DNA of 64,000 nt from Astropecten irregularis (lineage: Eukaryota > Echinodermata > Asteroidea > Paxillosida > Astropectinidae), in NCBI GenBank assembly GCA_963971285.1, contig OZ020251.1:1612001-1676000 (forward strand), read 5' to 3'. Below, in pieces: positions 1 through 64,000 of the stretch (within the stretch, counting starts at the first letter, position 1; every line of letters begins with the position of its first letter). The translations under genes and the position numbers were made by a program. The notes under the pieces were generated by a model that had not been told where the DNA came from, did not search any database, and worked only from the letters and a program-made list of their open reading frames with translations.

Positions 1-70
1 GTATCTAACTTGAAGCAATATCTCACTTGTGCTTTTGTTGAATTTTCATTTTTCAATCCGTTTTGAGATA

Positions 71-211
71 CCAGGGGTTGATTTCACGAACCCTTGTGAT
101 CTATCGTAACTTGAGTCAAGTATAACCCATCGTATCCTACGTACATGTAGGGCTATAATGTATCACAAGTCCTACGGTTGATACAATGAGATTTGCGAAA
201 TTGACCTCAGG
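71..211. repeat. Small foldback/MITE-like element with GGGGTTGATTTCA-type ends
   Basis: It starts with CCAGGGGTTGATTTCACGAA and ends with the near-complement GCGAAATTGACCTCAGG. The same end motif bounds other unrelated small repeats here (794, 2199, 26804, 26955, 49045). It lies just upstream of a PDHX exon, so it is intronic. No coding capacity. Confidence 0.5.
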
Positions 212-272
212 TCCCACGTGAATCAAATGTCAACATCTTAAAGATGCTGTTGTTGTTGTTTGATAATTGCAG

Positions 273-1405
273 GATTTAGCAGCCAGGGCCAGACAGGGGA
301 AGCTACAACTCCAGGAATTCCAAGGTGGATCCTTCAGGTAGGTGTCTAGAAATTACCTAATTATATGCAAATTTATGCAGAGATTATGACAATACTGTAA
401 AGATACAGTATTAAAGGTACAGTACAGGATTAGAAACATACCCAAACAGAAATGTTCACAGATTTACGCATAACTTTCAGGGTATGACGATGGTGCTGGT
501 AGAAACAACAGTAGTTGATAGCAAATTTCAGGAGATGGTTTCGAAAGTTTTCTGAGCATGATGTCTTTGTCCTCCATCAGCTGTACTATATGTCAACGGC
601 TGCAGACATAAGCTGATCTACTCAGGGTGGTAACATTTATCCAGTATTGACTGAACATCGTGGTTTTGTTTGTCTTGTGCCCAAGTGCTTTACACTTTCT
701 ATCCCTTCATGTTGCCCTTGTCTTCATATACTATAGCAAGGTGCAGGGCTCTATCTAGACTTTTCCTTGCATTGCAGACCTCTATAAGCTTGAGGGGACA
801 ATTTCATATAAATGCTTAGCACGAAAAATTGCTTAGCACAAAAATGGCTTGCCCAATAAAACAAACCACATTGAAAATTTGATTTGATATTCATGGTCAG
901 CGAACAACAGCCAAAGAACAATCACAAGTGATACACAACACATGGAAATTTGGCTGTTAATCCTGTTTTAATGAAGACAGAATTGTCATGCTTAGCAAAT
1001 TTTTGTGCTAAGCAGCTCTATGAAATTGGCCCCAGTATTCTTCCACTCTACCATTTGGTCAAGACAGCATCAATGGAACCACCTGCTGGGATGCTGAGCA
1101 TACAGGTGTTATGACCTAAGATTCCAAAATACCAATGAATCTGTTCTTCTTCTACATCTTACAGTATTTCAAATCTGGGCATGTTCGGTATCAGCGAATT
1201 CAGCGCCGTCATCAACCCACCACAAGCCTGCATCTTAGCTATTGGCTCGGCTAGAATGACCCTTAGCCAATCACTGAAGCCCCAGGCCATGACAACGGTC
1301 ATGCTCTCCAGCGACAGCCGAGTCGTCAATGATGCCCTGGCGGCCGTCTTTCTCAAGTCCTTCAAGCGGAATCTTGAAAATCCTCTCAGATTAGGTATTT
1401 TATGA
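273..1405 (+). CDS. PDHX: Pyruvate dehydrogenase complex E3-binding protein (component X), last two exons; 5' part outside the window
   Basis: Two exons, 273-337 and 1165-1405, join in phase 2 across GT/AG borders and end at TGA 1403-1405. The joined reading runs through [20 protein letters not shown], then [12 protein letters not shown], the classic C-terminal catalytic domain of 2-oxoacid dehydrogenase acyltransferases. The active-site region reads [12 protein letters not shown]. In true E2 acetyltransferases this is xDHRVVDG, so the catalytic His is replaced by Ser, which is the signature of PDHX. In other animals PDHX tethers dihydrolipoamide dehydrogenase to the mitochondrial pyruvate dehydrogenase core and has no transacetylase activity. 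The lipoyl and binding domains must lie upstream of base 1. A possible poly(A) signal AATAAA is at 1677-1682. The intron 338-1164 contains repeats. The alternative, DLAT, is made unlikely by the SDSR motif. Confidence 0.9.
412..545 (+). repeat. Partial copy of the TTAA-flanked MITE family, in the PDHX intron
   Basis: It begins TTAAAGGTA and contains CAGAAATGTTCACAGATTTA and CTTTCAGGGTATGACGATGG, shared with the copies at 22210, 23484, 40391, 41640 and 61093. The far end is not recognisable, so this copy is truncated. Confidence 0.45.
794..1033 (+). repeat. 240-bp interspersed element (GCTTAGCA family) with GGGGACAATTTCA / TGAAATTGGCCCC ends
   Basis: Terminal inverted motifs bound an internal sequence with GCTTAGCACAAAA and GTCAGCGAACAACAGCCAAA. 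Homologous copies lie at 32785-33000, 49045-49290 and 62849-63093, with a fragment at 19060-19200. It is in the last PDHX intron. Confidence 0.65.
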
Positions 1406-2077
1406 TTTGTCATTCAAAAATTATTGCACAAAATTTATTAAGTTTGAATATCTTATATAACCAATTTCAAGCACAACTGGTTTGGGGTTACTGTGGGGTT
1501 ACATAGTAGTTGAATTAATAATTTATGGCAAACTTATGAAAGAGTATTTGAAATTTACAGTGTAATTTAGTGGATTAAACTTGTGTCATACCTAGAGTGA
1601 GGTTTGATTTTGACAGAATTTAGACAAAGAGTGAATTACAGTATAAAATTGCATTGTGTATGAATAGATGCCCCCAAATAAATGTATTGAAAATGGAGAT
1701 GCGACAAAGACATTTGAGGAGGGGAACTGCTGGTACTGGGTGTTGTGGGGGAATACAGGAATTATGTATGGCTTACTTTGAGACACGAGACTTCTCAGTA
1801 ACCCTCCTTTTAATCCGGGGTCGATTTCACCAAACTCGTCATAACTTATTCTTAGTCATAGAACGGAATGAAACACCATTTTCAAAACCAGCTCAGCAAC
1901 ATTCACAGCTTGAGACATTCATAAGTGGCTAGCAGGGTGAAAGTTTGTTCTTTAATAGGCAAGGAAATGTCTATTATAAAAGAGAATGCTTATAAGATCA
2001 TTTGACGGGTCACCATGACAATGACCAGGGGCAACAAAGACAACAGTTGTTATTCTTGCCCTTGATTGCCTTGCATT
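1406..2077. other. PDHX 3' UTR and non-coding sequence
   Basis: Low-complexity AT-rich sequence after the PDHX stop. A canonical AATAAA at 1677-1682 is a candidate polyadenylation signal. 1816-1850 begins with GGGGTCGATTTCACCAAA, one end of the common small-element family, but no second end is clear. No gene seen. Confidence 0.4.
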
Positions 2078-2198
2078 AAGAAGCACTAAGATTGATCTTT
2101 AAAATGTGATGCGGTCTTTATTCAGTATGTGTGATGTCATAATATAAATCACCATAGCAACACTGATAACTCATCTAAAGATTTTGTGAATTCCACCC
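2078..2198 (+). repeat. Fragment of the 'AGCACTAAGATTGATCTT' interspersed element
   Basis: It contains AAGCACTAAGATTGATCTT, GTGTGATGTCATAAT, ATCACCATAGCAACACTGA and CTCATCTAAAG, in the same order as the better copies at 18405-18540, 33010-33155 and 54240-54390. Confidence 0.5.
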
Positions 2199-2335
2199 CA
2201 GGGACCGATTTCACTAACGCTTTGCGATCATCGCTAAAGCCCAAATCCATCGCTAAACGGAAAATTGCTACGCAAAGTAGCGATGGATTTGGGCTTTAGC
2301 GATGATCTCAAAACGTTACTGAAATCCACCCCTGG
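2199..2335. repeat. Foldback element (hairpin MITE)
   Basis: The arms read AAGCCCAAATCCATCGCTAA and the complement of GCGATGGATTTGGGCTTTAG around a short loop near 2270, with outer ends GGGACCGATTTCACTAACG and CGTTACTGAAATCCACCCC. A sister copy lies at 26804-26952 in the spacer of the large palindrome. Confidence 0.75.
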
Positions 2336-3592
2336 TGTCACTGTGAGCATTCTGGCATAACCTTTGTAATAATTCACATACTAATTATTACATAATAATC
2401 TCAATTTTCCGAACTGTTTACTTGACAGTTTATTTGTTTTGCTCAAGACAGGCAGTAGCATCTGATTAATTTGGTTACATAGTTTATTGAAGCTTCCTTT
2501 TTAAAAATGAAAAAATTACATAAAATATGCTCATGCTGTATATTAATAAAAATGTGATAAAGCAAGTTAATGCAGTATATTCAAGCATATATTTATTTAT
2601 GTGTTTAAATATTAATGGTGGTTGGAAGTAACAATCTTTTTTCTCAAGTCACTTCACTCAATAACGTTTACGGTAACGTATTTAACTAAAGGATAGTTCC
2701 AGTTTATATACTAGAATCTCTCCTTAACAGAACGATATCATACTGTATGTAATTGGTAGTCTATCAAGAACAGGTATGTGAGTGGCCAAAAAAGAAATCT
2801 GAAAACACTAAGGAAAAAGCTGAGTTCTGAGTTAACATCTTAACAAACAAGTCTGAAGTCTCATATCTCCACAAGATGTTTGAACTGATTCATCTGGATT
2901 AAAAGGACAGTGAGCAGTTGTATGAGTCACCAGTCTGATGAAACTGATAGCTTATGAGTGAAAAGCCACTAAATAGTGAGTACAATATTTACACTGGATT
3001 TGACATAAATGTAATGAATCTTAAAAAAATATCTTTGCAAGATGTTGGCCTCTCACTGGAAACTATTAACACATCTGGCACCTTTTAAAGATTTTAACAA
3101 TTCTTCAAAAATGACATAATGAAACTATTCACATCAAGTTTGGTCTTCATTCATGGGCTACATGTGATGAACAACTTGGGATTCAACATTTTAACATCAT
3201 GTCTTCATTTGATAGTGAAAACATGATGGCAACTATTTCAGAGATTCATTTAAAAATTCAAATTGTTTAAAATAAAAAATTATAAATACAATCCATCTAT
3301 CTACTTTTACTAGTATTGAAATGGCAAGTCCTCATACCGCTTAGAATCAAGCTTTTACTATGGTGCTACCTACTAGGATAAAATAAGTCCTTTCTACGTC
3401 CCAGATCCTTTTGCTAGGATAAAAATGGCAAGCCCTCCCAACTCTAAGCATCTAGCAGCCTTCCAGGATTGAAACATCAGGCCTTTCTACCAGCTAAGCA
3501 ACAAACTTTTGCTACAGTGTATAGGCTATTCTATCTAAGCATCTAGCCTTTGAGGAAGATCCTCTATGGACTGAAAATGGTCAGGCCGTCAC
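2336..3592. other. AT-rich intergenic sequence, no gene seen
   Basis: Lies between the PDHX 3' side and the 3' side of the amidase gene, which are convergent. 3300-3590 has degenerate pieces resembling the 'GGAGTTAGGAGGGCCTGA' repeat. AATAAA occurs at 2545-2550. I see no coding exon. Confidence 0.4.
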
Positions 3593-4963
3593 CTAACTCT
3601 GAGCAGTAAATGCTTTCTCAATAGCGACTGCCACTGCAATCAAATGTCTGTCACTCCCTGTTAGACCTTCAATCTGCATACCAAAAGGAACTCCACTTTC
3701 CCGGGCAAGCCCACCAGGAATCACCAGAGATGGGTTGTTGCAGACATTGGCGCAGTCGTGGTTTTCAACAATGACCATCAGCTTCCCGCCTTTGTCTGAA
3801 TAGAAGGCGTTAAGGGTGGGGGCGGTGATCTTGTTGGATGGCATGAGAATGCAATCGATCTGGTGGTCACTGAAGTACCTCCCGATATCTTTGATGAGTT
3901 GGTCTCTGGCCTCCTTCACTGACTTCATGATGTTTTCATCAGGTGGGTTCTTGATAGAGTCTGCGAATCCAGCTTTCACATCATGAGAGGCGACCTTGAG
4001 GCCAACTTCCTCCATGGTGATGCTGTGACCATGATGCTCAAAGTACTCCTTGAGACAAGGAATCACCTCATAGTTGATGGATGGGAGGAAGTATTTATGA
4101 CAGATTTCAGTGAGACCAGGAATCTCTCCCTCATCAATGACCACAAACCCCTTCTTCTTAAGATCTGCCAAGAATTGTTCCCCATATTCCTGGACTTGAG
4201 TGCCAAGACCTTCCCAAAAGTGAGACCTTGGAACCCCAATTCTGATCTGGGCAGGAGACAGCTCTTTGCATCCTCCTTTGCCGGTCATCACCTCATCAAG
4301 AATTGCAATATCTTCCAGATTTCGCGCAAGAGGTCCAACAGAGTCTCTCAGGTGTGTTGTCTTGACGCCATAGTCTGATGGCCAGTGTTCCTTGGTAGGG
4401 CGTAGACCATACACCCCGCAGTACGAGGCTGGAATGCGAATTGAACCTCCTGTGTCAGTCCCAAGAGCAGCTGGTACGATATCAGCAGCAACAGCCCCTG
4501 CAGATCCACCACTGCTACCTCCACATGTGTAGTCAAAGTTGTGGAAGTTGTGACTGTCTCCGGTATACTTGTTGGTAGTAGACACCCCATAGGCCAACTC
4601 ATGCATGTTGGTCCTTCCAGCATGAATAGCCCCGGCATCAAACAACCTCTGAGCAACCTCAGCAGTGTGTTTGGGCTTCAGACCGGCAAGACCTGCGGTA
4701 CCAGCTCCGGTCGACTCCCCTTGAATATCGATGTTATCCTTGAAGGCTATGGGGATCCCCTCCAGAGGTCGATTGGTCTTGTTCTTGTACCTCACATCTG
4801 CCTCCTTGGCATCCCCAAGCATCCTCTCTGTATCCATGGAAACGAAGTAGTTGAAAACCTTCAGGTCTTCAGCTCGTTGTATGACTCGTCTCATGTAGCC
4901 TTCACAAGATAAGCTGCCATCACGGAAGCCATTCAGAAGCTCCCTGACTCCGAGACGATACAT
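3593..4963 (-). CDS. Amidase-signature family hydrolase, 456 residues, single coding exon
   Basis: The protein has the amidase-signature fold hallmark: catalytic Lys75 in [11 protein letters not shown], cis-Ser150 in [14 protein letters not shown] and nucleophile Ser174 in [13 protein letters not shown]. The Ser-Ser spacing of 24 matches the FAAH family. These enzymes hydrolyse linear amides by a Ser-cisSer-Lys mechanism. The length is typical of soluble bacterial-type members (mandelamide or indoleacetamide hydrolase-like), and no signal peptide or membrane anchor is evident, so a cytosolic enzyme is likely. The substrate cannot be read from the sequence. The start is the first Met of the frame, 23 bases after a plausible minus-strand splice acceptor (TATAATTTTGCAG, 4987-4999), so a non-coding 5' exon is likely although the coding region is uninterrupted. 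No frameshift. It converges on PDHX. It could also be a GatA-like paralogue, but the glutamyl-tRNA amidotransferase context is absent. Confidence 0.88.
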
Positions 4964-5309
4964 CTTTAGAGTTGATCAAAAATGAATCTGCAAAATTATA
5001 CAAAAAGATGGATGATTGGTTAATACCAGTCTTTCCTTGCATAACTAACACTTCGGAAAGCTGTGTGACAGAAGAAACTTTTCCCGACAAAAACCACACG
5101 ATTGTGAAATCTAACCATGGCCGTTTTTTATAATACTTGGACTTGGAATTTGAAGGGCCTGATGCATTTTAATCCTAGTAGCAAGATCATTATCAAAGGC
5201 TAAGACAAGAGGACAAGAACATGCAAGTCAAGTAGTCCCACTTACTGGGCCGTTAGAGCTCCTTTTTAACGATATGTTTACTTCATCGGTTGCACTATTT
5301 AAATGTCCC

Positions 5310-5443
5310 TAGCTGCAGTAACTGTAGCCCTATTACAAAGTATTAGTTTACTCCTTGTTTACAATTCTGACATTGTCGTTGTATATACAATGTCAGAATT
5401 GTAAACAAAGAGTAATATACCAGGGCTACAGTTACTGCAGCTA
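5310..5443. repeat. 134-bp foldback element
   Basis: The left arm starts TAGCTGCAGTAACTGTAGCC and the right arm ends GGGCTACAGTTACTGCAGCTA. The inner arms CTTGTTTACAATTCTGACATTG and its complement meet around TTGTATATA near 5380. Nearly the whole element folds on itself. No coding capacity. Confidence 0.8.
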
Positions 5444-5466
5444 TATCATGATAACGTCCCACGCTG

Positions 5467-5700
5467 CATGCAGGTTGGCATAGCGGTTCTTTCCTCGCCT
5501 TTCACCTCTGTGGACCAGGTTCAAGTCCGGCTCGGTCCACAAGTGGATTGGGTTTTCAGTCCCTACCTGATTCTGTGGGTTTTACCCAGAATATTACTCT
5601 GGGGTTTTCCTCCCATCTCTAAAACTGTATCTTCTCATCATCTTTCCATAAAAAGCGCCTAGAGCGCTTTTGAGGAATCCTTGTTTGGTGTCATTAAATT
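5467..5700 (+). repeat. tRNA-derived SINE
   Basis: The head has an A-box-like TTGGCATAGCGGTTC and a perfect B box GGTTCAAGTCC (5519-5529), the RNA polymerase III promoter arrangement. The body holds GTGGGTTTTACCCAG and GGGGTTTTCCTCCCA, typical of marine invertebrate SINE bodies, and it ends in TGTCATTAAATTTTA. It is not a functional tRNA gene: the arms do not pair. Confidence 0.7.
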
Positions 5701-6039
5701 TTATCACTTCAATTATTAAATTATTTATAAGCTGAGGACTTCAATTTGGGTGGCCTTTATCATAATTTATGTGACTTACAAAGCCCAGCCTGTCTACATC
5801 ATGCAAACAATAAGATCCTTGTGGAGAGTCAGTTTGTGTGTAGCTCATGTTGGACAGTGTTTGTGGGAGGCTGGTCACTGCCTGGAACAATTGACCAATC
5901 AGAGGGATCGGGTGCTTTCCTTATGGAAAGGCATGAAACCCAATTTTGCCATTTTTGGCAAACCTTTTGGCTGGGGTCACTTTTGTCTCAGCCATCTGAT
6001 GGTTTACACTTCACAACTTGGAATTAATTTTAATAGGCC

Positions 6040-6239
6040 NNNNNNNNNNNNNNNNNNNNNNNNNNNNNNNNNNNNNNNNNNNNNNNNNNNNNNNNNNNNN
6101 NNNNNNNNNNNNNNNNNNNNNNNNNNNNNNNNNNNNNNNNNNNNNNNNNNNNNNNNNNNNNNNNNNNNNNNNNNNNNNNNNNNNNNNNNNNNNNNNNNNN
6201 NNNNNNNNNNNNNNNNNNNNNNNNNNNNNNNNNNNNNNN
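6040..6239. other. Assembly gap, 200 N
   Basis: Exactly 200 unknown bases, a standard placeholder, so the real distance is unknown. It lies just before the satellite region, where assembly would be hard. Confidence 0.99.
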
Positions 6240-6488
6240 CTATCGCAGATCCAGGATTCTGAGAGTAGCGACGTAGGAGGGGTGTGATGAGGCTGATCAA
6301 AACATTCAAAACATTCCATAAAAGCACCTAATGGCTTCTACGCATGTTAAAGATGAACAAGTGGTATTTCAGTGGTACTTACGATTATTTTTTGGGAGTA
6401 ATTGCAGAATACCCCGCCACGCGAGAATTACCCTTTTTAAATGGTTGGCTACGTTGTGAGAGACGTGGTACGGTGCATTAGCAAACCA

Positions 6489-6552
6489 GCGAATTATGAA
6501 ATGGGCGAATTATCAAACGGGCAAATTATTAAACGGGCGAATTCGCAAACGG
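6489..6552 (+). repeat. 16-bp tandem repeat, 4 copies
   Basis: Units GCGAATTATGAAATGG, GCGAATTATCAAACGG, GCAAATTATTAAACGG and GCGAATTCGCAAACGG follow directly, then GCGCGATGAG. It sits 40 bp before the 103-bp satellite. Confidence 0.85.
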
Positions 6553-6589
6553 GCGCGATGAGGGATACGGCTGTATTTTTTGTGTAGGA

Positions 6590-7715
6590 CTATGGACGAA
6601 GCAACACGAAGTGAATTGAAGGTTGTGAAAAAAATTCTAAGTCCAAACTATAGGTGCGGGTAGGTGGCTACGCGGATACGATGTGGTCGTGACGCTGAAG
6701 AACGAAACAACACAAAGTGAATGGCAAGTTGTTAAAAAATACTAAGTCCAAACTAGGTGCGGGTAGGTGGCTACGCGGATACGATGTGGTCGTAACACTG
6801 AAGAACGAAGCAACACAAAGTGAATGGGAGATTGATAAAAAATACTAAGTCCAAACTAGGTGCCGGTAGGTGGCTACGCGGATACGATGTGGTCGTGACA
6901 CTAAAGAACGGAGCAACACAAAGTGAATGGCAAGTTGTTAAAAAATACTAAGTCCAAACTAGGTGCGGGTAGGTGGCTACGCGGATACGATGTGGTCGTA
7001 ACACTGAAGAACGAAGCAACACAAAGTGAATGGGAGATTGATAAAAAATACTAAGTCCAAACTAGGTGCCGGTAGGTGGCTACGCGGATACGATGTGGTC
7101 GTGACACTGAAGAACGAAGCAACACAAAGTGAATGGGAGATTGATAAAAATGATAAGTCCAAACTAGGTGCCGGTAGTGGCTACGCGGATACGATGTGGT
7201 CGTGACGCTGAAGAACGAAGTAACACAAAGTGAATTGCAGGTTGTTAAATATTTAGAGTCCAAACTAGGTGCCGGTAGGTGGCTACGCGGATACGATGTG
7301 GTCGTGACGCTGAAGAACGAAGCAACACAAAGTGAATGGGAGATTGATTAAAAATTACGAAGTCCGGACTAGGTGCCGGTAGGTGGCTACGCGGATACGA
7401 TGTGGTCGTGACACTGAAGAACGAAGCAACACAAAGTGAATGGCAAGTTGTTAAAAAATACTAAGTCCAAACTAGGTGCCGGTAGGTGGCTACGCGGATA
7501 CGATGTGGTCGTGACACTGAAGAACGAAGCAACACAAAGTGAATGGGAGATTGATAAAAAATACTAAGTCCGAACTAGGTGCCGGTAGGTGGCTACGCGG
7601 ATACGATGTGGTCGTGAAACTGAAGAACGAAGCAACACAAAGTGAATTGCAGGTTGTTAAATATTGAGTCCAAACTAAGTGCCGGTAGGTGGCTACGCGG
7701 ATACGATGTGGTCGT
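6590..7715 (+). repeat. 103-bp satellite, about 11 tandem copies
   Basis: The landmark TAGGTGGCTACGCGGATACG recurs at 6661, 6764, 6867, 6970, 7073, 7175 (one base short), 7276, 7380, 7483, 7586 and 7686, giving periods of 100-104. The second half of each unit carries ACGAAGCAACACAAAGTGAA. The most conserved block is the GC-rich CGCGGATACGATGTGGTCGT. The A/T-rich linkers vary most and alternate between a GGCAAGTTGTTAAA and a GGGAGATTGATAAA type, suggesting a partial dimeric higher order. Reading frames across it are incidental. Confidence 0.9.
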
Positions 7716-10700
7716 GTTCATTCATTTTCAAAAGATAACTTTATTTTAACCAAGTTCTTCCAGAAAATGACACATTAAGGGAAAAGGAAAAAACAATGGC
7801 AAGTCAAGTTTGAACAAGTTTAACAATAAAAGGTAATGAAGATTCTCTAATTTTTTTGTTTTTATGAAGAACTCTCATTTTATTTTGTAATGAAAAGTGT
7901 TGATGTCTTGTTGCTGTCGATTTTTTTCTCGTCATTTAAATTTTGCATGTTGTTGTTAATGTTTTAAGGGGATGCATAGTTCTTCTACCCATCACTTGAC
8001 ACCAAATTTGTGGAACTATAGATTTTTATATTCAAGTATTTTTTCATTTCTTTAGGGAAACATAAACACTGAAGTATGAAAGTATTCCTGTTGTTGTCTC
8101 AAAACTTGCCCTTTTATTCCTTCATTGGTTTATACTTATCATTGTTGTTATTTCATGCTATATACTAATACCTTTTTTGCTGTTTCAGAGAAAATAACAA
8201 ATTGCATGCACAACACCAATACTACACCATACGCAGCATTGTCACATTTGTTTTTACAATTTTTGCATGTTCTGTTTATTAAAATAAGTAACTTCTTTGT
8301 TACTTTCGTACTAACAAGCCTTACTTAAAAATATTCTGATGAAAAACACCTGTACTTATGAAATAACTGAATTGTATTTATTTTCTGTCATTTTATTTGT
8401 TTGAAACAGCTCAATGCCGACTATAAAGAACTGCTTAGAACATCACATCATAGGAAGATGACATGTAAAAATGGCATTTGACACAAAGTACAACTACAAG
8501 GCACCAAAAGCCTATTATTTCTTAAAAGTGGTTTTGTGGGATAGTTTTTATGAAGTTAACTGTATTCAATATACATTCAAGAGCAATGAATTATGCTGCA
8601 TCAAACCCTGTCAAACAAAAATCATCCTTTCTGTTACCCATCTGCACTGATTTAATAGTAATTTGATCATTATTACAACACTGACCGCCAAATTAATATA
8701 TTTGAGGCATACCCCAAAGTACATGTACTATACAAATGTGCACTTTATTTTGAGACCAAAGAAATCCCCTCTGGCTGATCAATTTCCAAATTTAGCACAT
8801 GTGTAAAGGAGCATGTGTAACAAGATTTTAGTTTTGGAGGTATTTCCGGTTAACATCTCCCTTTGCTATAGCTACTGTACCAACTATTACATAATTTATT
8901 GTGAGTAATGCTGATGTATTTATGCCAAAGATAAGCAATTTAAAATGAAATCTTGAAAGTTATGGATTTCAAATAGTTCCTTTTCTTATTACTTGGTACC
9001 AAATATAATGTTGGATGAGGTTCTGCATATGAAGTTTGTTGGTTTGAAGAATTTTCTCCGGCCTTTACTGATGTTGTGCTGCCAACTTCCTCTCTCTGTT
9101 TCTTGTGGAAATGGTGACATTTTAGATTCTCAACATGGGCACTCTTCTCTATAGATACTGAAGTCATGATCACAACCCCCAGCACAACAACATCTGTATG
9201 GCATGTTTGTTACTGCAAATAAAAATCACAATACATAAAGTTGGAGATTGAGTGCATTAAGTATGCCATTACGTAATTTTAATTGTTGTCATGAGGAAAA
9301 TTTATCATAATTATGTATTAATTGTTCATCAGTCAGCAGGCGTAATGAGTTGGAAAGTAAAACTACATGGTTTGCAGACTTATAAACAAACATGTTGTTG
9401 GCTACACGTCACACTGAGCCGAGATTTCCTTTTTATTGGAATCACTTTATAAAGAAAAACTCCAGATGGAATACAATGAGAATGTCACGAGAGTGTACAT
9501 TTTATTTAGAGAAATTCCTGCAATGGTAGTACATGAACTGGATGAATTAGCCACAGCAGCAACAAAGGTATTAGTAGCATGAAATAAATACAGCGGTGAG
9601 TATAAACTAATGAAGGGATAAAAGGGCAAATTGAAGGAACCAAATGAAGAATTCCATACTTCAACGTCCAATGTTTTCACCCCAAAATGAATTGCAATTA
9701 GAAATAAAATAACAACAATATCCCATAAATACATAATATGGAAAAGAATTAATTGAAGAATATCAAAATCTAGTTCCACAGATTTGATGTCAAGTGATGG
9801 GTGACTATGGAATTCTTATTCCCTTATAAACATTAACAACGTCATGCAAAAGAAACAAAAATGAAAACGAACAATATTGAAAGCTACAAGTACGTTCTAT
9901 AAACACTTCATTTAAAAATGAAATAAAATAAAAACTCAATAATTAGATTACCTGTTATTTTGTTCAAGCTTGACTTTCCACAATAGAATTTCACTGGATG
10001 AACATGGCAAATAAACAACAGCACAAATGGCAATTATTTTCTCAAATGAAACCAGAATAAACATTAAAGAAGAGATCAAGAAAAAAAAAGAAAAAGAAAT
10101 TGTTGTTTTTTCTCCAAACGGTCCAAGATTGCAACAGGTAAAAAAAAAAGCAGGCAATAATGCATATTAAGTGAGGCGCGCGCTTGCGCGCCGACACTGT
10201 CATCCACTCGGCAAGGGAATAAACACTGATTTATCCAAAACTGACCACTCAATGTTGCGACCAAAAATACATTTTGTTGCTTGTATGCAGACGAAGTTTC
10301 ATTGCTGAACTCCAACAAATTCTCGAGAAAAAGGCGAAAGAAATCACGCACGTGCTGCGCCATAGAGTTGTGCGATAATACACGGCCAATATTTGTCATC
10401 TATAAAACCCAGAATGCTTTGCGAACGTCGAAAAGCAAGCTCTTCAGCTGCCCATTCGAACATGGGCAATTCGAACATGGACAGTTTGGGTGTATGTTCA
10501 GGCCTGTGCCTGCATGGCTACACGTACTGTACGTACGCCGGGTGAACGTGTAGGCCTGCGTCGGCAATGGGTACGTGTTTTACCATGTCAACTGGGTTGT
10601 GTGGGTGTGCGCGTGTCCGTGGGCATTGTCCGTGGGCAATGAAGCGCGACATCGTAGCCGGCTACGATGTGGGAGAGGTGAGTGGCGGGGTATTCTGCAA

Positions 10701-10819
10701 TTGTGCCATTTTTTGGATTGTAATTTCGACAAATATGTCGCATGTCACGTACTTTGTCAGTTCGAACATCAAGACTCGATACATGTACATGTACATTGCC
10801 GGCCTAGGCCTAATAATAC
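7716..10819. other. AT-rich non-coding stretch, no gene seen
   Basis: I find no convincing exon on either strand. A GC-rich palindrome GGCGCGCGCTTGCGCGCC lies at 10175-10192, and 10400-10700 is less AT-rich with CpG dinucleotides, so an unannotated promoter or first exon there cannot be excluded. Confidence 0.35.
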
Positions 10820-11120
10820 GTTTTGTGCACAATGAAAATATCCTGACGCGCTTTAGCAATGAGCCCGTGTACAAACCATAATACGGAGGCTGGGAACATG
10901 AACTCATGTCACTGACTAGACTATGTCAAACATAATCAGCGACCATTTTATGTCACAACTATAATGTTGGTCCACGCAGTCTCCACGGGCTTGTCTATAA
11001 GCGTGACATAAACAGCCGTTTGGCATAGTCAGTGACATGAGGTCAAGTTCCCATTCTTCGTAATGGTTTGTACGTTGGCTCATTTCTAAAGCGCGTGAGA
11101 GGATTCATCATGCACAAGTC
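10820..11120. repeat. Diverged inverted repeat (foldback)
   Basis: The left arm, with ACGCGCTTTAGCAATGAGCC, TACAAACCATAATACG and TCATGTCACTGACTA (10850-10925), is matched by the complement of 11025-11110 (TAGTCAGTGACATGA, CGTAATGGTTTGTACG, GGCTCATTTCTAAAGCGCG). Arms are roughly 100 bp and imperfect. Confidence 0.7.
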
Positions 11121-11169
11121 GTGTCCTCGAAAACTGTGTTGTTGAATGTGCATGTTCGAATCCTTGATT

Positions 11170-11335
11170 TTTTCGGTTGCGTCAACCCCAAAAATCAAAA
11201 AAGGGTTGCGTCAACCCCAAAAATCAAAAAAGGGAGTTCAACCCAAAAGTCAAAAAAGGGAGTTCAGCGCCCCAGTAGCCCGACCGTCAACCCCAAAAGG
11301 AAAAAAGGGAGTTCAGCGCCCCAGTTACTGGGTCT
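11170..11335 (+). repeat. Irregular tandem repeat of GTCAACCCCAAAAATCAAAA
   Basis: Four diverged units of GTCAACCCCAAAA(A/G)... AAAAAAGGG, the last two joined by GAGTTCAGCGCCCCAGT (11268-11284 and 11310-11326). Function unknown. Confidence 0.75.
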
Positions 11336-11999
11336 ACATGGAGCCCTAATATATTTTTTCTCCTGAATGATTTTGACATTCCAGTGAGACTGAATCAAAA
11401 TCGGGAACACAATTAAGGCACCAAGTTGACAACAACAGACTTCAAAGGTGTACAAAAAGGTACGTACAGCTAGAGTTCAGCTGCAGCATGACATATTTTT
11501 GGACTAATTTTAGTAGACAGACAAAAATGAAAGAAACAATATTTATCATGGATGTATAATTATATTTAATATCATGACTAAACACCGTAAAATTACATAT
11601 TAAAATTACATAATTTGCATATTATCTATTTCCCGACCAAGAATCATTTAATATCCATGACATAAAATTACAGTTACTCAAATGCAAAAGGGGTGAAAAA
11701 AAACACTCGTTTTAGAATCGAGTTGTCCTTCATAAAATGGCTCTTGAAAAAGAGTTGTGGATATTTCACTCTGGGCCAAAGTGAAACTCAAATTACACAA
11801 AATGCCGATGCAAACTTCACTCTAAAAAGAATTAGAACAACTCGAAAAGAGTTGTCCCTCATACGACTCTTTAGTCAAAGAGTGGCTTTTCACTCTTTTG
11901 CATTTAGAGAGTATATTTTTTTAGTCCATCATGCAGTTTTGATTTCTTACTTTGAATTATTAATTTACTAGATCACCGTGGCTCACCTAGTTATTTCAT

Positions 12000-13880
12000 T
12001 GTTCTGTTAGCATAGACTCGTGCCAGTGGAAGATATGGGAAGGGATGGAATGACGTCCTGTACCACGTACACACCACGAAGCTAGCTCTATGCACATTTA
12101 ACAACACAGGATGAAATGGGTATGAACAGTACCCTCAAATAAGCCAGTGAAAATAGATCCATTCAGCACTCCAGTGTCCGGCGGCCTCAGTCTCATCCCA
12201 ACTTGATCCATACGAAATACTTCGGCCACGGTATATAATACATCTAGCAGTATCGAATATCGTATGACCTCAAACAAGTTGATATTAACCTAATTACCCA
12301 ATTGTCAATTAAACATTAAAATACAGCAGCATAGTCTTATTATTTGACCGATAAAACAAGAAGGTAATTATTTACTGATTGACAAGGCTAAAAGTAACAG
12401 AAAACTGCAGTGGCATCAACGATTTCATCTGATGAAAAGAAGATGACAATTTTCATGACAAATTCTCACCCCAACTTGATCCATACGAAATACTTCGGCC
12501 ATAGTATATAATACATCTACCAGTATTGAATATCGTATGACCTCAAACAAGTTGGTAACTTGGTATTCGGACTGCCAAAACACCTGCTGTCCACACAATT
12601 ACAACAGATATTAACTTTTAATCAAACAATCAAATAAAAACCAATAAGACTGCATTATTATAAAATAGATTCACCTGGATCGAACCTTATTAGGGAGACA
12701 AGGTTTGCTATAAATTCGACCTTAGGGAGACACCGAACATTAAGGAGACATTTTTGGTGTCTCCCTAATGTTTTAGGTACCTTTTATAGACACATTTTTA
12801 ATGTCCAAATTTTTATGGAAAATAGAGAATGCTCTCAACAAAAAGATATGTCAATTTCAAGTTCATTGGTTTGGAGGATGTTTAGAAATAGGTAAGTAAA
12901 GTTCAGTGCACACCCTATGGGAATGTCTCCATAAGGTCCCATTTATAGGATAATATATATTACTCTTTATATACCTAAGTATATACTATATAACTATAAC
13001 TTTTTTTTTAAGGTATACAATGTATACAAACCTATATACCTTAAAAGCATAAACTGCAAAATAATAATCACCCTGCAACACTGCAAGATAAAATTCACCT
13101 GATGACCCAATTGTCAAATTAAACATTAAAATACAGCAGCATAGTCTTATTATATTTTAATTGAGAGCGCAAAAAGTACACCCCCCCCCCCCCCCCCCAA
13201 TAAAAAAAACCGTGGTGGCATAAACTATTTCATCTAATGAAAAGAAGACTACTATTATTTGGGTAGTATTATAATGTAGATAATTTAACTGCCTAAATTT
13301 GCTTGGAGTTAGGAGGGCCTGATCATGACGCATTTCGATCCTAGCAGGATCTTTCTCAAAGTTTTAGCCTGCTAGGATTCTAAACGTGTCATGCCCTCCT
13401 CACTCTTTAAAGGGATATGATCACCATCAGGTCATTATTTTGGCTGATGAGCAGTGTTCATCAGTTTATTACTTGTACTGTCCCTAAATTTGATTTAAAA
13501 GAGAAAAATGCATGACAGATGACAGAAATCATTTTATATAAAGACAGAATTAGACACAAATGCTCAGATGCCCATCCGTGTACATACCGTCCAACCAATT
13601 ACCGTTTCAAAATCGTTAAAAGAAAAAGGAAAAAAAACCTTCACCAGTTACCGTTTACAACTAATACGTCAACAGAAAAAAGAGAAAGCATACCCTTTAC
13701 CAGTTACCGTTTATGAATCTGTAAAATGAAAAATGAACCTTTTGCCTTTTACCATTTTCAAATGTTAATGAAGAAAAAAGGAAAAACAAACTCTTCACCG
13801 TTCATTTATTCACCTTACTTTGCAACAGAAACACAATCAACAAAAACCTGTGACCGTGAATCTTTTACCAGAACAAAAGA
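12000..13880 (-). repeat. 3'-side flank of BBOX-like copy A, truncated duplication unit
   Basis: 12000-12600 matches the flanks of copies B (19200-19780) and C (32390-32760, inverted), for example AGCTAGCTTCGTGGTGTGTA read in the C orientation. Within it, a block with CTTGATCCATACGAAATACT occurs twice (about 12197 and 12476), a local duplication. 12650-13880 holds lineage-specific sequence: a C18 run at 13181-13198, a foldback piece at 13313-13406 and a degenerate repeat of CCAGTTACCGTTTA at 13590-13710. Homology to copy D's 3' side stops about 5-10 bases after the stop codon of A. Confidence 0.6.
13313..13406. repeat. Foldback element 'GGAGTTAGGAGGGCCTGA' family
   Basis: The left half TTGGAGTTAGGAGGGCCTGA and CGATCCTAGCAGGATCTTT faces AGCCTGCTAGGATTCTAAACG and CATGCCCTCCTCACTC. 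Relatives are at 52146-52380 and 58019-58094. Confidence 0.6.
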
Positions 13881-13885
13881 TTGAC

Positions 13886-16800
13886 TTAGAATTTGAGCTT
13901 GTCCCCAAACAGGGTTTCTCGGAGAACGCGCATGCGAGAATGAGTTTCATCCCAATCCACGTAACCTCCTTCAAGATGGCGCATCCCATTCCCAGTCACG
14001 TTGTAGGCACTGCGAGCATGAAGCACGCGAATATTGCTGAAGGTCACAATTTCACCTGAAAACAAAAAAAAAAGCCAGTGAAATGTGAACAAATAGAACT
14101 AAATTGAGTTGATTCAAACCTGCGACCTCTGGAATATCACATCAATATCACATCAATATCACATTAATATCACATCAATATCACACCAATATCACAACAA
14201 TATCACACCAATATCATCACATCAATATCACACCGATATCACACCGATATCACACCAATATCACAGCAATATCACACCGATATCACACCGATATCACACC
14301 AATATCACACCAATATCACACCAATATCACAATATCACACCAATATCACACCAATATCACACCGATATCACACCGATATCACACCAATATCACACCAATA
14401 TCACACCAACATCACACCAATATCACACTAATATCACATCAATATCACACCAATATCACAATATCACACCAATATCATCACATCAATATCACACCAATAT
14501 CACAGCAATATCACAGCAATATCATCACATCAATATCACACCAATATCACATCGATATCACACCGATATCACACCATCGCACCCGTGATATTGCACCCGG
14601 ATATCACACCGATATCACACCAATATCACACCAATATCATACCAATATCACACCAATACCGCACCAATATAATACCAATATCACACCAATATCACACCAA
14701 TATCACAATATCTACCAACTGAGCTTACCAACTCTGTTAGTGGTGTAATTGTATTTAAATGAGATGATTAATTCAGTCTTGTCTTGTTTTATGCAACACT
14801 GAATTAAAAGACAAAGTCACCATCAACAAACCTGGAGCAAGAGTGTGTGAAATCACGTTACCAGGGCGATACACCACTTGGTTAAACAGCTTGATAGCTC
14901 TGTACATCTCAGTGACCTCATCAACGGGGAGGGACATAGAGGGCGCCCTCACAGTGTCGTTGTAGTTTATCTGTTTGAATTCACCGTTGGCTTGGCACCT
15001 GCGATTATGAAATCCATTAGGGATTTGTTACCGGTACTTCATATTGCCATTTTATCTCAAGTACATGTATGTCTTTACTAGTTTTTCATACTTTGGTAGC
15101 ATATCGAAACAGTAATCTTCATAGAATTACCTATAACTTAAAGGGTATGAACATGGTAATGAAGAAATATTAGAGGCTTTGCATGGTGACAATTGGTATG
15201 GGGATCGGTTTGCTGAAACACTATGTAAGAATCGTTCGTACTTTCGCACTTCTACTTCGTTTGCACTTCTTAAAGGTCTTAACGTTTCGAATAGCCTGCT
15301 CTAGTCATCATCAGGAGACCAAGATGGTGATAGTAGAAAAACCTCATTAATTTTTTTCTCCCCGAAATGCTGTGTAGGCTCTATTTGTCCAGACAAAAAA
15401 AAAAAAACCATTGACCAAATTTTGATCTTCAGAAGATTAAAAATCTTATGAAAATATAAAAATGCCTTTGGTTTACTTAACTGTTAACTCAAAAAGTGGA
15501 CATTGTATGGGACTGGGAATTTCACAGATAATTTTTACTGTATCTTATCGGATATTTTTGCTCATAAATCTGCAAATAGGTACAAGTTATAAGATAACAC
15601 TGTATTCAAAATAGGGTTAATAGATTTGGTGAAGTCAGTGGCGTCACCAAGGGGGGGCCAGGGGGGGCACGTGCCCCCCCCCGGAAAACCTCGTGCCCCC
15701 CCCCCCATTTGAAATTTGGGTTGGTGAAAAAAAATATAATATATAAAAAGTTTGCCCCCCCCAACAATTGCTAGTGCCCCCCTTGTGCCCCCCCCAGACT
15801 CAAAAGTCTGGTGACGCCACTGGGTGAAGTGCACGTCGAATTTGAATAATTTACTTGTTTATTAACATAATGAATATTCTACAATTATAGTTATTGCAAT
15901 GGCATGCAATGTTCTTTCGATCGATTGATTTTCTTCCGAGTATTCTCAGCCGATTTTCTTGTTGACTTTAAAGGTAGAGTAAATGATTGGTAACATACTC
16001 AAACAGAAATGTTCACAGATTTACATATAACCTTCAGGATAAGTTTCATGAAGTTGGTACTGGTAGAAACATACCCAAAATATTTCCACCCGAGATGGTG
16101 TATTTATCTTGATATTAGTCAATTAAACAAAGTCCGGCGAAAACAATTTTGATCTCGGGATGAGATCAAAACCAAAAGAAGAGATGAGTCGGGTTTTCGC
16201 TTTTTTCTTGTAACTCACAAGTCCGATTATTGAGCTCAAAATTTCACAGGGTTTTTATTTCATGTACATGTTTAATCAGACAAAGTGTGAATGCTTTTCT
16301 GTCTTTAAGATTAGCGACTTACTGTATGGTAGGCACGCTGTTTCTGACGTTGAAATCTTTGACATATTCCGAGCCAAATACCATGAAGTCGACATTACGT
16401 GAGGTCAATAGTTTGTATTCTGCTGGAAACTCTTTCCTGATCTGTTCTGCTGCATTCAGCCCGTCTGTGAATTGGTTCACCCCGCCTGTGACGTCACTCG
16501 TCCTGGCAACACAATGAAGCATCTGAATCTATGGATCAATCATGAACATCAATATTCTCATTTTACCCTGGAGTTCAGACAAGAAATTTAATTGAAAATG
16601 GTCCTTGATTTCCATTCCTTTTAGGAAAAAGAAGTACAAACGTGTCAAAGCCATTGTCAACATTGTCATTGTGTCGTCATGGAGGTATAGGAGTGACGTA
16701 CATGGTGCAATTGTCACTTTCATTTTGTTTGGTAATATATCATTATGTCGTTATGGCAATAATACACTAGCTTTGTCATATTACTTCTCATGCAGCATCC

Positions 16801-18371
16801 GTGTGGAGTGGCCCACTAACAAATTATGATAAAATGTGCAAAAGCGTGCTTTGCGCATCATTATGGGTTTTTAGTACACAACATATCATAATGAGGCCGT
16901 TTTATCTGTGGTTTATTTGGTCTAGTGGAGGAACGAACGTAGGGTGTCCTTAAATGTGTTTCTAAAACATTGAAGAACAACATTCAATTTAGGCAATTCC
17001 TTCCCCCTGAAACTACGAATACTAGGCCATCTAGATCTATTAACAAACGACGACATACAGAGCTGCGATGTAAAACCAGTCACATGCAGAAGAGTGCAAT
17101 TCCCTATTTTATCTGCCATTTATACAATTCTCATTTTAATTAATCTTAAATAAACTCTATTGTTTCACTCCTTTTTTTATCATGGAATCTTTTTAAAATG
17201 TAAATTCTTAACGCAATTCTGCTCTGTGGCCGCAAAGTTAGAATTTTTAATTAACCAACTTGAATAAATGAATGAATGAATGATTGTCATTGGGGATGTA
17301 TTGGCAATATTTATCATTGTTCAATTGTCATTGTCAGTTATTATAGTCTTCAGGCACCATCAAATGATGGAATCTCTCTTCATGATTGTATTATTATGTG
17401 GTGATGGTGATAATTGTGGTGATGACAAAATCGAACAATCTCACCATCATAATTCAAGTGCTTGAAAGAACTTTACTTTAATTTTCTTTTTCTTTTACAT
17501 TTTTCAAGTGCCTTTTCACCACAGAGTAAAAGGCACAGGTACTTACGCCAGGGTTAAATTTTCTGTACGGCTGATCAACATGAAGCCCAAGATTTTTTGC
17601 CGTGTAAGCAAGGCTGCAAGAATCAACTTTGCTCTCAATTTGGAACACCAGCCTTCAGAAAGACAAAGCAAACAAAATGAGATAATTGCAGATATTTGAG
17701 GCAAATTTAATCACATGAATATTTCATTATCCATCAAAAAACATGTAATAAGATACCTGTACTTTGATTCAAATCGATGTAAAGATAAAGAATAGAGAAA
17801 ATTATGCAAAGTGTATAACATTGAACTTTTACCCGTTTGCTGTCGGCTTCAAATAAGCGATTTTGTCGGCCAGTTTCTTGAGAGCTCCTTGCTCAGTAGG
17901 TGCACCTGTTACCAGAGCCAACCCCTTGGTGTTCAAGACTTCCAGCCAGTTATACAGCTCCATGTCATCTTGTAGAACCTTCTGGAAGTCAAAGGTGGGT
18001 ATGTTGCCATTCATCTCAGCTCCCCACATCTCCAGCTTGGGATGGCTCACCGAATCTCTCTCTACCTCTGAGAATCGTTGGTCATTGAGCCAGTCGGCGT
18101 GGAAGTCACTCCGGTGCTTATCGGGCCAGGTGATGCTCAGGGTACGGCCTTCATCGACGACTTCCTCGGTGGATGGTATCACATCGGGATCCAGGTCGGT
18201 CATTAAGGATGCTCTCTGTCCAGAGGATGGATGGTAGCATTGGGTACAGAGGCAGTTATCCCTCAGCCAGACGTAGGGATAGGTTCCTTGGAAACCATTG
18301 CTGATGTCTGCTCGATACCAGCGCTTTGCATCATCCCTTGAAATCTTCAACAACCGGAGAACAGACGCCAT
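13886..18371 (-). CDS. Gamma-butyrobetaine dioxygenase-like protein, copy A, 5 coding exons, 395 residues
   Basis: Exons in transcription order: 17833-18371, 17547-17652, 16323-16528, 14832-14998, 13886-14055 (539, 106, 206, 167, 170 bases). All have GT/AG borders, phases are consistent and the stop is TAA. The product matches animal BBOX1, the Fe(II)/2-oxoglutarate dioxygenase of the last step of carnitine synthesis. Visible sites: zinc ligands Cys40, Cys42, Cys45 (NCLCTQC) and His86 (WPDKHRSDF); iron ligands His204 and Asp206 (LGLHVDQPY) and distal His352 (RVLHARSAY); the 2-oxoglutarate-binding Arg365 (MRHLEGGY). The residues equivalent to two aromatic substrate-cage positions of human BBOX1 (TFYGHTW) are replaced (TANGLVF). 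The start is the MASV methionine, just inside a TTTCACAG acceptor, implying a non-coding first exon. BBOX2/TMLHE-like activity is possible; exact substrate uncertain. Confidence 0.88.
14134..14711. repeat. 11-bp minisatellite in intron 4 of copy A, inside a tRNA-like SINE
   Basis: About 50 units of ATATCACACCA with A/G/C variants. It is flanked by a B-box-like GATTCAAACC (14111-14120, minus-strand GGTTTGAATC) and an A-box-like TACCAACTGAGCTTA (14713-14727, minus-strand TAAGCTCAGTTGGTA). The array has expanded between the two halves of a tRNA-derived head. Long open frames here are by-products of an 11-base repeat without stop codons. Confidence 0.9.
15636..15822. mobile_element. hAT-like MITE with 8-bp target duplication
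   Basis: Ends CAGTGGCGTCACC and GGTGACGCCACTG are exact inverted repeats. The flanks GGTGAAGT (15628-15635) and GGTGAAGT (15823-15830) are an exact 8-bp duplication, diagnostic of hAT transposons. The interior is made of C and G runs. It is in intron 3 of copy A only. Confidence 0.88.
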
Positions 18372-18404
18372 TGCTGTGAAATTATCAATCAAACAAATTC
18401 AGGG

Positions 18405-18540
18405 GTCGATTTCACCAAGCACTAAGATCAATCTTAAATCATCAACCAATCTTAATTGCTATGCAAAGTGTGATGTCACAATGCAAATTACCATGGTGAT
18501 ACTGACAACTCATCTCAACTTAAAGTTTAGTGAAATCCAG
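18405..18540. repeat. Interspersed element with GGGGTCGATTTCACC end, upstream of copy A
   Basis: GGGGTCGATTTCACCAAGCA ... CACTAAGATCAATCTTAA ... AGTGAAATCCAGCTCTGG. The same element in the same place and inverted orientation precedes copy D at 33006-33155, so it predates the inverted duplication. Confidence 0.75.
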
Positions 18541-18568
18541 CTCTGGGGCCAATTTCATAAAACTGTTA

Positions 18569-19057
18569 GGCCAAGTAAAAAAAAAAATATGTTTCTCGTC
18601 CGGGTTTTTCAAAAAATTGAAAAAGAGGGGCTTTTTATTTTTTATTTTTCAAAATGGCCGCCATCTGAGATTTTTGTTGATCCCGTGTGTTTTTCCAATC
18701 ACGCAAAACATTAAAATAATGGAGACATTGTAATTCACACAAGAAATTAACATATTTACAATGTTTTAATAATGTTAGCACCAAGTGTTAGCACCTCTAA
18801 GCATATAAAATTACGCTGGAGCCAGAAATTGAATATAGACGTTTACAAATGCATAAATATTAGATGGTACGATACAAAAGAGTCTATGAAGAAAGCTACG
18901 ATGTTGAAAATATTCTTTTCACGATGGGATTTCGGGATTTTTCAATGTTAAAAACGAAGTTTTCAACAACAAAAAATCTCATTTTTTGAAAATCAAAAAT
19001 CAAAAAAAAATCGAGGCGGGCGGGGACGAGAAACATTTTTTTTTTTTTTACTTGGCC
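18569..19057. mobile_element. 489-bp Tc1/mariner-like non-autonomous element, TA target duplication
   Basis: Ends GGCCAAGTAAAAAAAAAAA and its complement, extending to about 33 bp with GTTTCTCGTCC. TA flanks both ends (18567-18568, 19058-19059). The matching region upstream of copy D (about 32970-33000) has no insertion, so it entered after the arms separated. No transposase seen. Confidence 0.78.
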
Positions 19058-19199
19058 TAAAGCAGTAGCACCAAAATTTGCTAAGCATGACATTTCTGTC
19101 TTAATAAAAACAGGGTAAACAACCACATTTCCACGTGTTGTGTATCACGTGTGATTGTTCTTTGGCTGTTGTTCGCTGACCATGAATATCAAACTTGCA

Positions 19200-21143
19200 C
19201 ACAAGTTACTTGCTCACTCACCGTTCTGTTAGCATAGACTCGTGGAAGAAATGGGAAGGAATGGAGTGATACCTGTAGTCCTGTACCACGTACACACCAC
19301 GAAGCTAGCTCTATGCACATTAATAACACAGGATGAAATGGGTCTGAATAGTACCCTCAAATAAGCCAGTAGTCTTGGTTCCAAAACCTTCGTTGTTGCT
19401 TTCCCGCGGCGCATAGGGCGGCCCCGCGCGGCGAATATGGGACAACTCTGTCAGACTTTTGGCAACTCTGACAGAATTCTCCCATACCCGCCGCGCGGGG
19501 GCGCCCTATGGGCAGAGAAAGCAGAGAAAGCAACAACGAAGGTCTTGGAACCAAGACTAATAAGCCAGTGAAAATAGATCCATTCAGCACTCCAGTGCCG
19601 GCCTCAGTCTCATCCCACTGACCTAAATACTTCGGCCATAGTATAATACGTGTGAGTGGACAACCCTTTATACAATGAAGGTCAAATAACAATACCAGTA
19701 TTGAATATCGTATGACCTCAAACAAGTTGGTAACTTGGTATTCGGACTGCCAAAACACCTGCTGTCCAAATTGAATGATTGGGAATGTTGCACACCATTA
19801 CAGCAGCTATTTACTTTTATAATCAAACAATCCAATAAAAACCAATAAGACTGCATTATTATGAGAGAAATTCCTCTTTGAATAGGCCTATATACATTTC
19901 CATAATTCATAATTCTTGAAATTATAAAACTTAAAACCATTCATTCAAAAAATAAAAATCACCCTACAACATTGCAAGATAAAACTCCCCTGATGACCCA
20001 ATTGTCAAATTAAAATTTAAAAATGAATACAGCAGCTGCACCCGATACTCACAAACTGTGTCAGTGTCGGGTGGCAGATTACCAAGAAGGTAATTATTTA
20101 CTGATTGACAAGGCTAAAAGTAACAGAAAACTGCAGTGGCATCAACGATTTCATCTGATGAAAAGAAGATGACAATTTGGGTAATATTTATAAATTATAT
20201 ATAGAGAATTTAACTCCCTAAATTTGATTTAAAAAGAGAAAATACAAGAAGAGAAGAGAAGTAAGATGACAGAAATCATTTTAATATAAAGACAGAATTA
20301 GAAACAAATGCTCAGTTGCCCTAATCCCCCTTGATTACAATGCTTTGGTTCACTCTTCCTAGGAGAGCTCAATTTTGATCTACTGTATATTTTTTTTAAG
20401 TCTCTTCCCTTTTATTTTAGATCTTTAAAAGAGCAATTGTTTTTGGTCATTGTTTTGACTCTTTTCTGGATAATTTTGCCTGAAATGCTGTATTTAATAC
20501 AGCATATTTGAGGGCACGAAACGATATCCACATGAATACACCCAAAATATTTTTGAGAACAACAAATGATTCCAATAAAATAAATTAGTTCAAAAACAAA
20601 AAAGGTTTAGAGGGAATAAGTTGAAAAAATTTGAGGGCATAAAACAATTTTCATATATTACACGAAAATATTTCGAGGCTTTTCCAACTTGCATGTATCA
20701 ATTTTGCCTAAACACGTTGAAAATTCCTGATTAAAAAAAGGGAATACTATAGGTCAAATCATCCATTGCTTTGGTTAAGAAAGAGTGATTAAATACAAAG
20801 TTATACTTAAATTTTGTATAGTAAAAAAAACTTTAAAACGACTGGAAGTGAAACTATCACGTACGTATATATTTGATCGTAATTATCATGAAAACGGCTA
20901 AATTGTACCGTTTATTTGAGTGGAATGTTCTATTCTACATTTTGAGACCTTTCCAAAGCCATACAATTAAAATTGGAAATGTTTCATTTGTTTAAATTGA
21001 ATCTTTTTTAATTGAATTGTTTAATGTACATGACATTTCCCTTAAACTCAGAATTGAATCCATGATGAATGAAGAGAAATGCCCCTGTACGTGCTCGTCA
21101 ACATCGCGTAGATTTCATCATCTTGATTAAATCAAAGAATGAC
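19200..21143 (-). repeat. 3'-side flank of copy B, shared with copy C
   Basis: Inverted match to 30894-32760 through most of its length, for example GTAAACGGTACAATTTAGCC in the C orientation and the block with GGTAACTTGGTATTCGGACT. It contains one insertion absent from the C side (19371-19558). No gene seen. Confidence 0.75.
19371..19558. mobile_element. 188-bp GC-rich foldback MITE with 11-bp target duplication
   Basis: Ends AGTCTTGGTTCC and GGAACCAAGACT are exact inverted repeats, and the arms with CCGCGCGG and GCGCCCTATG pair to a loop near 19458. AATAAGCCAGT is duplicated exactly at 19360-19370 and 19559-19569. Empty sites exist at about 12145 and 32605. A 9-11 bp duplication fits Mutator-like elements; the family call is inference. 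Confidence 0.82.
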
Positions 21144-24100
21144 TTAGAAGTTGAGCTTGTCCCCATACAGGGTTTCTCTGAGAACGCGCATGCGAGAATG
21201 AGTTTCATCCCAATCCACGTAACCTCCTTCAAGATGGCGCATCCCATTCCCAGTCACGGTGTAGGCACTGCGAGCATGAAGCACGCGAATATTGCTGAAG
21301 GTCACAATTTCACCTGAAAATGTGAACAAATAAAGATAAATACGGTTGGATTCAACCTGCGACCTCTGGAATATCACACCAATATCACATCAATATCATA
21401 CCAACATCACACCAATATCACACCAGTATCACACCAGTATCACACCAGTATATCACACCGATATCACACCAACATCACACCGACAACACAAAAATATCAC
21501 GCAGATATCACACCAATATCACACCAATATCACACCAGTATCACACCAGTATATCACACCAATATCACACCAACATCACACCAATATCACACCAATATCA
21601 CACCAGTATCACACCAGTATATCACACCAATATCACACCAACATCACACCAATATCACGCAGATATCACACCAATATCACACTAGTATATCACACCAATA
21701 TCACACCAATATCACACCAATTATATTATATCACACCAATATCACACAGATACACCACCGATATCACACAAACATCACACCAATGTCACACCAATAGGCC
21801 AACAATGAGCTATCCAGCCCTACGCGTATGTCAGTGGTGTCTATTCGAGGATGATGAGGATGAATTCAGTCTTTTATACAACACTGAATTAAAAGACACA
21901 ATCACCATTAACAAACCTGGAGCAAGAGTGTGTGAAATCACGTTACCAGGGCGATACATCACTTGGTTAAACAGCTTGATAGCTCTGTACATCTCAGTGA
22001 CCTCATCAACGGGGAGGGACATAGAGGTCGCCCTAGCAGTGTCGTTGTAGTTTATCTGTTTGAATTCACCGTTGGTTTTGCACCTGCGATTATGAAATCC
22101 AATTACTGACGTTACTTCATGTTGCCATTTTATCTCAAATATGTCTTTACTTGTTTTTCATACTTCGGTAGCATACCGAAATAGTAATCTTCACAGATTT
22201 GCCTATAACTTAAAGGTAGTATCATACTTTGTTTTTTGTCAAAGAATTACAGATTCATGAACATAAATATCAAGGAAGATAAAGTAACAGTCATCTGTGG
22301 AAATTTCAGTCCCATACGGTGCCCAATTTTCGAGAAAACAGTGAAAAACTGCCACAGTATTCCTTAAGTCTTTTCTCTTTTATTTTTGATCTTTTAAAAT
22401 ATCAAACAGATTTTTTTGACGTTGTTTTACTAACTTCTGGATAAATACACCATTTCAGACGGAAACAATTTAACGGTATGTTTCTACTAGCATCATCTTC
22501 ATACCCTGAAAGTTATACGTAAATCTGTGAACATTTCTGTTTTGGTCTCTTACCAAAGTATGATACTACCTGGTGATGGTACAAACATACAGTTAACATT
22601 TTTTTCTGCACGAAATGCTGTAGACTCTATATTTATCCAGAAAAGAATAATGCACCAATTGATCTTCTGAAAATCTCATGAAAATAATGCCATAGGTGTA
22701 TTTTACTGTTTTCTCTGAAAGTGGGCACTGTATGGGACTAGGAATTTCACAGATGACTGTTATTGTATCAGACATATAAATGGGTACGTATTTTGCATAA
22801 TATCGATATATAAATCAATTGTATTGCGTGTTTGCATAATTACATATGACCTCGTCTTTGCATTGACACGGCAAGTTATAACATAACATAGGCCTAATAC
22901 ACCGAATCGGCGTTTCCACAATAATAATGCACATACGGCCCATACAATGACGTGGCCGGTGTGTGGTAGGCCTTACACTTTAGTCATTTATTTCAAAATT
23001 TGAAAGTGACGTCCCAATAACGGTACCGGCCCGGATAACTGTGACATATTAATGATGCAAAGAAAGGTACCACGAGAAGTGAAAAACCGAATGTGAAATG
23101 CGTATGCGTACAGGGGGAAGGGGGTTGGGACCATTGCGTACGCCTTGCGTACAGAGGGGGAGGGGGGGACAAAAAAGTCAGCATTTCGTGCGTACGTACT
23201 TTATGGACGGCCCCTAGGCCTAATACACCGAATCGGCGTTTCCACAATAATAATGCACATACGGCCCATACAATGACGTGGTCGGTGTGTGGTAGGCCTA
23301 CTGTGTAGGCAATGCATGATTGAGCATTATGTGAAGGTTTGAAGTTCAAGTGGAAGTCAATGTATTAAACATGTATAGGATGGAGTGTGTGTACATGTAA
23401 TTGATTCCAGCTTGCACGTAATGAACACTACAAGTCAGCAGGCCTACATCGCAATACAAACAGGGGCCAATTCCATACAACTGTTAAGGTTGTATCATAC
23501 TTTGGTAAGAAACCAAAACAGAAATGTTCACAGATTTACATTTCACTTACAGGGTATGAAGATGGTGATGGTAGAAACATACCGTTAACATTTTTCAGCC
23601 TGAAATGATGTATTTATCCAAAAATTAGTAAAACAACGACCGAAAATCTTTTTGATCTTTTAAAAGATAAAAAATAAAAGAGAAGGCTTAAGAAATACTG
23701 TGGCTGTTTTTCACTGTTTTCTCAAAAGGTGGGCAACGTATGGGACTAAAACTTTCACAGACGACTGTTACTGTATCTGTCTTGGTATGTTTGCCCATGA
23801 ATCTGCATTTCTTTGATAAAAACCAAAGTATGATATTACCTTTCAGATTTTGTTGTGGGAGTTATAAGATAACATTGTATTCAAATTAGGGTTAATAGTC
23901 TTGGGTCTTGGCGCTCCTAATTATAATGGTTTATTTGTTTAGTTTGACACAATGTATATTCTACAATAATAGTTATCAATGCAATGTCATGCAATATAAT
24001 TATTTCAACGATCGATTGATTTTCTTCTGAGTATTCTCAGTTGATTTTCCTGTTGACTTTAAAGGTAGAGTAAATGATTGGTAAGACACCAAAACAGAAA

Positions 24101-26451
24101 TGTTCACAGATTTACATATAACTTTCAGAGTGAAGATGATGGTGGTAGAATCACACAATTAAAAAAATTCCGTCTGAAATTGTGTATTTATCCCGAAATT
24201 AGTCAAACAAAGAACGAAACCAATTTTGATCTCGGGGTAAGATCAAAACCATTCTTTATGTTTTATAAGAAACGATCGATGAGTAAGGTTTTCGCATTTT
24301 TTTCTTCTTGTGAATCAGATGTCCGATTGAGTTCAAATTTTCACAGATTTATCGTTTCATGAACATGCTGGATAAGACAAAATGTGAGTGCTGTTCTGTG
24401 ACATATCAATCATGTCTTTAAGATTGGCGACTTACTGTATGATAGGTTCTCTATTTCTAACGTTGAACCATTTGATATAGTCCGTGCCAATGGCCTTGAA
24501 GTCGATATTCCGTGAGGTCAGCAGTTTGTATTCTGCTGGAAACTCTTTCCTGATCTGTTCTGCTGCATTCAGCCCGTCTGTGAATTGGTTCACCCCGCCT
24601 GTGACGTCACTCGTCCTGACAACAGAATGAAGCATCTGAATCTATGGATCAATTATGAACATCAATATTCTTAGTTTACCCTGGAGTTCAGGCAACAATT
24701 TTAATTGAAAATGGTCCTTGATTTCCATGCATTTCCAAGTGTCAAAGCCATTGTCACCATTGTCATTGTGTCAATATGACAATGTGTCATAGCATGGAGG
24801 TAGGAAGTACACACCTCCATTGTCATATTGTCATTGTACTGAAAATACATTGTGCAAATGTCAAGTGCTGTCATTTTGTTTGGTAATCTATCATTATGCC
24901 ATTGTCGTTGTCATTTGTTTGGTTAATAATCTATCATTATGCCATTGTCATTTGTTTGGTAATCTATCATTATGCCATTGTCCTTGTCATTTGTTTGGTA
25001 ATCTATCATTATGCCATTGTCATTTGTTTGGTAATCTATCATTATGCCATTGTCGTTGTCATTTGTTTGGTAATCTATCATTATGCCATTGTCGTTGTCA
25101 TTTGTTTGGTAATATATCATTATGCCATTGTCATTGTATTGGTAAATTATCATTGTTCAGTTGTCATTGTCATGGTCAGCTAATAAAAGTTTTCAAGCAC
25201 CATCCATGGTGGCACCCCTATCTTCATGGTTGTTTATCATCACCACAGTGGTGATAGTGAAATAGTGGTGATGATGATATCGGGTCACCATTATCACCAT
25301 CATAATTCAAGTGCATTCACCACAAAGTGTAGCAGGCACAGGTACTTACGCCAGGGTTAAATTTTCTGTATGGTTGATCCACATGAAGCCCGATATGATT
25401 AGCCGTGTAGGCAAGATTGCAAGCATCAACTTTGTTCAAAACTTGGAACTCCAGCCTTCAGAAAGGAAGAGAAAGCAAACAAGATGAGATAATTGTAGAA
25501 ATTTGAGCAGCAAAGACTGGGCAAATTAAAACAAATTAATCTGTTATCCTCCATCAATAAAGATAAGATACATGTACACACTGGCGTAACTAGGGAAAAC
25601 GGCGCGCGGGGCAGTGTAAGCGCTAAAACTGCGCCCCTAATTCCAACTTCTTATTTTAATAACACAAGAAAATCAGACAAGTTGAAATTGACATTTTTCT
25701 TTCTTAATTGTTCAAACTTCATCGGATTAGATTTCCAATAAACAGAACAGCTCCCCTTTTTGACCTTTGCGTTTTTTGCGCCCCTACAAAAACGGCCCCT
25801 TGGGGCACGTTTTCCTGTTGCCCCACCCTAGTTACGACACTGCCCGTACAGCTGTGATTCAACTCGATGTAAAGATAAATAATACGCAAAGTGTGTAGCA
25901 TGTAACTTTTACCCGTTTCCTGTCGGCTTCAAATAAGCGATTTTGTCGGCCAGTTTCCGGACAGCTCCTTGTTCAGTAGGTGCACCTGTTACCAGAGCCA
26001 ACCCCTTGGTGTTCAAGACTTCCAGCCAGTTATACAGCTCCATGTCATCTTGTAGAACCTTCTGGAAGTCAAAGGTGGGTATGTTGCCATTCATCTCAGC
26101 TCCCCACATCTCCAGCTTGGGATGGCTCACTGAATCTCTCTCTACCTCTGAGAAGCGTTGGTCATTGAGCCAGTCGGCGTGGAAGTCACTCCGGTGCTGG
26201 TCGGGCCAAGTGATGCTCAGGATACGGCCTTCATTGACGACTTCCTCGGTGGATGGTGTCACATCGGGATCCAGGTCGGTCATTAAGGATGCTCGCTGTC
26301 CGGAGGATGGATGGTAGCATTGGGTACAGAGGCAGTTATCCCTCAGCCAGACGTAGGGATAGGTTCCTTGGAAACCATTGCTGATGTCTGCTCGATACCA
26401 GCGCTTTGCATCATCCCTTGAAATCTTCAACAACCGGAGAACAGACGCCAT
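21144..26451 (-). CDS. Gamma-butyrobetaine dioxygenase-like protein, copy B, 5 coding exons, 395 residues
   Basis: Exons in order: 25913-26451, 25350-25455, 24436-24641, 21917-22083, 21144-21313, with the same five lengths as copy A and intact splice sites. The zinc set (Cys40/42/45, His86), HVD iron motif (204-206), distal His352 and Arg365 are all present. Differences from A include VTPS and NEGRI near residues 64-77, WPDQH for WPDKH, LHSVV for LHCVA at the start of exon 3, NIDFKAIGTDYIKW in mid exon 3 and GDKLNF for GDKLKF at the C terminus. Introns are 457, 708, 2352 and 603 bases. Intron 1 carries a hAT-like insertion also present in copy D. The gene diverges from copy C: the two ATGs are 1.15 kb apart, so the spacer may hold a shared control region. 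The product is probably soluble, in the carnitine synthesis family, with the same altered cage positions (TGNGLEF). Confidence 0.88.
21370..21797. repeat. 11-bp minisatellite in intron 4 of copy B, inside a tRNA-like SINE
   Basis: Units ATATCACACCA mixed with CAGTATCACAC. A B-box remnant GGATTCAACC lies at 21348-21357 and an A-box remnant CCAACAATGAGCTATCC at 21800-21816, as in copies A, C and D. Confidence 0.9.
22210..22570. mobile_element. TTAA-flanked MITE, intron 3 of copy B
   Basis: Starts TTAAAGGTAGTATCATACTT and ends AAAGTATGATACTACC (inverted). The collinear element in copy D is 41640-42000, so it predates the B-D split. A partial second copy follows at 22576-22790. Confidence 0.7.
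22885..23315. repeat. Direct repeat of about 95 bp flanking a 'GTACGTACGC' repeat
   Basis: GGCCTAATACACCGAATCGG through GTGTGTGGTAGGCCT occurs at 22889-22975 and again at 23217-23302. The DNA between includes GGGGGAGGGGGGGACAAAA and the widespread motif of cDNA-like GGGCCGTCCATAAAGTACGT (on the minus strand). The whole block recurs in copy D at 40925-41355. Confidence 0.7.
23484..23843. mobile_element. TTAA-flanked MITE, second copy in intron 3 of copy B
   Basis: TTAAGGTTGTATCATACTTT ... ACCAAAGTATGATATTACC inverted ends. The counterpart in copy D is at 40391-40749. Confidence 0.68.
24860..25165. repeat. 33/39-bp minisatellite in intron 2 of copy B
   Basis: Units of CATTTGTTTGGTAATCTATC plus ATTATGCCATTGT, with a 6-bp insert (CGTTGT or CCTTGT) making 39-mers that alternate with 33-mers. 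About eight units. Copy D has the same array inverted (38190-38540). Copies A and C have only unexpanded traces. All three frames are open across it because both lengths are multiples of three. Confidence 0.88.
25579..25842. mobile_element. hAT-like MITE in intron 1 of copy B
   Basis: Ends CACTGGCGTAACTAGGG and CCCTAGTTACGACACTG. Flanks CATGTACA and CCCGTACA agree at 6 of 8 bases, as an aged 8-bp duplication would. The same element is at the same place in copy D (37484-37762) and absent from A and C. Confidence 0.75.
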
Positions 26452-26479
26452 TGCTGTGAAATTATCAATCAAACAAATT

Positions 26480-26690
26480 TAGGACCCACAGAGATGCATC
26501 ATATCACCCAGTGAAATACATGTACACTGAATGTCAAAGGCACTGTATACGAATAAGAACCAAACATTCTTTTTATCAACAAAATAAACAATGACTGGCA
26601 AAATGTTGGCTACAAAGGTTGAAAATAATGACAAACATTGTAAATCAAGATGGTATATACACGAATATCGAGTGTTTAGGGCGTAAGAAT
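26480..26690. repeat. Inner end of the left palindrome arm, upstream of copy B
   Basis: The complement of this stretch (AACCTTTGTAGCCAACATTT, GCCAGTCATTGTTTA, CCCTAAACACTCGA) matches 27385-27580 upstream of copy C with scattered differences. It should hold the promoter and non-coding first exon of copy B, but I see no clear TATA box. Confidence 0.75.
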
Positions 26691-26803
26691 TGTTCAAGGA
26701 AGATTAAGTGATTGCGAACAATCATTGACCATATTGGGTAAGTTCGAGCAACTTTGGTGTCAGAAAATTAGACACTAATCTTGATTATTGGCGCGCGTGA
26801 CCA

Positions 26804-26952
26804 GGGGCCGATTTCACTAACGCATTGCGATCATCGTAAAGTCCAAATCCATCGCTAAACAGAAAATCGATCGCTACTTTGCGTAGCAATTTTCCGTTTA
26901 GCGATGGATTTGGGCTTTACGATGATCGCAAAGCGTTAGTGAAATCGACCCC
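26804..26952. mobile_element. Foldback MITE in the palindrome spacer
   Basis: GGGGCCGATTTCACTAACGC ... GCGTTAGTGAAATCGACCCC, with arms CCAAATCCATCGCTAAAC and its complement around CGATCG. Sister of 2199-2335. Confidence 0.85.
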
Positions 26953-26954
26953 AG

Positions 26955-27101
26955 GGGCCGATTTCATAAAGCTCTGCGACGCGTCGTAACTCGATTTGCG
27001 ACGCGTCCTAGCTGCGACGCGTCGCATCTATGCGGTGAGTCCATAGAGAAAGGATGCGTCTTAACTCTACGACGCGTCGTAAGTTTTATGAAATCGGCCC
27101 C
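26955..27101. mobile_element. GACGCGTC-rich foldback MITE, abutting the previous one
   Basis: GGGGCCGATTTCATAAAGCT ... TTTATGAAATCGGCCCC. Inside are six copies of the palindrome GACGCGTC or GCGACGCGTC. It shares end motifs but not interior with its neighbour. Confidence 0.82.
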
Positions 27102-27164
27102 AGTACACATGACTGCGATACTGAGGTTCGGTGCCCATATAAGAGCTTTTATTTTTGTTTTCTT

Positions 27165-27225
27165 ATTCGAACCAGCGACCTCCGGAATATATACTGTATC
27201 AGGGCGCTCTTACCAACTGAACAAA
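27165..27225 (-). repeat. tRNA-derived SINE head
   Basis: Minus-strand reading: GTTCAGTTGGTAAGAGCGCC (A box) ... GGAGGTCGCTGGTTCGAATA (B box GGTTCGAATAA). Arms do not form a full cloverleaf, so this is a SINE head, not a tRNA gene. Confidence 0.65.
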
Positions 27226-27597
27226 GAACAAAGAACATGAGTTCAACATACAAAACCTTTAAACCCTATAACTCAGTTTCAGATAAATCCATATCTTTTC
27301 CCTTATTTCAATCTTGATAATAATAGGCTGTCATTTTTTTTTACCCCACTTAAACTGTTAGAGTGTTTACCATGCATGGTTTTCCTTATGCCCTAAACAC
27401 TCGAGATATTCCTGTACCATCTTCATGTACACTGTTGCTCAACCTTTGTAACCAACATTTTGCCAGTCATTGTTTATGTTGTTGATAAAATGTTTGTTTT
27501 GGATCGTATACGATGCCCTTGACATTCAGTTTATTTCACTGGGTGATGCATCTACATGGTCCTGAATTAGTTTGTATGATTGATTATTGTCACAGCA

Positions 27598-30500
27598 ATG
27601 GCGTCTGTTCTCCGGTTGTTGAAGATTTCAAGGGATGATGTGAAGCGCTGGTATCGAGCAGACATCAGCAATGGTTTCCAAGGAACTTATCCCTACGTCT
27701 GGCTGAGGGATAACTGCCTCTGTACCCAATGCTACCATCCATCCTCTGGACAGAGAGCATCCTTAATGACCGACCTGGATCCCGATGTGATACCATCCAC
27801 CGAGGAAGTCGTCGATGAAGGCCGTACCCTGAGCATCACCTGGCCCGATAAGCACCGGAGTGACTTCCATGCCGACTGGCTCAATGACCAACGATTCTCA
27901 GAGGTAGAGAGAGATTCGGTGAGCCATCCCAAGCTGGAGATGTGGGGAGCTGAGATGAATGGCAACATACCCACTTTTGAATTCCAGAAGGTTCTGCAAG
28001 ATGACATGGAGCTGTACAACTGGCTGGATGTCTTGAACACCAAGGGGTTGGCTCTGGTAACAGGTGCACCGACTGAGCAAGGAGCTGTCCGGAAACTGGC
28101 CGACAAAATCGCTTATTTGAAGCCGACAGGAAGCGGGTAAAAGTTAAATGCTACACACTTTGCGTATTATTTATCTTTACATCGAGCTGAATCACAGCAC
28201 AGGTATCTTATTATACATGTTTAATGATGGATAATGAAATATTAATTTGTTAAAATTTGCCTCCAATTTCTGCATTTATCTCATGTTGTTTGCTTTGTCT
28301 TTCTGAAGGCTGGAGTTCCAAGTTCTGAACAAAGTTGATGCCTGTGACCTTGCTTACACGGCTAATCACATCGGGCTTCATGTGGATCAGCCATACAGAA
28401 AATTTAACCCTGGCGTAAGTACCTGTGCCTGCTACACTTTGTGATGAAGACACATGAATTGTAAAAAAGGTAAAGTACTTTAAAGGGAGTATCATACATC
28501 ATAAAGGGACCATACAGGGTATGAAGATGGTGGTGGTAGAAACATACTGTTAAAATTGTTCCGCCTGAAATGGTGTATTTATCCAGAAATTAGTCAAACA
28601 ACGACCGAAAATCTTTTTGATCTTTTAAAAGATCAAACATAAAAGAGAAAACACTTAAGAAATACTGTGGCCGTTTTTCGCTGTTTTCTCAAAAAGTGGG
28701 CAACGTATGGGACTGAAATTTTCACAGATTACTTTTCAGTACTGTATCTTCCTTGATATTTTTGCCCACGTATATGTATTTCCTTGACAAAAACCAAAGT
28801 ATGATATTACCTTTAAAGCACTTGAATTGTGAAGGTGATACTGGTGAGATTGATCGATATCTTCCTCACCACAATATCACTATCACCACATGATAATAAT
28901 ACCATTATGAAGATAGATGTCACCACTGACGCTGCCTGAAGACTATTTTAACTGACCATGACAATGACAATTGAACAATGATAAATATTGGCAATACAAT
29001 GACAATGACAATGGCATAATGATATACCAAACAAAATGACAGCAATTTCTTGCACAATGTATTGTCAGAACAATGACAATATGACCATGGAGGTGTGCCC
29101 TACCTGCATACACCATGACACAGTGGCAACACAATGACAATGTTGACAATGGCTTTGACACTTGGAAATGCATGGAAATCAAGGACAATTTTCAATTAAA
29201 TTTCTTGCCTGAACTCCAGGGTAAAATGAGAATATTGATGTTCATAATTGATCCATAGATTCAGATGCTTCATTGTGTTGCCAGGACGAGTGACGTCACA
29301 GGCGGTGGGAATCAATTCACAGATGGGTTGAATGCAGCAGAACAGATCAAGAAAGAGTTTCCAGCAGAATACAAACTATTGACCTCACGTAATGTCGACT
29401 TCATGTACATTGGCACGGATTATGTCAAAGGGTTCAACGTAAGAAACAGAGTACCTATCATACAGTAAGTTGCCAATCTTAAGCCCTTTTCACACTGCAG
29501 AGCCAATCCCCGGGAAATAAATCCCCGGGAAATTCCCACCCCAGCAACCATTCACACTAGACCCATGGAAACTCCCGGGGACACTTGCTTTTCTCCGGGG
29601 AAAAACGTAATTCCCCGGGGATTTCGGCTTTAACCATGATTGGTAAAGGTCACAGAACAGCACTCACACTTTGTCTGATCAAACATACATGAAATAATAA
29701 ACCTGTGAAAATTCGAGCTCAATCGGACATCTGAGTCACGAGAAAAAAAGAAGAAGCAAAAACCCGACTCACCTTTTCTTATAAAACATAAAGAATGGTT
29801 TTGATCTAATACCCCGAGATCAAAACTGTTTTCGGCCTTTGTTTAACTAATTTCAAGATAAATACACCATTTCAGACAGAAAATTTTTAACGGTATGTTT
29901 CTACCATCACCATCTTCATACACTGTAAGTTATAGGAAAATCTGTGAAGATTAGGTTTCGGTATGCTACCAAAGTATGAAAAACAAGTAAAGACATATTT
30001 GAGATAAAATGGCAACATGAAGTAACTTCTGTAATTGGATTTTATAATCGCAGGTGCAAAACCAACGGTGAATTCAAACAGATAAACTACAGCGACCATT
30101 CTAGGGCGCCCTCTATGTCCCTCCCCGTTGATGAGGTCACTGAGATGTACAGAGCTTTCAAGTTGTTTAACCAAGTGATGTATCGCCCTGGTAACGTGAT
30201 TTCACACACTCTTGCTCCAGGTTTGTTGATGGTGACTTTGTCTTTTAATTCAGTGTTGTATAAAAGACTGAATTCATCCTCATCATACTCGAATAGACAC
30301 CACTGACATACGTGTAGGGCTGGATAGCTCATTGTTGGCATATTGGTGTGACATTGGTGTGATGTTGGTGTGATATCGGTGTGGTATCTGTGTGATATTG
30401 GTGTGATATTGGTGTGATATCGGTGTGATATTGGTGTGATGTTGGTGTGATATTGGTATGATATACTGGTGTGATACTGGTGTGATATTGGTGTGATATC

Positions 30501-30893
30501 TGCGTGATATTGGTGTGATATTGGTGTGATATCTGCGTGATATTTTTGTGTTGTCGGTGTGATGTTGGTGTGATATCGGTGTGGTATACTGGTGTGATAC
30601 TGGTGTGATACTGGTGTGATATTGGTGTGATGTTGGTATGATATTGATGTGATATTGGTGTGATATTCCAGAGGTCGCAGGTTGAATCCAACTCAATTTA
30701 TCTTTATTTGTTCACATTTTCAGGTGAAATTGTGACCTTCAGCAATATTCGCGTGCTTCATGCTCGCAGTGCCTACACCATGACTGGGAATGGGATGCGC
30801 CATCTTGAAGGAGGTTACGTGGATTGGGATGAAACCCATTCTCGCATGCGCGTTCTCCGAGAAACCCTGTTTGGGGACAAGCTCAACTTCTAA
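27598..30893 (+). CDS. Gamma-butyrobetaine dioxygenase-like protein, copy C, 5 coding exons, 395 residues
   Basis: Exons 27598-28136, 28309-28414, 29259-29464, 30054-30220, 30724-30893, with lengths identical to A and B and intact splice sites. Iron ligands (HVD in exon 2, LHARSAY in exon 5), zinc Cys/His set and Arg365 are conserved. It has DDVKRWY near residue 16 like D, WPDKH and LHCVARTS like A, and GDKLNF like B, so it is a mosaic. Other private changes: GGGNQF in exon 3 and NYSDHSRAP in exon 4. Introns are 172, 844, 589 and 503 bases, the most compact of the four. Intron 3 carries a CCCCGGG-rich insertion at 29485-29640. An acceptor TTGTCACAG precedes the ATG, implying a non-coding first exon. 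It is divergent from copy B across the spacer. Confidence 0.88.
28480..28816. mobile_element. TTAA-flanked MITE in intron 2 of copy C
   Basis: TTAAAGGGAGTATCATACAT ... AAAGTATGATATTACCTTTAA, with TTAA at both ends (28480-28483, 28813-28816). No counterpart in intron 2 of the other three copies. Confidence 0.75.
30341..30664. repeat. 11-bp minisatellite in intron 4 of copy C, inside a tRNA-like SINE
   Basis: Units TGATATTGGTG and variants. A-box-like TGGATAGCTCATTGTTGGCA at 30321-30340 and B-box-like GGTTGAATCC at 30680-30689 bracket it. Confidence 0.9.
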
Positions 30894-32770
30894 GTCTTTC
30901 TTTGATTTCATCAAGATGATGAAATCTACGCGTTGTTGACGAGCACGTACAGGAACATTTCTCTTCATTCATCATGGATTCAATTTTGAGTTTAAGGGAA
31001 ATGTCATACATTGAAAAATTCAATTAAAAAAGATTCAATTTAAACAAATGAAACATTTCCAATTTTAATTGTATGGCTTTGGAAAGGTCTCAAAATGTAG
31101 AATAGAACATTCCACTCAAATAAACGGTACAATTTAGCCGTTTTCATGATAATTACGATCAAATACGTACGTGATAGTTTCACTTCCAGTCGTTTTAAAG
31201 CTTTGTTTACTATACAAAATTTAAGTATAACTTTATTTAATCATTCTTTCTTAACCAAAGCAATGGATGATTTGACCTATAGTATTCCCTTTTTTTTAAT
31301 CAGGAATTTACAACGTATCGATACACTTAATGATACTGTTGACCTTGTACAGGGTTTCTCCTGATAACTTATTGATTTCTTTTAAAGCCATTTTTCCTGT
31401 ATTAACTTAATACTTAACTTAAACGTAAGTTAATACAGGAAAAAATGGCTTTAAAAGAAATCAATAAGTTAATTTCAACGTGTTTAGGCAAAATTGATAC
31501 ATGCAAGGCGCAAAAGCCTCGAAATAATTTTGTGTAATATATGAAAATTGTTTTATGCCCTCAAAAATTTTCAACTTATTCCCTCTAAATCTTTTCTTGT
31601 TATTGAACTAATTTATGTTATTGGAATCATTTCTTGTTCTCAAAAATATTTTGGATGTATTCATGTGGATATCGTTTCGTGCCCTCAAATGCTGTATTAA
31701 ATACAGCATATCAGGCAAACTTATGATCCTGAAAAGAGTCAAAACAATGACCAAAAACAATTGCTCTTTTAAAGATCTAAACTAAAAGTAGGAGACTTAA
31801 ACAAAAAAAAATACAGTAGATCAAAATTGAGCTCTCCTAGGAAGAGTGAACCAAAGCATTGTAATCAAGGGGAATTAGGGCAACTGAGCATTTGTTTCTA
31901 ATTCTGTCTTTATATTAAATGATTTCTGTCATCTTACTTCTCTTCTCTTCTTGTATTTTCTCTTTTAAATCAAATTAAGGGAGTTAAATTCTCTACATAT
32001 ATAAATATTATCCAAATTGTCATCTTCTTTTCATCAGATGAAATCGTTGATGCCACTGCAGTTTTCTGTTACTTTTAGCCTTGTCAATCAGTAAATAATT
32101 ACCTTCTTGGTAATCTGCCATCCGATACTCACTACTGACACAGTTTGTGAGTATCGGGTGCAGCTGCTGTATTCATTTTTAAATTTTAATTTGACAATTG
32201 GGTCATCAGGGGAGTTTTATCTTGCAGTGTTGTAGGGTGATTTTTATTTTTGAATGCATGTTTGTAAGTTATATAATTTCAAGAATTATGAATTATGGAA
32301 ATATATACAGGCCTCATTAAAAGAGGAATTTCTCTCATAATAATGCAGTCTTATTGGTTTGTATTGGATTGTTTGATTAAAAGTGAATATCTGTTCTAAT
32401 TGTGTGGAAAATTCTCAATCATTCAATTTGGACAGCAGGTGTTTTGGCAGTCCGAATACCAAGTTACCAACTTGTTTGAGGTCATACGATATTCGATACT
32501 GCTAGATGTATTATATACCGTGGCCGAAGTATTTCGTATGGATCAAGTTGGGATGAGACTGAGGCTGCCGGACACTGGAGTGCTGAATGGATCTATTTTC
32601 ACTGGCTTATTTGAGGGAACTGTTCATACCCATTTCATCCTGTGTTATTAATGTGCATAGAGCTAGCTTCGTGGTGTGTACGTGGTACAGGACTACAAGG
32701 TATCATTCCATTCCTTCCCATTTCTTCCACGAGTCTATGCTAACAGAACAGTAAAATAACTAGGTGAGTG
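30894..32770 (+). repeat. 3'-side flank of copy C, shared with copy B
   Basis: Inverted counterpart of 19200-21143. A local hairpin, AAGTTAATACAGGAAAAAATGG and its complement, lies at about 31385-31470 and is private to this copy. No gene seen. Confidence 0.7.
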
Positions 32771-32784
32771 AGCAAGTAACTTGT

Positions 32785-33000
32785 GTGCAAAAATTTGCTT
32801 AGCACAAAAATGTCTCGCCCAATAAAACAAACCACCATTGAAAATTCCATTTGATATTCATGGTCAGCGAACAACAGCCCAAAGAACATTCACAAGTGAT
32901 ACACAACACGTGGAAATTTGGTTGTTAACCCTGTTTTTATCAAGACAGAAATGTCATGCTTAGCAAATTTTTGTGCTTAACAGTTTTATGAAATTGGCCA
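32785..33000 (+). repeat. GCTTAGCA-family element upstream of copy D
   Basis: Contains AAATTTGCTTAGCACAAAAATG, TGGTCAGCGAACAACAGCCC and TGAAATTGGCCAC. It is the uninterrupted counterpart of the element split by the 489-bp insertion upstream of copy A. Confidence 0.7.
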
Positions 33001-33883
33001 CAGAGCTGGATTTCACTAAACTTTAAGTTTAATCTTAAGATGAGTTGTCAGTATCACCATGGTGATTTGTATTGTGACATCACACTTTGCATAGCAATTA
33101 AGATTGGTTGATGATTTAAGATTGATCTTAGTGCTTGGTGAAATCGACCCCTGAATTTGTATGATTGACAATTTTCACAGCAATGGCGTCTGTTCTCCGG
33201 TTGTTGAAGATTTCAAGGGATGATGTGAAGCGCTGGTATCGAGCAGACATCAGCAATGGTTTCCAAGGAACCTATCCCTACGTCTGGCTGAGGGATAACT
33301 GCCTCTGTACCCAATGCTACCATCCATCCTCTGGACAGAGAGCATCCTTAATGACCGACCTGGATCCCGATGTGATACCATCCACCGAGGAAGTCGTCGA
33401 TGAAGGCCGTACCCTGAGCATCACCTGGCCCGATCAGCACAGGAATGACTTCCATGCCGACTGGCTCAATGACCAACGCTTCTCATTTCATTTCATTTCA
33501 TTTCATTTCATTTTTCATTTATTATTTTTGCAGGAACATACAAACATACAAACAGGAAATACAAGTTACATACAAAACTGTAAATCAAATATGGACGACA
33601 AAATCTTACATAGACTGAACAGTAAAAATGAGATAATAAGCTTACATGAAAAACAAAAAAACAAATAGCACCCCTGCAGGATTGCAAAAAAGTAAACTTA
33701 ATCACTGTCTAGTTGCTCTCCTTCAGTGCTATAACGGCAGACCAATAAAAAACAGACATTTCAAACAATAAAATGACAAAGGAATTGCATACATGTACAC
33801 TAACATTGGCAATGGATATAATAATAAAACATGTACATGATAAATAAATAAAAACAAATATCTATACAAATAGTGAATAAATC

Positions 33884-34207
33884 CTATGCAACTTTAATTA
33901 CATTGGCTTGAAGACCTGGAGTTAGTAAATGGTCCCTGAGTGCAGTATTAAATTGAGATAGACCAAAAACAACAGTATCCTTAACAGCTGAGGGCAATGC
34001 CTCCCATAATCTAGGGAATCTATGAAACAGGGAATAATGGGCTGCATTAGCCCTCGCCCTCAGATGATGAAATTTAACAGTATTTACATGTCTGGGATTA
34101 ATCTTGATATAATCATAAATAGGAATATCAAATTTATTATAAATACATTTTATCACAAACATCAATGAAAGGAAGTGTAATCTATTATTCAAAAAGGGTA
34201 ATCCCAA
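33884..34207 (-). pseudogene. LINE ORF2 C-terminal remnant
   Basis: Open frame with LRARANAAHYSLFHRFPRLW and NTALRDHL, typical of the region after the RT domain in CR1/Jockey-type elements (PRLWEALP, F...LRDHL). Separated by stops from the upstream frames. Confidence 0.65.
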
Positions 34208-34409
34208 CTGAATACACCTATCGGAATAAACAATGTCAATATCAGGATTAGTGGGAGCCCTTCTAGGCAGACCATAGAGCTAGGAACAGACCGCTTCCTA
34301 GCTCTACGGTCAGACCATGACAGAAGCGATTAAAACGCCTTTGTACTCTTTCCAGAGAATCTTGCAATGTGATGAGAGCAGGGCACCAGACTGGAACTGC
34401 ATACTCTAG

Positions 34410-34682
34410 TTAAGGCCGACTTATGGAACGATATAGTGTGGCAAGAATTTTAGGGTTTCTAGACTTAACAACTCTGCCAATGAATCCGTTAAGACGAGTA
34501 GCTTTGGAAATAATTGAGCTTATGTGTTGTTTCCAACTTAAATCCCTAGAAATAATAACACCGAGATATTTGTAATTATCCACTCTGTCCAGTGGATGAT
34601 CGCCAATTGTATATACAGGACTAGGAGGGTTTCTTGAACGGGTCACAATCATGACTTTACATTTATTACAATTTAAATCCAT
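34410..34682 (-). pseudogene. LINE reverse transcriptase thumb remnant
   Basis: Contains NCNKCKVMIVTRSRNPP and YKYLGVIISRDLSWKQHI, the K..VM..SR and YLGV.....L.W..HI motifs that follow the YADD box in non-LTR RTs. It directly follows the truncated RT frame; the catalytic core between them is deleted. Confidence 0.8.
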
Positions 34683-35260
34683 ATAATTGAGTTTACACCA
34701 ATGCGAGGTGGATTGGGAGCATCCAAGATATTAGCCCAAGTATGATATAAAGTGGTCAGCTGAGTCACACATGATCGTTTGGGAAGAAAGCCGTGTTGAG
34801 TGGGTGAAATTATTCCCCCGTTGTACATATGATTAATAACATGTTTAGAAATGATTCTTTCAAGAAGTTTCCCAACAACAGAGCATAATGAAATAGGCCT
34901 ATAATTGGACATAGTATGAGCATCACCTGATTTGAAAAGTGGTACTATATTTGCCAATTTCCATTCATGAGGCACGGAACCAGATATAAGAGACATATTG
35001 AACATTTTAGCTAGTGGTAGAGCTAAACTGTTACGAGCCAATTTAAGGAGCATTGGAGAAATCCCATCAGGTCCAGCAGATTTATGCATGTTCAGCTTTG
35101 ACAGTAGTTGGTTCACTTCAGCAGCATTAGTAGAAATGCTACCAAGACGAAAATTGGTGATGGAGTGATAACAATCTAATTCATTATGGCCATGAGACAA
35201 CTTACTAAAATTACTTTGAAAAATGCGATTGAAGTTCTGAGCAATACAGGGCGGGGTCAC
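34673..35260 (-). pseudogene. LINE reverse transcriptase N-terminal part, truncated
   Basis: Motifs HKSAGPDGISPMLLK, EWKLANIVPLFKSGDA, NYRPISLCSVVGKLLERII and TQHGFLPKRSC mark the fingers region of a CR1-like RT. After TTLYHTWANILDAP the normal palm (F..DWSKAFD, GVPQGS, YADD) is absent and the frame jumps to unrelated residues then a stop. Confidence 0.88.
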
Positions 35261-36818
35261 TCAGACTACCACTTTCACTGCGGAAACTTCTTACCACACT
35301 TTTACGCCGTTGGCTACTAACAAAGGACCAGAAGTGTTTAGGATTAGATGCACAATTGAAAGCCATGTCATGAACGTAACTACAATAGGACTGTCTGGTT
35401 AAGTATTTCACATCATTACGTAATTTTTTATACTTTTCCCACAAATTATGATTGGAACCATTACGGAGAGCTGCCTTATAGGCTCTGTTTTTCTTCTTAG
35501 ATAAAGTAACAATTTCAGATGTAATCCAAGGATGCCTTTTTCTACCATTCTGCTTAGCAATAGGGACAATGTCTTTAACAGCTGCAAAAAGGAGGTCTTT
35601 GAAATTCTCCCAAGCCTCATTAATATCAGCTGAGGAAAAACAAGTGTCCCAAAGAACCCTGTTCAGAGTTTGACACAGAGCATTTATATCAGCCTTTCTG
35701 TACTGATAGAAAGACCGATTCACAGTTTTGTAGTCATAGGAGGTAGATAGTTGAAATTTAACACCATAATGATCACTGTTACCGAGACCCGGATGAACAC
35801 CAACATTTGAAAATAAGTCACGTCTGTTGGTAAATACCAAATCAATTATTGAACCCTGACTGGTGGGTATATTACCTTCATGAGTGGTGAATGTCACCAA
35901 CTGATCCAAATTAAGAATGTCAGTGACAGAAAGCAAATTATGAAGTGCAGGTGAAAGTGTAGGACTGAGATTACTTGACAGTGACTTAAAATCAATATTG
36001 AAATCACCCAGAACAGTTATGGCCAAATAATGTTGAGAAAAGGGCAGTATTTTCTCCATTACACTCTGAAAATGATCGTAAAATTCTACAGATGAATTTG
36101 GAGGCCTATATAAGCATCCTAACAACACTTTGCCATGTTTAGTACAAATTTCAATAAACAATAATTCAAGGTCAACATGCTCAAAGTTGTATTTACGAAC
36201 TGGAGATAAATGATTAGCAACTGCAACAAGGACACCTCCACCGTGCCTATTCCGATCTTTTCTAAAAATGCTGTAGTTACTATCAGAGATCAGTTCACCG
36301 TCAAATATTGTGTCGTCGAGCCAAGATTCAGTGATGAAAGCAAGTTCGTACTTGTTCACATTCAACTCAGTTTGGAAGAGAAGTAGCTTGTTGACAATGC
36401 TACGAGCATTGAATAAAACTGCACTAATGTTTGATTTAGATGATGACTGCACTTGATGAGTGGAATCAGTTACTGGAATCTGATTGAGTGTGTCTGAGTC
36501 CTGAGAAGGGCCTGGATTGAGTTCAACATCCCCTCCTAAAACGACTTGGTGGAGTACATTGAAAGTAGAGGATGAGTTGGTGTAGTAGGTTACAGGGCAT
36601 CTACCAAATCTGCGATGAGGGTGGTGATGATGGTGTAGAGCTTGGATAACCACAGGAGGCAGTTGTGATGAGCTGCAGTTGTAGGCAGGATACAAGTTCA
36701 GGATACAGGTGTGTGGAGGGAAAAATCCAGTTGCACAGATGATGCTCTGACATACCAGAAAAGCTGCATGGATGTCATTGTAGAAGGATGAGTCATGGTG
36801 GGGAGAACAAGCCACCAT
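35211..36818 (-). CDS. LINE ORF with 2A-like motif and apurinic-type endonuclease domain
   Basis: 535 residues. The N-terminal 96 are low complexity with a His run (62-66). Residues 97-104 are DVELNPGP, an exact match to the 2A consensus DxExNPGP, followed by the endonuclease domain: Asn137 (LFNARS), Glu164 (ITESWLDD), GDFNID 271-276 and the SDH catalytic box 348-350 (GNSDHYG). These are conserved endonuclease/exonuclease/phosphatase residues that nick target DNA in non-LTR retrotransposition. The C-terminal third (RKRHPWITSEIV, KKKNRAYKAA) is the usual linker to RT. The frame ends by a frameshift before RT. The protein is an element component, not a host gene. Confidence 0.85.
   Translation of the reverse strand: MVACSPHHDSSFYNDIHAAFLVCQSIICATGFFPPHTCILNLYPAYNCSSSQLPPVVIQALHHHHHPHRRFGRCPVTYYTNSSSTFNVLHQVVLGGDVELNPGPSQDSDTLNQIPVTDSTHQVQSSSKSNISAVLFNARSIVNKLLLFQTELNVNKYELAFITESWLDDTIFDGELISDSNYSIFRKDRNRHGGGVLVAVANHLSPVRKYNFEHVDLELLFIEICTKHGKVLLGCLYRPPNSSVEFYDHFQSVMEKILPFSQHYLAITVLGDFNIDFKSLSSNLSPTLSPALHNLLSVTDILNLDQLVTFTTHEGNIPTSQGSIIDLVFTNRRDLFSNVGVHPGLGNSDHYGVKFQLSTSYDYKTVNRSFYQYRKADINALCQTLNRVLWDTCFSSADINEAWENFKDLLFAAVKDIVPIAKQNGRKRHPWITSEIVTLSKKKNRAYKAALRNGSNHNLWEKYKKLRNDVKYLTRQSYCSYVHDMAFNCASNPKHFWSFVSSQRRKSVVRSFRSESGSLSDPALYCSELQSHFSK
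36507..36530 (-). other. 2A-like ribosome-skipping motif coding region
   Basis: Minus-strand codons read Asp-Val-Glu-Leu-Asn-Pro-Gly-Pro at residues 97-104 of the LINE ORF, preceded by HQVVLGG. Echinoderm CR1-like LINEs are known to carry such sequences near the ORF start. Confidence 0.75.
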
Positions 36819-37483
36819 TCAATGTGCTGCAGTCATGGAAGTGGTCATCTCTGGTGGAGGTGATTAGCACTCTGTCACAACAAAGGTCAGCTGGGGTGGC
36901 ACAATGGGATTGCTCAAGCATGTAGAAAAGCCCATGTGGATGAAAAACTCCAAGCTCAGAAACTCCAAGAAGATGGAGAAAATTTGAGTGAGAATTGCTC
37001 AAAATCTCCTCCGGCGGACCAGGAAGCTGTGACCAGAGCAGACCAGTGGAATCAGCAAACTGAGCTCTATCCTGTAGTGTAAAGCATTCACCATCTTGCA
37101 ACCCCAGAACAGCAGAAAATTGCAGAAAAATGAGAGCCCTACAAAAGGCATGCTCCATGTTGAGAGGTTGTTGAGAGGTGGAGAGAGATTCAGTGAGCCA
37201 TCCCAAGCTGGAGATGTGGGGAGCTGAGATGAATGGCAACATACCCACCTTTGACTTCCAGAAGGTTCTGCAAGATGACATGGAGCTGTATAACTGGCTA
37301 GATGTCTTGAACACCAAGGGGTTAGCTCTGGTAACAGGTGCACCGACTGAGCAACGAGCTGTCCGGAAACTGGCCGAGAAAATCGCTTATTTGAAACCGA
37401 CAGGAAACGGGTAAAAATTAAATGCTATATAGGCCTAAAGAATGATCTATTTCTTACATCGAGTCGAATCACAGCTGTACGGG

Positions 37484-37762
37484 CAGTGTCGTAACTATAG
37501 GGTGGGGCAACGGGGGCACGTGCCCCGTGCGCCACTTTTTTGGGGGGCGCAAAAAAAAACCAAAACAACCAAAGGCAAAAAAGGGGAGCTGTTCTGTTTA
37601 TTGGAAATCTAATCCGATGAAATTTGAACAATTAAGAAAGAAAAATGTCAATTTCAACTTGTCTGATTTTCTTTTGTTATTGGCATCAGAAGTTGGAATT
37701 AGGGGCGCAGTTTTAGCGCTTGCACTGCTCCGCGCGCCGTTTTCCCTAGTTATACGCCACTG
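37484..37762. mobile_element. hAT-like MITE in intron 1 of copy D
   Basis: CAGTGTCGTAACTATAGGG ... CCCTAGTTATACGCCACTG ends; counterpart of 25579-25842 in copy B. Shared insertion shows intron 1 of B and D has a common origin. Confidence 0.75.
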
Positions 37763-38189
37763 TGTAGGCCTACATGTATCTTATCTTTATAGATGGAGGA
37801 TAACAGATTAATTTGTTTTAATTTGCCCAGTCTTTGCTGCTCAAATTTCTACAATTATCTCATCCTGTTTGCTTTCTCTTCCTTTCTGAAGGCTGGAGTT
37901 CCAAGTTTTGAACAAAGTTGATGCTTGCAATCTTGCCTACACTGCAGATGATCTCGAGCTTCATGTGGATCAGCCATACAGAAAATTTAACCCTGGCGTA
38001 AGTACCTGTGCCTGCTACACCTTGTGGTGAATGCACTTGAATTATGATGGTGATAATGGTGACCCGATATCATCATCACCACTATTTCACTATCACCACT
38101 GTGGTGATGATAAACAACCATGAAGATAGGGGTGCCACCATGGATGGTGCTTGAAGACTATTATTAGCTGACCATGACAATGACAACTG

Positions 38190-38540
38190 AACAATGATAA
38201 TTTACCAATACAATGACAATGGCATAATGATGTATTACCAAACAAATGACAATGGCATAATGATAGATTACCAAACAAATGACAACGACAATGGCATAAT
38301 GATGTATTACCAAACAAATGACAATGGCATAATGATAGATTACCAAACAAATGACAACGACAATGGCATAATGATAGATTACCAAACAAATGACAATGGC
38401 ATAATGATAGATTACCAAACAAATGACAACGACAATGGCATAATGATAGATTACCAAACAAATGACAATGGCATAATGATAGATTATAAACCAAACAAAT
38501 GACAACGACAATGGCATAATGATAGATTACCAAACAAAAT
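38190..38540. repeat. 33/39-bp minisatellite in intron 2 of copy D
   Basis: Inverted relative of the copy B array: units GATAGATTACCAAACAAATG ACAATGGCATAAT with or without ACAACG. About nine units, with two GTATTACC variants in the first half. Confidence 0.88.
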
Positions 38541-39152
38541 GACAGCACTTGACATTTGCACAATGTATTTTCAGTACAATGTTAATATGACAATGGAGGT
38601 GTGTACGTCCTACCTCCATGCTATGACACATTGTCATATTGACACAATGACAATGGTGACAATGGCTTTGACACTTGGAAATGCATGGAAATCAAGGACA
38701 ATTTTCAATTAAATTTTGTTGCCTGAACTCCAGGGTAAAATGAGAATATTGATGTTCATAATTGATCCATAGATTCAGATGCTGCATTGTGTTGTTAGAA
38801 CGAGTGACGTCACAGGCGGGGTGAACCAATTCACAGACGGGCTGAATGCAGCAGAACAGATCAGGAAAGACTTTCCAGCAGAATACAAACTGCTGACCTC
38901 ACGGAATATCGACTTCAAGGCCTTAGGCACGGACTATATCAAAGGGTTCAACGTAAGAAATAGAGTACCTATCATACAGTAAGTCGCCAATCTTAAAGAC
39001 ATGATTGATATATATGTCACAGAACAGCACTCGCACTTTGTCTGATCCAGCATGTACATGAAACGATAAATCTGTGAAAATTTGAACTCAATCGGACATC
39101 TGATTCACAAGAAGAAAAAAATGCGAAAACCTTACTCATCGATCGTTTCTTA

Positions 39153-39965
39153 CACTCTAAAAAACAAAGTGCTAAAAGTCAGGTGCTACTTTATAACTGC
39201 ACCTCAGGTGCAAGACTCAGCACCACAGGGGTAAAATGTTTCTGAGGTGCTGAAAATCGGGTGCTGAAAATAGGTGCTGTCTGCTTAATAGCACCTGAAG
39301 AGCAAACGTGAAACCCAAAGATTTTGATTGGTCCATATATGTGTCACGTGATTTTTGTGACAACTGTGACAACTTCGTGAAGAACAATACAGATTAATCT
39401 TAAATTATGCATCAATCTTAATTGCTAAGCAAGGTGTGATGTTGCAATACAAATTATTATTGTGATAATGACAAATAGATTCGATAATAATGAGTGTTCC
39501 GGACAAATGGGCGCTGGGCACGTTGATTCGAGTAGAAGTGCTAGCGTAACTGTGGCGCCATTTTCATATTCTTCCGTATGTATAAAGTGAAATATCACAA
39601 CATCTTATACCAGAGCTACTGACGATGCAAGGGAGCCGCAATACAAGTACAGGTATATGCAATACTTATAAAGTTGTTACATTACGTTATTAATTAATTA
39701 AATTTGCTTATAATTCAAATGTCAGTACCAACAGATTGAGCACGTTGTTAGCTCTTAAGGAGTCAAACAAGAATTATTTTAGCGCCTATGAACATGCTTT
39801 TAACAGCTCCTGTGGTGCACAAATTGAGCACCCGATAGGTGCTAAATAAGTAACACTTGATGGTGTGCTAAATCAGCACTTCGGGAGTAGTCACTATACA
39901 AGCACCTGGAAGTGCAAAAAAAAAGCACTTCAAGAGCTGATTTTAGCACTTGGTTTTTTAGAGTG
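39153..39965. mobile_element. 813-bp TA-flanked element with CACTCTAAAAAAC ends
   Basis: Inverted ends CACTCTAAAAAAC and GTTTTTTAGAGTG; TA duplicated at 39151-39152 and 39966-39967. Copy B has the empty site TTTCTTATAAAAC (read inverted at about 24265). The subterminal regions are full of GGTGCT/AGCACC motifs. No transposase, so it is non-autonomous. Confidence 0.88.
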
Positions 39966-40390
39966 TATAAAACATAAAGAATGGTTTTGATCTTACCCCG
40001 AGATCAAAATTGGTTTCGTTCTTTGTTTGACTAATTTCGGGATAAATACACAATTTCAGACGGAATTTTTTTAATTGTGTGATTCTACCACCATCATCTT
40101 CACTCTGAAAGTTATATGTAAATCTGTGGACATTTCTGTTTTGGTGTCTTACCAATCATTTACTCTACCTTTAAAGTCATTAGGAAAATCAACTGAGAAT
40201 ACTCAGAAGAAAATCAATCGATCGTTGAAATAATTATATTGCATGACATTGCATTGATAACTATTATTGTAGAATATACATTGTGTCAAACTTAAACAAA
40301 TAAACCATTATAATTAGGAGCGCCAAGACCCAAGACTATTAACCCTAATTTGAATACAATGTTATCTTATAACTCCCACAACAAAATCTG

Positions 40391-40749
40391 AAAGGTATTA
40401 TCATACTTTGGTTTTTATCAAAGAAATGCAGATTCATGGGCAACAATACCAAGACAGATACAGTAACAGTCGTCTGTGAAAGTTTTAGTCCCATACGTTG
40501 CCCACTTTTTGAGAAAACAGTGAAAAACAGCCACAGTATTTCTTAAGCCTTCTCTTTTATTTTTGATCTTTTAAAAGATCAAAAAGATTTTCGGTCGTTG
40601 TTTTACTAATTTTTGGATAAATACATCATTTCAGGCTGAAAAATGTTAACGGTATGTTTCTACCATCACCATCTTCATACCCTGTAAGTGAAATGTAAAT
40701 CTGTGAACATTTCTGTTTTGGTTTCTTACCAAAGTATGATACAACCTTA
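40391..40749. mobile_element. TTAA-family MITE, intron 3 of copy D
   Basis: Counterpart of 23484-23843 in copy B. Ends AAAGGTATTATCATACTTTG and CAAAGTATGATACAACCTTAA. Confidence 0.68.
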
Positions 40750-40924
40750 ACAGTTGTATGGAATTGGCCCCTGTTTGTATTGCGATGTAGGCCTGCTGAC
40801 TTGTAGTGTTCATTACGTGCAAGCTGGAATCAATTACATGTACACACACTCCATCCTATACATGTTTAATACATTGACTTCCACTTGAACTTCAAACCTT
40901 CACATATTGCTCAATCATGCATTG

Positions 40925-41355
40925 CCTACACAGTAGGCCTATCACACACCGACCACGTCATTGTATGGGCCGTATGTGCATTATTATTGTGGAAACGCCG
41001 ATTCGGTGTATTAGGCCTAGGGGCCGTCCATAAAGTACGTACGCACGAAATGCTGACTTTTTTGTCCCCCCCTCCCCCTCTGAACGCAAGGCGTACGCAA
41101 TGGTCCCAACCCCCCTTCCCCCTGTACGCATACGCATTTCACATTCGGTTTTTCACTTCTCGTGGTACCTTTCTTTGCATCATTAATATGTCACAGTTAT
41201 CCGGGCCGGTACCGTTATTGGGACGTCACTTTCAAATTTTGAAATAAATGACTAAAGTGTAAGGCCTACCACACACCGGCCACGTCACTGTATGGGCCGT
41301 ATGTGCATTATTATTGTGGAAACGCCGATTCGGTGTATTAGGCCTATGTTATGTT
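40925..41355. repeat. Duplicated 95-bp block in intron 3 of copy D
   Basis: Inverted counterpart of 22885-23315 in copy B, including both direct copies of CCGATTCGGTGTATTAGGCC (40998 and 41325 region). Confidence 0.7.
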
Positions 41356-41639
41356 ATAACTTGCCGTGTCAATGCAAAGACGAGGTCATATGTAATGCAA
41401 ACACGCAATACAATTGATTTATATATCGATATTATGCAAAATACGTACCCATTTATATGTCTGATACAATAACAGTCATCTGTGAAATTCCTAGTCCCAT
41501 ACAGTGCCCACTTTCAGAGAAAACAGTAAAATACACCTATGGCATTATTTTCATGAGATTTTCAGAAGATCAATTGGTGCATTATTCTTTTCTGGATAAA
41601 TATAGAGTCTACAGCATTTGTATGTTTGTACCATCACCA

Positions 41640-42000
41640 GGTAGTATCATACTTTGGTAAGAGACCAAAACAGAAATGTTCACAGATTTACGTATAACTT
41701 TCAGGGTATGAAGATGATGCTAGTAGAAACATACCGTTAAATTGTTTCCGTCTGAAATGGTGTATTTATCCAGAAGTTAGTAAAAAAACGTCAAACAAAT
41801 CTGTTTGATCTTTTAAAAGATCAAAAATAAAAGAGAAAAGACTTAAGGAATACTGTGGCAGTTTTTCACTGTTTTCTCGAAAAGTGGGCACCGTATGGGA
41901 CTGAAATTTCCACAGATGACTGTTACTGTATCTTCCTTGATATTTATGTTAATGAATCTGTAATTCTTTGACAAAAAACAAAGTATGATACTACCTTTAA
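41640..42000. mobile_element. TTAA-family MITE, second copy in intron 3 of copy D
   Basis: GGTAGTATCATACTTTGG ... AAGTATGATACTACCTTTAA; counterpart of 22210-22570 in copy B. Confidence 0.7.
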
Positions 42001-42410
42001 GTTATAGGCAAATCTGTGAAGATTACTATTTCGGTATGCTACCGAAGTATGAAAAACAAGTAAAGACATATTTGAGATAAAATGGCAACATGAAGTAACA
42101 AATCTCTAATGGATTTCACAATCGCAGGTACAAAACCAACGGTGAATTCAAACAGATAAACTACAACGACACTGCTAGGGCGCCCTCTATGTCCCTCCCC
42201 GTTGATGAGGTCACTGAGATGTACAGAGCTATCAAGCTGTTTAACCAAGTGACGGCCCGGTAACGTGATTTCACACACTCTTGCTCCAGGTTTGTTGATG
42301 GCGATTGTGTCTTTTAATTCAGTGTTGTATAAAAGACTGAATTCATCCCTGAACTAACCCTAACCCTCGAATCGACACCACTGACATAGCCTGCTGGATA
42401 GCTCAGTTGG

Positions 42411-42789
42411 CCTATTGGTATGACATTGGTATGACATTGGTGTGATATTGGTGTGATATTGGTGTGACATTGGTGTGATATTGGTGTGATATTGGTATGA
42501 CATTGGTGTGATATTGGTGTGATATTGGTGTGACATTGGTGTGATATTGGTGTGATAATGGTGTGATATTGGTGTGATATTGGTGTGATATTGGTGTGGT
42601 GTTGGTGTGGTGTTGGTGTGATATTGGTGTGATATTGTGATATTGGTGTGATATCGGTGATATTGGTGTGATATTGGTGTGATATTGGTGTGATATTGGT
42701 GGTGTGTTGGTGTGATATTGGTGTGATATACTGGTGTGATACTGGTGTGATATTGGTGTCATGTTGGTATGATAATTATTGGTGTGATA
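42411..42789. repeat. 11-bp minisatellite in intron 4 of copy D, inside a tRNA-like SINE
   Basis: Units TGATATTGGTG. A-box-like GGATAGCTCAGTTGGCC (42396-42412) and B-box-like GGTTGAATCC (42804-42813) remain on either side, the clearest of the four cases for the A box. Confidence 0.9.
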
Positions 42790-43207
42790 TTCCAGAGGTC
42801 GCAGGTTGAATCCAACTCAATTTGGCTTTATTTGTTCACATTTTCAGGTGAAATTGTGACTTTCAGCAATATTCGCGTGCTTCATGCTCGCAGTGCCTAC
42901 ACCGTGACTGGGAATGGGATCCGCCATCTTGAAGGAGGTTACGTGGATTGGGATGAAACTCATTCTCGCATGCGCGTTCTCAGAGAAACCCTGTTTGGGG
43001 ACAAGCTCAAATTCTAAGTCAATCTTTGATTTCATCAAGATGATGAAATCTACGCGATGTTGACGAGCACGTACAGGAAAATTTCTCTTAATTTTCCATG
43101 GATTCAATTCTGAGTTTAAGGGAAATGTAATGTGTATTGAACAATTCAATTAAAAAAGATTCACTTTAAACAAATGAAACATTTCCAGTGTTAATTGTAT
43201 GGCTTTG

Positions 43208-43990
43208 TAATTTGATCAGGGAAGTTCTTGGCCAAAGTTGTTGGCATTTCCGTGTATAACGGAAAGTTATTGTTTTTGCTCTGATTTTTTTCGTCTTTTT
43301 TACATGAGTAACGGAAAAGGTATTGTTTTTGTTCTGTTTTGTTTTCTTCTGCTTTTTCTTCTTTTTGTCCTTCAAAATCCCATATACTTTGCACAGGGGT
43401 ATTTTCGGTCCAACTTTTGTCACTTTTAAACAGCCGATCTTAAACAAAAACTTGGTCCAAACAAACAATTCCATATTAAATTCGTAATTTATTAAAAAAT
43501 GGTAATAAATGAGTATTGATTTATTTATAATCATCATCAGGTGTCACTCGACAACGCCTTAATGAGGCAAATTTCACACATCAATTTTGAACAAACCCTT
43601 GGTCCGATTGAGTTGAAATTTGGCATGTGTATATAATTTGGGCACGATTAATTTGAAGAATTGCAATGACGACGTCATCATGACGTAATCGGGTGTCACA
43701 TTACAACGCCTCAAAGGGGCAAACTTCAAACAAATTTACAGCCAACATCCGATAGGTAGACGGAGTATTTATAAAGCAATACTACACGTTCACACACCCC
43801 AACCCCACGCCACCCCAATTTAGACATTCGTACCTGTACTATTATCAGTATTATTGCATGTCAATACCTACATAGTCTTTGCCCAAAACAACTGTTAAGT
43901 TTTTATCGATGGTGGCTATTTGTAACAGTGCGTAATAAATCAATACAATGAATTATGTTTACATTGGTCACAGCACCGCTGAACGTTGTT
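43208..43990. other. Non-coding sequence beyond the palindrome
   Basis: Homology with the other BBOX 3' flanks stops near 43207. 43240-43380 is T-rich with repeated AACGGAAA(G/A)...TATTGTTTTTG. 43540-43740 has two related stretches with CATCAGGTGTCACTCGACAACG and CGGGTGTCACATTACAACG. No gene seen. Confidence 0.45.
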
Positions 43991-46150
43991 CTCCAGGATT
44001 TCACGGCACGAAAGTCTTTCTCTACCAGCAACAGCCCCATACACTCTGTCACCTATAGAGGTTATTCACCGACGTCATAAAATCACGTGATTGGCCGTCA
44101 AGCTTTTCTATGGTGTCCATGGTTACCCGTAGGACACTGTACGTTGTGTCTGCACTGAAGCGTATTGTTTCGCGTGTGCAATCATTGTGCTTGACGGCCA
44201 ATGACGTCACGTGAAGTTTGTGTTTGAAGCCCACAGACCAGTAATAGGCTTACAGAATTAATTCCTTGTTCGCCAACAATAAGCCCAACCACCTAAGCCT
44301 TTGGACAACCAATTCTGACGTCCATTACTATAACCGACTCTCTCAATTGTTCCCCTGTTAAAAGTTCCCAGTTTTAACAAAACATATAATTGCATTTCTT
44401 TTTAATCCTATCGAGCAAACCATATACGAGCTATGTTTGTAGCTCAATAAAGCAAATAAAGTGGTGGAAGTTTCAAGCTTCCCAAATGATTACGAACAAT
44501 CATATCAGTGACCACATGGGGATAGGTTCGGACAGCTTTGGTGTCAGAAGATTATCATAGACACTAATCTTGATTGGCACGCGTGACCAGTATACCTTAA
44601 AGGTAATCTGTAAAGTACATAAGAACGTTGCATTTTAACACTAAAATGTTGCACAAATTTCTTAAATCTATATAGGCTTTTAAGGACCCAGGAACATTTG
44701 CTGAAAGTCAAAAGTATCATTTTTGAGGAGTAGAAGCTATTTAAGAGGTAAAATAATCAATTTGTTTGACATAAAACACCTTAAACTTGTCATATTGCCT
44801 TTATCCTGAGGCAATAACTAAAGGAAATGATAGCTAGAAGTTTGTCTGTCAACTGACAAAGCAAATGACTTTTTCGCCTTTTCTCAATTCGAATTTTTTT
44901 GTTCAAAGAACGCGCATTGAAGAAGTATAAAACCTGAAAACAGCGTGTTAAATTTCCATTTTGATTTTTAAGCATCAATGTTTTATTTCGTTTCATTATG
45001 TATTGTCCGCGTAAAGGATTATTGTGAAGCAATTTAATACCTAAAACTTTGCCACAGATTTTAATGAAAAGTTTGATGTGGTCATAGGTCAAATTTTTAA
45101 TAACCACATTACTGCCAGAGACTGACATCGTTGAAACCAAGTTCGTATCTTGCTCCAATTTTAAATTTGACCCTTCCAGTTGTGACCGTTTTTGATCGTG
45201 TAAGTGTCACGAAACTTCACGAATTTGTTACTTGACCTCTGTGACCTCTACATCCGGTCAAACAGGAAGTAGCTCCTCATTTAAAAGTGGTAAGAGCTAT
45301 GATCATGATTCTTTCACCAAAAGTGAATGGTAGGCAAGGTCTTTCTTTGTTGACTGTTACTTGACCTCTGTGACCTTTACTTCCGGTCAAACAGGAAGTA
45401 GCTCCTCATTTAAAAGTGGTAAGAGCTATGATCATGATTCTTTCACCAAAAGTCAATGTAAGGCAAGGTCTTTCATTGTGACACATAACTTGACCTCTGT
45501 GACCTCTACTTCAGGTCTAACAGGAAGTATGCGGGCGTTGTTTTGAGCCTGCGCTGTTAAGATAAGTTAAGATGGTTTGATATCCGTCAGTGGAAATCTT
45601 CCGACTTATTTAAATTTTAAATCTGGCAATTACGGCTTTATCTCAAGGAGCAAAGAACATGAGTTTAACATACTGCGGATAATGTTTGTGTATATCAAAA
45701 CCTTTAAACCCTATAACTCAGTTTCAGACAAATCCATATTTCTTCCCTTTTTTCAAACTTGATAATAGGCTATTATCTTTAACCCCACTTAAACTAGAAG
45801 TGTTTATGTAAGAAGCTTCAAACCTTCCCCTACTTTATTTGCTCCGATTGAGCTGCAAACAGAGCTCGTATGGTTTGCTCGATAGGATTAAAAAGAAATA
45901 CAATTATGTTTTGTTTAAACTGTGAACTTTTAACACTGGAACAATATTATTGAGAAAGTCGGTTATAGTAATTGACATCAGAATTGGTTGTACAAAGGCT
46001 TAGTTGGTTGGGTTTATTGTTGGTGAACAAGGAATTAATTATGTAAGCCTATTACTGGTTTGACTCCAAACACAAACTTCCTCTGTAGGTGACAGAGTGT
46101 CTGGGGCTGTTGCTGGTAGAGAAAGGCTTTCGTGCCGTGAAATCCTGGAG
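43991..46150. repeat. Second palindrome with the same core type
   Basis: Left arm 43991-44486 and right arm 45812-46150 are inverted repeats: CAGGATTTCACGGCACGAAAG faces its complement at about 46130, and CAAACCATATACGAGCT faces AGCTCGTATGGTTTGCTCGA. The left arm has an extra hairpin insertion at 44060-44215 (GATTGGCCGTCAAG / CTTGACGGCCAAT). The core 44487-45811 shares both edges with the spacer of the large palindrome. Confidence 0.8.
45219..45540 (+). repeat. 129-bp tandem repeat, about 2.4 copies
   Basis: GTTACTTGACCTCTGTGACC-type starts at 45227, 45356 and 45485 (exact 129 period), followed by CAAACAGGAAGTAGCTCCTC and AGCTATGATCATGATTC. Lies inside the core of the second palindrome. Confidence 0.88.
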
Positions 46151-46159
46151 AAAAAAAGT

Positions 46160-47992
46160 GGTTGTCTGGCCACACAGCAATCGTCACCACATTGTTCCTG
46201 TCCAGTTTTGTCTTTGATATTATCTTGAATGATAGGTCTAAACTTCCTTTCGTGATAAGTACAACAGGCCACAAAGCTATAGGTTTGATTTAATTGCAGG
46301 TTGTTTTGAACTGTTGATTGTTTAGCAAAACCAATAATCAACCGCTGCATGCAAACTGCTCATCAACTATAGGACAATGACCTCAGTCAGTCACGCTTAG
46401 GGGAGTGGCGTGGCCTTCTGAATTCTAGGAAGGTCTCTTTCTCAAAATCTGGTTTAGAGTGGCAGTTCGCAGAGTTGCTAACGTAACTAACTATAAAGGA
46501 TTATATGGATTATCTCCAAATGGCCATGAAAACCAAAGGTTGAATTGCTACCCAATTACAAAGATCTTATAAGACGTACAAAACAGTAAGAATTTATGTT
46601 GCTACTAATTTCCAAAAAATTATAATACCAACAACTATAAAGATAACGAAATTACAAAAGAAATATAGTGACAATAAGCATCAAGGATTCAATTTCTGAG
46701 TCGAAATTCCAAATAGGTGTGTGCGTGTGGGTGGGTGGGGGGGTGGGGGGGGGTGGAGGGGGGGATGTCCATTGTGGACATCCCCTCCCGTCAGTCAAAA
46801 ATTAATAAGTAGGATTTCTCAATGTTGCTATGAAAACAATCCACTATCCGTCGGCATAGCTAAATAGAGCCATCCATTTTTTTTAATAATGGTATGGGCC
46901 TTTACGAAACTAGACTTGATGCTTGGGATTTATCTTACTACAGACTGCCATTTGAAGCCCACAGAATGAAATGAAGGGATTGGGCCACATGATAAAGCTG
47001 GGGAAAGGCTCCAGTTTTGCTATGTATCTCAAGCCCTTCATTTCATTTAGGACACAAAATGGCGGAAGCAAAATAAATGCCAAGCCTAGCCTCAAGCCTC
47101 ACCAAAAACCCCAAGTCTGCCAAGGCAATGCATTCGTTAAGCTTCCCCTGGGTCGACACCAGGCAACCTCGTCCCCATTCTCTCGCTTGTTTTGTGCAGT
47201 ATAGCATGACCATTCCCAGTAAGGGCTGACCCGTGCTAGCTAAACGAATGCACCAAAGTTTGCAGCCAAGCAAACACAGCATCTTAGCATAGCGCCCTCT
47301 TACGTTACAAGACAGACAGACAACATTGACGGCATGCAATGCCGGAAACAAGTCGACACACAAAACCCTCATCCTTGAACAAGGTTTAAAGCGAAGTTGC
47401 AAGCGTAAGTCTTCATAAATCCTATTCATAAATCACAGATACAATAGTATTTTGGTTGTATTTCTGATCTCTCAATCATTATCAGTAGAATAAGTATTAA
47501 TCTAGGCCTGCTTCAGTAGTAAGCCTACTGTACATCGTAAGTTCTCTATTTGTAGCATAGCACTAGCAAAGTAGCAGCTAGGGACTGGTAACAAAACAAA
47601 CGTTTGACTCAATTTTCTGACTGGCTGAACGCACAGAAGTAACCTTTTTGGTTTCACTCCTAAGATTGTTTTTAAGGTTTCCTTAATACATTTCTCTGAC
47701 GTGATGTTGGAACCCGCTTTGTCGGAGTAAACATCCAGAGACATCCGGTGCAATGCTGTGATTTTAGTTTTACTAACGGGCAATACCATATTACCAGTGC
47801 ATTATTCACGGGTGCCCTTTTTATTGGGGGGGGGGGGGGGCGTAGTATTCCTGATTCCTGTGTTGTTTTGTTATTCAAATTCTTGGGCTGCCAATTCAAT
47901 GTTTTATTGTTAATGATTGTGCAATCTTATCACACGCTTGGCATGGTTTCTTGCACTGCTTAATTTCATGATTGCTGGTCTGTTTTTTACAG
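46160..47992. other. Non-coding stretch with G-rich runs
   Basis: 46722-46765 is a G-rich run (GGGTGGGTGGGGGGGTGGG and more) able to form a G-quadruplex. 47826-47840 is G15. No exon recognised on either strand. Confidence 0.4.
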
Positions 47993-48085
47993 GTGCAGAT
48001 TACTTGCTGTAAAAACATCTGAGCCTTGGTGTAATTGAGATCCTTCATTTCTGGACTGGTGATGATGATAATTCTGTTTGCCTGC

Positions 48086-48163
48086 ATGGAGATGTCATCC
48101 GTTGCTCGGAGCAAGATGACGAATCATGGTGGATGTTGCAAAGATGAACTCATCTCTGACACG
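48086..48163 (+). CDS. Candidate first coding exon of an unrecognised gene
   Basis: An ATG at 48086 opens 26 codons (MEMSSVARSKMTNHGG... ending ELISDT) to a good donor, ACG|GTAAGA. A polypyrimidine tract and acceptor (TGTTTTTTACAG) at 47981-47992 would start the exon, with 93 bases of untranslated leader whose three frames contain stops. The exon ends in phase 0, matching the start of the candidate exon at 58309. Motif TNHGGCCKDELISD is not one I recognise. Transcript evidence is needed to accept it. Confidence 0.35.
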
Positions 48164-48411
48164 GTAAGACAAAGTTCAACCATAAATCTTTGCTAATGCA
48201 AACCGCAAAGGATCATGGAATTAAATTCGGAGCAATAGCACTATTACACAGACACGGAAAACAGTCCTTTTAAAGCAAAAGGACTTCTGAAAGACGATGC
48301 TCCGTTTTTTGCATCCCATGATGCTTTGCGAGAGTGCGCCCTCTATTGATATAAAGCTATTTGTGATAAACCTTTATGGCCCCATTAACCACTTAAAAGT
48401 CACACAAGTCC

Positions 48412-48560
48412 TAATTTATAGCTTAGTTGGTAGAATGCCGGTACAGTATTCCAAGGGTCGCTGGTTCGAATCCTGCTCCAGTAAATTTTTCTTTGTTCAC
48501 TTTTAAATGACCTAAACTTATTCCAATCAGTTTCCCTTGTGGTTATTGGATGATAATAAA
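48412..48560 (+). repeat. tRNA-derived SINE with GTTTCCCTTGTGGTTATT tail
   Basis: Head TAGCTTAGTTGGTAGAATGCC (A box) and GGTTCGAATCC (B box, 48463-48473), body TTTTTCTTTGTTCACTTTTA, tail CAGTTTCCCTTGTGGTTATT. The same body and tail form the hairpin at 58445-58713. Confidence 0.75.
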
Positions 48561-48599
48561 ATATTACCAACAAACAGAATAACATCAAACAATTTTCTG

Positions 48600-49040
48600 A
48601 TCATTTTACATCGACAGATCCTCTGTAACTATTGAAAAATCACCCACAAAAAATGCAGCCTTTTACGTGAGCTCAAATAAGTGATCTTTTGCTGTGATAA
48701 AGTTCATTTATAGAAAAATCTTCATGGTGCTTGTTCGTAATAATAAGGGAAGGAAGCTTTGGACTTGTAAAATAACGAAGACATGACACTGACAGCGAGT
48801 TCTACAATCTTAGACATGAAACGGAATATAGACGGTGAATTTGTTTTGACGAGATAGTTGAACTGTCCTTGAACATGTTCCCTTAGGTTATGTCATACTT
48901 TTACTTTTAAAGTGCAAAGTCACTCGTTTCACAGTATCAGATGAAGACATTGGTGAATTAGTCATTCATGTTACCATAGAGATTCAAGCTATTTGTGTGT
49001 ATTTCCATAGCAACGGCAGCATTTAGGGCTAGAAAACCTT
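48600..49040. other. Non-coding, nothing recognised
   Basis: Ordinary AT-rich sequence without exon signals or repeats that I can place. Confidence 0.3.
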
Positions 49041-49048
49041 GTTGGAAT

Positions 49049-49290
49049 TGGGGTCAATTTCACGGCCCTGCTTAGCACAAACATTTTTTCTAACCATGAA
49101 ATTTCTGTCAAACAGGATTAACAACCAAATGCCCATGTGTTGTTTATCACTTGTGATTGTTCTTTGGCTGTTGTTCGCTGACCATGAATATAAAAGATAT
49201 ACACAGTGGTGGTTTGTTTTGTTAAGCAAGACATTTTGTGCTAAGCATTTTCTTTTGTGCTTAACAGCTCCCTCCATGAAATTGGCTCCT
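49049..49290 (-). repeat. GCTTAGCA-family element, both ends present
   Basis: GGGTCAATTTCACGGCCCTG ... CCATGAAATTGGCTCC ends, interior TTGTTCGCTGACCATGAATA inverted relative to 794-1033. Confidence 0.7.
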
Positions 49291-49294
49291 GGTC

Positions 49295-52145
49295 TGTCAT
49301 TGTATGAGCTTAGTGAAATTCAGCTTCACACAAAATTATCTAATACAGCAACATTTCTTTAAACTACAATGTTTATATAAGAACACATAAAATTCAAAAG
49401 AAATTACCTCCTATTCATTCCTGTTGGATCTTCATTTGTGATCATTGGCTAGTTTTGGCTAACTGGAAAACACATAATTTCTTAACTGAAAAATTAAACT
49501 TTGAATACCACAATTTTGTTGTTTGTATGTTTGTACTTATTCCTTATGCAACCTTTTTTCTGAGTTGTCAAAGTTTGTACGAACCTTTCATTTACTGAAG
49601 GTTTTAACCTTGACAAAGTCTGATTGTTAAACCTACAGATCTCTATTCTGTGCTACTTCTTATCTCAGGATTATATTTGATGAGTTCCGATCGTGGCAGG
49701 TGCATTATGCTACGTCCATGGACCATACCCTCCCCCACACTGTGACTCACAGCTTGTAGATCTTTACTCAATCCTATTTCATTCTTCCCTAAATTTCCAG
49801 CTTCCCCTGAATTCCGAGTCCTGCCACGTTAATGCACCCAAAGATTCCCCAGCCTTTAGTCTGTTCCTTGCTAGGTGAATATAATAAGGGGTTCCCCACA
49901 TAATGGTATAACCTATAGTGTGTCAAGGGGGTGCTCTATGCATACATCAACTTTGTTATGTTAGTCACCAACAGACATAGGTTGTGTGATTGGTCAGTAG
50001 TAGGATGTATGCAAATGAGTAGGAGGAGCCATACAATGCAGGGTTTAGTCACAGGGGAAACTGATTGACCAATGGTGTGAAGGCATGCAAATGAAGAGGC
50101 GGGACTTATCCTGCTAAACAATCCAATACAATTTGGTAATATTGTTGCAATGCTCTTTATGCAACCATTTGTAATAAGATGGATTTCACTCTTACTGTTT
50201 CTTAAAAATAAAATGGGAGGAGTTAACGTCCATACTTGAGGGACTTAGTCAGGAAGGAAATTTCTGTTAGTAATCTGTGATACAGTCAGTGCTTTGCTTT
50301 TTTCTGATGCCGATCAGAAGAAAAAAGGAGAAAACATGAAGAACCAGTCACCACAACTGGTTTGCAAGTCATTAGGATAGACCTGAGAGAGAGAGAGCCC
50401 TAACTGCTACCGGCAATTTTATTCTAAGTTCCCTCACCGGAGTCTGAGACATTTCTTGCGAGTTCTCCGCCCGTTCCTCGGTTGCCTTGCTTAGGGATTT
50501 CTGCAAGGACTGGTGTTTTGTTTTGGAAAGATTTGTTTGGAACTTGGAACAAAGTTGACAATCAAGAAGGAATTGTTATCTTGGAGGGCTGAACTTGAAG
50601 GTTAGTTGTGCATGTTCTTGGACAAATACTTACTAGATGTTCAGTGGACTTTCTTGAACTTGGATAAGAATTTGAATGTTTGTTTGTAGGTCCAACCATT
50701 CCATAAAAGTGGCTATGTATCTGTGCACAGTATTGTGTATGCACCTCTTCCAGACTATTCAAAATTTTCTGCCGAGGAAAAAAAAAGGAGATATAGAATA
50801 AAATCTCCTACTTGGAATCAAATTCATCATTTGAAATATAATTTCTGTTTTTCATAGATCAATCTAAAAAGTATCAGTAATCAAACATATTTCTAAACTT
50901 AAGTTACAAATCAATTCCAATCAATTTATGTTTGATGAATTCCTTCAACAAATCATGTAAGAGAATTTCATTTTTATTCGGCCTGAATTTCATGACTTTT
51001 TCTAAAAGTAAAACGGTTGCTGCTCTCTGCTGTAATGGGTGGAAATAAATTCAGAATTTTCACAGATGAAAAAAACCCAGAGATTTTTGGTTAATACTAA
51101 TTAATGTTTATCATCTCTCTAATTAATATTAAGAGTTTCTTTAAAAGATTTCTGTGTAGTTAATTCTTTTAGTAAGTTGTTAATCTTGTGGTGTATGGTG
51201 TAACAGCTCTCACGCAATCGTGTAAGGATGTGTCCCCTGCACACGTTAAAAGCTTAAAATTAGATTAATTATGTCAAACCATCGGTGTCCAACCAGTGAA
51301 TGCTGACAGGAGAAGGTTGAAGGTTGTCTGAGTGCTCGCTAGTTTGGACTTGGTGCCTCACCAGACTCCAGTCCTTCAAAGACTAAAGCTCACATCCATA
51401 TACAGTCCCAGCCTAAGCCTTGACCAAGAACTCAAGAAGAGTTAATAATGTAGAGCCTTCAAGAAAATATGTCTAAATCTGAGAATGAGAATAATATTTG
51501 AACATTGTCAGTTGGGTTTGGTGATTGCGTCGCAGGATTCATTTAATTCTTATTTCAAATTTGACATGGAGCTTACTAGTTTTTTATATGATTGGGAAAG
51601 ATACAAATGTACAAGCTGAGATGATGTTGTATCAGCTGTGTGATAATGGGAAAAAAAGCGTTTTTAGGAAAACACGATATTTTATGTTTTTGCTTTTTTA
51701 TGAAACATAAGATTTTAGTCAACAAGAAATAAGTTTTTTATTTATATAATATAATCTACACACAAAAAACAAACAATAGAAGTAATTATAATATTATTAA
51801 TTTATCTCATTTATCAATATATTACACTGTTCATAACTTGTATTGCATTGCACAGCACATTTTTTGCATTTGTGATGGTCAATTGGTCACTAGCATCGTC
51901 CACTCTCTACCAGCCATAGTCCTAACACATTTTGCTGAGGTCATTCCTGCATATCTGACCTGGCTTTATTTGACTGTCCACTCCCTCAGGCCACCTGAAC
52001 TTATTGAAACCCCTGGGCAATTCTTAATAAATCCAATTAATTAGATGAAATATAAGTTACTGGGTCAACAATTGGACTGTCAACCTTGTACCCAGTATTC
52101 ACTTACAGTACCAAAGATTTCATTTCAAAGTAGATGTTCTTGTGC
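49295..52145. other. Non-coding stretch, no gene seen
   Basis: No convincing exon. 49980-50110 has GCATGCAAATGA and TATGCAAATGAG octamer-like motifs. 50400-50520 is more GC-rich (CCGGAGTCTGAGAC, TTCTCCGCCCGTTCC) and could be an untranslated exon, without support. Confidence 0.3.
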
Positions 52146-52380
52146 TTGGAGTTAGGAAGGCCTGATGCATTTCGATCCTAGCAGGATCTTTATTATGTGG
52201 ATCAGTTTGTGGAAACACCATATGTAAGAATCGTTTGTTCTTTCACACTTTTATTTTGTTCGCACTTCTTGTAAGGTCTCAACGTTTCGACTAGCCTGCT
52301 CTAGTCCTCATCAGGAGACAAAGGCTAAAAGAACAAGATCCTGCTAGGATCGAAACGGGTCAGGCCCTTCTATCTCAAAG
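52146..52380. repeat. Foldback element 'GGAGTTAGGAAGGCCTGA' with nested insertion
   Basis: Arms GATGCATTTCGATCCTAGCAG and CTGCTAGGATCGAAACGGG pair; between them sits a 140-bp block with CAACGTTTCGACTAGCCTGC and CCTCATCAGGAGAC also found alone at 15200-15325. Confidence 0.7.
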
Positions 52381-54239
52381 CATTTTGTAAATTTCAGGTG
52401 CTTGTTTTGGCTGATGAGCAGTTTACAGCAGACTTGTATTATTTATATTCTTAATAGATTGAAGTACTGTACTTTTCGGTATCAGAATCAGCAAAGGTTT
52501 AATACTTTATAGGTAAATGACACAAAACCAATGATTTCATTTTCTCAAGAAACTTTGCACTTTTGTTGTTTAACTTGTTGGCTTGCATGTTGTATCAGAG
52601 TAAAGATTATCTTTTAATTTACTGCCAGAATCAATTTTATGCCTCGCCATTGGCAAGGAGTTGAGCTAGACAAATTTCTGAAGTTGATAGCAGTAACACA
52701 CCCCCTCCCAACCCCCTAAGACTTGGGCCAAGGTTAAACTAAGCCAAGTTTCTCTTTTGAAGTGCCGCTTCCAACAATGGAACACCACCGGTAGCTTTTG
52801 AACTGTTGTTACAGTATCTAAGCTGCTACATAAGAAAGGTAACCCAATCCAGTTCATGTAACCGTACAATTTTGTTTCAATTTCTTTTCATGGAGGCGGC
52901 ATTGTTGACCTAATCATAGCTTGATAAGACAGACGTGCTGGTGTGCCGTTTTGAGTCTGACAAATTACATTGCTCTGGGCACTCGTGAAATCTGATTAAT
53001 CAGTCTGGGAGAAATTTAATTTCTTTGTTATAATCTGATACTTTTCAAACTTTTTGTCATTTTTTTTTTATAATCATAGATTGATTGGCCTTTGTTTTTG
53101 GAGAGAATTGGTGGGTTAATTAGGAGGAGACCCCGCTCGGAGGGAATGAGGACTTCATTAAATGCACCTGTTGCTAAGGAGAAGGTGTAAATTAATTAAT
53201 GGCCAAATTGCCTCGAAAATTGGTTTTGATGGAAAACATGCATCAGTGCAGATTTTTAATTCTGAATTCTGATTTTTTGGTTTAGATTTTAACTCAGAAT
53301 TTCAGCTTTTTTGTGCACCTGCTCTGTACAAAAAGTATAGGAACTTTTAAATTTCAGCATTTTTCCTCGGTGTTGTTCTGATTTTTAATGTGTGTGGCCA
53401 CTCACATCCCTGATCAGTGGCAAAATTTGCAGAAAATTGAAAAACAGGAAAATCATGAAACCTTGTGAGTAAAAGTAGCATATTTCCCTCATCCTTCCTC
53501 AAACAGGTGGTACATTTCTAAACAAAAAAATCATAACATGGAAGTTAAAATTATGAATAGAATACCCTCGTCGCATATTCTGGATCATCAATGAAAGTTG
53601 AACAAATTTACATCGACACATCTACCTGTAAAACAAAAGAGGTTCAAATAGGACTGAATCAAAGATCCATTATCTAGTATCCTGTACCACACAAGGTGAT
53701 TTGAATGACCGGCACCACCAGTGCACTGACCAGACTCCCTGTCCGGTCCGACCGAGCGGTCGGTCATCGTTTTGAGAAAAGTCCGTAGGTCATGAGTTGA
53801 TCAAGCATTTCCCCTATTGGGACTCTGAGGTATGTATCATCCATCCCGCGTTAACAGATCTAGAGACATCATACAAGGACGAGATATGAGTAAGGTTACC
53901 TGTTCAGTGCTGCGCCGGCCAAAAGCAATTTTAGGAGAGTTTCGTTAAATGGGCCCAACTTGTGTCCGATGAGGTTAGTTGGTTACCCATAGTGCATTGC
54001 TCCATTTGCGTCCTTGCCCTAGGGACTCGTCAAACCTGTTAGATGCCACTGGTACCCTGATTTGTGCTTTGTCATAGTTAGATGCCAAGACATAGCTATC
54101 GGTAACCAGCTCGACCGCACCCTGTAGGTTGATCAGTTCTTGAAGTCACAGTGCTGTTAATCGGTTGATATGTTTTTCAATTTCATTTGTACGACATTGC
54201 TAAATGTGAATATTACAAAAGACATGCAAACCTTCTTGG
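52381..54239. other. Non-coding stretch, no gene seen
   Basis: 53730-53770 includes CCGACCGAGCGGTCGG, a short palindrome. No exon or known repeat identified. Confidence 0.3.
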
Positions 54240-54390
54240 GGCCGATTTCACAAGGCACTGAGATTGATCTTAAGTGTGAATGAATCTTAATTGCTAAGCC
54301 AAGTGTGATGTCACAATACAAATCACTATATGGTGATACTGACAACTCATCTTAAGATAAATCTTAGTGTTTGATACAATCCAGCCCAGT
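54239..54390 (+). repeat. 'CACTGAGATTGATCTT' interspersed element
   Basis: GGGGCCGATTTCACAAGGCA ... TGATACAATCCAGCCC; same internal order as 18405-18540 and 33006-33155 (GTGTGATGTCACAATACAAA, ACTGACAACTCATCTTAAG). Confidence 0.75.
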
Positions 54391-54663
54391 GTCTTTACTT
54401 TTATTTCCATTTCATGTGTAAAGTAGCAAAGCACATCCATTCTGAATTTGAAGTTTACAGCCTAAATATCTTGCCAACTTGTGAAATTCACATTGCCGAA
54501 ACAAACTATCCTGCTGCACTTTGGCACAAATATTTGCTTAGATAATAGCATCAAGGTTGGTAATCCCATTTTCGGCAAGGAGGTTATTTCAAGCTTAGTA
54601 AATTCTGTGCAGGGTAAGCAGGTTTAATTATGAAATTGGCCCCCATCGACTTTCCACCTGGGG

Positions 54664-54885
54664 CATATCTCAAAGCTCGGCTCCGGCTTTGGCTTCAGCT
54701 CCACTTTCGTGCACCTATTCAAAGTAGAAGATTTTGGCTATGGCTTGGAAGTACATACTCTGTTTTGATCAGGAAGACTGAGTTTGAGCTTCAACAAAAA
54801 TCCACTTAAGCTATTTTTTCAGTATGTGGATGACAGAGACAAAGCCGGATCCAGAGCCGGAGCCAAGCTTTGAGAAAGGCCTCTG
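54664..54885. repeat. Foldback element 'CTCAAAGCTCGGCTCCGGCT'
   Basis: CATATCTCAAAGCTCGGCTC and CCGGCTTTGGC at the left face CCGGATCCAGAGCCGGAGCC and AAGCTTTGAGAAAGG at the right. About 35-bp arms. Confidence 0.75.
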
Positions 54886-56325
54886 TTTCATTAATAGACA
54901 TCTATTGAGTTTGACCTATAAATACCCTGAATATCCAGGTACTATAACTTCTGTCAGTCATCTATGATCTGGGCTCTTATCTAAGATCTTATCCATATCA
55001 GATGGACCGAGTAGAGAATTGAGCTGGCAACTAGCACCATCGAGAATGAATAATACTTCCCCTTCAATCCCTACGTCTTTTTGTTGTCCGGAGTTTACAA
55101 TGAAATATCCACCACTTCAATAAATTACCAGCAATTCTTAAACCACTTCACAAACAACCTCAATCCTTCCCCAGACTTTAAGAAAAACAACTCTTCCTCA
55201 GTCCCTCTAAAAACAACACTGGTTAAAACGTGCCATTCTTATCCGAATCACCTTTTATTTTCTGGACGCAACCAAGCCTGTGTACATGGTGTGCTGAACA
55301 CACAATTGCTGGCTAGGGGGTTAATACAAGTCAAATAAATCCACTAGGTACTCTAGGCGCTAGAATGTACATTCACAAAGAGATGGCCGGATGGATGTCT
55401 TGTTGAGCGGGTAACCGCTTGGTTTTGTTTGTCAAAAAGGCAAATATTTGGCCGCGGCTCACCTCAGAATAATGCCAATATTTTGTATTGGTTTAGTTTA
55501 AAACTTTCTCTCCTCTCTTCTAAGTATAGCGGCGGCATTTTTGTGTTTTACTTTCAACTCTGCAAGCTGGTTGATGATAATATGATTCATTGAAGAAGTC
55601 TTCCGATTCTTGTGATCCCTCGTGTTTCAGTTGGTCAGTGCCTGGACATTCTTCAGTTCAAGACTAAGTCTTTCTGTCCCTGCATCCAATTTGATAGAGA
55701 ACCTGAGCAAAGTTCTCTTCAAAACAAAAAAATTCACTAAATAAAATCAGTTTGGGCATCCCAAATCCAACAGAATTGTTACTTCCAGGCAGCCATTGCA
55801 CAATACACATTGCACAAGATCAAAAGCAATAATCTCCTGAACGTTTGGCCAGTTAATTCAGGGATGTGAGACTTCAGATTCTTTTGTTTAGATTTTAACT
55901 CAGATTTTCAGCTTTTTATACACGTGCTCCGTAGAAAAGTACCTAGGAACTTTTAAGTTTCAGCTTTTTCCTTGGTGTTTTCAGATTTTTTTTGGTAAGC
56001 ACTCACATTCCATGTTAATTATACTGTTTTTATCCAGGAAGACATTTTATGCTAAGCAGGTTTGGCTCTTAAGCAGTTTTGTGAGATTGAACCGGGTCTT
56101 GGCTTAGGTGACCTGTGGAAATTCCTCCTTCTGTAGACATGGGGATTGTCCAATAGAATCACCCTGACAGTAGAATGAGGTTAATAATAACCCCCTTCAA
56201 GAGGATGAAAGTGTGAAAGATTTACGGTAGAGTGTGAAAGAATCCGGCAGATTCAGGAAGGTTTTGAAATAGTCAAAACACCTAGAGGTAATACACTGGT
56301 CAAGTGTGGATCTGTATCCTGTATG
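54886..56325. other. Non-coding stretch, no gene seen
   Basis: 55800-56000 resembles 53280-53400 (CAGATTTTCAGCTTTTT, ACGTGCTC, TTTCCTTGGTGTT), a diverged dispersed repeat. No exon recognised. Confidence 0.3.
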
Positions 56326-56331
56326 TGCGTT

Positions 56332-56382
56332 CAAACCGCGGTCAGTTCAGACGGCGGTCAGTTCAGACAGCGGTCACTTCAT
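56332..56382 (+). repeat. 16-bp tandem repeat, about 3 copies
   Basis: CGCGGTCAGTTCAGA, CGGCGGTCAGTTCAGA, CAGCGGTCACTTCA. Short and imperfect. Confidence 0.7.
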
Positions 56383-58018
56383 CCCACATCCACTTCCTTT
56401 CTGCCGTCAATATTTGTGTCATTTTCCAGTCTGTTGACTTCCTATTCATGGTGGAAATGGTATTTAAGCCTGTAGCTTGTGAGGTGATTGTGGGATACCT
56501 GTTAACTCAATAACCATTCTTGTTTGCTCTATGGGGATATTCTGTTGATCGGTTAGGATTGAAGAACATGTTGTGAAATGTTATGAGTCAAATTGTTTTT
56601 TTTACACATAGTGTATTACTTCCGGAGTGGGAAACTTGTTTAATCATGAATTATTCATGATGAGTAATCATTGTGGGGGAGGGGCGGAAGGGGGGCGGGT
56701 TGTCCAATATTTGATCTGTATTCAAACATCTATATGGGTCCCGTTAGTTTAATTACGTAACTTGAAACAATAAATACGCCTTGGAATTAAGTCATGATAT
56801 TGGAGATGTAACATAAACATTCCCATTCCTGTGTGGGATTGTCTCATGAACTTTGTGCTGATTCTTAATCAAATCTGAAAAATTGATTTAAACAGCAACA
56901 TTTTCCTTTCAGATTTACTGTCTCACTGTAAATAGGTCACAATGAAAAGTCTTAAACTTTGGGACAAATCTTTTGTCAAATTCCCAAAACAAATTATATC
57001 TGTGTGTTCATATTTCCATGCCTGTAATCCTGTATACTTTGCTTAAGCGCAGAAAATCTTGCTTGCGGATTCCATTCAATAGATTTCATGTGTAGCAGTG
57101 CCCGTAAGAACAAAAATAGGCCGTAACAGATTCCATGAAATTGGGCCCATGTCTGTAAGTCACAGAGAAAGGACATGAATCCCTCGAGTCTTACTTTCAA
57201 ACTGTCCCTGACTGAAGATATGGCCACCCATTGCTATGAACTGACTCTACCCTCAGCTCAGCAGCTTGGCTCAGAGAAGCAGCAATTGCCCAATTTAAAT
57301 CTACGACTTCCTCCGTGTTGTTTTTATGGTCTCGCTGCAATCTCAGACTTTTGTAAATTCCCCCTTCTTTAATCCTCATGGTGGATCCTTTATGTCTCTT
57401 GTTTCTCTGGAGGGGCGGAGAGACACTCTATGAAAGAGGGGGGTGTTTGGAGATGAATTTTACCGAGCAAGTAAGGTATATACACACTTCAGGCTAGACG
57501 TGGAGAGGGGTGAAAATTGAAATATCCCCCCAACACACCTGATGGACAAATTGTTGACTGTTGGTTTGTAACTTTCAAAGGCTTCATGTAGTTTCTGTCT
57601 GGGTTGGAGTCTGGTCTGGCCTGGCCGGGATGAAACCTTTCCTGGCTTCTCATAGGACGTCCTTGGAGTTTAGTGTGTCAGGGAAGATTGCTTTATAGAA
57701 TCAGATACTGTCTGTCCGAAGAGGGGCAGGTTCTGATTATATGCAAGCAGGCAAGCATGAATTGAAAAACATTGCCGGGTTAAATTCGGTTGTCTAGTTT
57801 ATACAGTATTCAGAGGTGACTTATCATTGACTTTAATATTCCATTCAAATCTCCTGAATTGTCTCAGGTTTCAACAGACAGAGGAGGATAGCACCCCGAT
57901 ATCATCAAAAACCAGCTTAATGTAGTACAGCAATAATGTACATCATGTTTTACACAGTTTTGATTTTATTCAAATTTCATCTTCCCATGCTTTGCTGCCT
58001 CCAAACTCTTATTATTGC
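56383..58018. other. Non-coding stretch, no gene seen
   Basis: 56670-56700 is G-rich (GGGGGAGGGGCGGAAGGGGGG). No exon recognised. Confidence 0.3.
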
Positions 58019-58094
58019 TTGGAGTTAGGTGGGCCTGAGGTTTTATTGGTTGAATCTGCAAGGATTGAAATGTCAGGCCCTTCTTACTCTGAGC
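58019..58094. repeat. Short 'GGAGTTAGGTGGGCCTGA' foldback copy
   Basis: TTGGAGTTAGGTGGGCCTGA ... TCAGGCCCTTCTTACTC; relative of 13313-13406 and 52146-52380. Confidence 0.55.
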
Positions 58095-58308
58095 ATTGTA
58101 AATTTCAGGTCATTATTTTGGTTGATGAGCAGTTTGCAGCAGTTTATTAATCACTTGTATTGATCTTATCATTATTGTTTAAAATTACAATCTTAAAATG
58201 AAATTGATCTGAATTTCAGTTCCGTTACTTGGACTGGAAAATCGTAGTTGTGAAGTAACTTTCACTGAAACTTTTTATCATACAATTCAATTTTCTGTCT
58301 CATTTTAG

Positions 58309-58434
58309 GAAACAGCCAGTGGATATTTTCTTTGTGCACGTCCGAGTGAACCACACATATCCCACGATGCCTTGTGGACTGGCCTGGCTTCCTGTCTCCT
58401 CAGCACTGACATCATTAGGTACCATCCTAGTAAC
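58309..58434 (+). CDS. Candidate internal exon, 42 codons, unrecognised
   Basis: Good acceptor (TTTTCTGTCTCATTTTAG) and donor (AAC|GTGAGT) enclose 126 bases open in phase 0 at both ends: GYFLCARPSEPHISHDALWT then CLLSTDIIRYHPSN. The composition is unlike the surrounding AT-rich DNA. It is in phase with the candidate exon at 48086-48163. A second frame is open internally but ends at a TGA on the donor. I do not recognise the family. No further exon is seen before 64000, so if real the gene continues outside the window. Confidence 0.45.
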
Positions 58435-58444
58435 GTGAGTACCA

Positions 58445-58713
58445 GTCTAACTCAAAATGTTTGAAAAAATTGTTATTAATCAAATCATCAAATAACCACA
58501 AGGGAAACTGACTGAAATTAAAGTCATTGAAAATTGAACAAAGAAAAATTGACTGGAGCAGGATTCAAACCGGCTACCTCCAGTATGGTATTCAGTCAAT
58601 TCCAGTCAATTTTTCTTTGTTCAATTTTCAATGACTTTAATTTCAGTCAGTTTCCCTTGTGGTTATTTGATGATTTGATTAATAACAATTTTTTCAAACA
58701 TTTTGAGTAAGAC
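58445..58713. repeat. Near-perfect inverted repeat, 113-bp arms, 43-bp loop
   Basis: Arms 58445-58557 and 58601-58713 are complementary with one mismatch seen by eye (58449). They consist of the body and tail of the SINE at 48412-48560. The loop holds a B-box-like GATTCAAACCGGCTACC. It begins 10 bases after the donor of the candidate exon at 58309. Confidence 0.92.
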
Positions 58714-59592
58714 TATGTATATTAATCAATTTGAAAGTGCAACAATCTTTGAAAGTGCTTACATCTAAAGCTTTTGCCTAGAATAGATTGTTGTTTTTTT
58801 GTCAGAGAAGAAATTTTCAGTCATATTCCAAAAAATTGGGATGCAATTTTAGGAAGGTGCTATTTCTGGTCTGTATTTGTTGCACAATGTCCGGGGATGT
58901 CTTCTCTCATAGTAATGACACATAATTAGAGTTTTACCGATAAATGGCAGAAGTTGAGTTTCTGCCGACTTCAGAATGTTTGTGAATGACCATCGATCTT
59001 TAGAATGTTTCATATTGCAAATGTAGCACTGTTATCAAGGACCTTCAACTTTTTGAAGAATCCTGATCCTTTAAGCTTCTGATGACCCTCATCTAGTCCC
59101 CAACTGTGCCACAATTCACCCGCAGACAATTCCTCCGTCTTCAAGTACTCTCAATTCCTTGCAGAGACCTCGAAACTTTACCTGAGCAATTTTCTCCCCA
59201 GCAGCTCTAGTAATTGAATTGATACCGAAGCACAAAGTGATTGTATTTGCAAAGGACAATCATGGAGGGAAACAGTCTGTTAGAATCAACACTTTCCAAG
59301 TAACTGTAGTAGTGCTGACTCTACTCAATGACAGCGTTCTGTTCTGTTAAGAATTGTCATTCTTTTTGGTTCAATCCTCGGTACCCCCTCCCCCTCTACC
59401 CATCTTGAAGTAGCTCAGATGCATTGATCCGTTAATACGTTGCCCCTCATTAGCAGGATTGATACTAATTAAGGAAGATTCATGCCCTTTAGTATCTCGT
59501 TTAACAATGGGTGTTTGATGAGTAGCTTGTAAAAGGATAAAAGGGTTGAGATAGTACTGAGTGGTCACTGCTGTGTCCATTTCAACCAGAGT

Positions 59593-60185
59593 GGTCAGTT
59601 TGATTTCAAAAAGAACAGAAGAAACGGAGGCATGATGTTAATTGGCAGTGAAGAGAGCTCAGGTTATTAGGGGTACTTCAATCTCTAAGATTGGGAAAAG
59701 GAGACTGTATACTCCCTGAATAAAGCCCTGTTGGATACTATCCCACCCACCCTCGGGGCCAATAGATTCTAGATAAACCTTGGAGCAATAATGGTCAGTT
59801 TCAAAACGGAAGGAAGAAATTGAAGCATGTACATTGCCAGTGAAGACTTCTCATTTTGAGGGGTACGTCGAATTGTAAGACTGGGGAAAGGGGTATATAT
59901 GTCCTGACTGTTGGCCCTGTTGGGTACTATCCCACCCACCCTCAGGGCCAATAGATTCTAGATGAACCTTGGAGCAATAATGGTCATTTTGATTTCAAAA
60001 AGAAAGGAAGAAATGGAAGCATGCACATAGCAAGTGAAGACTGCTCAGTTTGAGGGGTATGTCAACTTGTAAGATTAGGAAAAGGGGGTATATTAAGCCC
60101 TGGCTGTTGGCCCTGTTGGGTACTATCCTACCCTCCTGATCATGAGGGCCAATACTAGTATCATGACCCTTGAAGCAATAATGTA
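59593..60185 (+). repeat. Tandem repeat of about 190 bp, 3 copies
   Basis: TGGAGCAATAATGGTCA-type landmark at 59781, 59970 and 60171 (periods 189 and 201). Each unit has ACTATCCCACCCACCCTC, GGGCCAATAGATTCTAGAT and AGGAAGAAATGGAAGCATG. The third copy has an insert TGATCATGAGGG. Confidence 0.88.
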
Positions 60186-61092
60186 CCTTAGCTGAAGGAT
60201 CTGTGATATGGGAGGAGTCTTTAAAGAATGTGGGGTCAAGTCCAGTCCGGCCAGTAGATCATAGATGCAATTTCCTCCTTGCCAAGACCTGACTTTTATT
60301 ATAATTTCCCCCTTGGAATTTATGTGTCCGTGAATCAGAGGAGCCACAACCTGTTATTCTGAAGGCATAAACTCTACTATAAGTCTACTGTCTTGGGAAG
60401 TGGATGGCCAAATTTCCGTGGCCCATAAATGCACCCATCTCGGCCCTTTTTGTCCAATTTCCCCCATCCTATAACCCCTCCCATGCAGTGGATCTGTTTA
60501 GTTTCAGCCATGGTTACATTCCAGTCTTACCAATCCACCTGTCACTCTCAGTAATTGCTATGATGTCTATTGTCCATAGGTATCAACCTGTTGCCCATTA
60601 GTACAGGATTAGCAGCCATTAGTAGAGACATGAATCTGGCAAGGCATTCATTCCTTATTTATGTTAATCCCTTAATGGATATCTGATGTCCTTTTCTAGC
60701 CCATCATATATTCTGTACCCTACACCAATTAGCTGTCGTTTGACTGGTCTAAGAGGGCATCGCTAAGGGCTCTTGTGATCACATTGATATCATGGAATCA
60801 GAGCATCGGGATCATAAAGCCAAGGAGTCGACAGCCGTAATCGATCAGGATAATTTGAAATCCCTCCCATTCCCTTCGCCAACCAGTTCAAGTTGTTATC
60901 TAAAGCGCCCACATTGTGGCGGCTTCCCATTAAAGCTATGTGAAGACTCACTTCTTTATCGAGCTGCTTTTTAAAGGAACCCTGGTCAAAATGGCCTTTG
61001 GAAAACGTTTCACAATTTGTTGCTCTTTGGAGAGGGGGTGCTGGAAGATTGAGGAATAATGAAGACAAGTTAGAAAAACAACCTGCCTCTAA
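60186..61092. other. Non-coding stretch, no gene seen
   Basis: No exon or classified repeat recognised. Confidence 0.3.
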
Positions 61093-61451
61093 TTAAAGGT
61101 AATATCAAACTTTGGTTTTTGTCAAACAAATACAGATTCATGGGCAAAAATACCAAAACAGATACAGTAACAGTCATTTGTGAAAATTTCAGTCCCATAC
61201 ATTGCCCACTTTTTGAGAAAATAGTGAAAAACAGCCTCAGTATTTCTTAAGTCTTTTCTCTTTTAATTTTGATCTTTTAAAAGATCAAACAGATTTTCAG
61301 TCGTTGTTTTGCTAATTTCTGGATAAGCACACCAATTCAGGCGGAAATATTTTAACGATATGTTTCTACCACCACCATCTTCATACCTTGTAAGTTATAC
61401 GTAAATCTGTGAACATTTCTGTCTCTTACCAAAGTATGATACTACCTTTAA
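61093..61451. mobile_element. TTAA-flanked MITE, best-preserved copy
   Basis: TTAAAGGTAATATCAAACTTTGG ... CCAAAGTATGATACTACCTTTAA; TTAA at 61093-61096 and 61448-61451. TTAA duplication with these ends suggests a piggyBac-type mobiliser (inference). Interior includes CAGTCCCATACATTGCCCAC. Confidence 0.78.
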
Positions 61452-62457
61452 CTAGGCATTGTTAGAATAAACTGAGTGCATGAATGGATTTTGTTGACAA
61501 TCTAAAGGTGCTTTGTCCATTGCGCACACTTCATCCTGGCTAGTTACCGAGCCTGAAGGGTAGAATTTAGGACTAACAGTTCTTCTCCACTTGCTAACTG
61601 CCAACTAGTCACGTGTTCATTTCTGCACAATCATTTCCAGTGTTCATTTCCAAAGCCACCCATTTTAGAGATGCATGTACTAGTTTTCACTCCTAGGTAT
61701 TTCCTCCTCTGCCAGGGAAAGTCTACTTAAGTTCAGTTTTGCACAAACAAAACTGTCATTTTGCAGTTTTATTTACAGAAATAATATTTATTTTCAAATT
61801 TCATAACCTTGGAATTTCAAACCAACATGCCACTGATAATTGCTTCTAATTATTAGAGATCTTACAATAGCCAAAACCTTGAGGATACTCTAGAAATACA
61901 AATTACGGAGACCATAAGACGGTTTCAAAAATGTTTACTTGGTCTCTCCCCAAAAAGACAGTGGAGGTCAGATTGACCTGACAAATTGATGGCTAACTTT
62001 CTTGTCACATATACCTCAGGAGTGATTGTTATTTTGACTGGAGGGATAACTGTTAACAGTTCTATACATGTATGTCATCCTGTTTGTGTGCTATCATCTT
62101 GAAAGGAAGATTGACCAGAGGCTGGTGTGATGTTTGACCACAGCATGGGGGGATTAGAGAGAAGATGCCATAGAATAGGGTCAGTATTTTAACCTGTAGG
62201 GGGCAGATTAGCCTGGCTCCAAGGTAGGACAATAGGCTGTATTGGGGGTAGGTTATAACACAGAGGATAAAAGACAAGGATGATAGAAGTGTGGATTGAG
62301 GAATAGACTTAACAAATTGTTTGTGAAGCTAAAGGGAAACTTCCTATTATAACCATTTAGCCTTCTGTCTGTTGTTTTTGCTGTTACATTTGGACAGCAA
62401 ACCTACCCATTCTTGTTTGATTTTTGCGAAATTTTAAACTGAGGACAGGTTGTGGAG
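61452..62457. other. Non-coding stretch, no gene seen
   Basis: No exon recognised; GGGAAACTTCCTATTATAACC at 62335 recurs inverted at 63180, bracketing the SINE and the element at 62849-63093. Confidence 0.35.
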
Positions 62458-62765
62458 TGGAGTCCTGTGGCCTAGTGGTCTGGCGTGTCGTACTCAAGAT
62501 CTTGTGGTCAATCTTCAGATTGTGGGTTTGAATCCAGCCATGGGTTAGTGGTGCTTGCATCCTTGGGCAAGACGCTTTATCAAGTATTGCTCCTCTTCAC
62601 CAAGGAGTAAATGGGTACCTGTGAGGGTAGAGATGGCTTTGTGTGCTTGATTAGCCCTGCACGCTTTGCAGGCAGCTGCAATGATCAGGGATAATAATAG
62701 TGTAAAGCGTTGTGATACCCTTCTTGTGTGTAATAACGCTATATAAATGTCTAAATTATTTATTA
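62458..62765 (+). repeat. tRNA-derived SINE, near full length
   Basis: Head with A box TGGCCTAGTGGTCTGGCG and B box GGGTTTGAATCC (62524-62535), body CTTGGGCAAGACGCTTTATC and AAATGGGTACCTGTGAGGG, end AACGCTATATAAATGTCTAA with an AT-rich tail. The CTTGGGCAAG and CGCTATATAAATG blocks recur widely in marine invertebrate SINEs. Confidence 0.8.
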
Positions 62766-62848
62766 TTTTTATGTTGCGGCCAAGAAAATGTGATTGTGAA
62801 CTTAGCTCTATCCATGAAAAACTATGTTCACCATGCCTTGCTCTGCAA

Positions 62849-63093
62849 CCAATTTCATAGAGCTGCTTAAGCACCAAAATTTGCTTAAGCTAAAAATACC
62901 TTGGTAAATCAAATCAGTATGCCAGCCCAAACTCCTTGTGAATGTTATGCTCAGCAAACAATGGCCGAATAACAAGTCAAAAGCAGTGAACATCACATGA
63001 AACTTTGATTGGTAATCCTGTTTGGTCAAGGAAGACTTTTCATGCATAAGCAATTTTTGTGCTTAAAGTTAAGCAGCTCTATGAAATTGGCCT
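62849..63093 (+). repeat. GCTTAGCA-family element
   Basis: CCAATTTCATAGAGCTGC ... GCAGCTCTATGAAATTGGCC inverted ends, interior with AGCAAACAATGGCCGAATAA related to 794-1033. Confidence 0.7.
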
Positions 63094-64000
63094 CTGTCTT
63101 AAGGTATAAATTTTACCCAAATCATACCAGTGCTGTCAAAATGTAAGAGCAAATAAAGATGAAAGAAAGAAAGTTAAGTGGTTATAATAGGAAGTTTCCT
63201 TTTACTTCACAAACAATTTGGAAAGTGTTTGTGTATCTGAACAAGTGCAATTGTCTTGGCGGTCACCTTTAATTCAACGGTCCTCCGTCAATCAATTTAT
63301 GTAGGCTGAGTGATTGGCATTTAAGGGGGCATGTCCCTTGGAGTTAATTGTTCACCGATACAGACAAAATGTGCAAGCCTATCACAACATAATAATGTAT
63401 GATCAAAATTGACCCATTTAGAAAACAAAATGCTACCTCACCCCTTCACCTTTGCTGGATATTAATATCCTTAGACAGCACCCTTGCCCAAACATTTGTG
63501 GCTGAAATTGGCCGAGAATTGGAGAAACTTCCGATTGGACTTGATCAAGGGTTTAAAGAGGTCGGCAGTCGTTGACAGAGCCAGGACAGGAACCTACATG
63601 TAGGCCTAGCTGTTACCCTGATGACCTACCATTAGTACCCCTACACCTGCCCACCTGTTGTGAAATCAATCCCTGGGAACAAGTCTTTCCCATCTGGTTG
63701 GATAAAGTGAATGTATTTAATTCTTTTGGGTCCATTTTTTTAAATTAATTGCTGGATTAAAATTGTAGCTTTTAAGTCTAGCCACAGTCAGACAAGTGAA
63801 CGGTCAATAGGTCATGCATTGTGGGATAGGCGCAATGCATGTATCCTGGGGCCAAGCATGATGGGAAAGCCATTTGAAATTTCTAGACACCTTCTTGGGG
63901 AAGTCAATTCTGATGATTTTGAAAATTTGACCATTTTCTGAAAGATCATTAAATTCAGACATTCTAGTTATCCACTGAACGAATTTGGACTCCCTGAGGC
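63094..64000. other. Non-coding end of window
   Basis: No exon recognised on either strand. Confidence 0.3.

Follow-up and report, generated by a model that had tools for sequence, protein, structure and literature searches.

The window analysed here, a 64,000-nucleotide stretch of Astropecten irregularis DNA, holds four BBOX-like gene copies, A to D, which quite probably form a young, local, mosaic gene family: one shaped by tandem and inverted duplication and by gene conversion, with a dead member (D) and diverging substrate pockets, rather than a set of extra carnitine genes. In the order of events that we infer, an ancestral BBOX/TMLHE-family gene would have been duplicated head-to-tail together with downstream DNA, and the tandem pair would then have been duplicated in inverted orientation (A<- B<- ->C ->D). 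Gene conversion between copies may have homogenized exon 1, the 3' ends of B and C, and intron 3 of B and D; D has been lost to a LINE in exon 1 and a frameshift in exon 4, leaving A, B and C as putative oxygenases with substrate pockets unlike those of BBOX1 and of one another.

Three intact genes and a pseudogene

Copies were sought within the window using exons 1-4 of A and exon 5 of B as queries (E 1e-3). Each exon query matched four places, exon 1 of D in two pieces. A and B lie on the minus strand and C and D on the plus strand, diverging from B/C, in agreement with a first-pass annotation that had placed two BBOX1-like copies on each strand, facing away from each other.

13886..18371, minus strand: gene A, intact BBOX-like, 395 aa, GT/AG splice sites, open frame; exons 18371-17833, 17652-17547, 16528-16323, 14998-14832, 14055-13886
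21144..26451, minus strand: gene B, intact BBOX-like, 395 aa, GT/AG splice sites, open frame; exons 26451-25913, 25455-25350, 24641-24436, 22083-21917, 21313-21144
27598..30893, plus strand: gene C, intact BBOX-like, 395 aa, GT/AG splice sites, open frame; exons 27598-28136, 28309-28414, 29259-29464, 30054-30220, 30724-30893
33183..43017, plus strand: pseudogene D, with an A-like 5' flank and a B-like body; exon 1 pieces 33183-33485 and 37175-37410 (303 + 236 nt), other exons 37892-37997, 38773-38978, 42128-42289 (5 bp short), 42848-43017
33486..37174, minus strand: LINE inside exon 1 of D, 3.7 kb, with endonuclease and RT domains

The start codons of B and C have 1,146 bp between them, and the A, B and C proteins are 91-93% identical. 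Exon lengths of 539, 106, 206, 167 and 170 nt are common to these three genes; the same annotation had extended them to all four copies, but D deviates, with its split exon 1 and an exon 4 of 162 nt that lacks 5 bp and is frameshifted. D is a dead copy, and the possibility of four working genes is ruled out.

The LINE in D has the endonuclease, RT and D[V/I]ExNPGP sequence (described as a 2A-like motif; PMC4981915) of a non-LTR retrotransposon with a 2A-like sequence: GGDVELNPGP precedes the endonuclease domain, and the element ends in an (AATGA)n tail. Its endonuclease and RT pieces sit in different frames, and the RT match is barely above the cut-off (30.2 vs. 29.6 bits).

Protein family and substrate pocket

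Gene A, the copy scanned against Pfam, matches GBBH-like_N (42.3 bits) and TauD (124.8 bits), both above their cut-offs, and the best PDB match is BBOX1 (E 4.8e-77; 36.8% identity, 130/353). Judged by their sequences, A, B and C are BBOX/TMLHE relatives within the Fe(II)/2-oxoglutarate oxygenase family. On the gamma-butyrobetaine dioxygenase model TIGR02409 they score 337.2, 338.0 and 334.6 bits, below the cut-off of 414.75, which a 357-aa fragment of human BBOX1 exceeds (549.2 bits). They also fall below the cut-offs of TIGR02410 (TMLHE; 222.3, 218.6 and 220.4 bits, cut-off 268.3) and of NF049936 (TmpA, 2-trimethylaminoethylphosphonate dioxygenase; 290.2, 282.4 and 293.1 bits, cut-off 400). 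When bacterial and archaeal genomes were scanned, five of the 38 pattern matches proved to be relatives, with 30-34% identity in the best segment; these served as comparators only.

All eight metal, zinc and 2OG positions (His202-Asp204-His347, Arg360, Cys38/40/43 and His82) are identical in A, B and C, the three cysteines and His82 being the zinc ligands of BBOX1. These intact cofactor residues make it probable that the products of A, B and C are active oxygenases. The pocket is another matter. The aromatic cage of BBOX1 consists of Tyr177, Trp181 and Tyr194 (PMC13257696); in A, B and C it is incomplete, the Tyr177 position being Asn, Asn and Ser, respectively, vs. aromatic in 8/8 comparators. 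The Trp181 position is Phe in all three, as in three of the five bacterial relatives, and Tyr194 is kept. The Asn191 position reads Ser/Asn/Asp in A/B/C and the Asn292 position Asn/Asn/Ser, and three of six substrate positions vary among the copies; a test of the pocket gave P 0.024, on six positions and after the pattern had been noticed. Two pocket-forming segments, codons 178-201 and 261-303, hold 28 of the 47 variable codons.

One alternative is a true BBOX1 dosage cluster, in which extra carnitine-synthesis copies are kept for more product. BBOX1 is indeed the best PDB relative, the Fe, 2OG and Zn residues are kept, and exons 1, 4 and 5 are 93-99% alike among the copies (they are less similar in exon 2 and where exon 3 ends); the change of Trp181 to Phe should in principle be harmless, since the cage of Pseudomonas BBOX is reported as Phe184, Phe188 and Tyr201 (PMC4736438). 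The sub-threshold TIGR02409 scores, set against that of the human fragment, the non-aromatic residue at position 177 and a different residue at position 191 in each copy make this alternative improbable, though it is the strongest of those considered. The first-pass description of these as BBOX1-like carnitine synthesis genes thus stands as to family, but the carnitine role is not established, because the proteins fall below the family cut-off and lack the aromatic cage residue.

Returning to the mosaic family with diverging pockets, the differences from BBOX1 and among the copies suggest that A, B and C probably act on related, non-identical small molecules rather than adding carnitine dosage. 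A more specific version, which we offer tentatively and think rather doubtful, is that conversion keeps exons 1, 4 and 5 alike as the pocket segments diverge, with Ser/Asn/Asp at the one residue proposed to distinguish BBOX from TMLHE, and that the new substrates would be without trimethylammonium. Positive selection is not accepted as demonstrated: whole-gene dN/dS among A, B and C is 0.22-0.47, it does not exceed 1 in exons 1-3 or 5, and the values of 1.4-1.6 in exon 4 come from one or two synonymous changes.

Inverted symmetry and uneven identity

Inverted self-matches in the window are well past chance (E = 0) and up to 3.3 kb long. The features that bear on the symmetry, none assigned to a strand, are:

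26623..27438: central spacer, 816 bp, separating the 5' flanks of B and C, which are related
18575..20953: intergenic region B/A, inverted relative of 31080-32980
31080..32980: intergenic region C/D, inverted relative of 18575-20953
11982..13573: broken, diverged intergenic-region pieces 3' of A (BLAST matches)
22209..23843: 1.6-kb repeat in intron 3 of B, with inverted ends of about 360 bp
40391..42001: whole copy of the 1.6-kb repeat in D, 97.5% to the B copy

The symmetry starts at the promoters of B and C and reaches the first exon of both A and D: from the spacer to that exon the inverted arms are collinear, and beyond it they are not. Within these inner arms, which are separated by large indels, 32 of 37 comparison windows are 83-100% alike and the other five 41-69%; the two intergenic regions are 93-97% identical in their four longest matched pieces. 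The bodies of A and D differ (78% in intron 1, about 51% in the 3' flank), that of D matching B instead. The right and left outer flanks align at only 37-53% and gave no BLAST match to each other; pieces of the left one (11.98-13.57 kb) resemble both intergenic regions inside the cluster. The inverted arrangement amounts to an imperfect core, about 15 kb long, with outer genes that have diverged. A single, clean 31-kb palindrome over 12000..43207, as first annotated, is ruled out by the differing A and D bodies and the unlike outer flanks; the spacer, put at 0.7 kb, measures 816 bp, and the inversion claimed for the flanking sequence holds for the inner flanks but not for the outer ones, the left of which contains broken intergenic-like pieces.

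Over the 150 bp immediately upstream of the start codon, A and D are 95.3% identical and B and C 84.3%, vs. 53-55% for the other four pairings. From 150 to 500 bp upstream, plain alignments give only 57% (A and D) and 51% (B and C): A-D homology returns after insertions, and that of B and C stops about 165 bp upstream. Downstream of the stop codon, B and C are 93% and 99% identical in two stretches. Flanks would be expected to pair in this way if a tandem pair had been copied in inverted orientation, and the intergenic pieces 3' of A support the earlier tandem step.

Identity is also strongly uneven. In intron 3, B and D are 99.0% identical, compared with 92-93% at either end (chi2 P 2e-25), and tracts that are 98-100% alike link B with D and B with C. 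The whole 1.6-kb repeat is found in B and D alone, but pieces of it are present in intron 3 of A (77-82%) and, as one piece, of C (84%), so its distribution may reflect loss elsewhere rather than transfer from B to D.

Another possibility is an assembly artefact: the right arm could be the second haplotype of the left, misjoined in inverted orientation. Allelic divergence in some marine invertebrates falls within 83-100% identity, and most inner-arm windows lie in this range; a 200-N gap at 6040-6239 means that the record is a scaffold. There is, however, no N within 12-43 kb, and the exon 1 pieces of D join at the same nucleotide on either side of the LINE, as expected of one continuous locus. 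An artefact also predicts that A should equal D and B equal C throughout, with even identity; the differing A and D bodies, the B-like body of D and the uneven identity disfavor a simple duplicated haplotype, which we regard as unlikely; tandem and inverted duplication with gene conversion is a better fit to the uneven identity. Selection for arm-to-arm conversion might also maintain a palindrome, as it does on mammalian Y chromosomes. This would account for the 98-100% tracts but is very improbable, given that such palindromes have higher arm identity than is seen here, that large indels separate the arms, and that one copy is dead.

Comparison with known systems

Human BBOX1 (PDB 3ms5, 3o2g, 4bg1) shares its two-domain layout, iron triad, 2OG arginine and zinc ligands with A, B and C, which differ in scoring 211-215 bits lower on TIGR02409 and in having changes at pocket positions 177, 181, 191 and 292. 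TMLHE belongs to the same superfamily, and the Asp of copy C matches the reported TMLHE Asp231 (PMC7764450); in A, B and C, however, a non-aromatic residue takes the place of cage Tyr217, and they score 219-222 bits against the TMLHE cut-off of 268.3. If the pocket differences are functional, three enzymes that are 91-93% identical, yet unlike at the positions to which substrate choice in carnitine oxygenases is ascribed, would make that choice directly testable; they are also a warning that similarity alone is poor ground for naming such genes “carnitine synthesis.”

Cnidarian TauD-domain genes, reported as expressed at the larval aboral pole and separate from BBOX1/TMLHE orthologues (PMC12225738), are likewise animal oxygenases of unproven substrate, a likeness drawn from their description alone; unlike A-D, they are not described as a gene cluster in the available passages of that paper. 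A search of the listed titles and abstract openings, weak in that subscription journals are mostly uncovered, found no description of such an animal BBOX/TauD gene cluster. In a sea cucumber, BBOX1 appears among tabulated positively selected genes (PMC10764150).

With respect to genome structure, A-D provide a case of an inverted gene cluster that is young and mosaic and has one dead member. Such palindromes had been called rare in the first-pass annotation, which is overstated: 11 palindromic gene blocks are reported in the springtail Folsomia candida, and 17, cited in the same paper, in the rotifer Adineta vaga (PMC5490193). These are likewise inverted blocks of multicopy genes in invertebrate genomes; as far as they are described there, the A-D cluster differs in comprising one gene family and in being less symmetric and visibly mosaic. 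Five ranges from 46042 on, beyond the cluster, had no Pfam match above the curated cut-off; the sole neighbouring gene identified outside the cluster is an amidase.

Four copies and the state of their frames

This locus is best described as a young, mosaic, partly inverted cluster of four genes, one of them dead. In the window (GC 38.6%), each BLAST query exon (exons 1-4 of A, exon 5 of B) matched four places, bearing out the four BBOX-like copies of the first-pass annotation; exon 1 of D was recovered by the A query as two pieces. Spliced genes and a LINE inside one of them mark the window as eukaryotic, and kinship with BBOX1 suggests an animal.

Features of the cluster
13886..18371, minus strand: intact BBOX-like gene A
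21144..26451, minus strand: intact BBOX-like gene B
27598..30893, plus strand: intact BBOX-like gene C
33183..43017, plus strand: pseudogene D
33486-37174, minus strand: LINE with 2A-like motif, endonuclease and RT matches
14133-14707, 21370-21796, 30340-30667, 42413-42774: 11-bp minisatellite AATATCACACC, intron 4
22209-23843 (B), 40391-42001 (D), 28513-28816, 61084-61452: dispersed repeat, ~360 bp

Exon lengths of 539, 106, 206, 167 and 170 nt, claimed earlier for every copy, hold for A, B and C, each with a 395-aa open frame; introns of the cluster genes are bounded by GT/AG sites. D shares the layout, but a minus-strand LINE sequence of 3,689 bp with (AATGA)n at its end interrupts its exon 1 after nt 303, and its exon 4 is 5 bp short, so that the reading frame is lost. 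Judged by sequence, A, B and C are probably functional. Each of the four copies has the minisatellite (or its complement) in intron 4.

Pfam matches of the LINE fall in two frames, one with endonuclease hits and another with an RT hit barely over its cut-off, and the element thus looks decayed. About 97 codons into the endonuclease frame, before that domain, stands GGDVELNPGP, in agreement with the 2A-like motif that passages of PMC4981915 describe in non-LTR retrotransposons.

Symmetry, duplication and exchange

Outward from the central spacer (26623-27438), the arm holding B (26622 to ~18.1 kb) and the arm holding C (27439 to 33485) are collinear, with 32 of 37 alignment windows (150 aligned bases each) 83-100% identical; the other five, in introns 2 and 3, reach only 41-69%. 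The proposed 31-kb palindrome is thereby reduced to this core, outside which the bodies and 3' flanks of A and D differ (intron 1 78%, 3' flanks ~51% identical), the nearest match of the D body being B. Inversion of the flanks, also proposed, is seen immediately 5' of the genes: over the 150 bp upstream of the start codon, A pairs with D (95.3%) and B with C (84.3%), against 53-55% for the remaining four pairings, the pattern expected if a tandem pair was duplicated in inverted orientation. It fails at the outermost flanks, where comparison within the window found no match between DNA beyond D and the flank of A; the D-side flank resembles B and C for no more than its first 190 bp, and a single 90-bp piece of it is 81% identical to the central spacer. 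At 150-500 bp upstream, plain alignments give 57% for A and D and 51% for B and C; the former homology picks up again beyond insertions, and the latter stops ~165 bp from the start codon.

DNA beyond A holds broken pieces of the cluster's intergenic DNA, which favours a prior head-to-tail duplication of a gene with its downstream DNA as the possible first step; the tandem pair would then have been copied in inverted orientation, as the pairing of the 5' flanks suggests. Mid-cluster, within the spacer, a 150-bp stretch (26801-26955) is 87.6% identical to its reverse complement and has a relative at 2183-2332; this could be a dispersed element or, alternatively, the seed of the inverted duplication.

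Identity between B and D differs among segments (chi2 118, P 2e-25): it peaks at 99.0% in intron 3, is 97.0% over the stretch of exons 2 to 3, and is lowest at the two ends, with 92.7% for late exon 1 and intron 1 and 92.4% for everything between exon 4 and the 3' end, exon 4 included. In exon 1 all six pairs are 94-99% identical, whereas exon 2 of A is 83-84% identical to the other copies; for A, B and C, synonymous divergence reaches 0.37-0.38 in exon 2 (~24 sites) versus 0.07-0.13 in exon 1. Exchange between copies is the simplest reading of this unevenness. A 1.6-kb repeat is complete in intron 3 of both B and D (97.5% identical), where the ~360-bp repeat, single elsewhere, forms its inverted ends. 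Since pieces of it also lie in intron 3 of A (77-82%) and in introns 3 (84%) and 2 of C, it is not taken as proof of transfer from B to D; the repeat may instead be ancestral, with later loss from A and C.

Family assignment and substrate pocket

Pfam places GBBH-like_N and TauD domains on gene A. Of the five distinct sequences returned by a PDB search, three belong to gamma-butyrobetaine dioxygenase, followed by TmpA and DfmD. A, B and C pass none of three NCBIfam cut-offs, scoring 335-338 against 414.75 for gamma-butyrobetaine dioxygenase (a model made for naming prokaryotic proteins), 282-293 against 400 for TmpA and 219-222 against 268.3 for TMLHE. The positive control, a fragment of human and not invertebrate BBOX1, scored 549 on the first and, about equal to A, B and C, 292 and 228 on the others. 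By these scores the three are BBOX-like, outside the curated group; given the model's prokaryotic purpose and the human origin of the control, a missed cut-off alone is no proof of another function.

In human BBOX1 numbering, A, B and C agree at all eight cofactor positions: the iron triad, Arg360 and four zinc ligands. The BBOX1 cage, as described in part of PMC13257696, comprises Tyr177, Tyr194 and Trp181. Position 177 is Asn, Asn and Ser in A, B and C, and Tyr or Phe in all eight comparators (the human protein, five bacterial relatives, and TmpA and DfmD, both read by eye from the PDB-search alignments). Position 181 is Phe in all three genes, as in three of the five bacterial relatives and a Pseudomonas enzyme (in a passage of PMC4736438), which makes this change a mild one. 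Asn191, homologous to TMLHE Asp231 and tied to substrate choice in part of PMC7764450, is Ser, Asn and Asp (Ser in one and Asp in two of the five bacterial relatives); Asn292, which interacts with substrate according to a passage of PMC12067446, is Asn, Asn and Ser.

Variable codons among A, B and C (47/395) include three at six substrate positions (P 0.024, post hoc) and none at eight cofactor positions, and 28 of the 47 fall in codons 178-201 and 261-303. Whole-gene dN/dS is 0.22-0.47, with exons 2 and 3 not above 1, so that drift in a stretch spared from conversion is a further explanation of the pocket pattern; the Ser and Asp residues of the bacterial relatives at position 191 likewise caution against reading too much into it. 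The substrates of these enzymes are a more interesting question than the cluster structure, which is of an already known kind.

Elsewhere in the window are an apparently intronless 460-aa stop-free amidase frame (3596-4975, minus strand; Pfam Amidase, E 3.7e-84), an assembly gap of 200 N (6040-6239), a tandem repeat of 10.9 copies of a 103-bp unit (6596-7716, 91% matches), and 271 bp at 58444-58714 with a 90.6% match to their own reverse complement.
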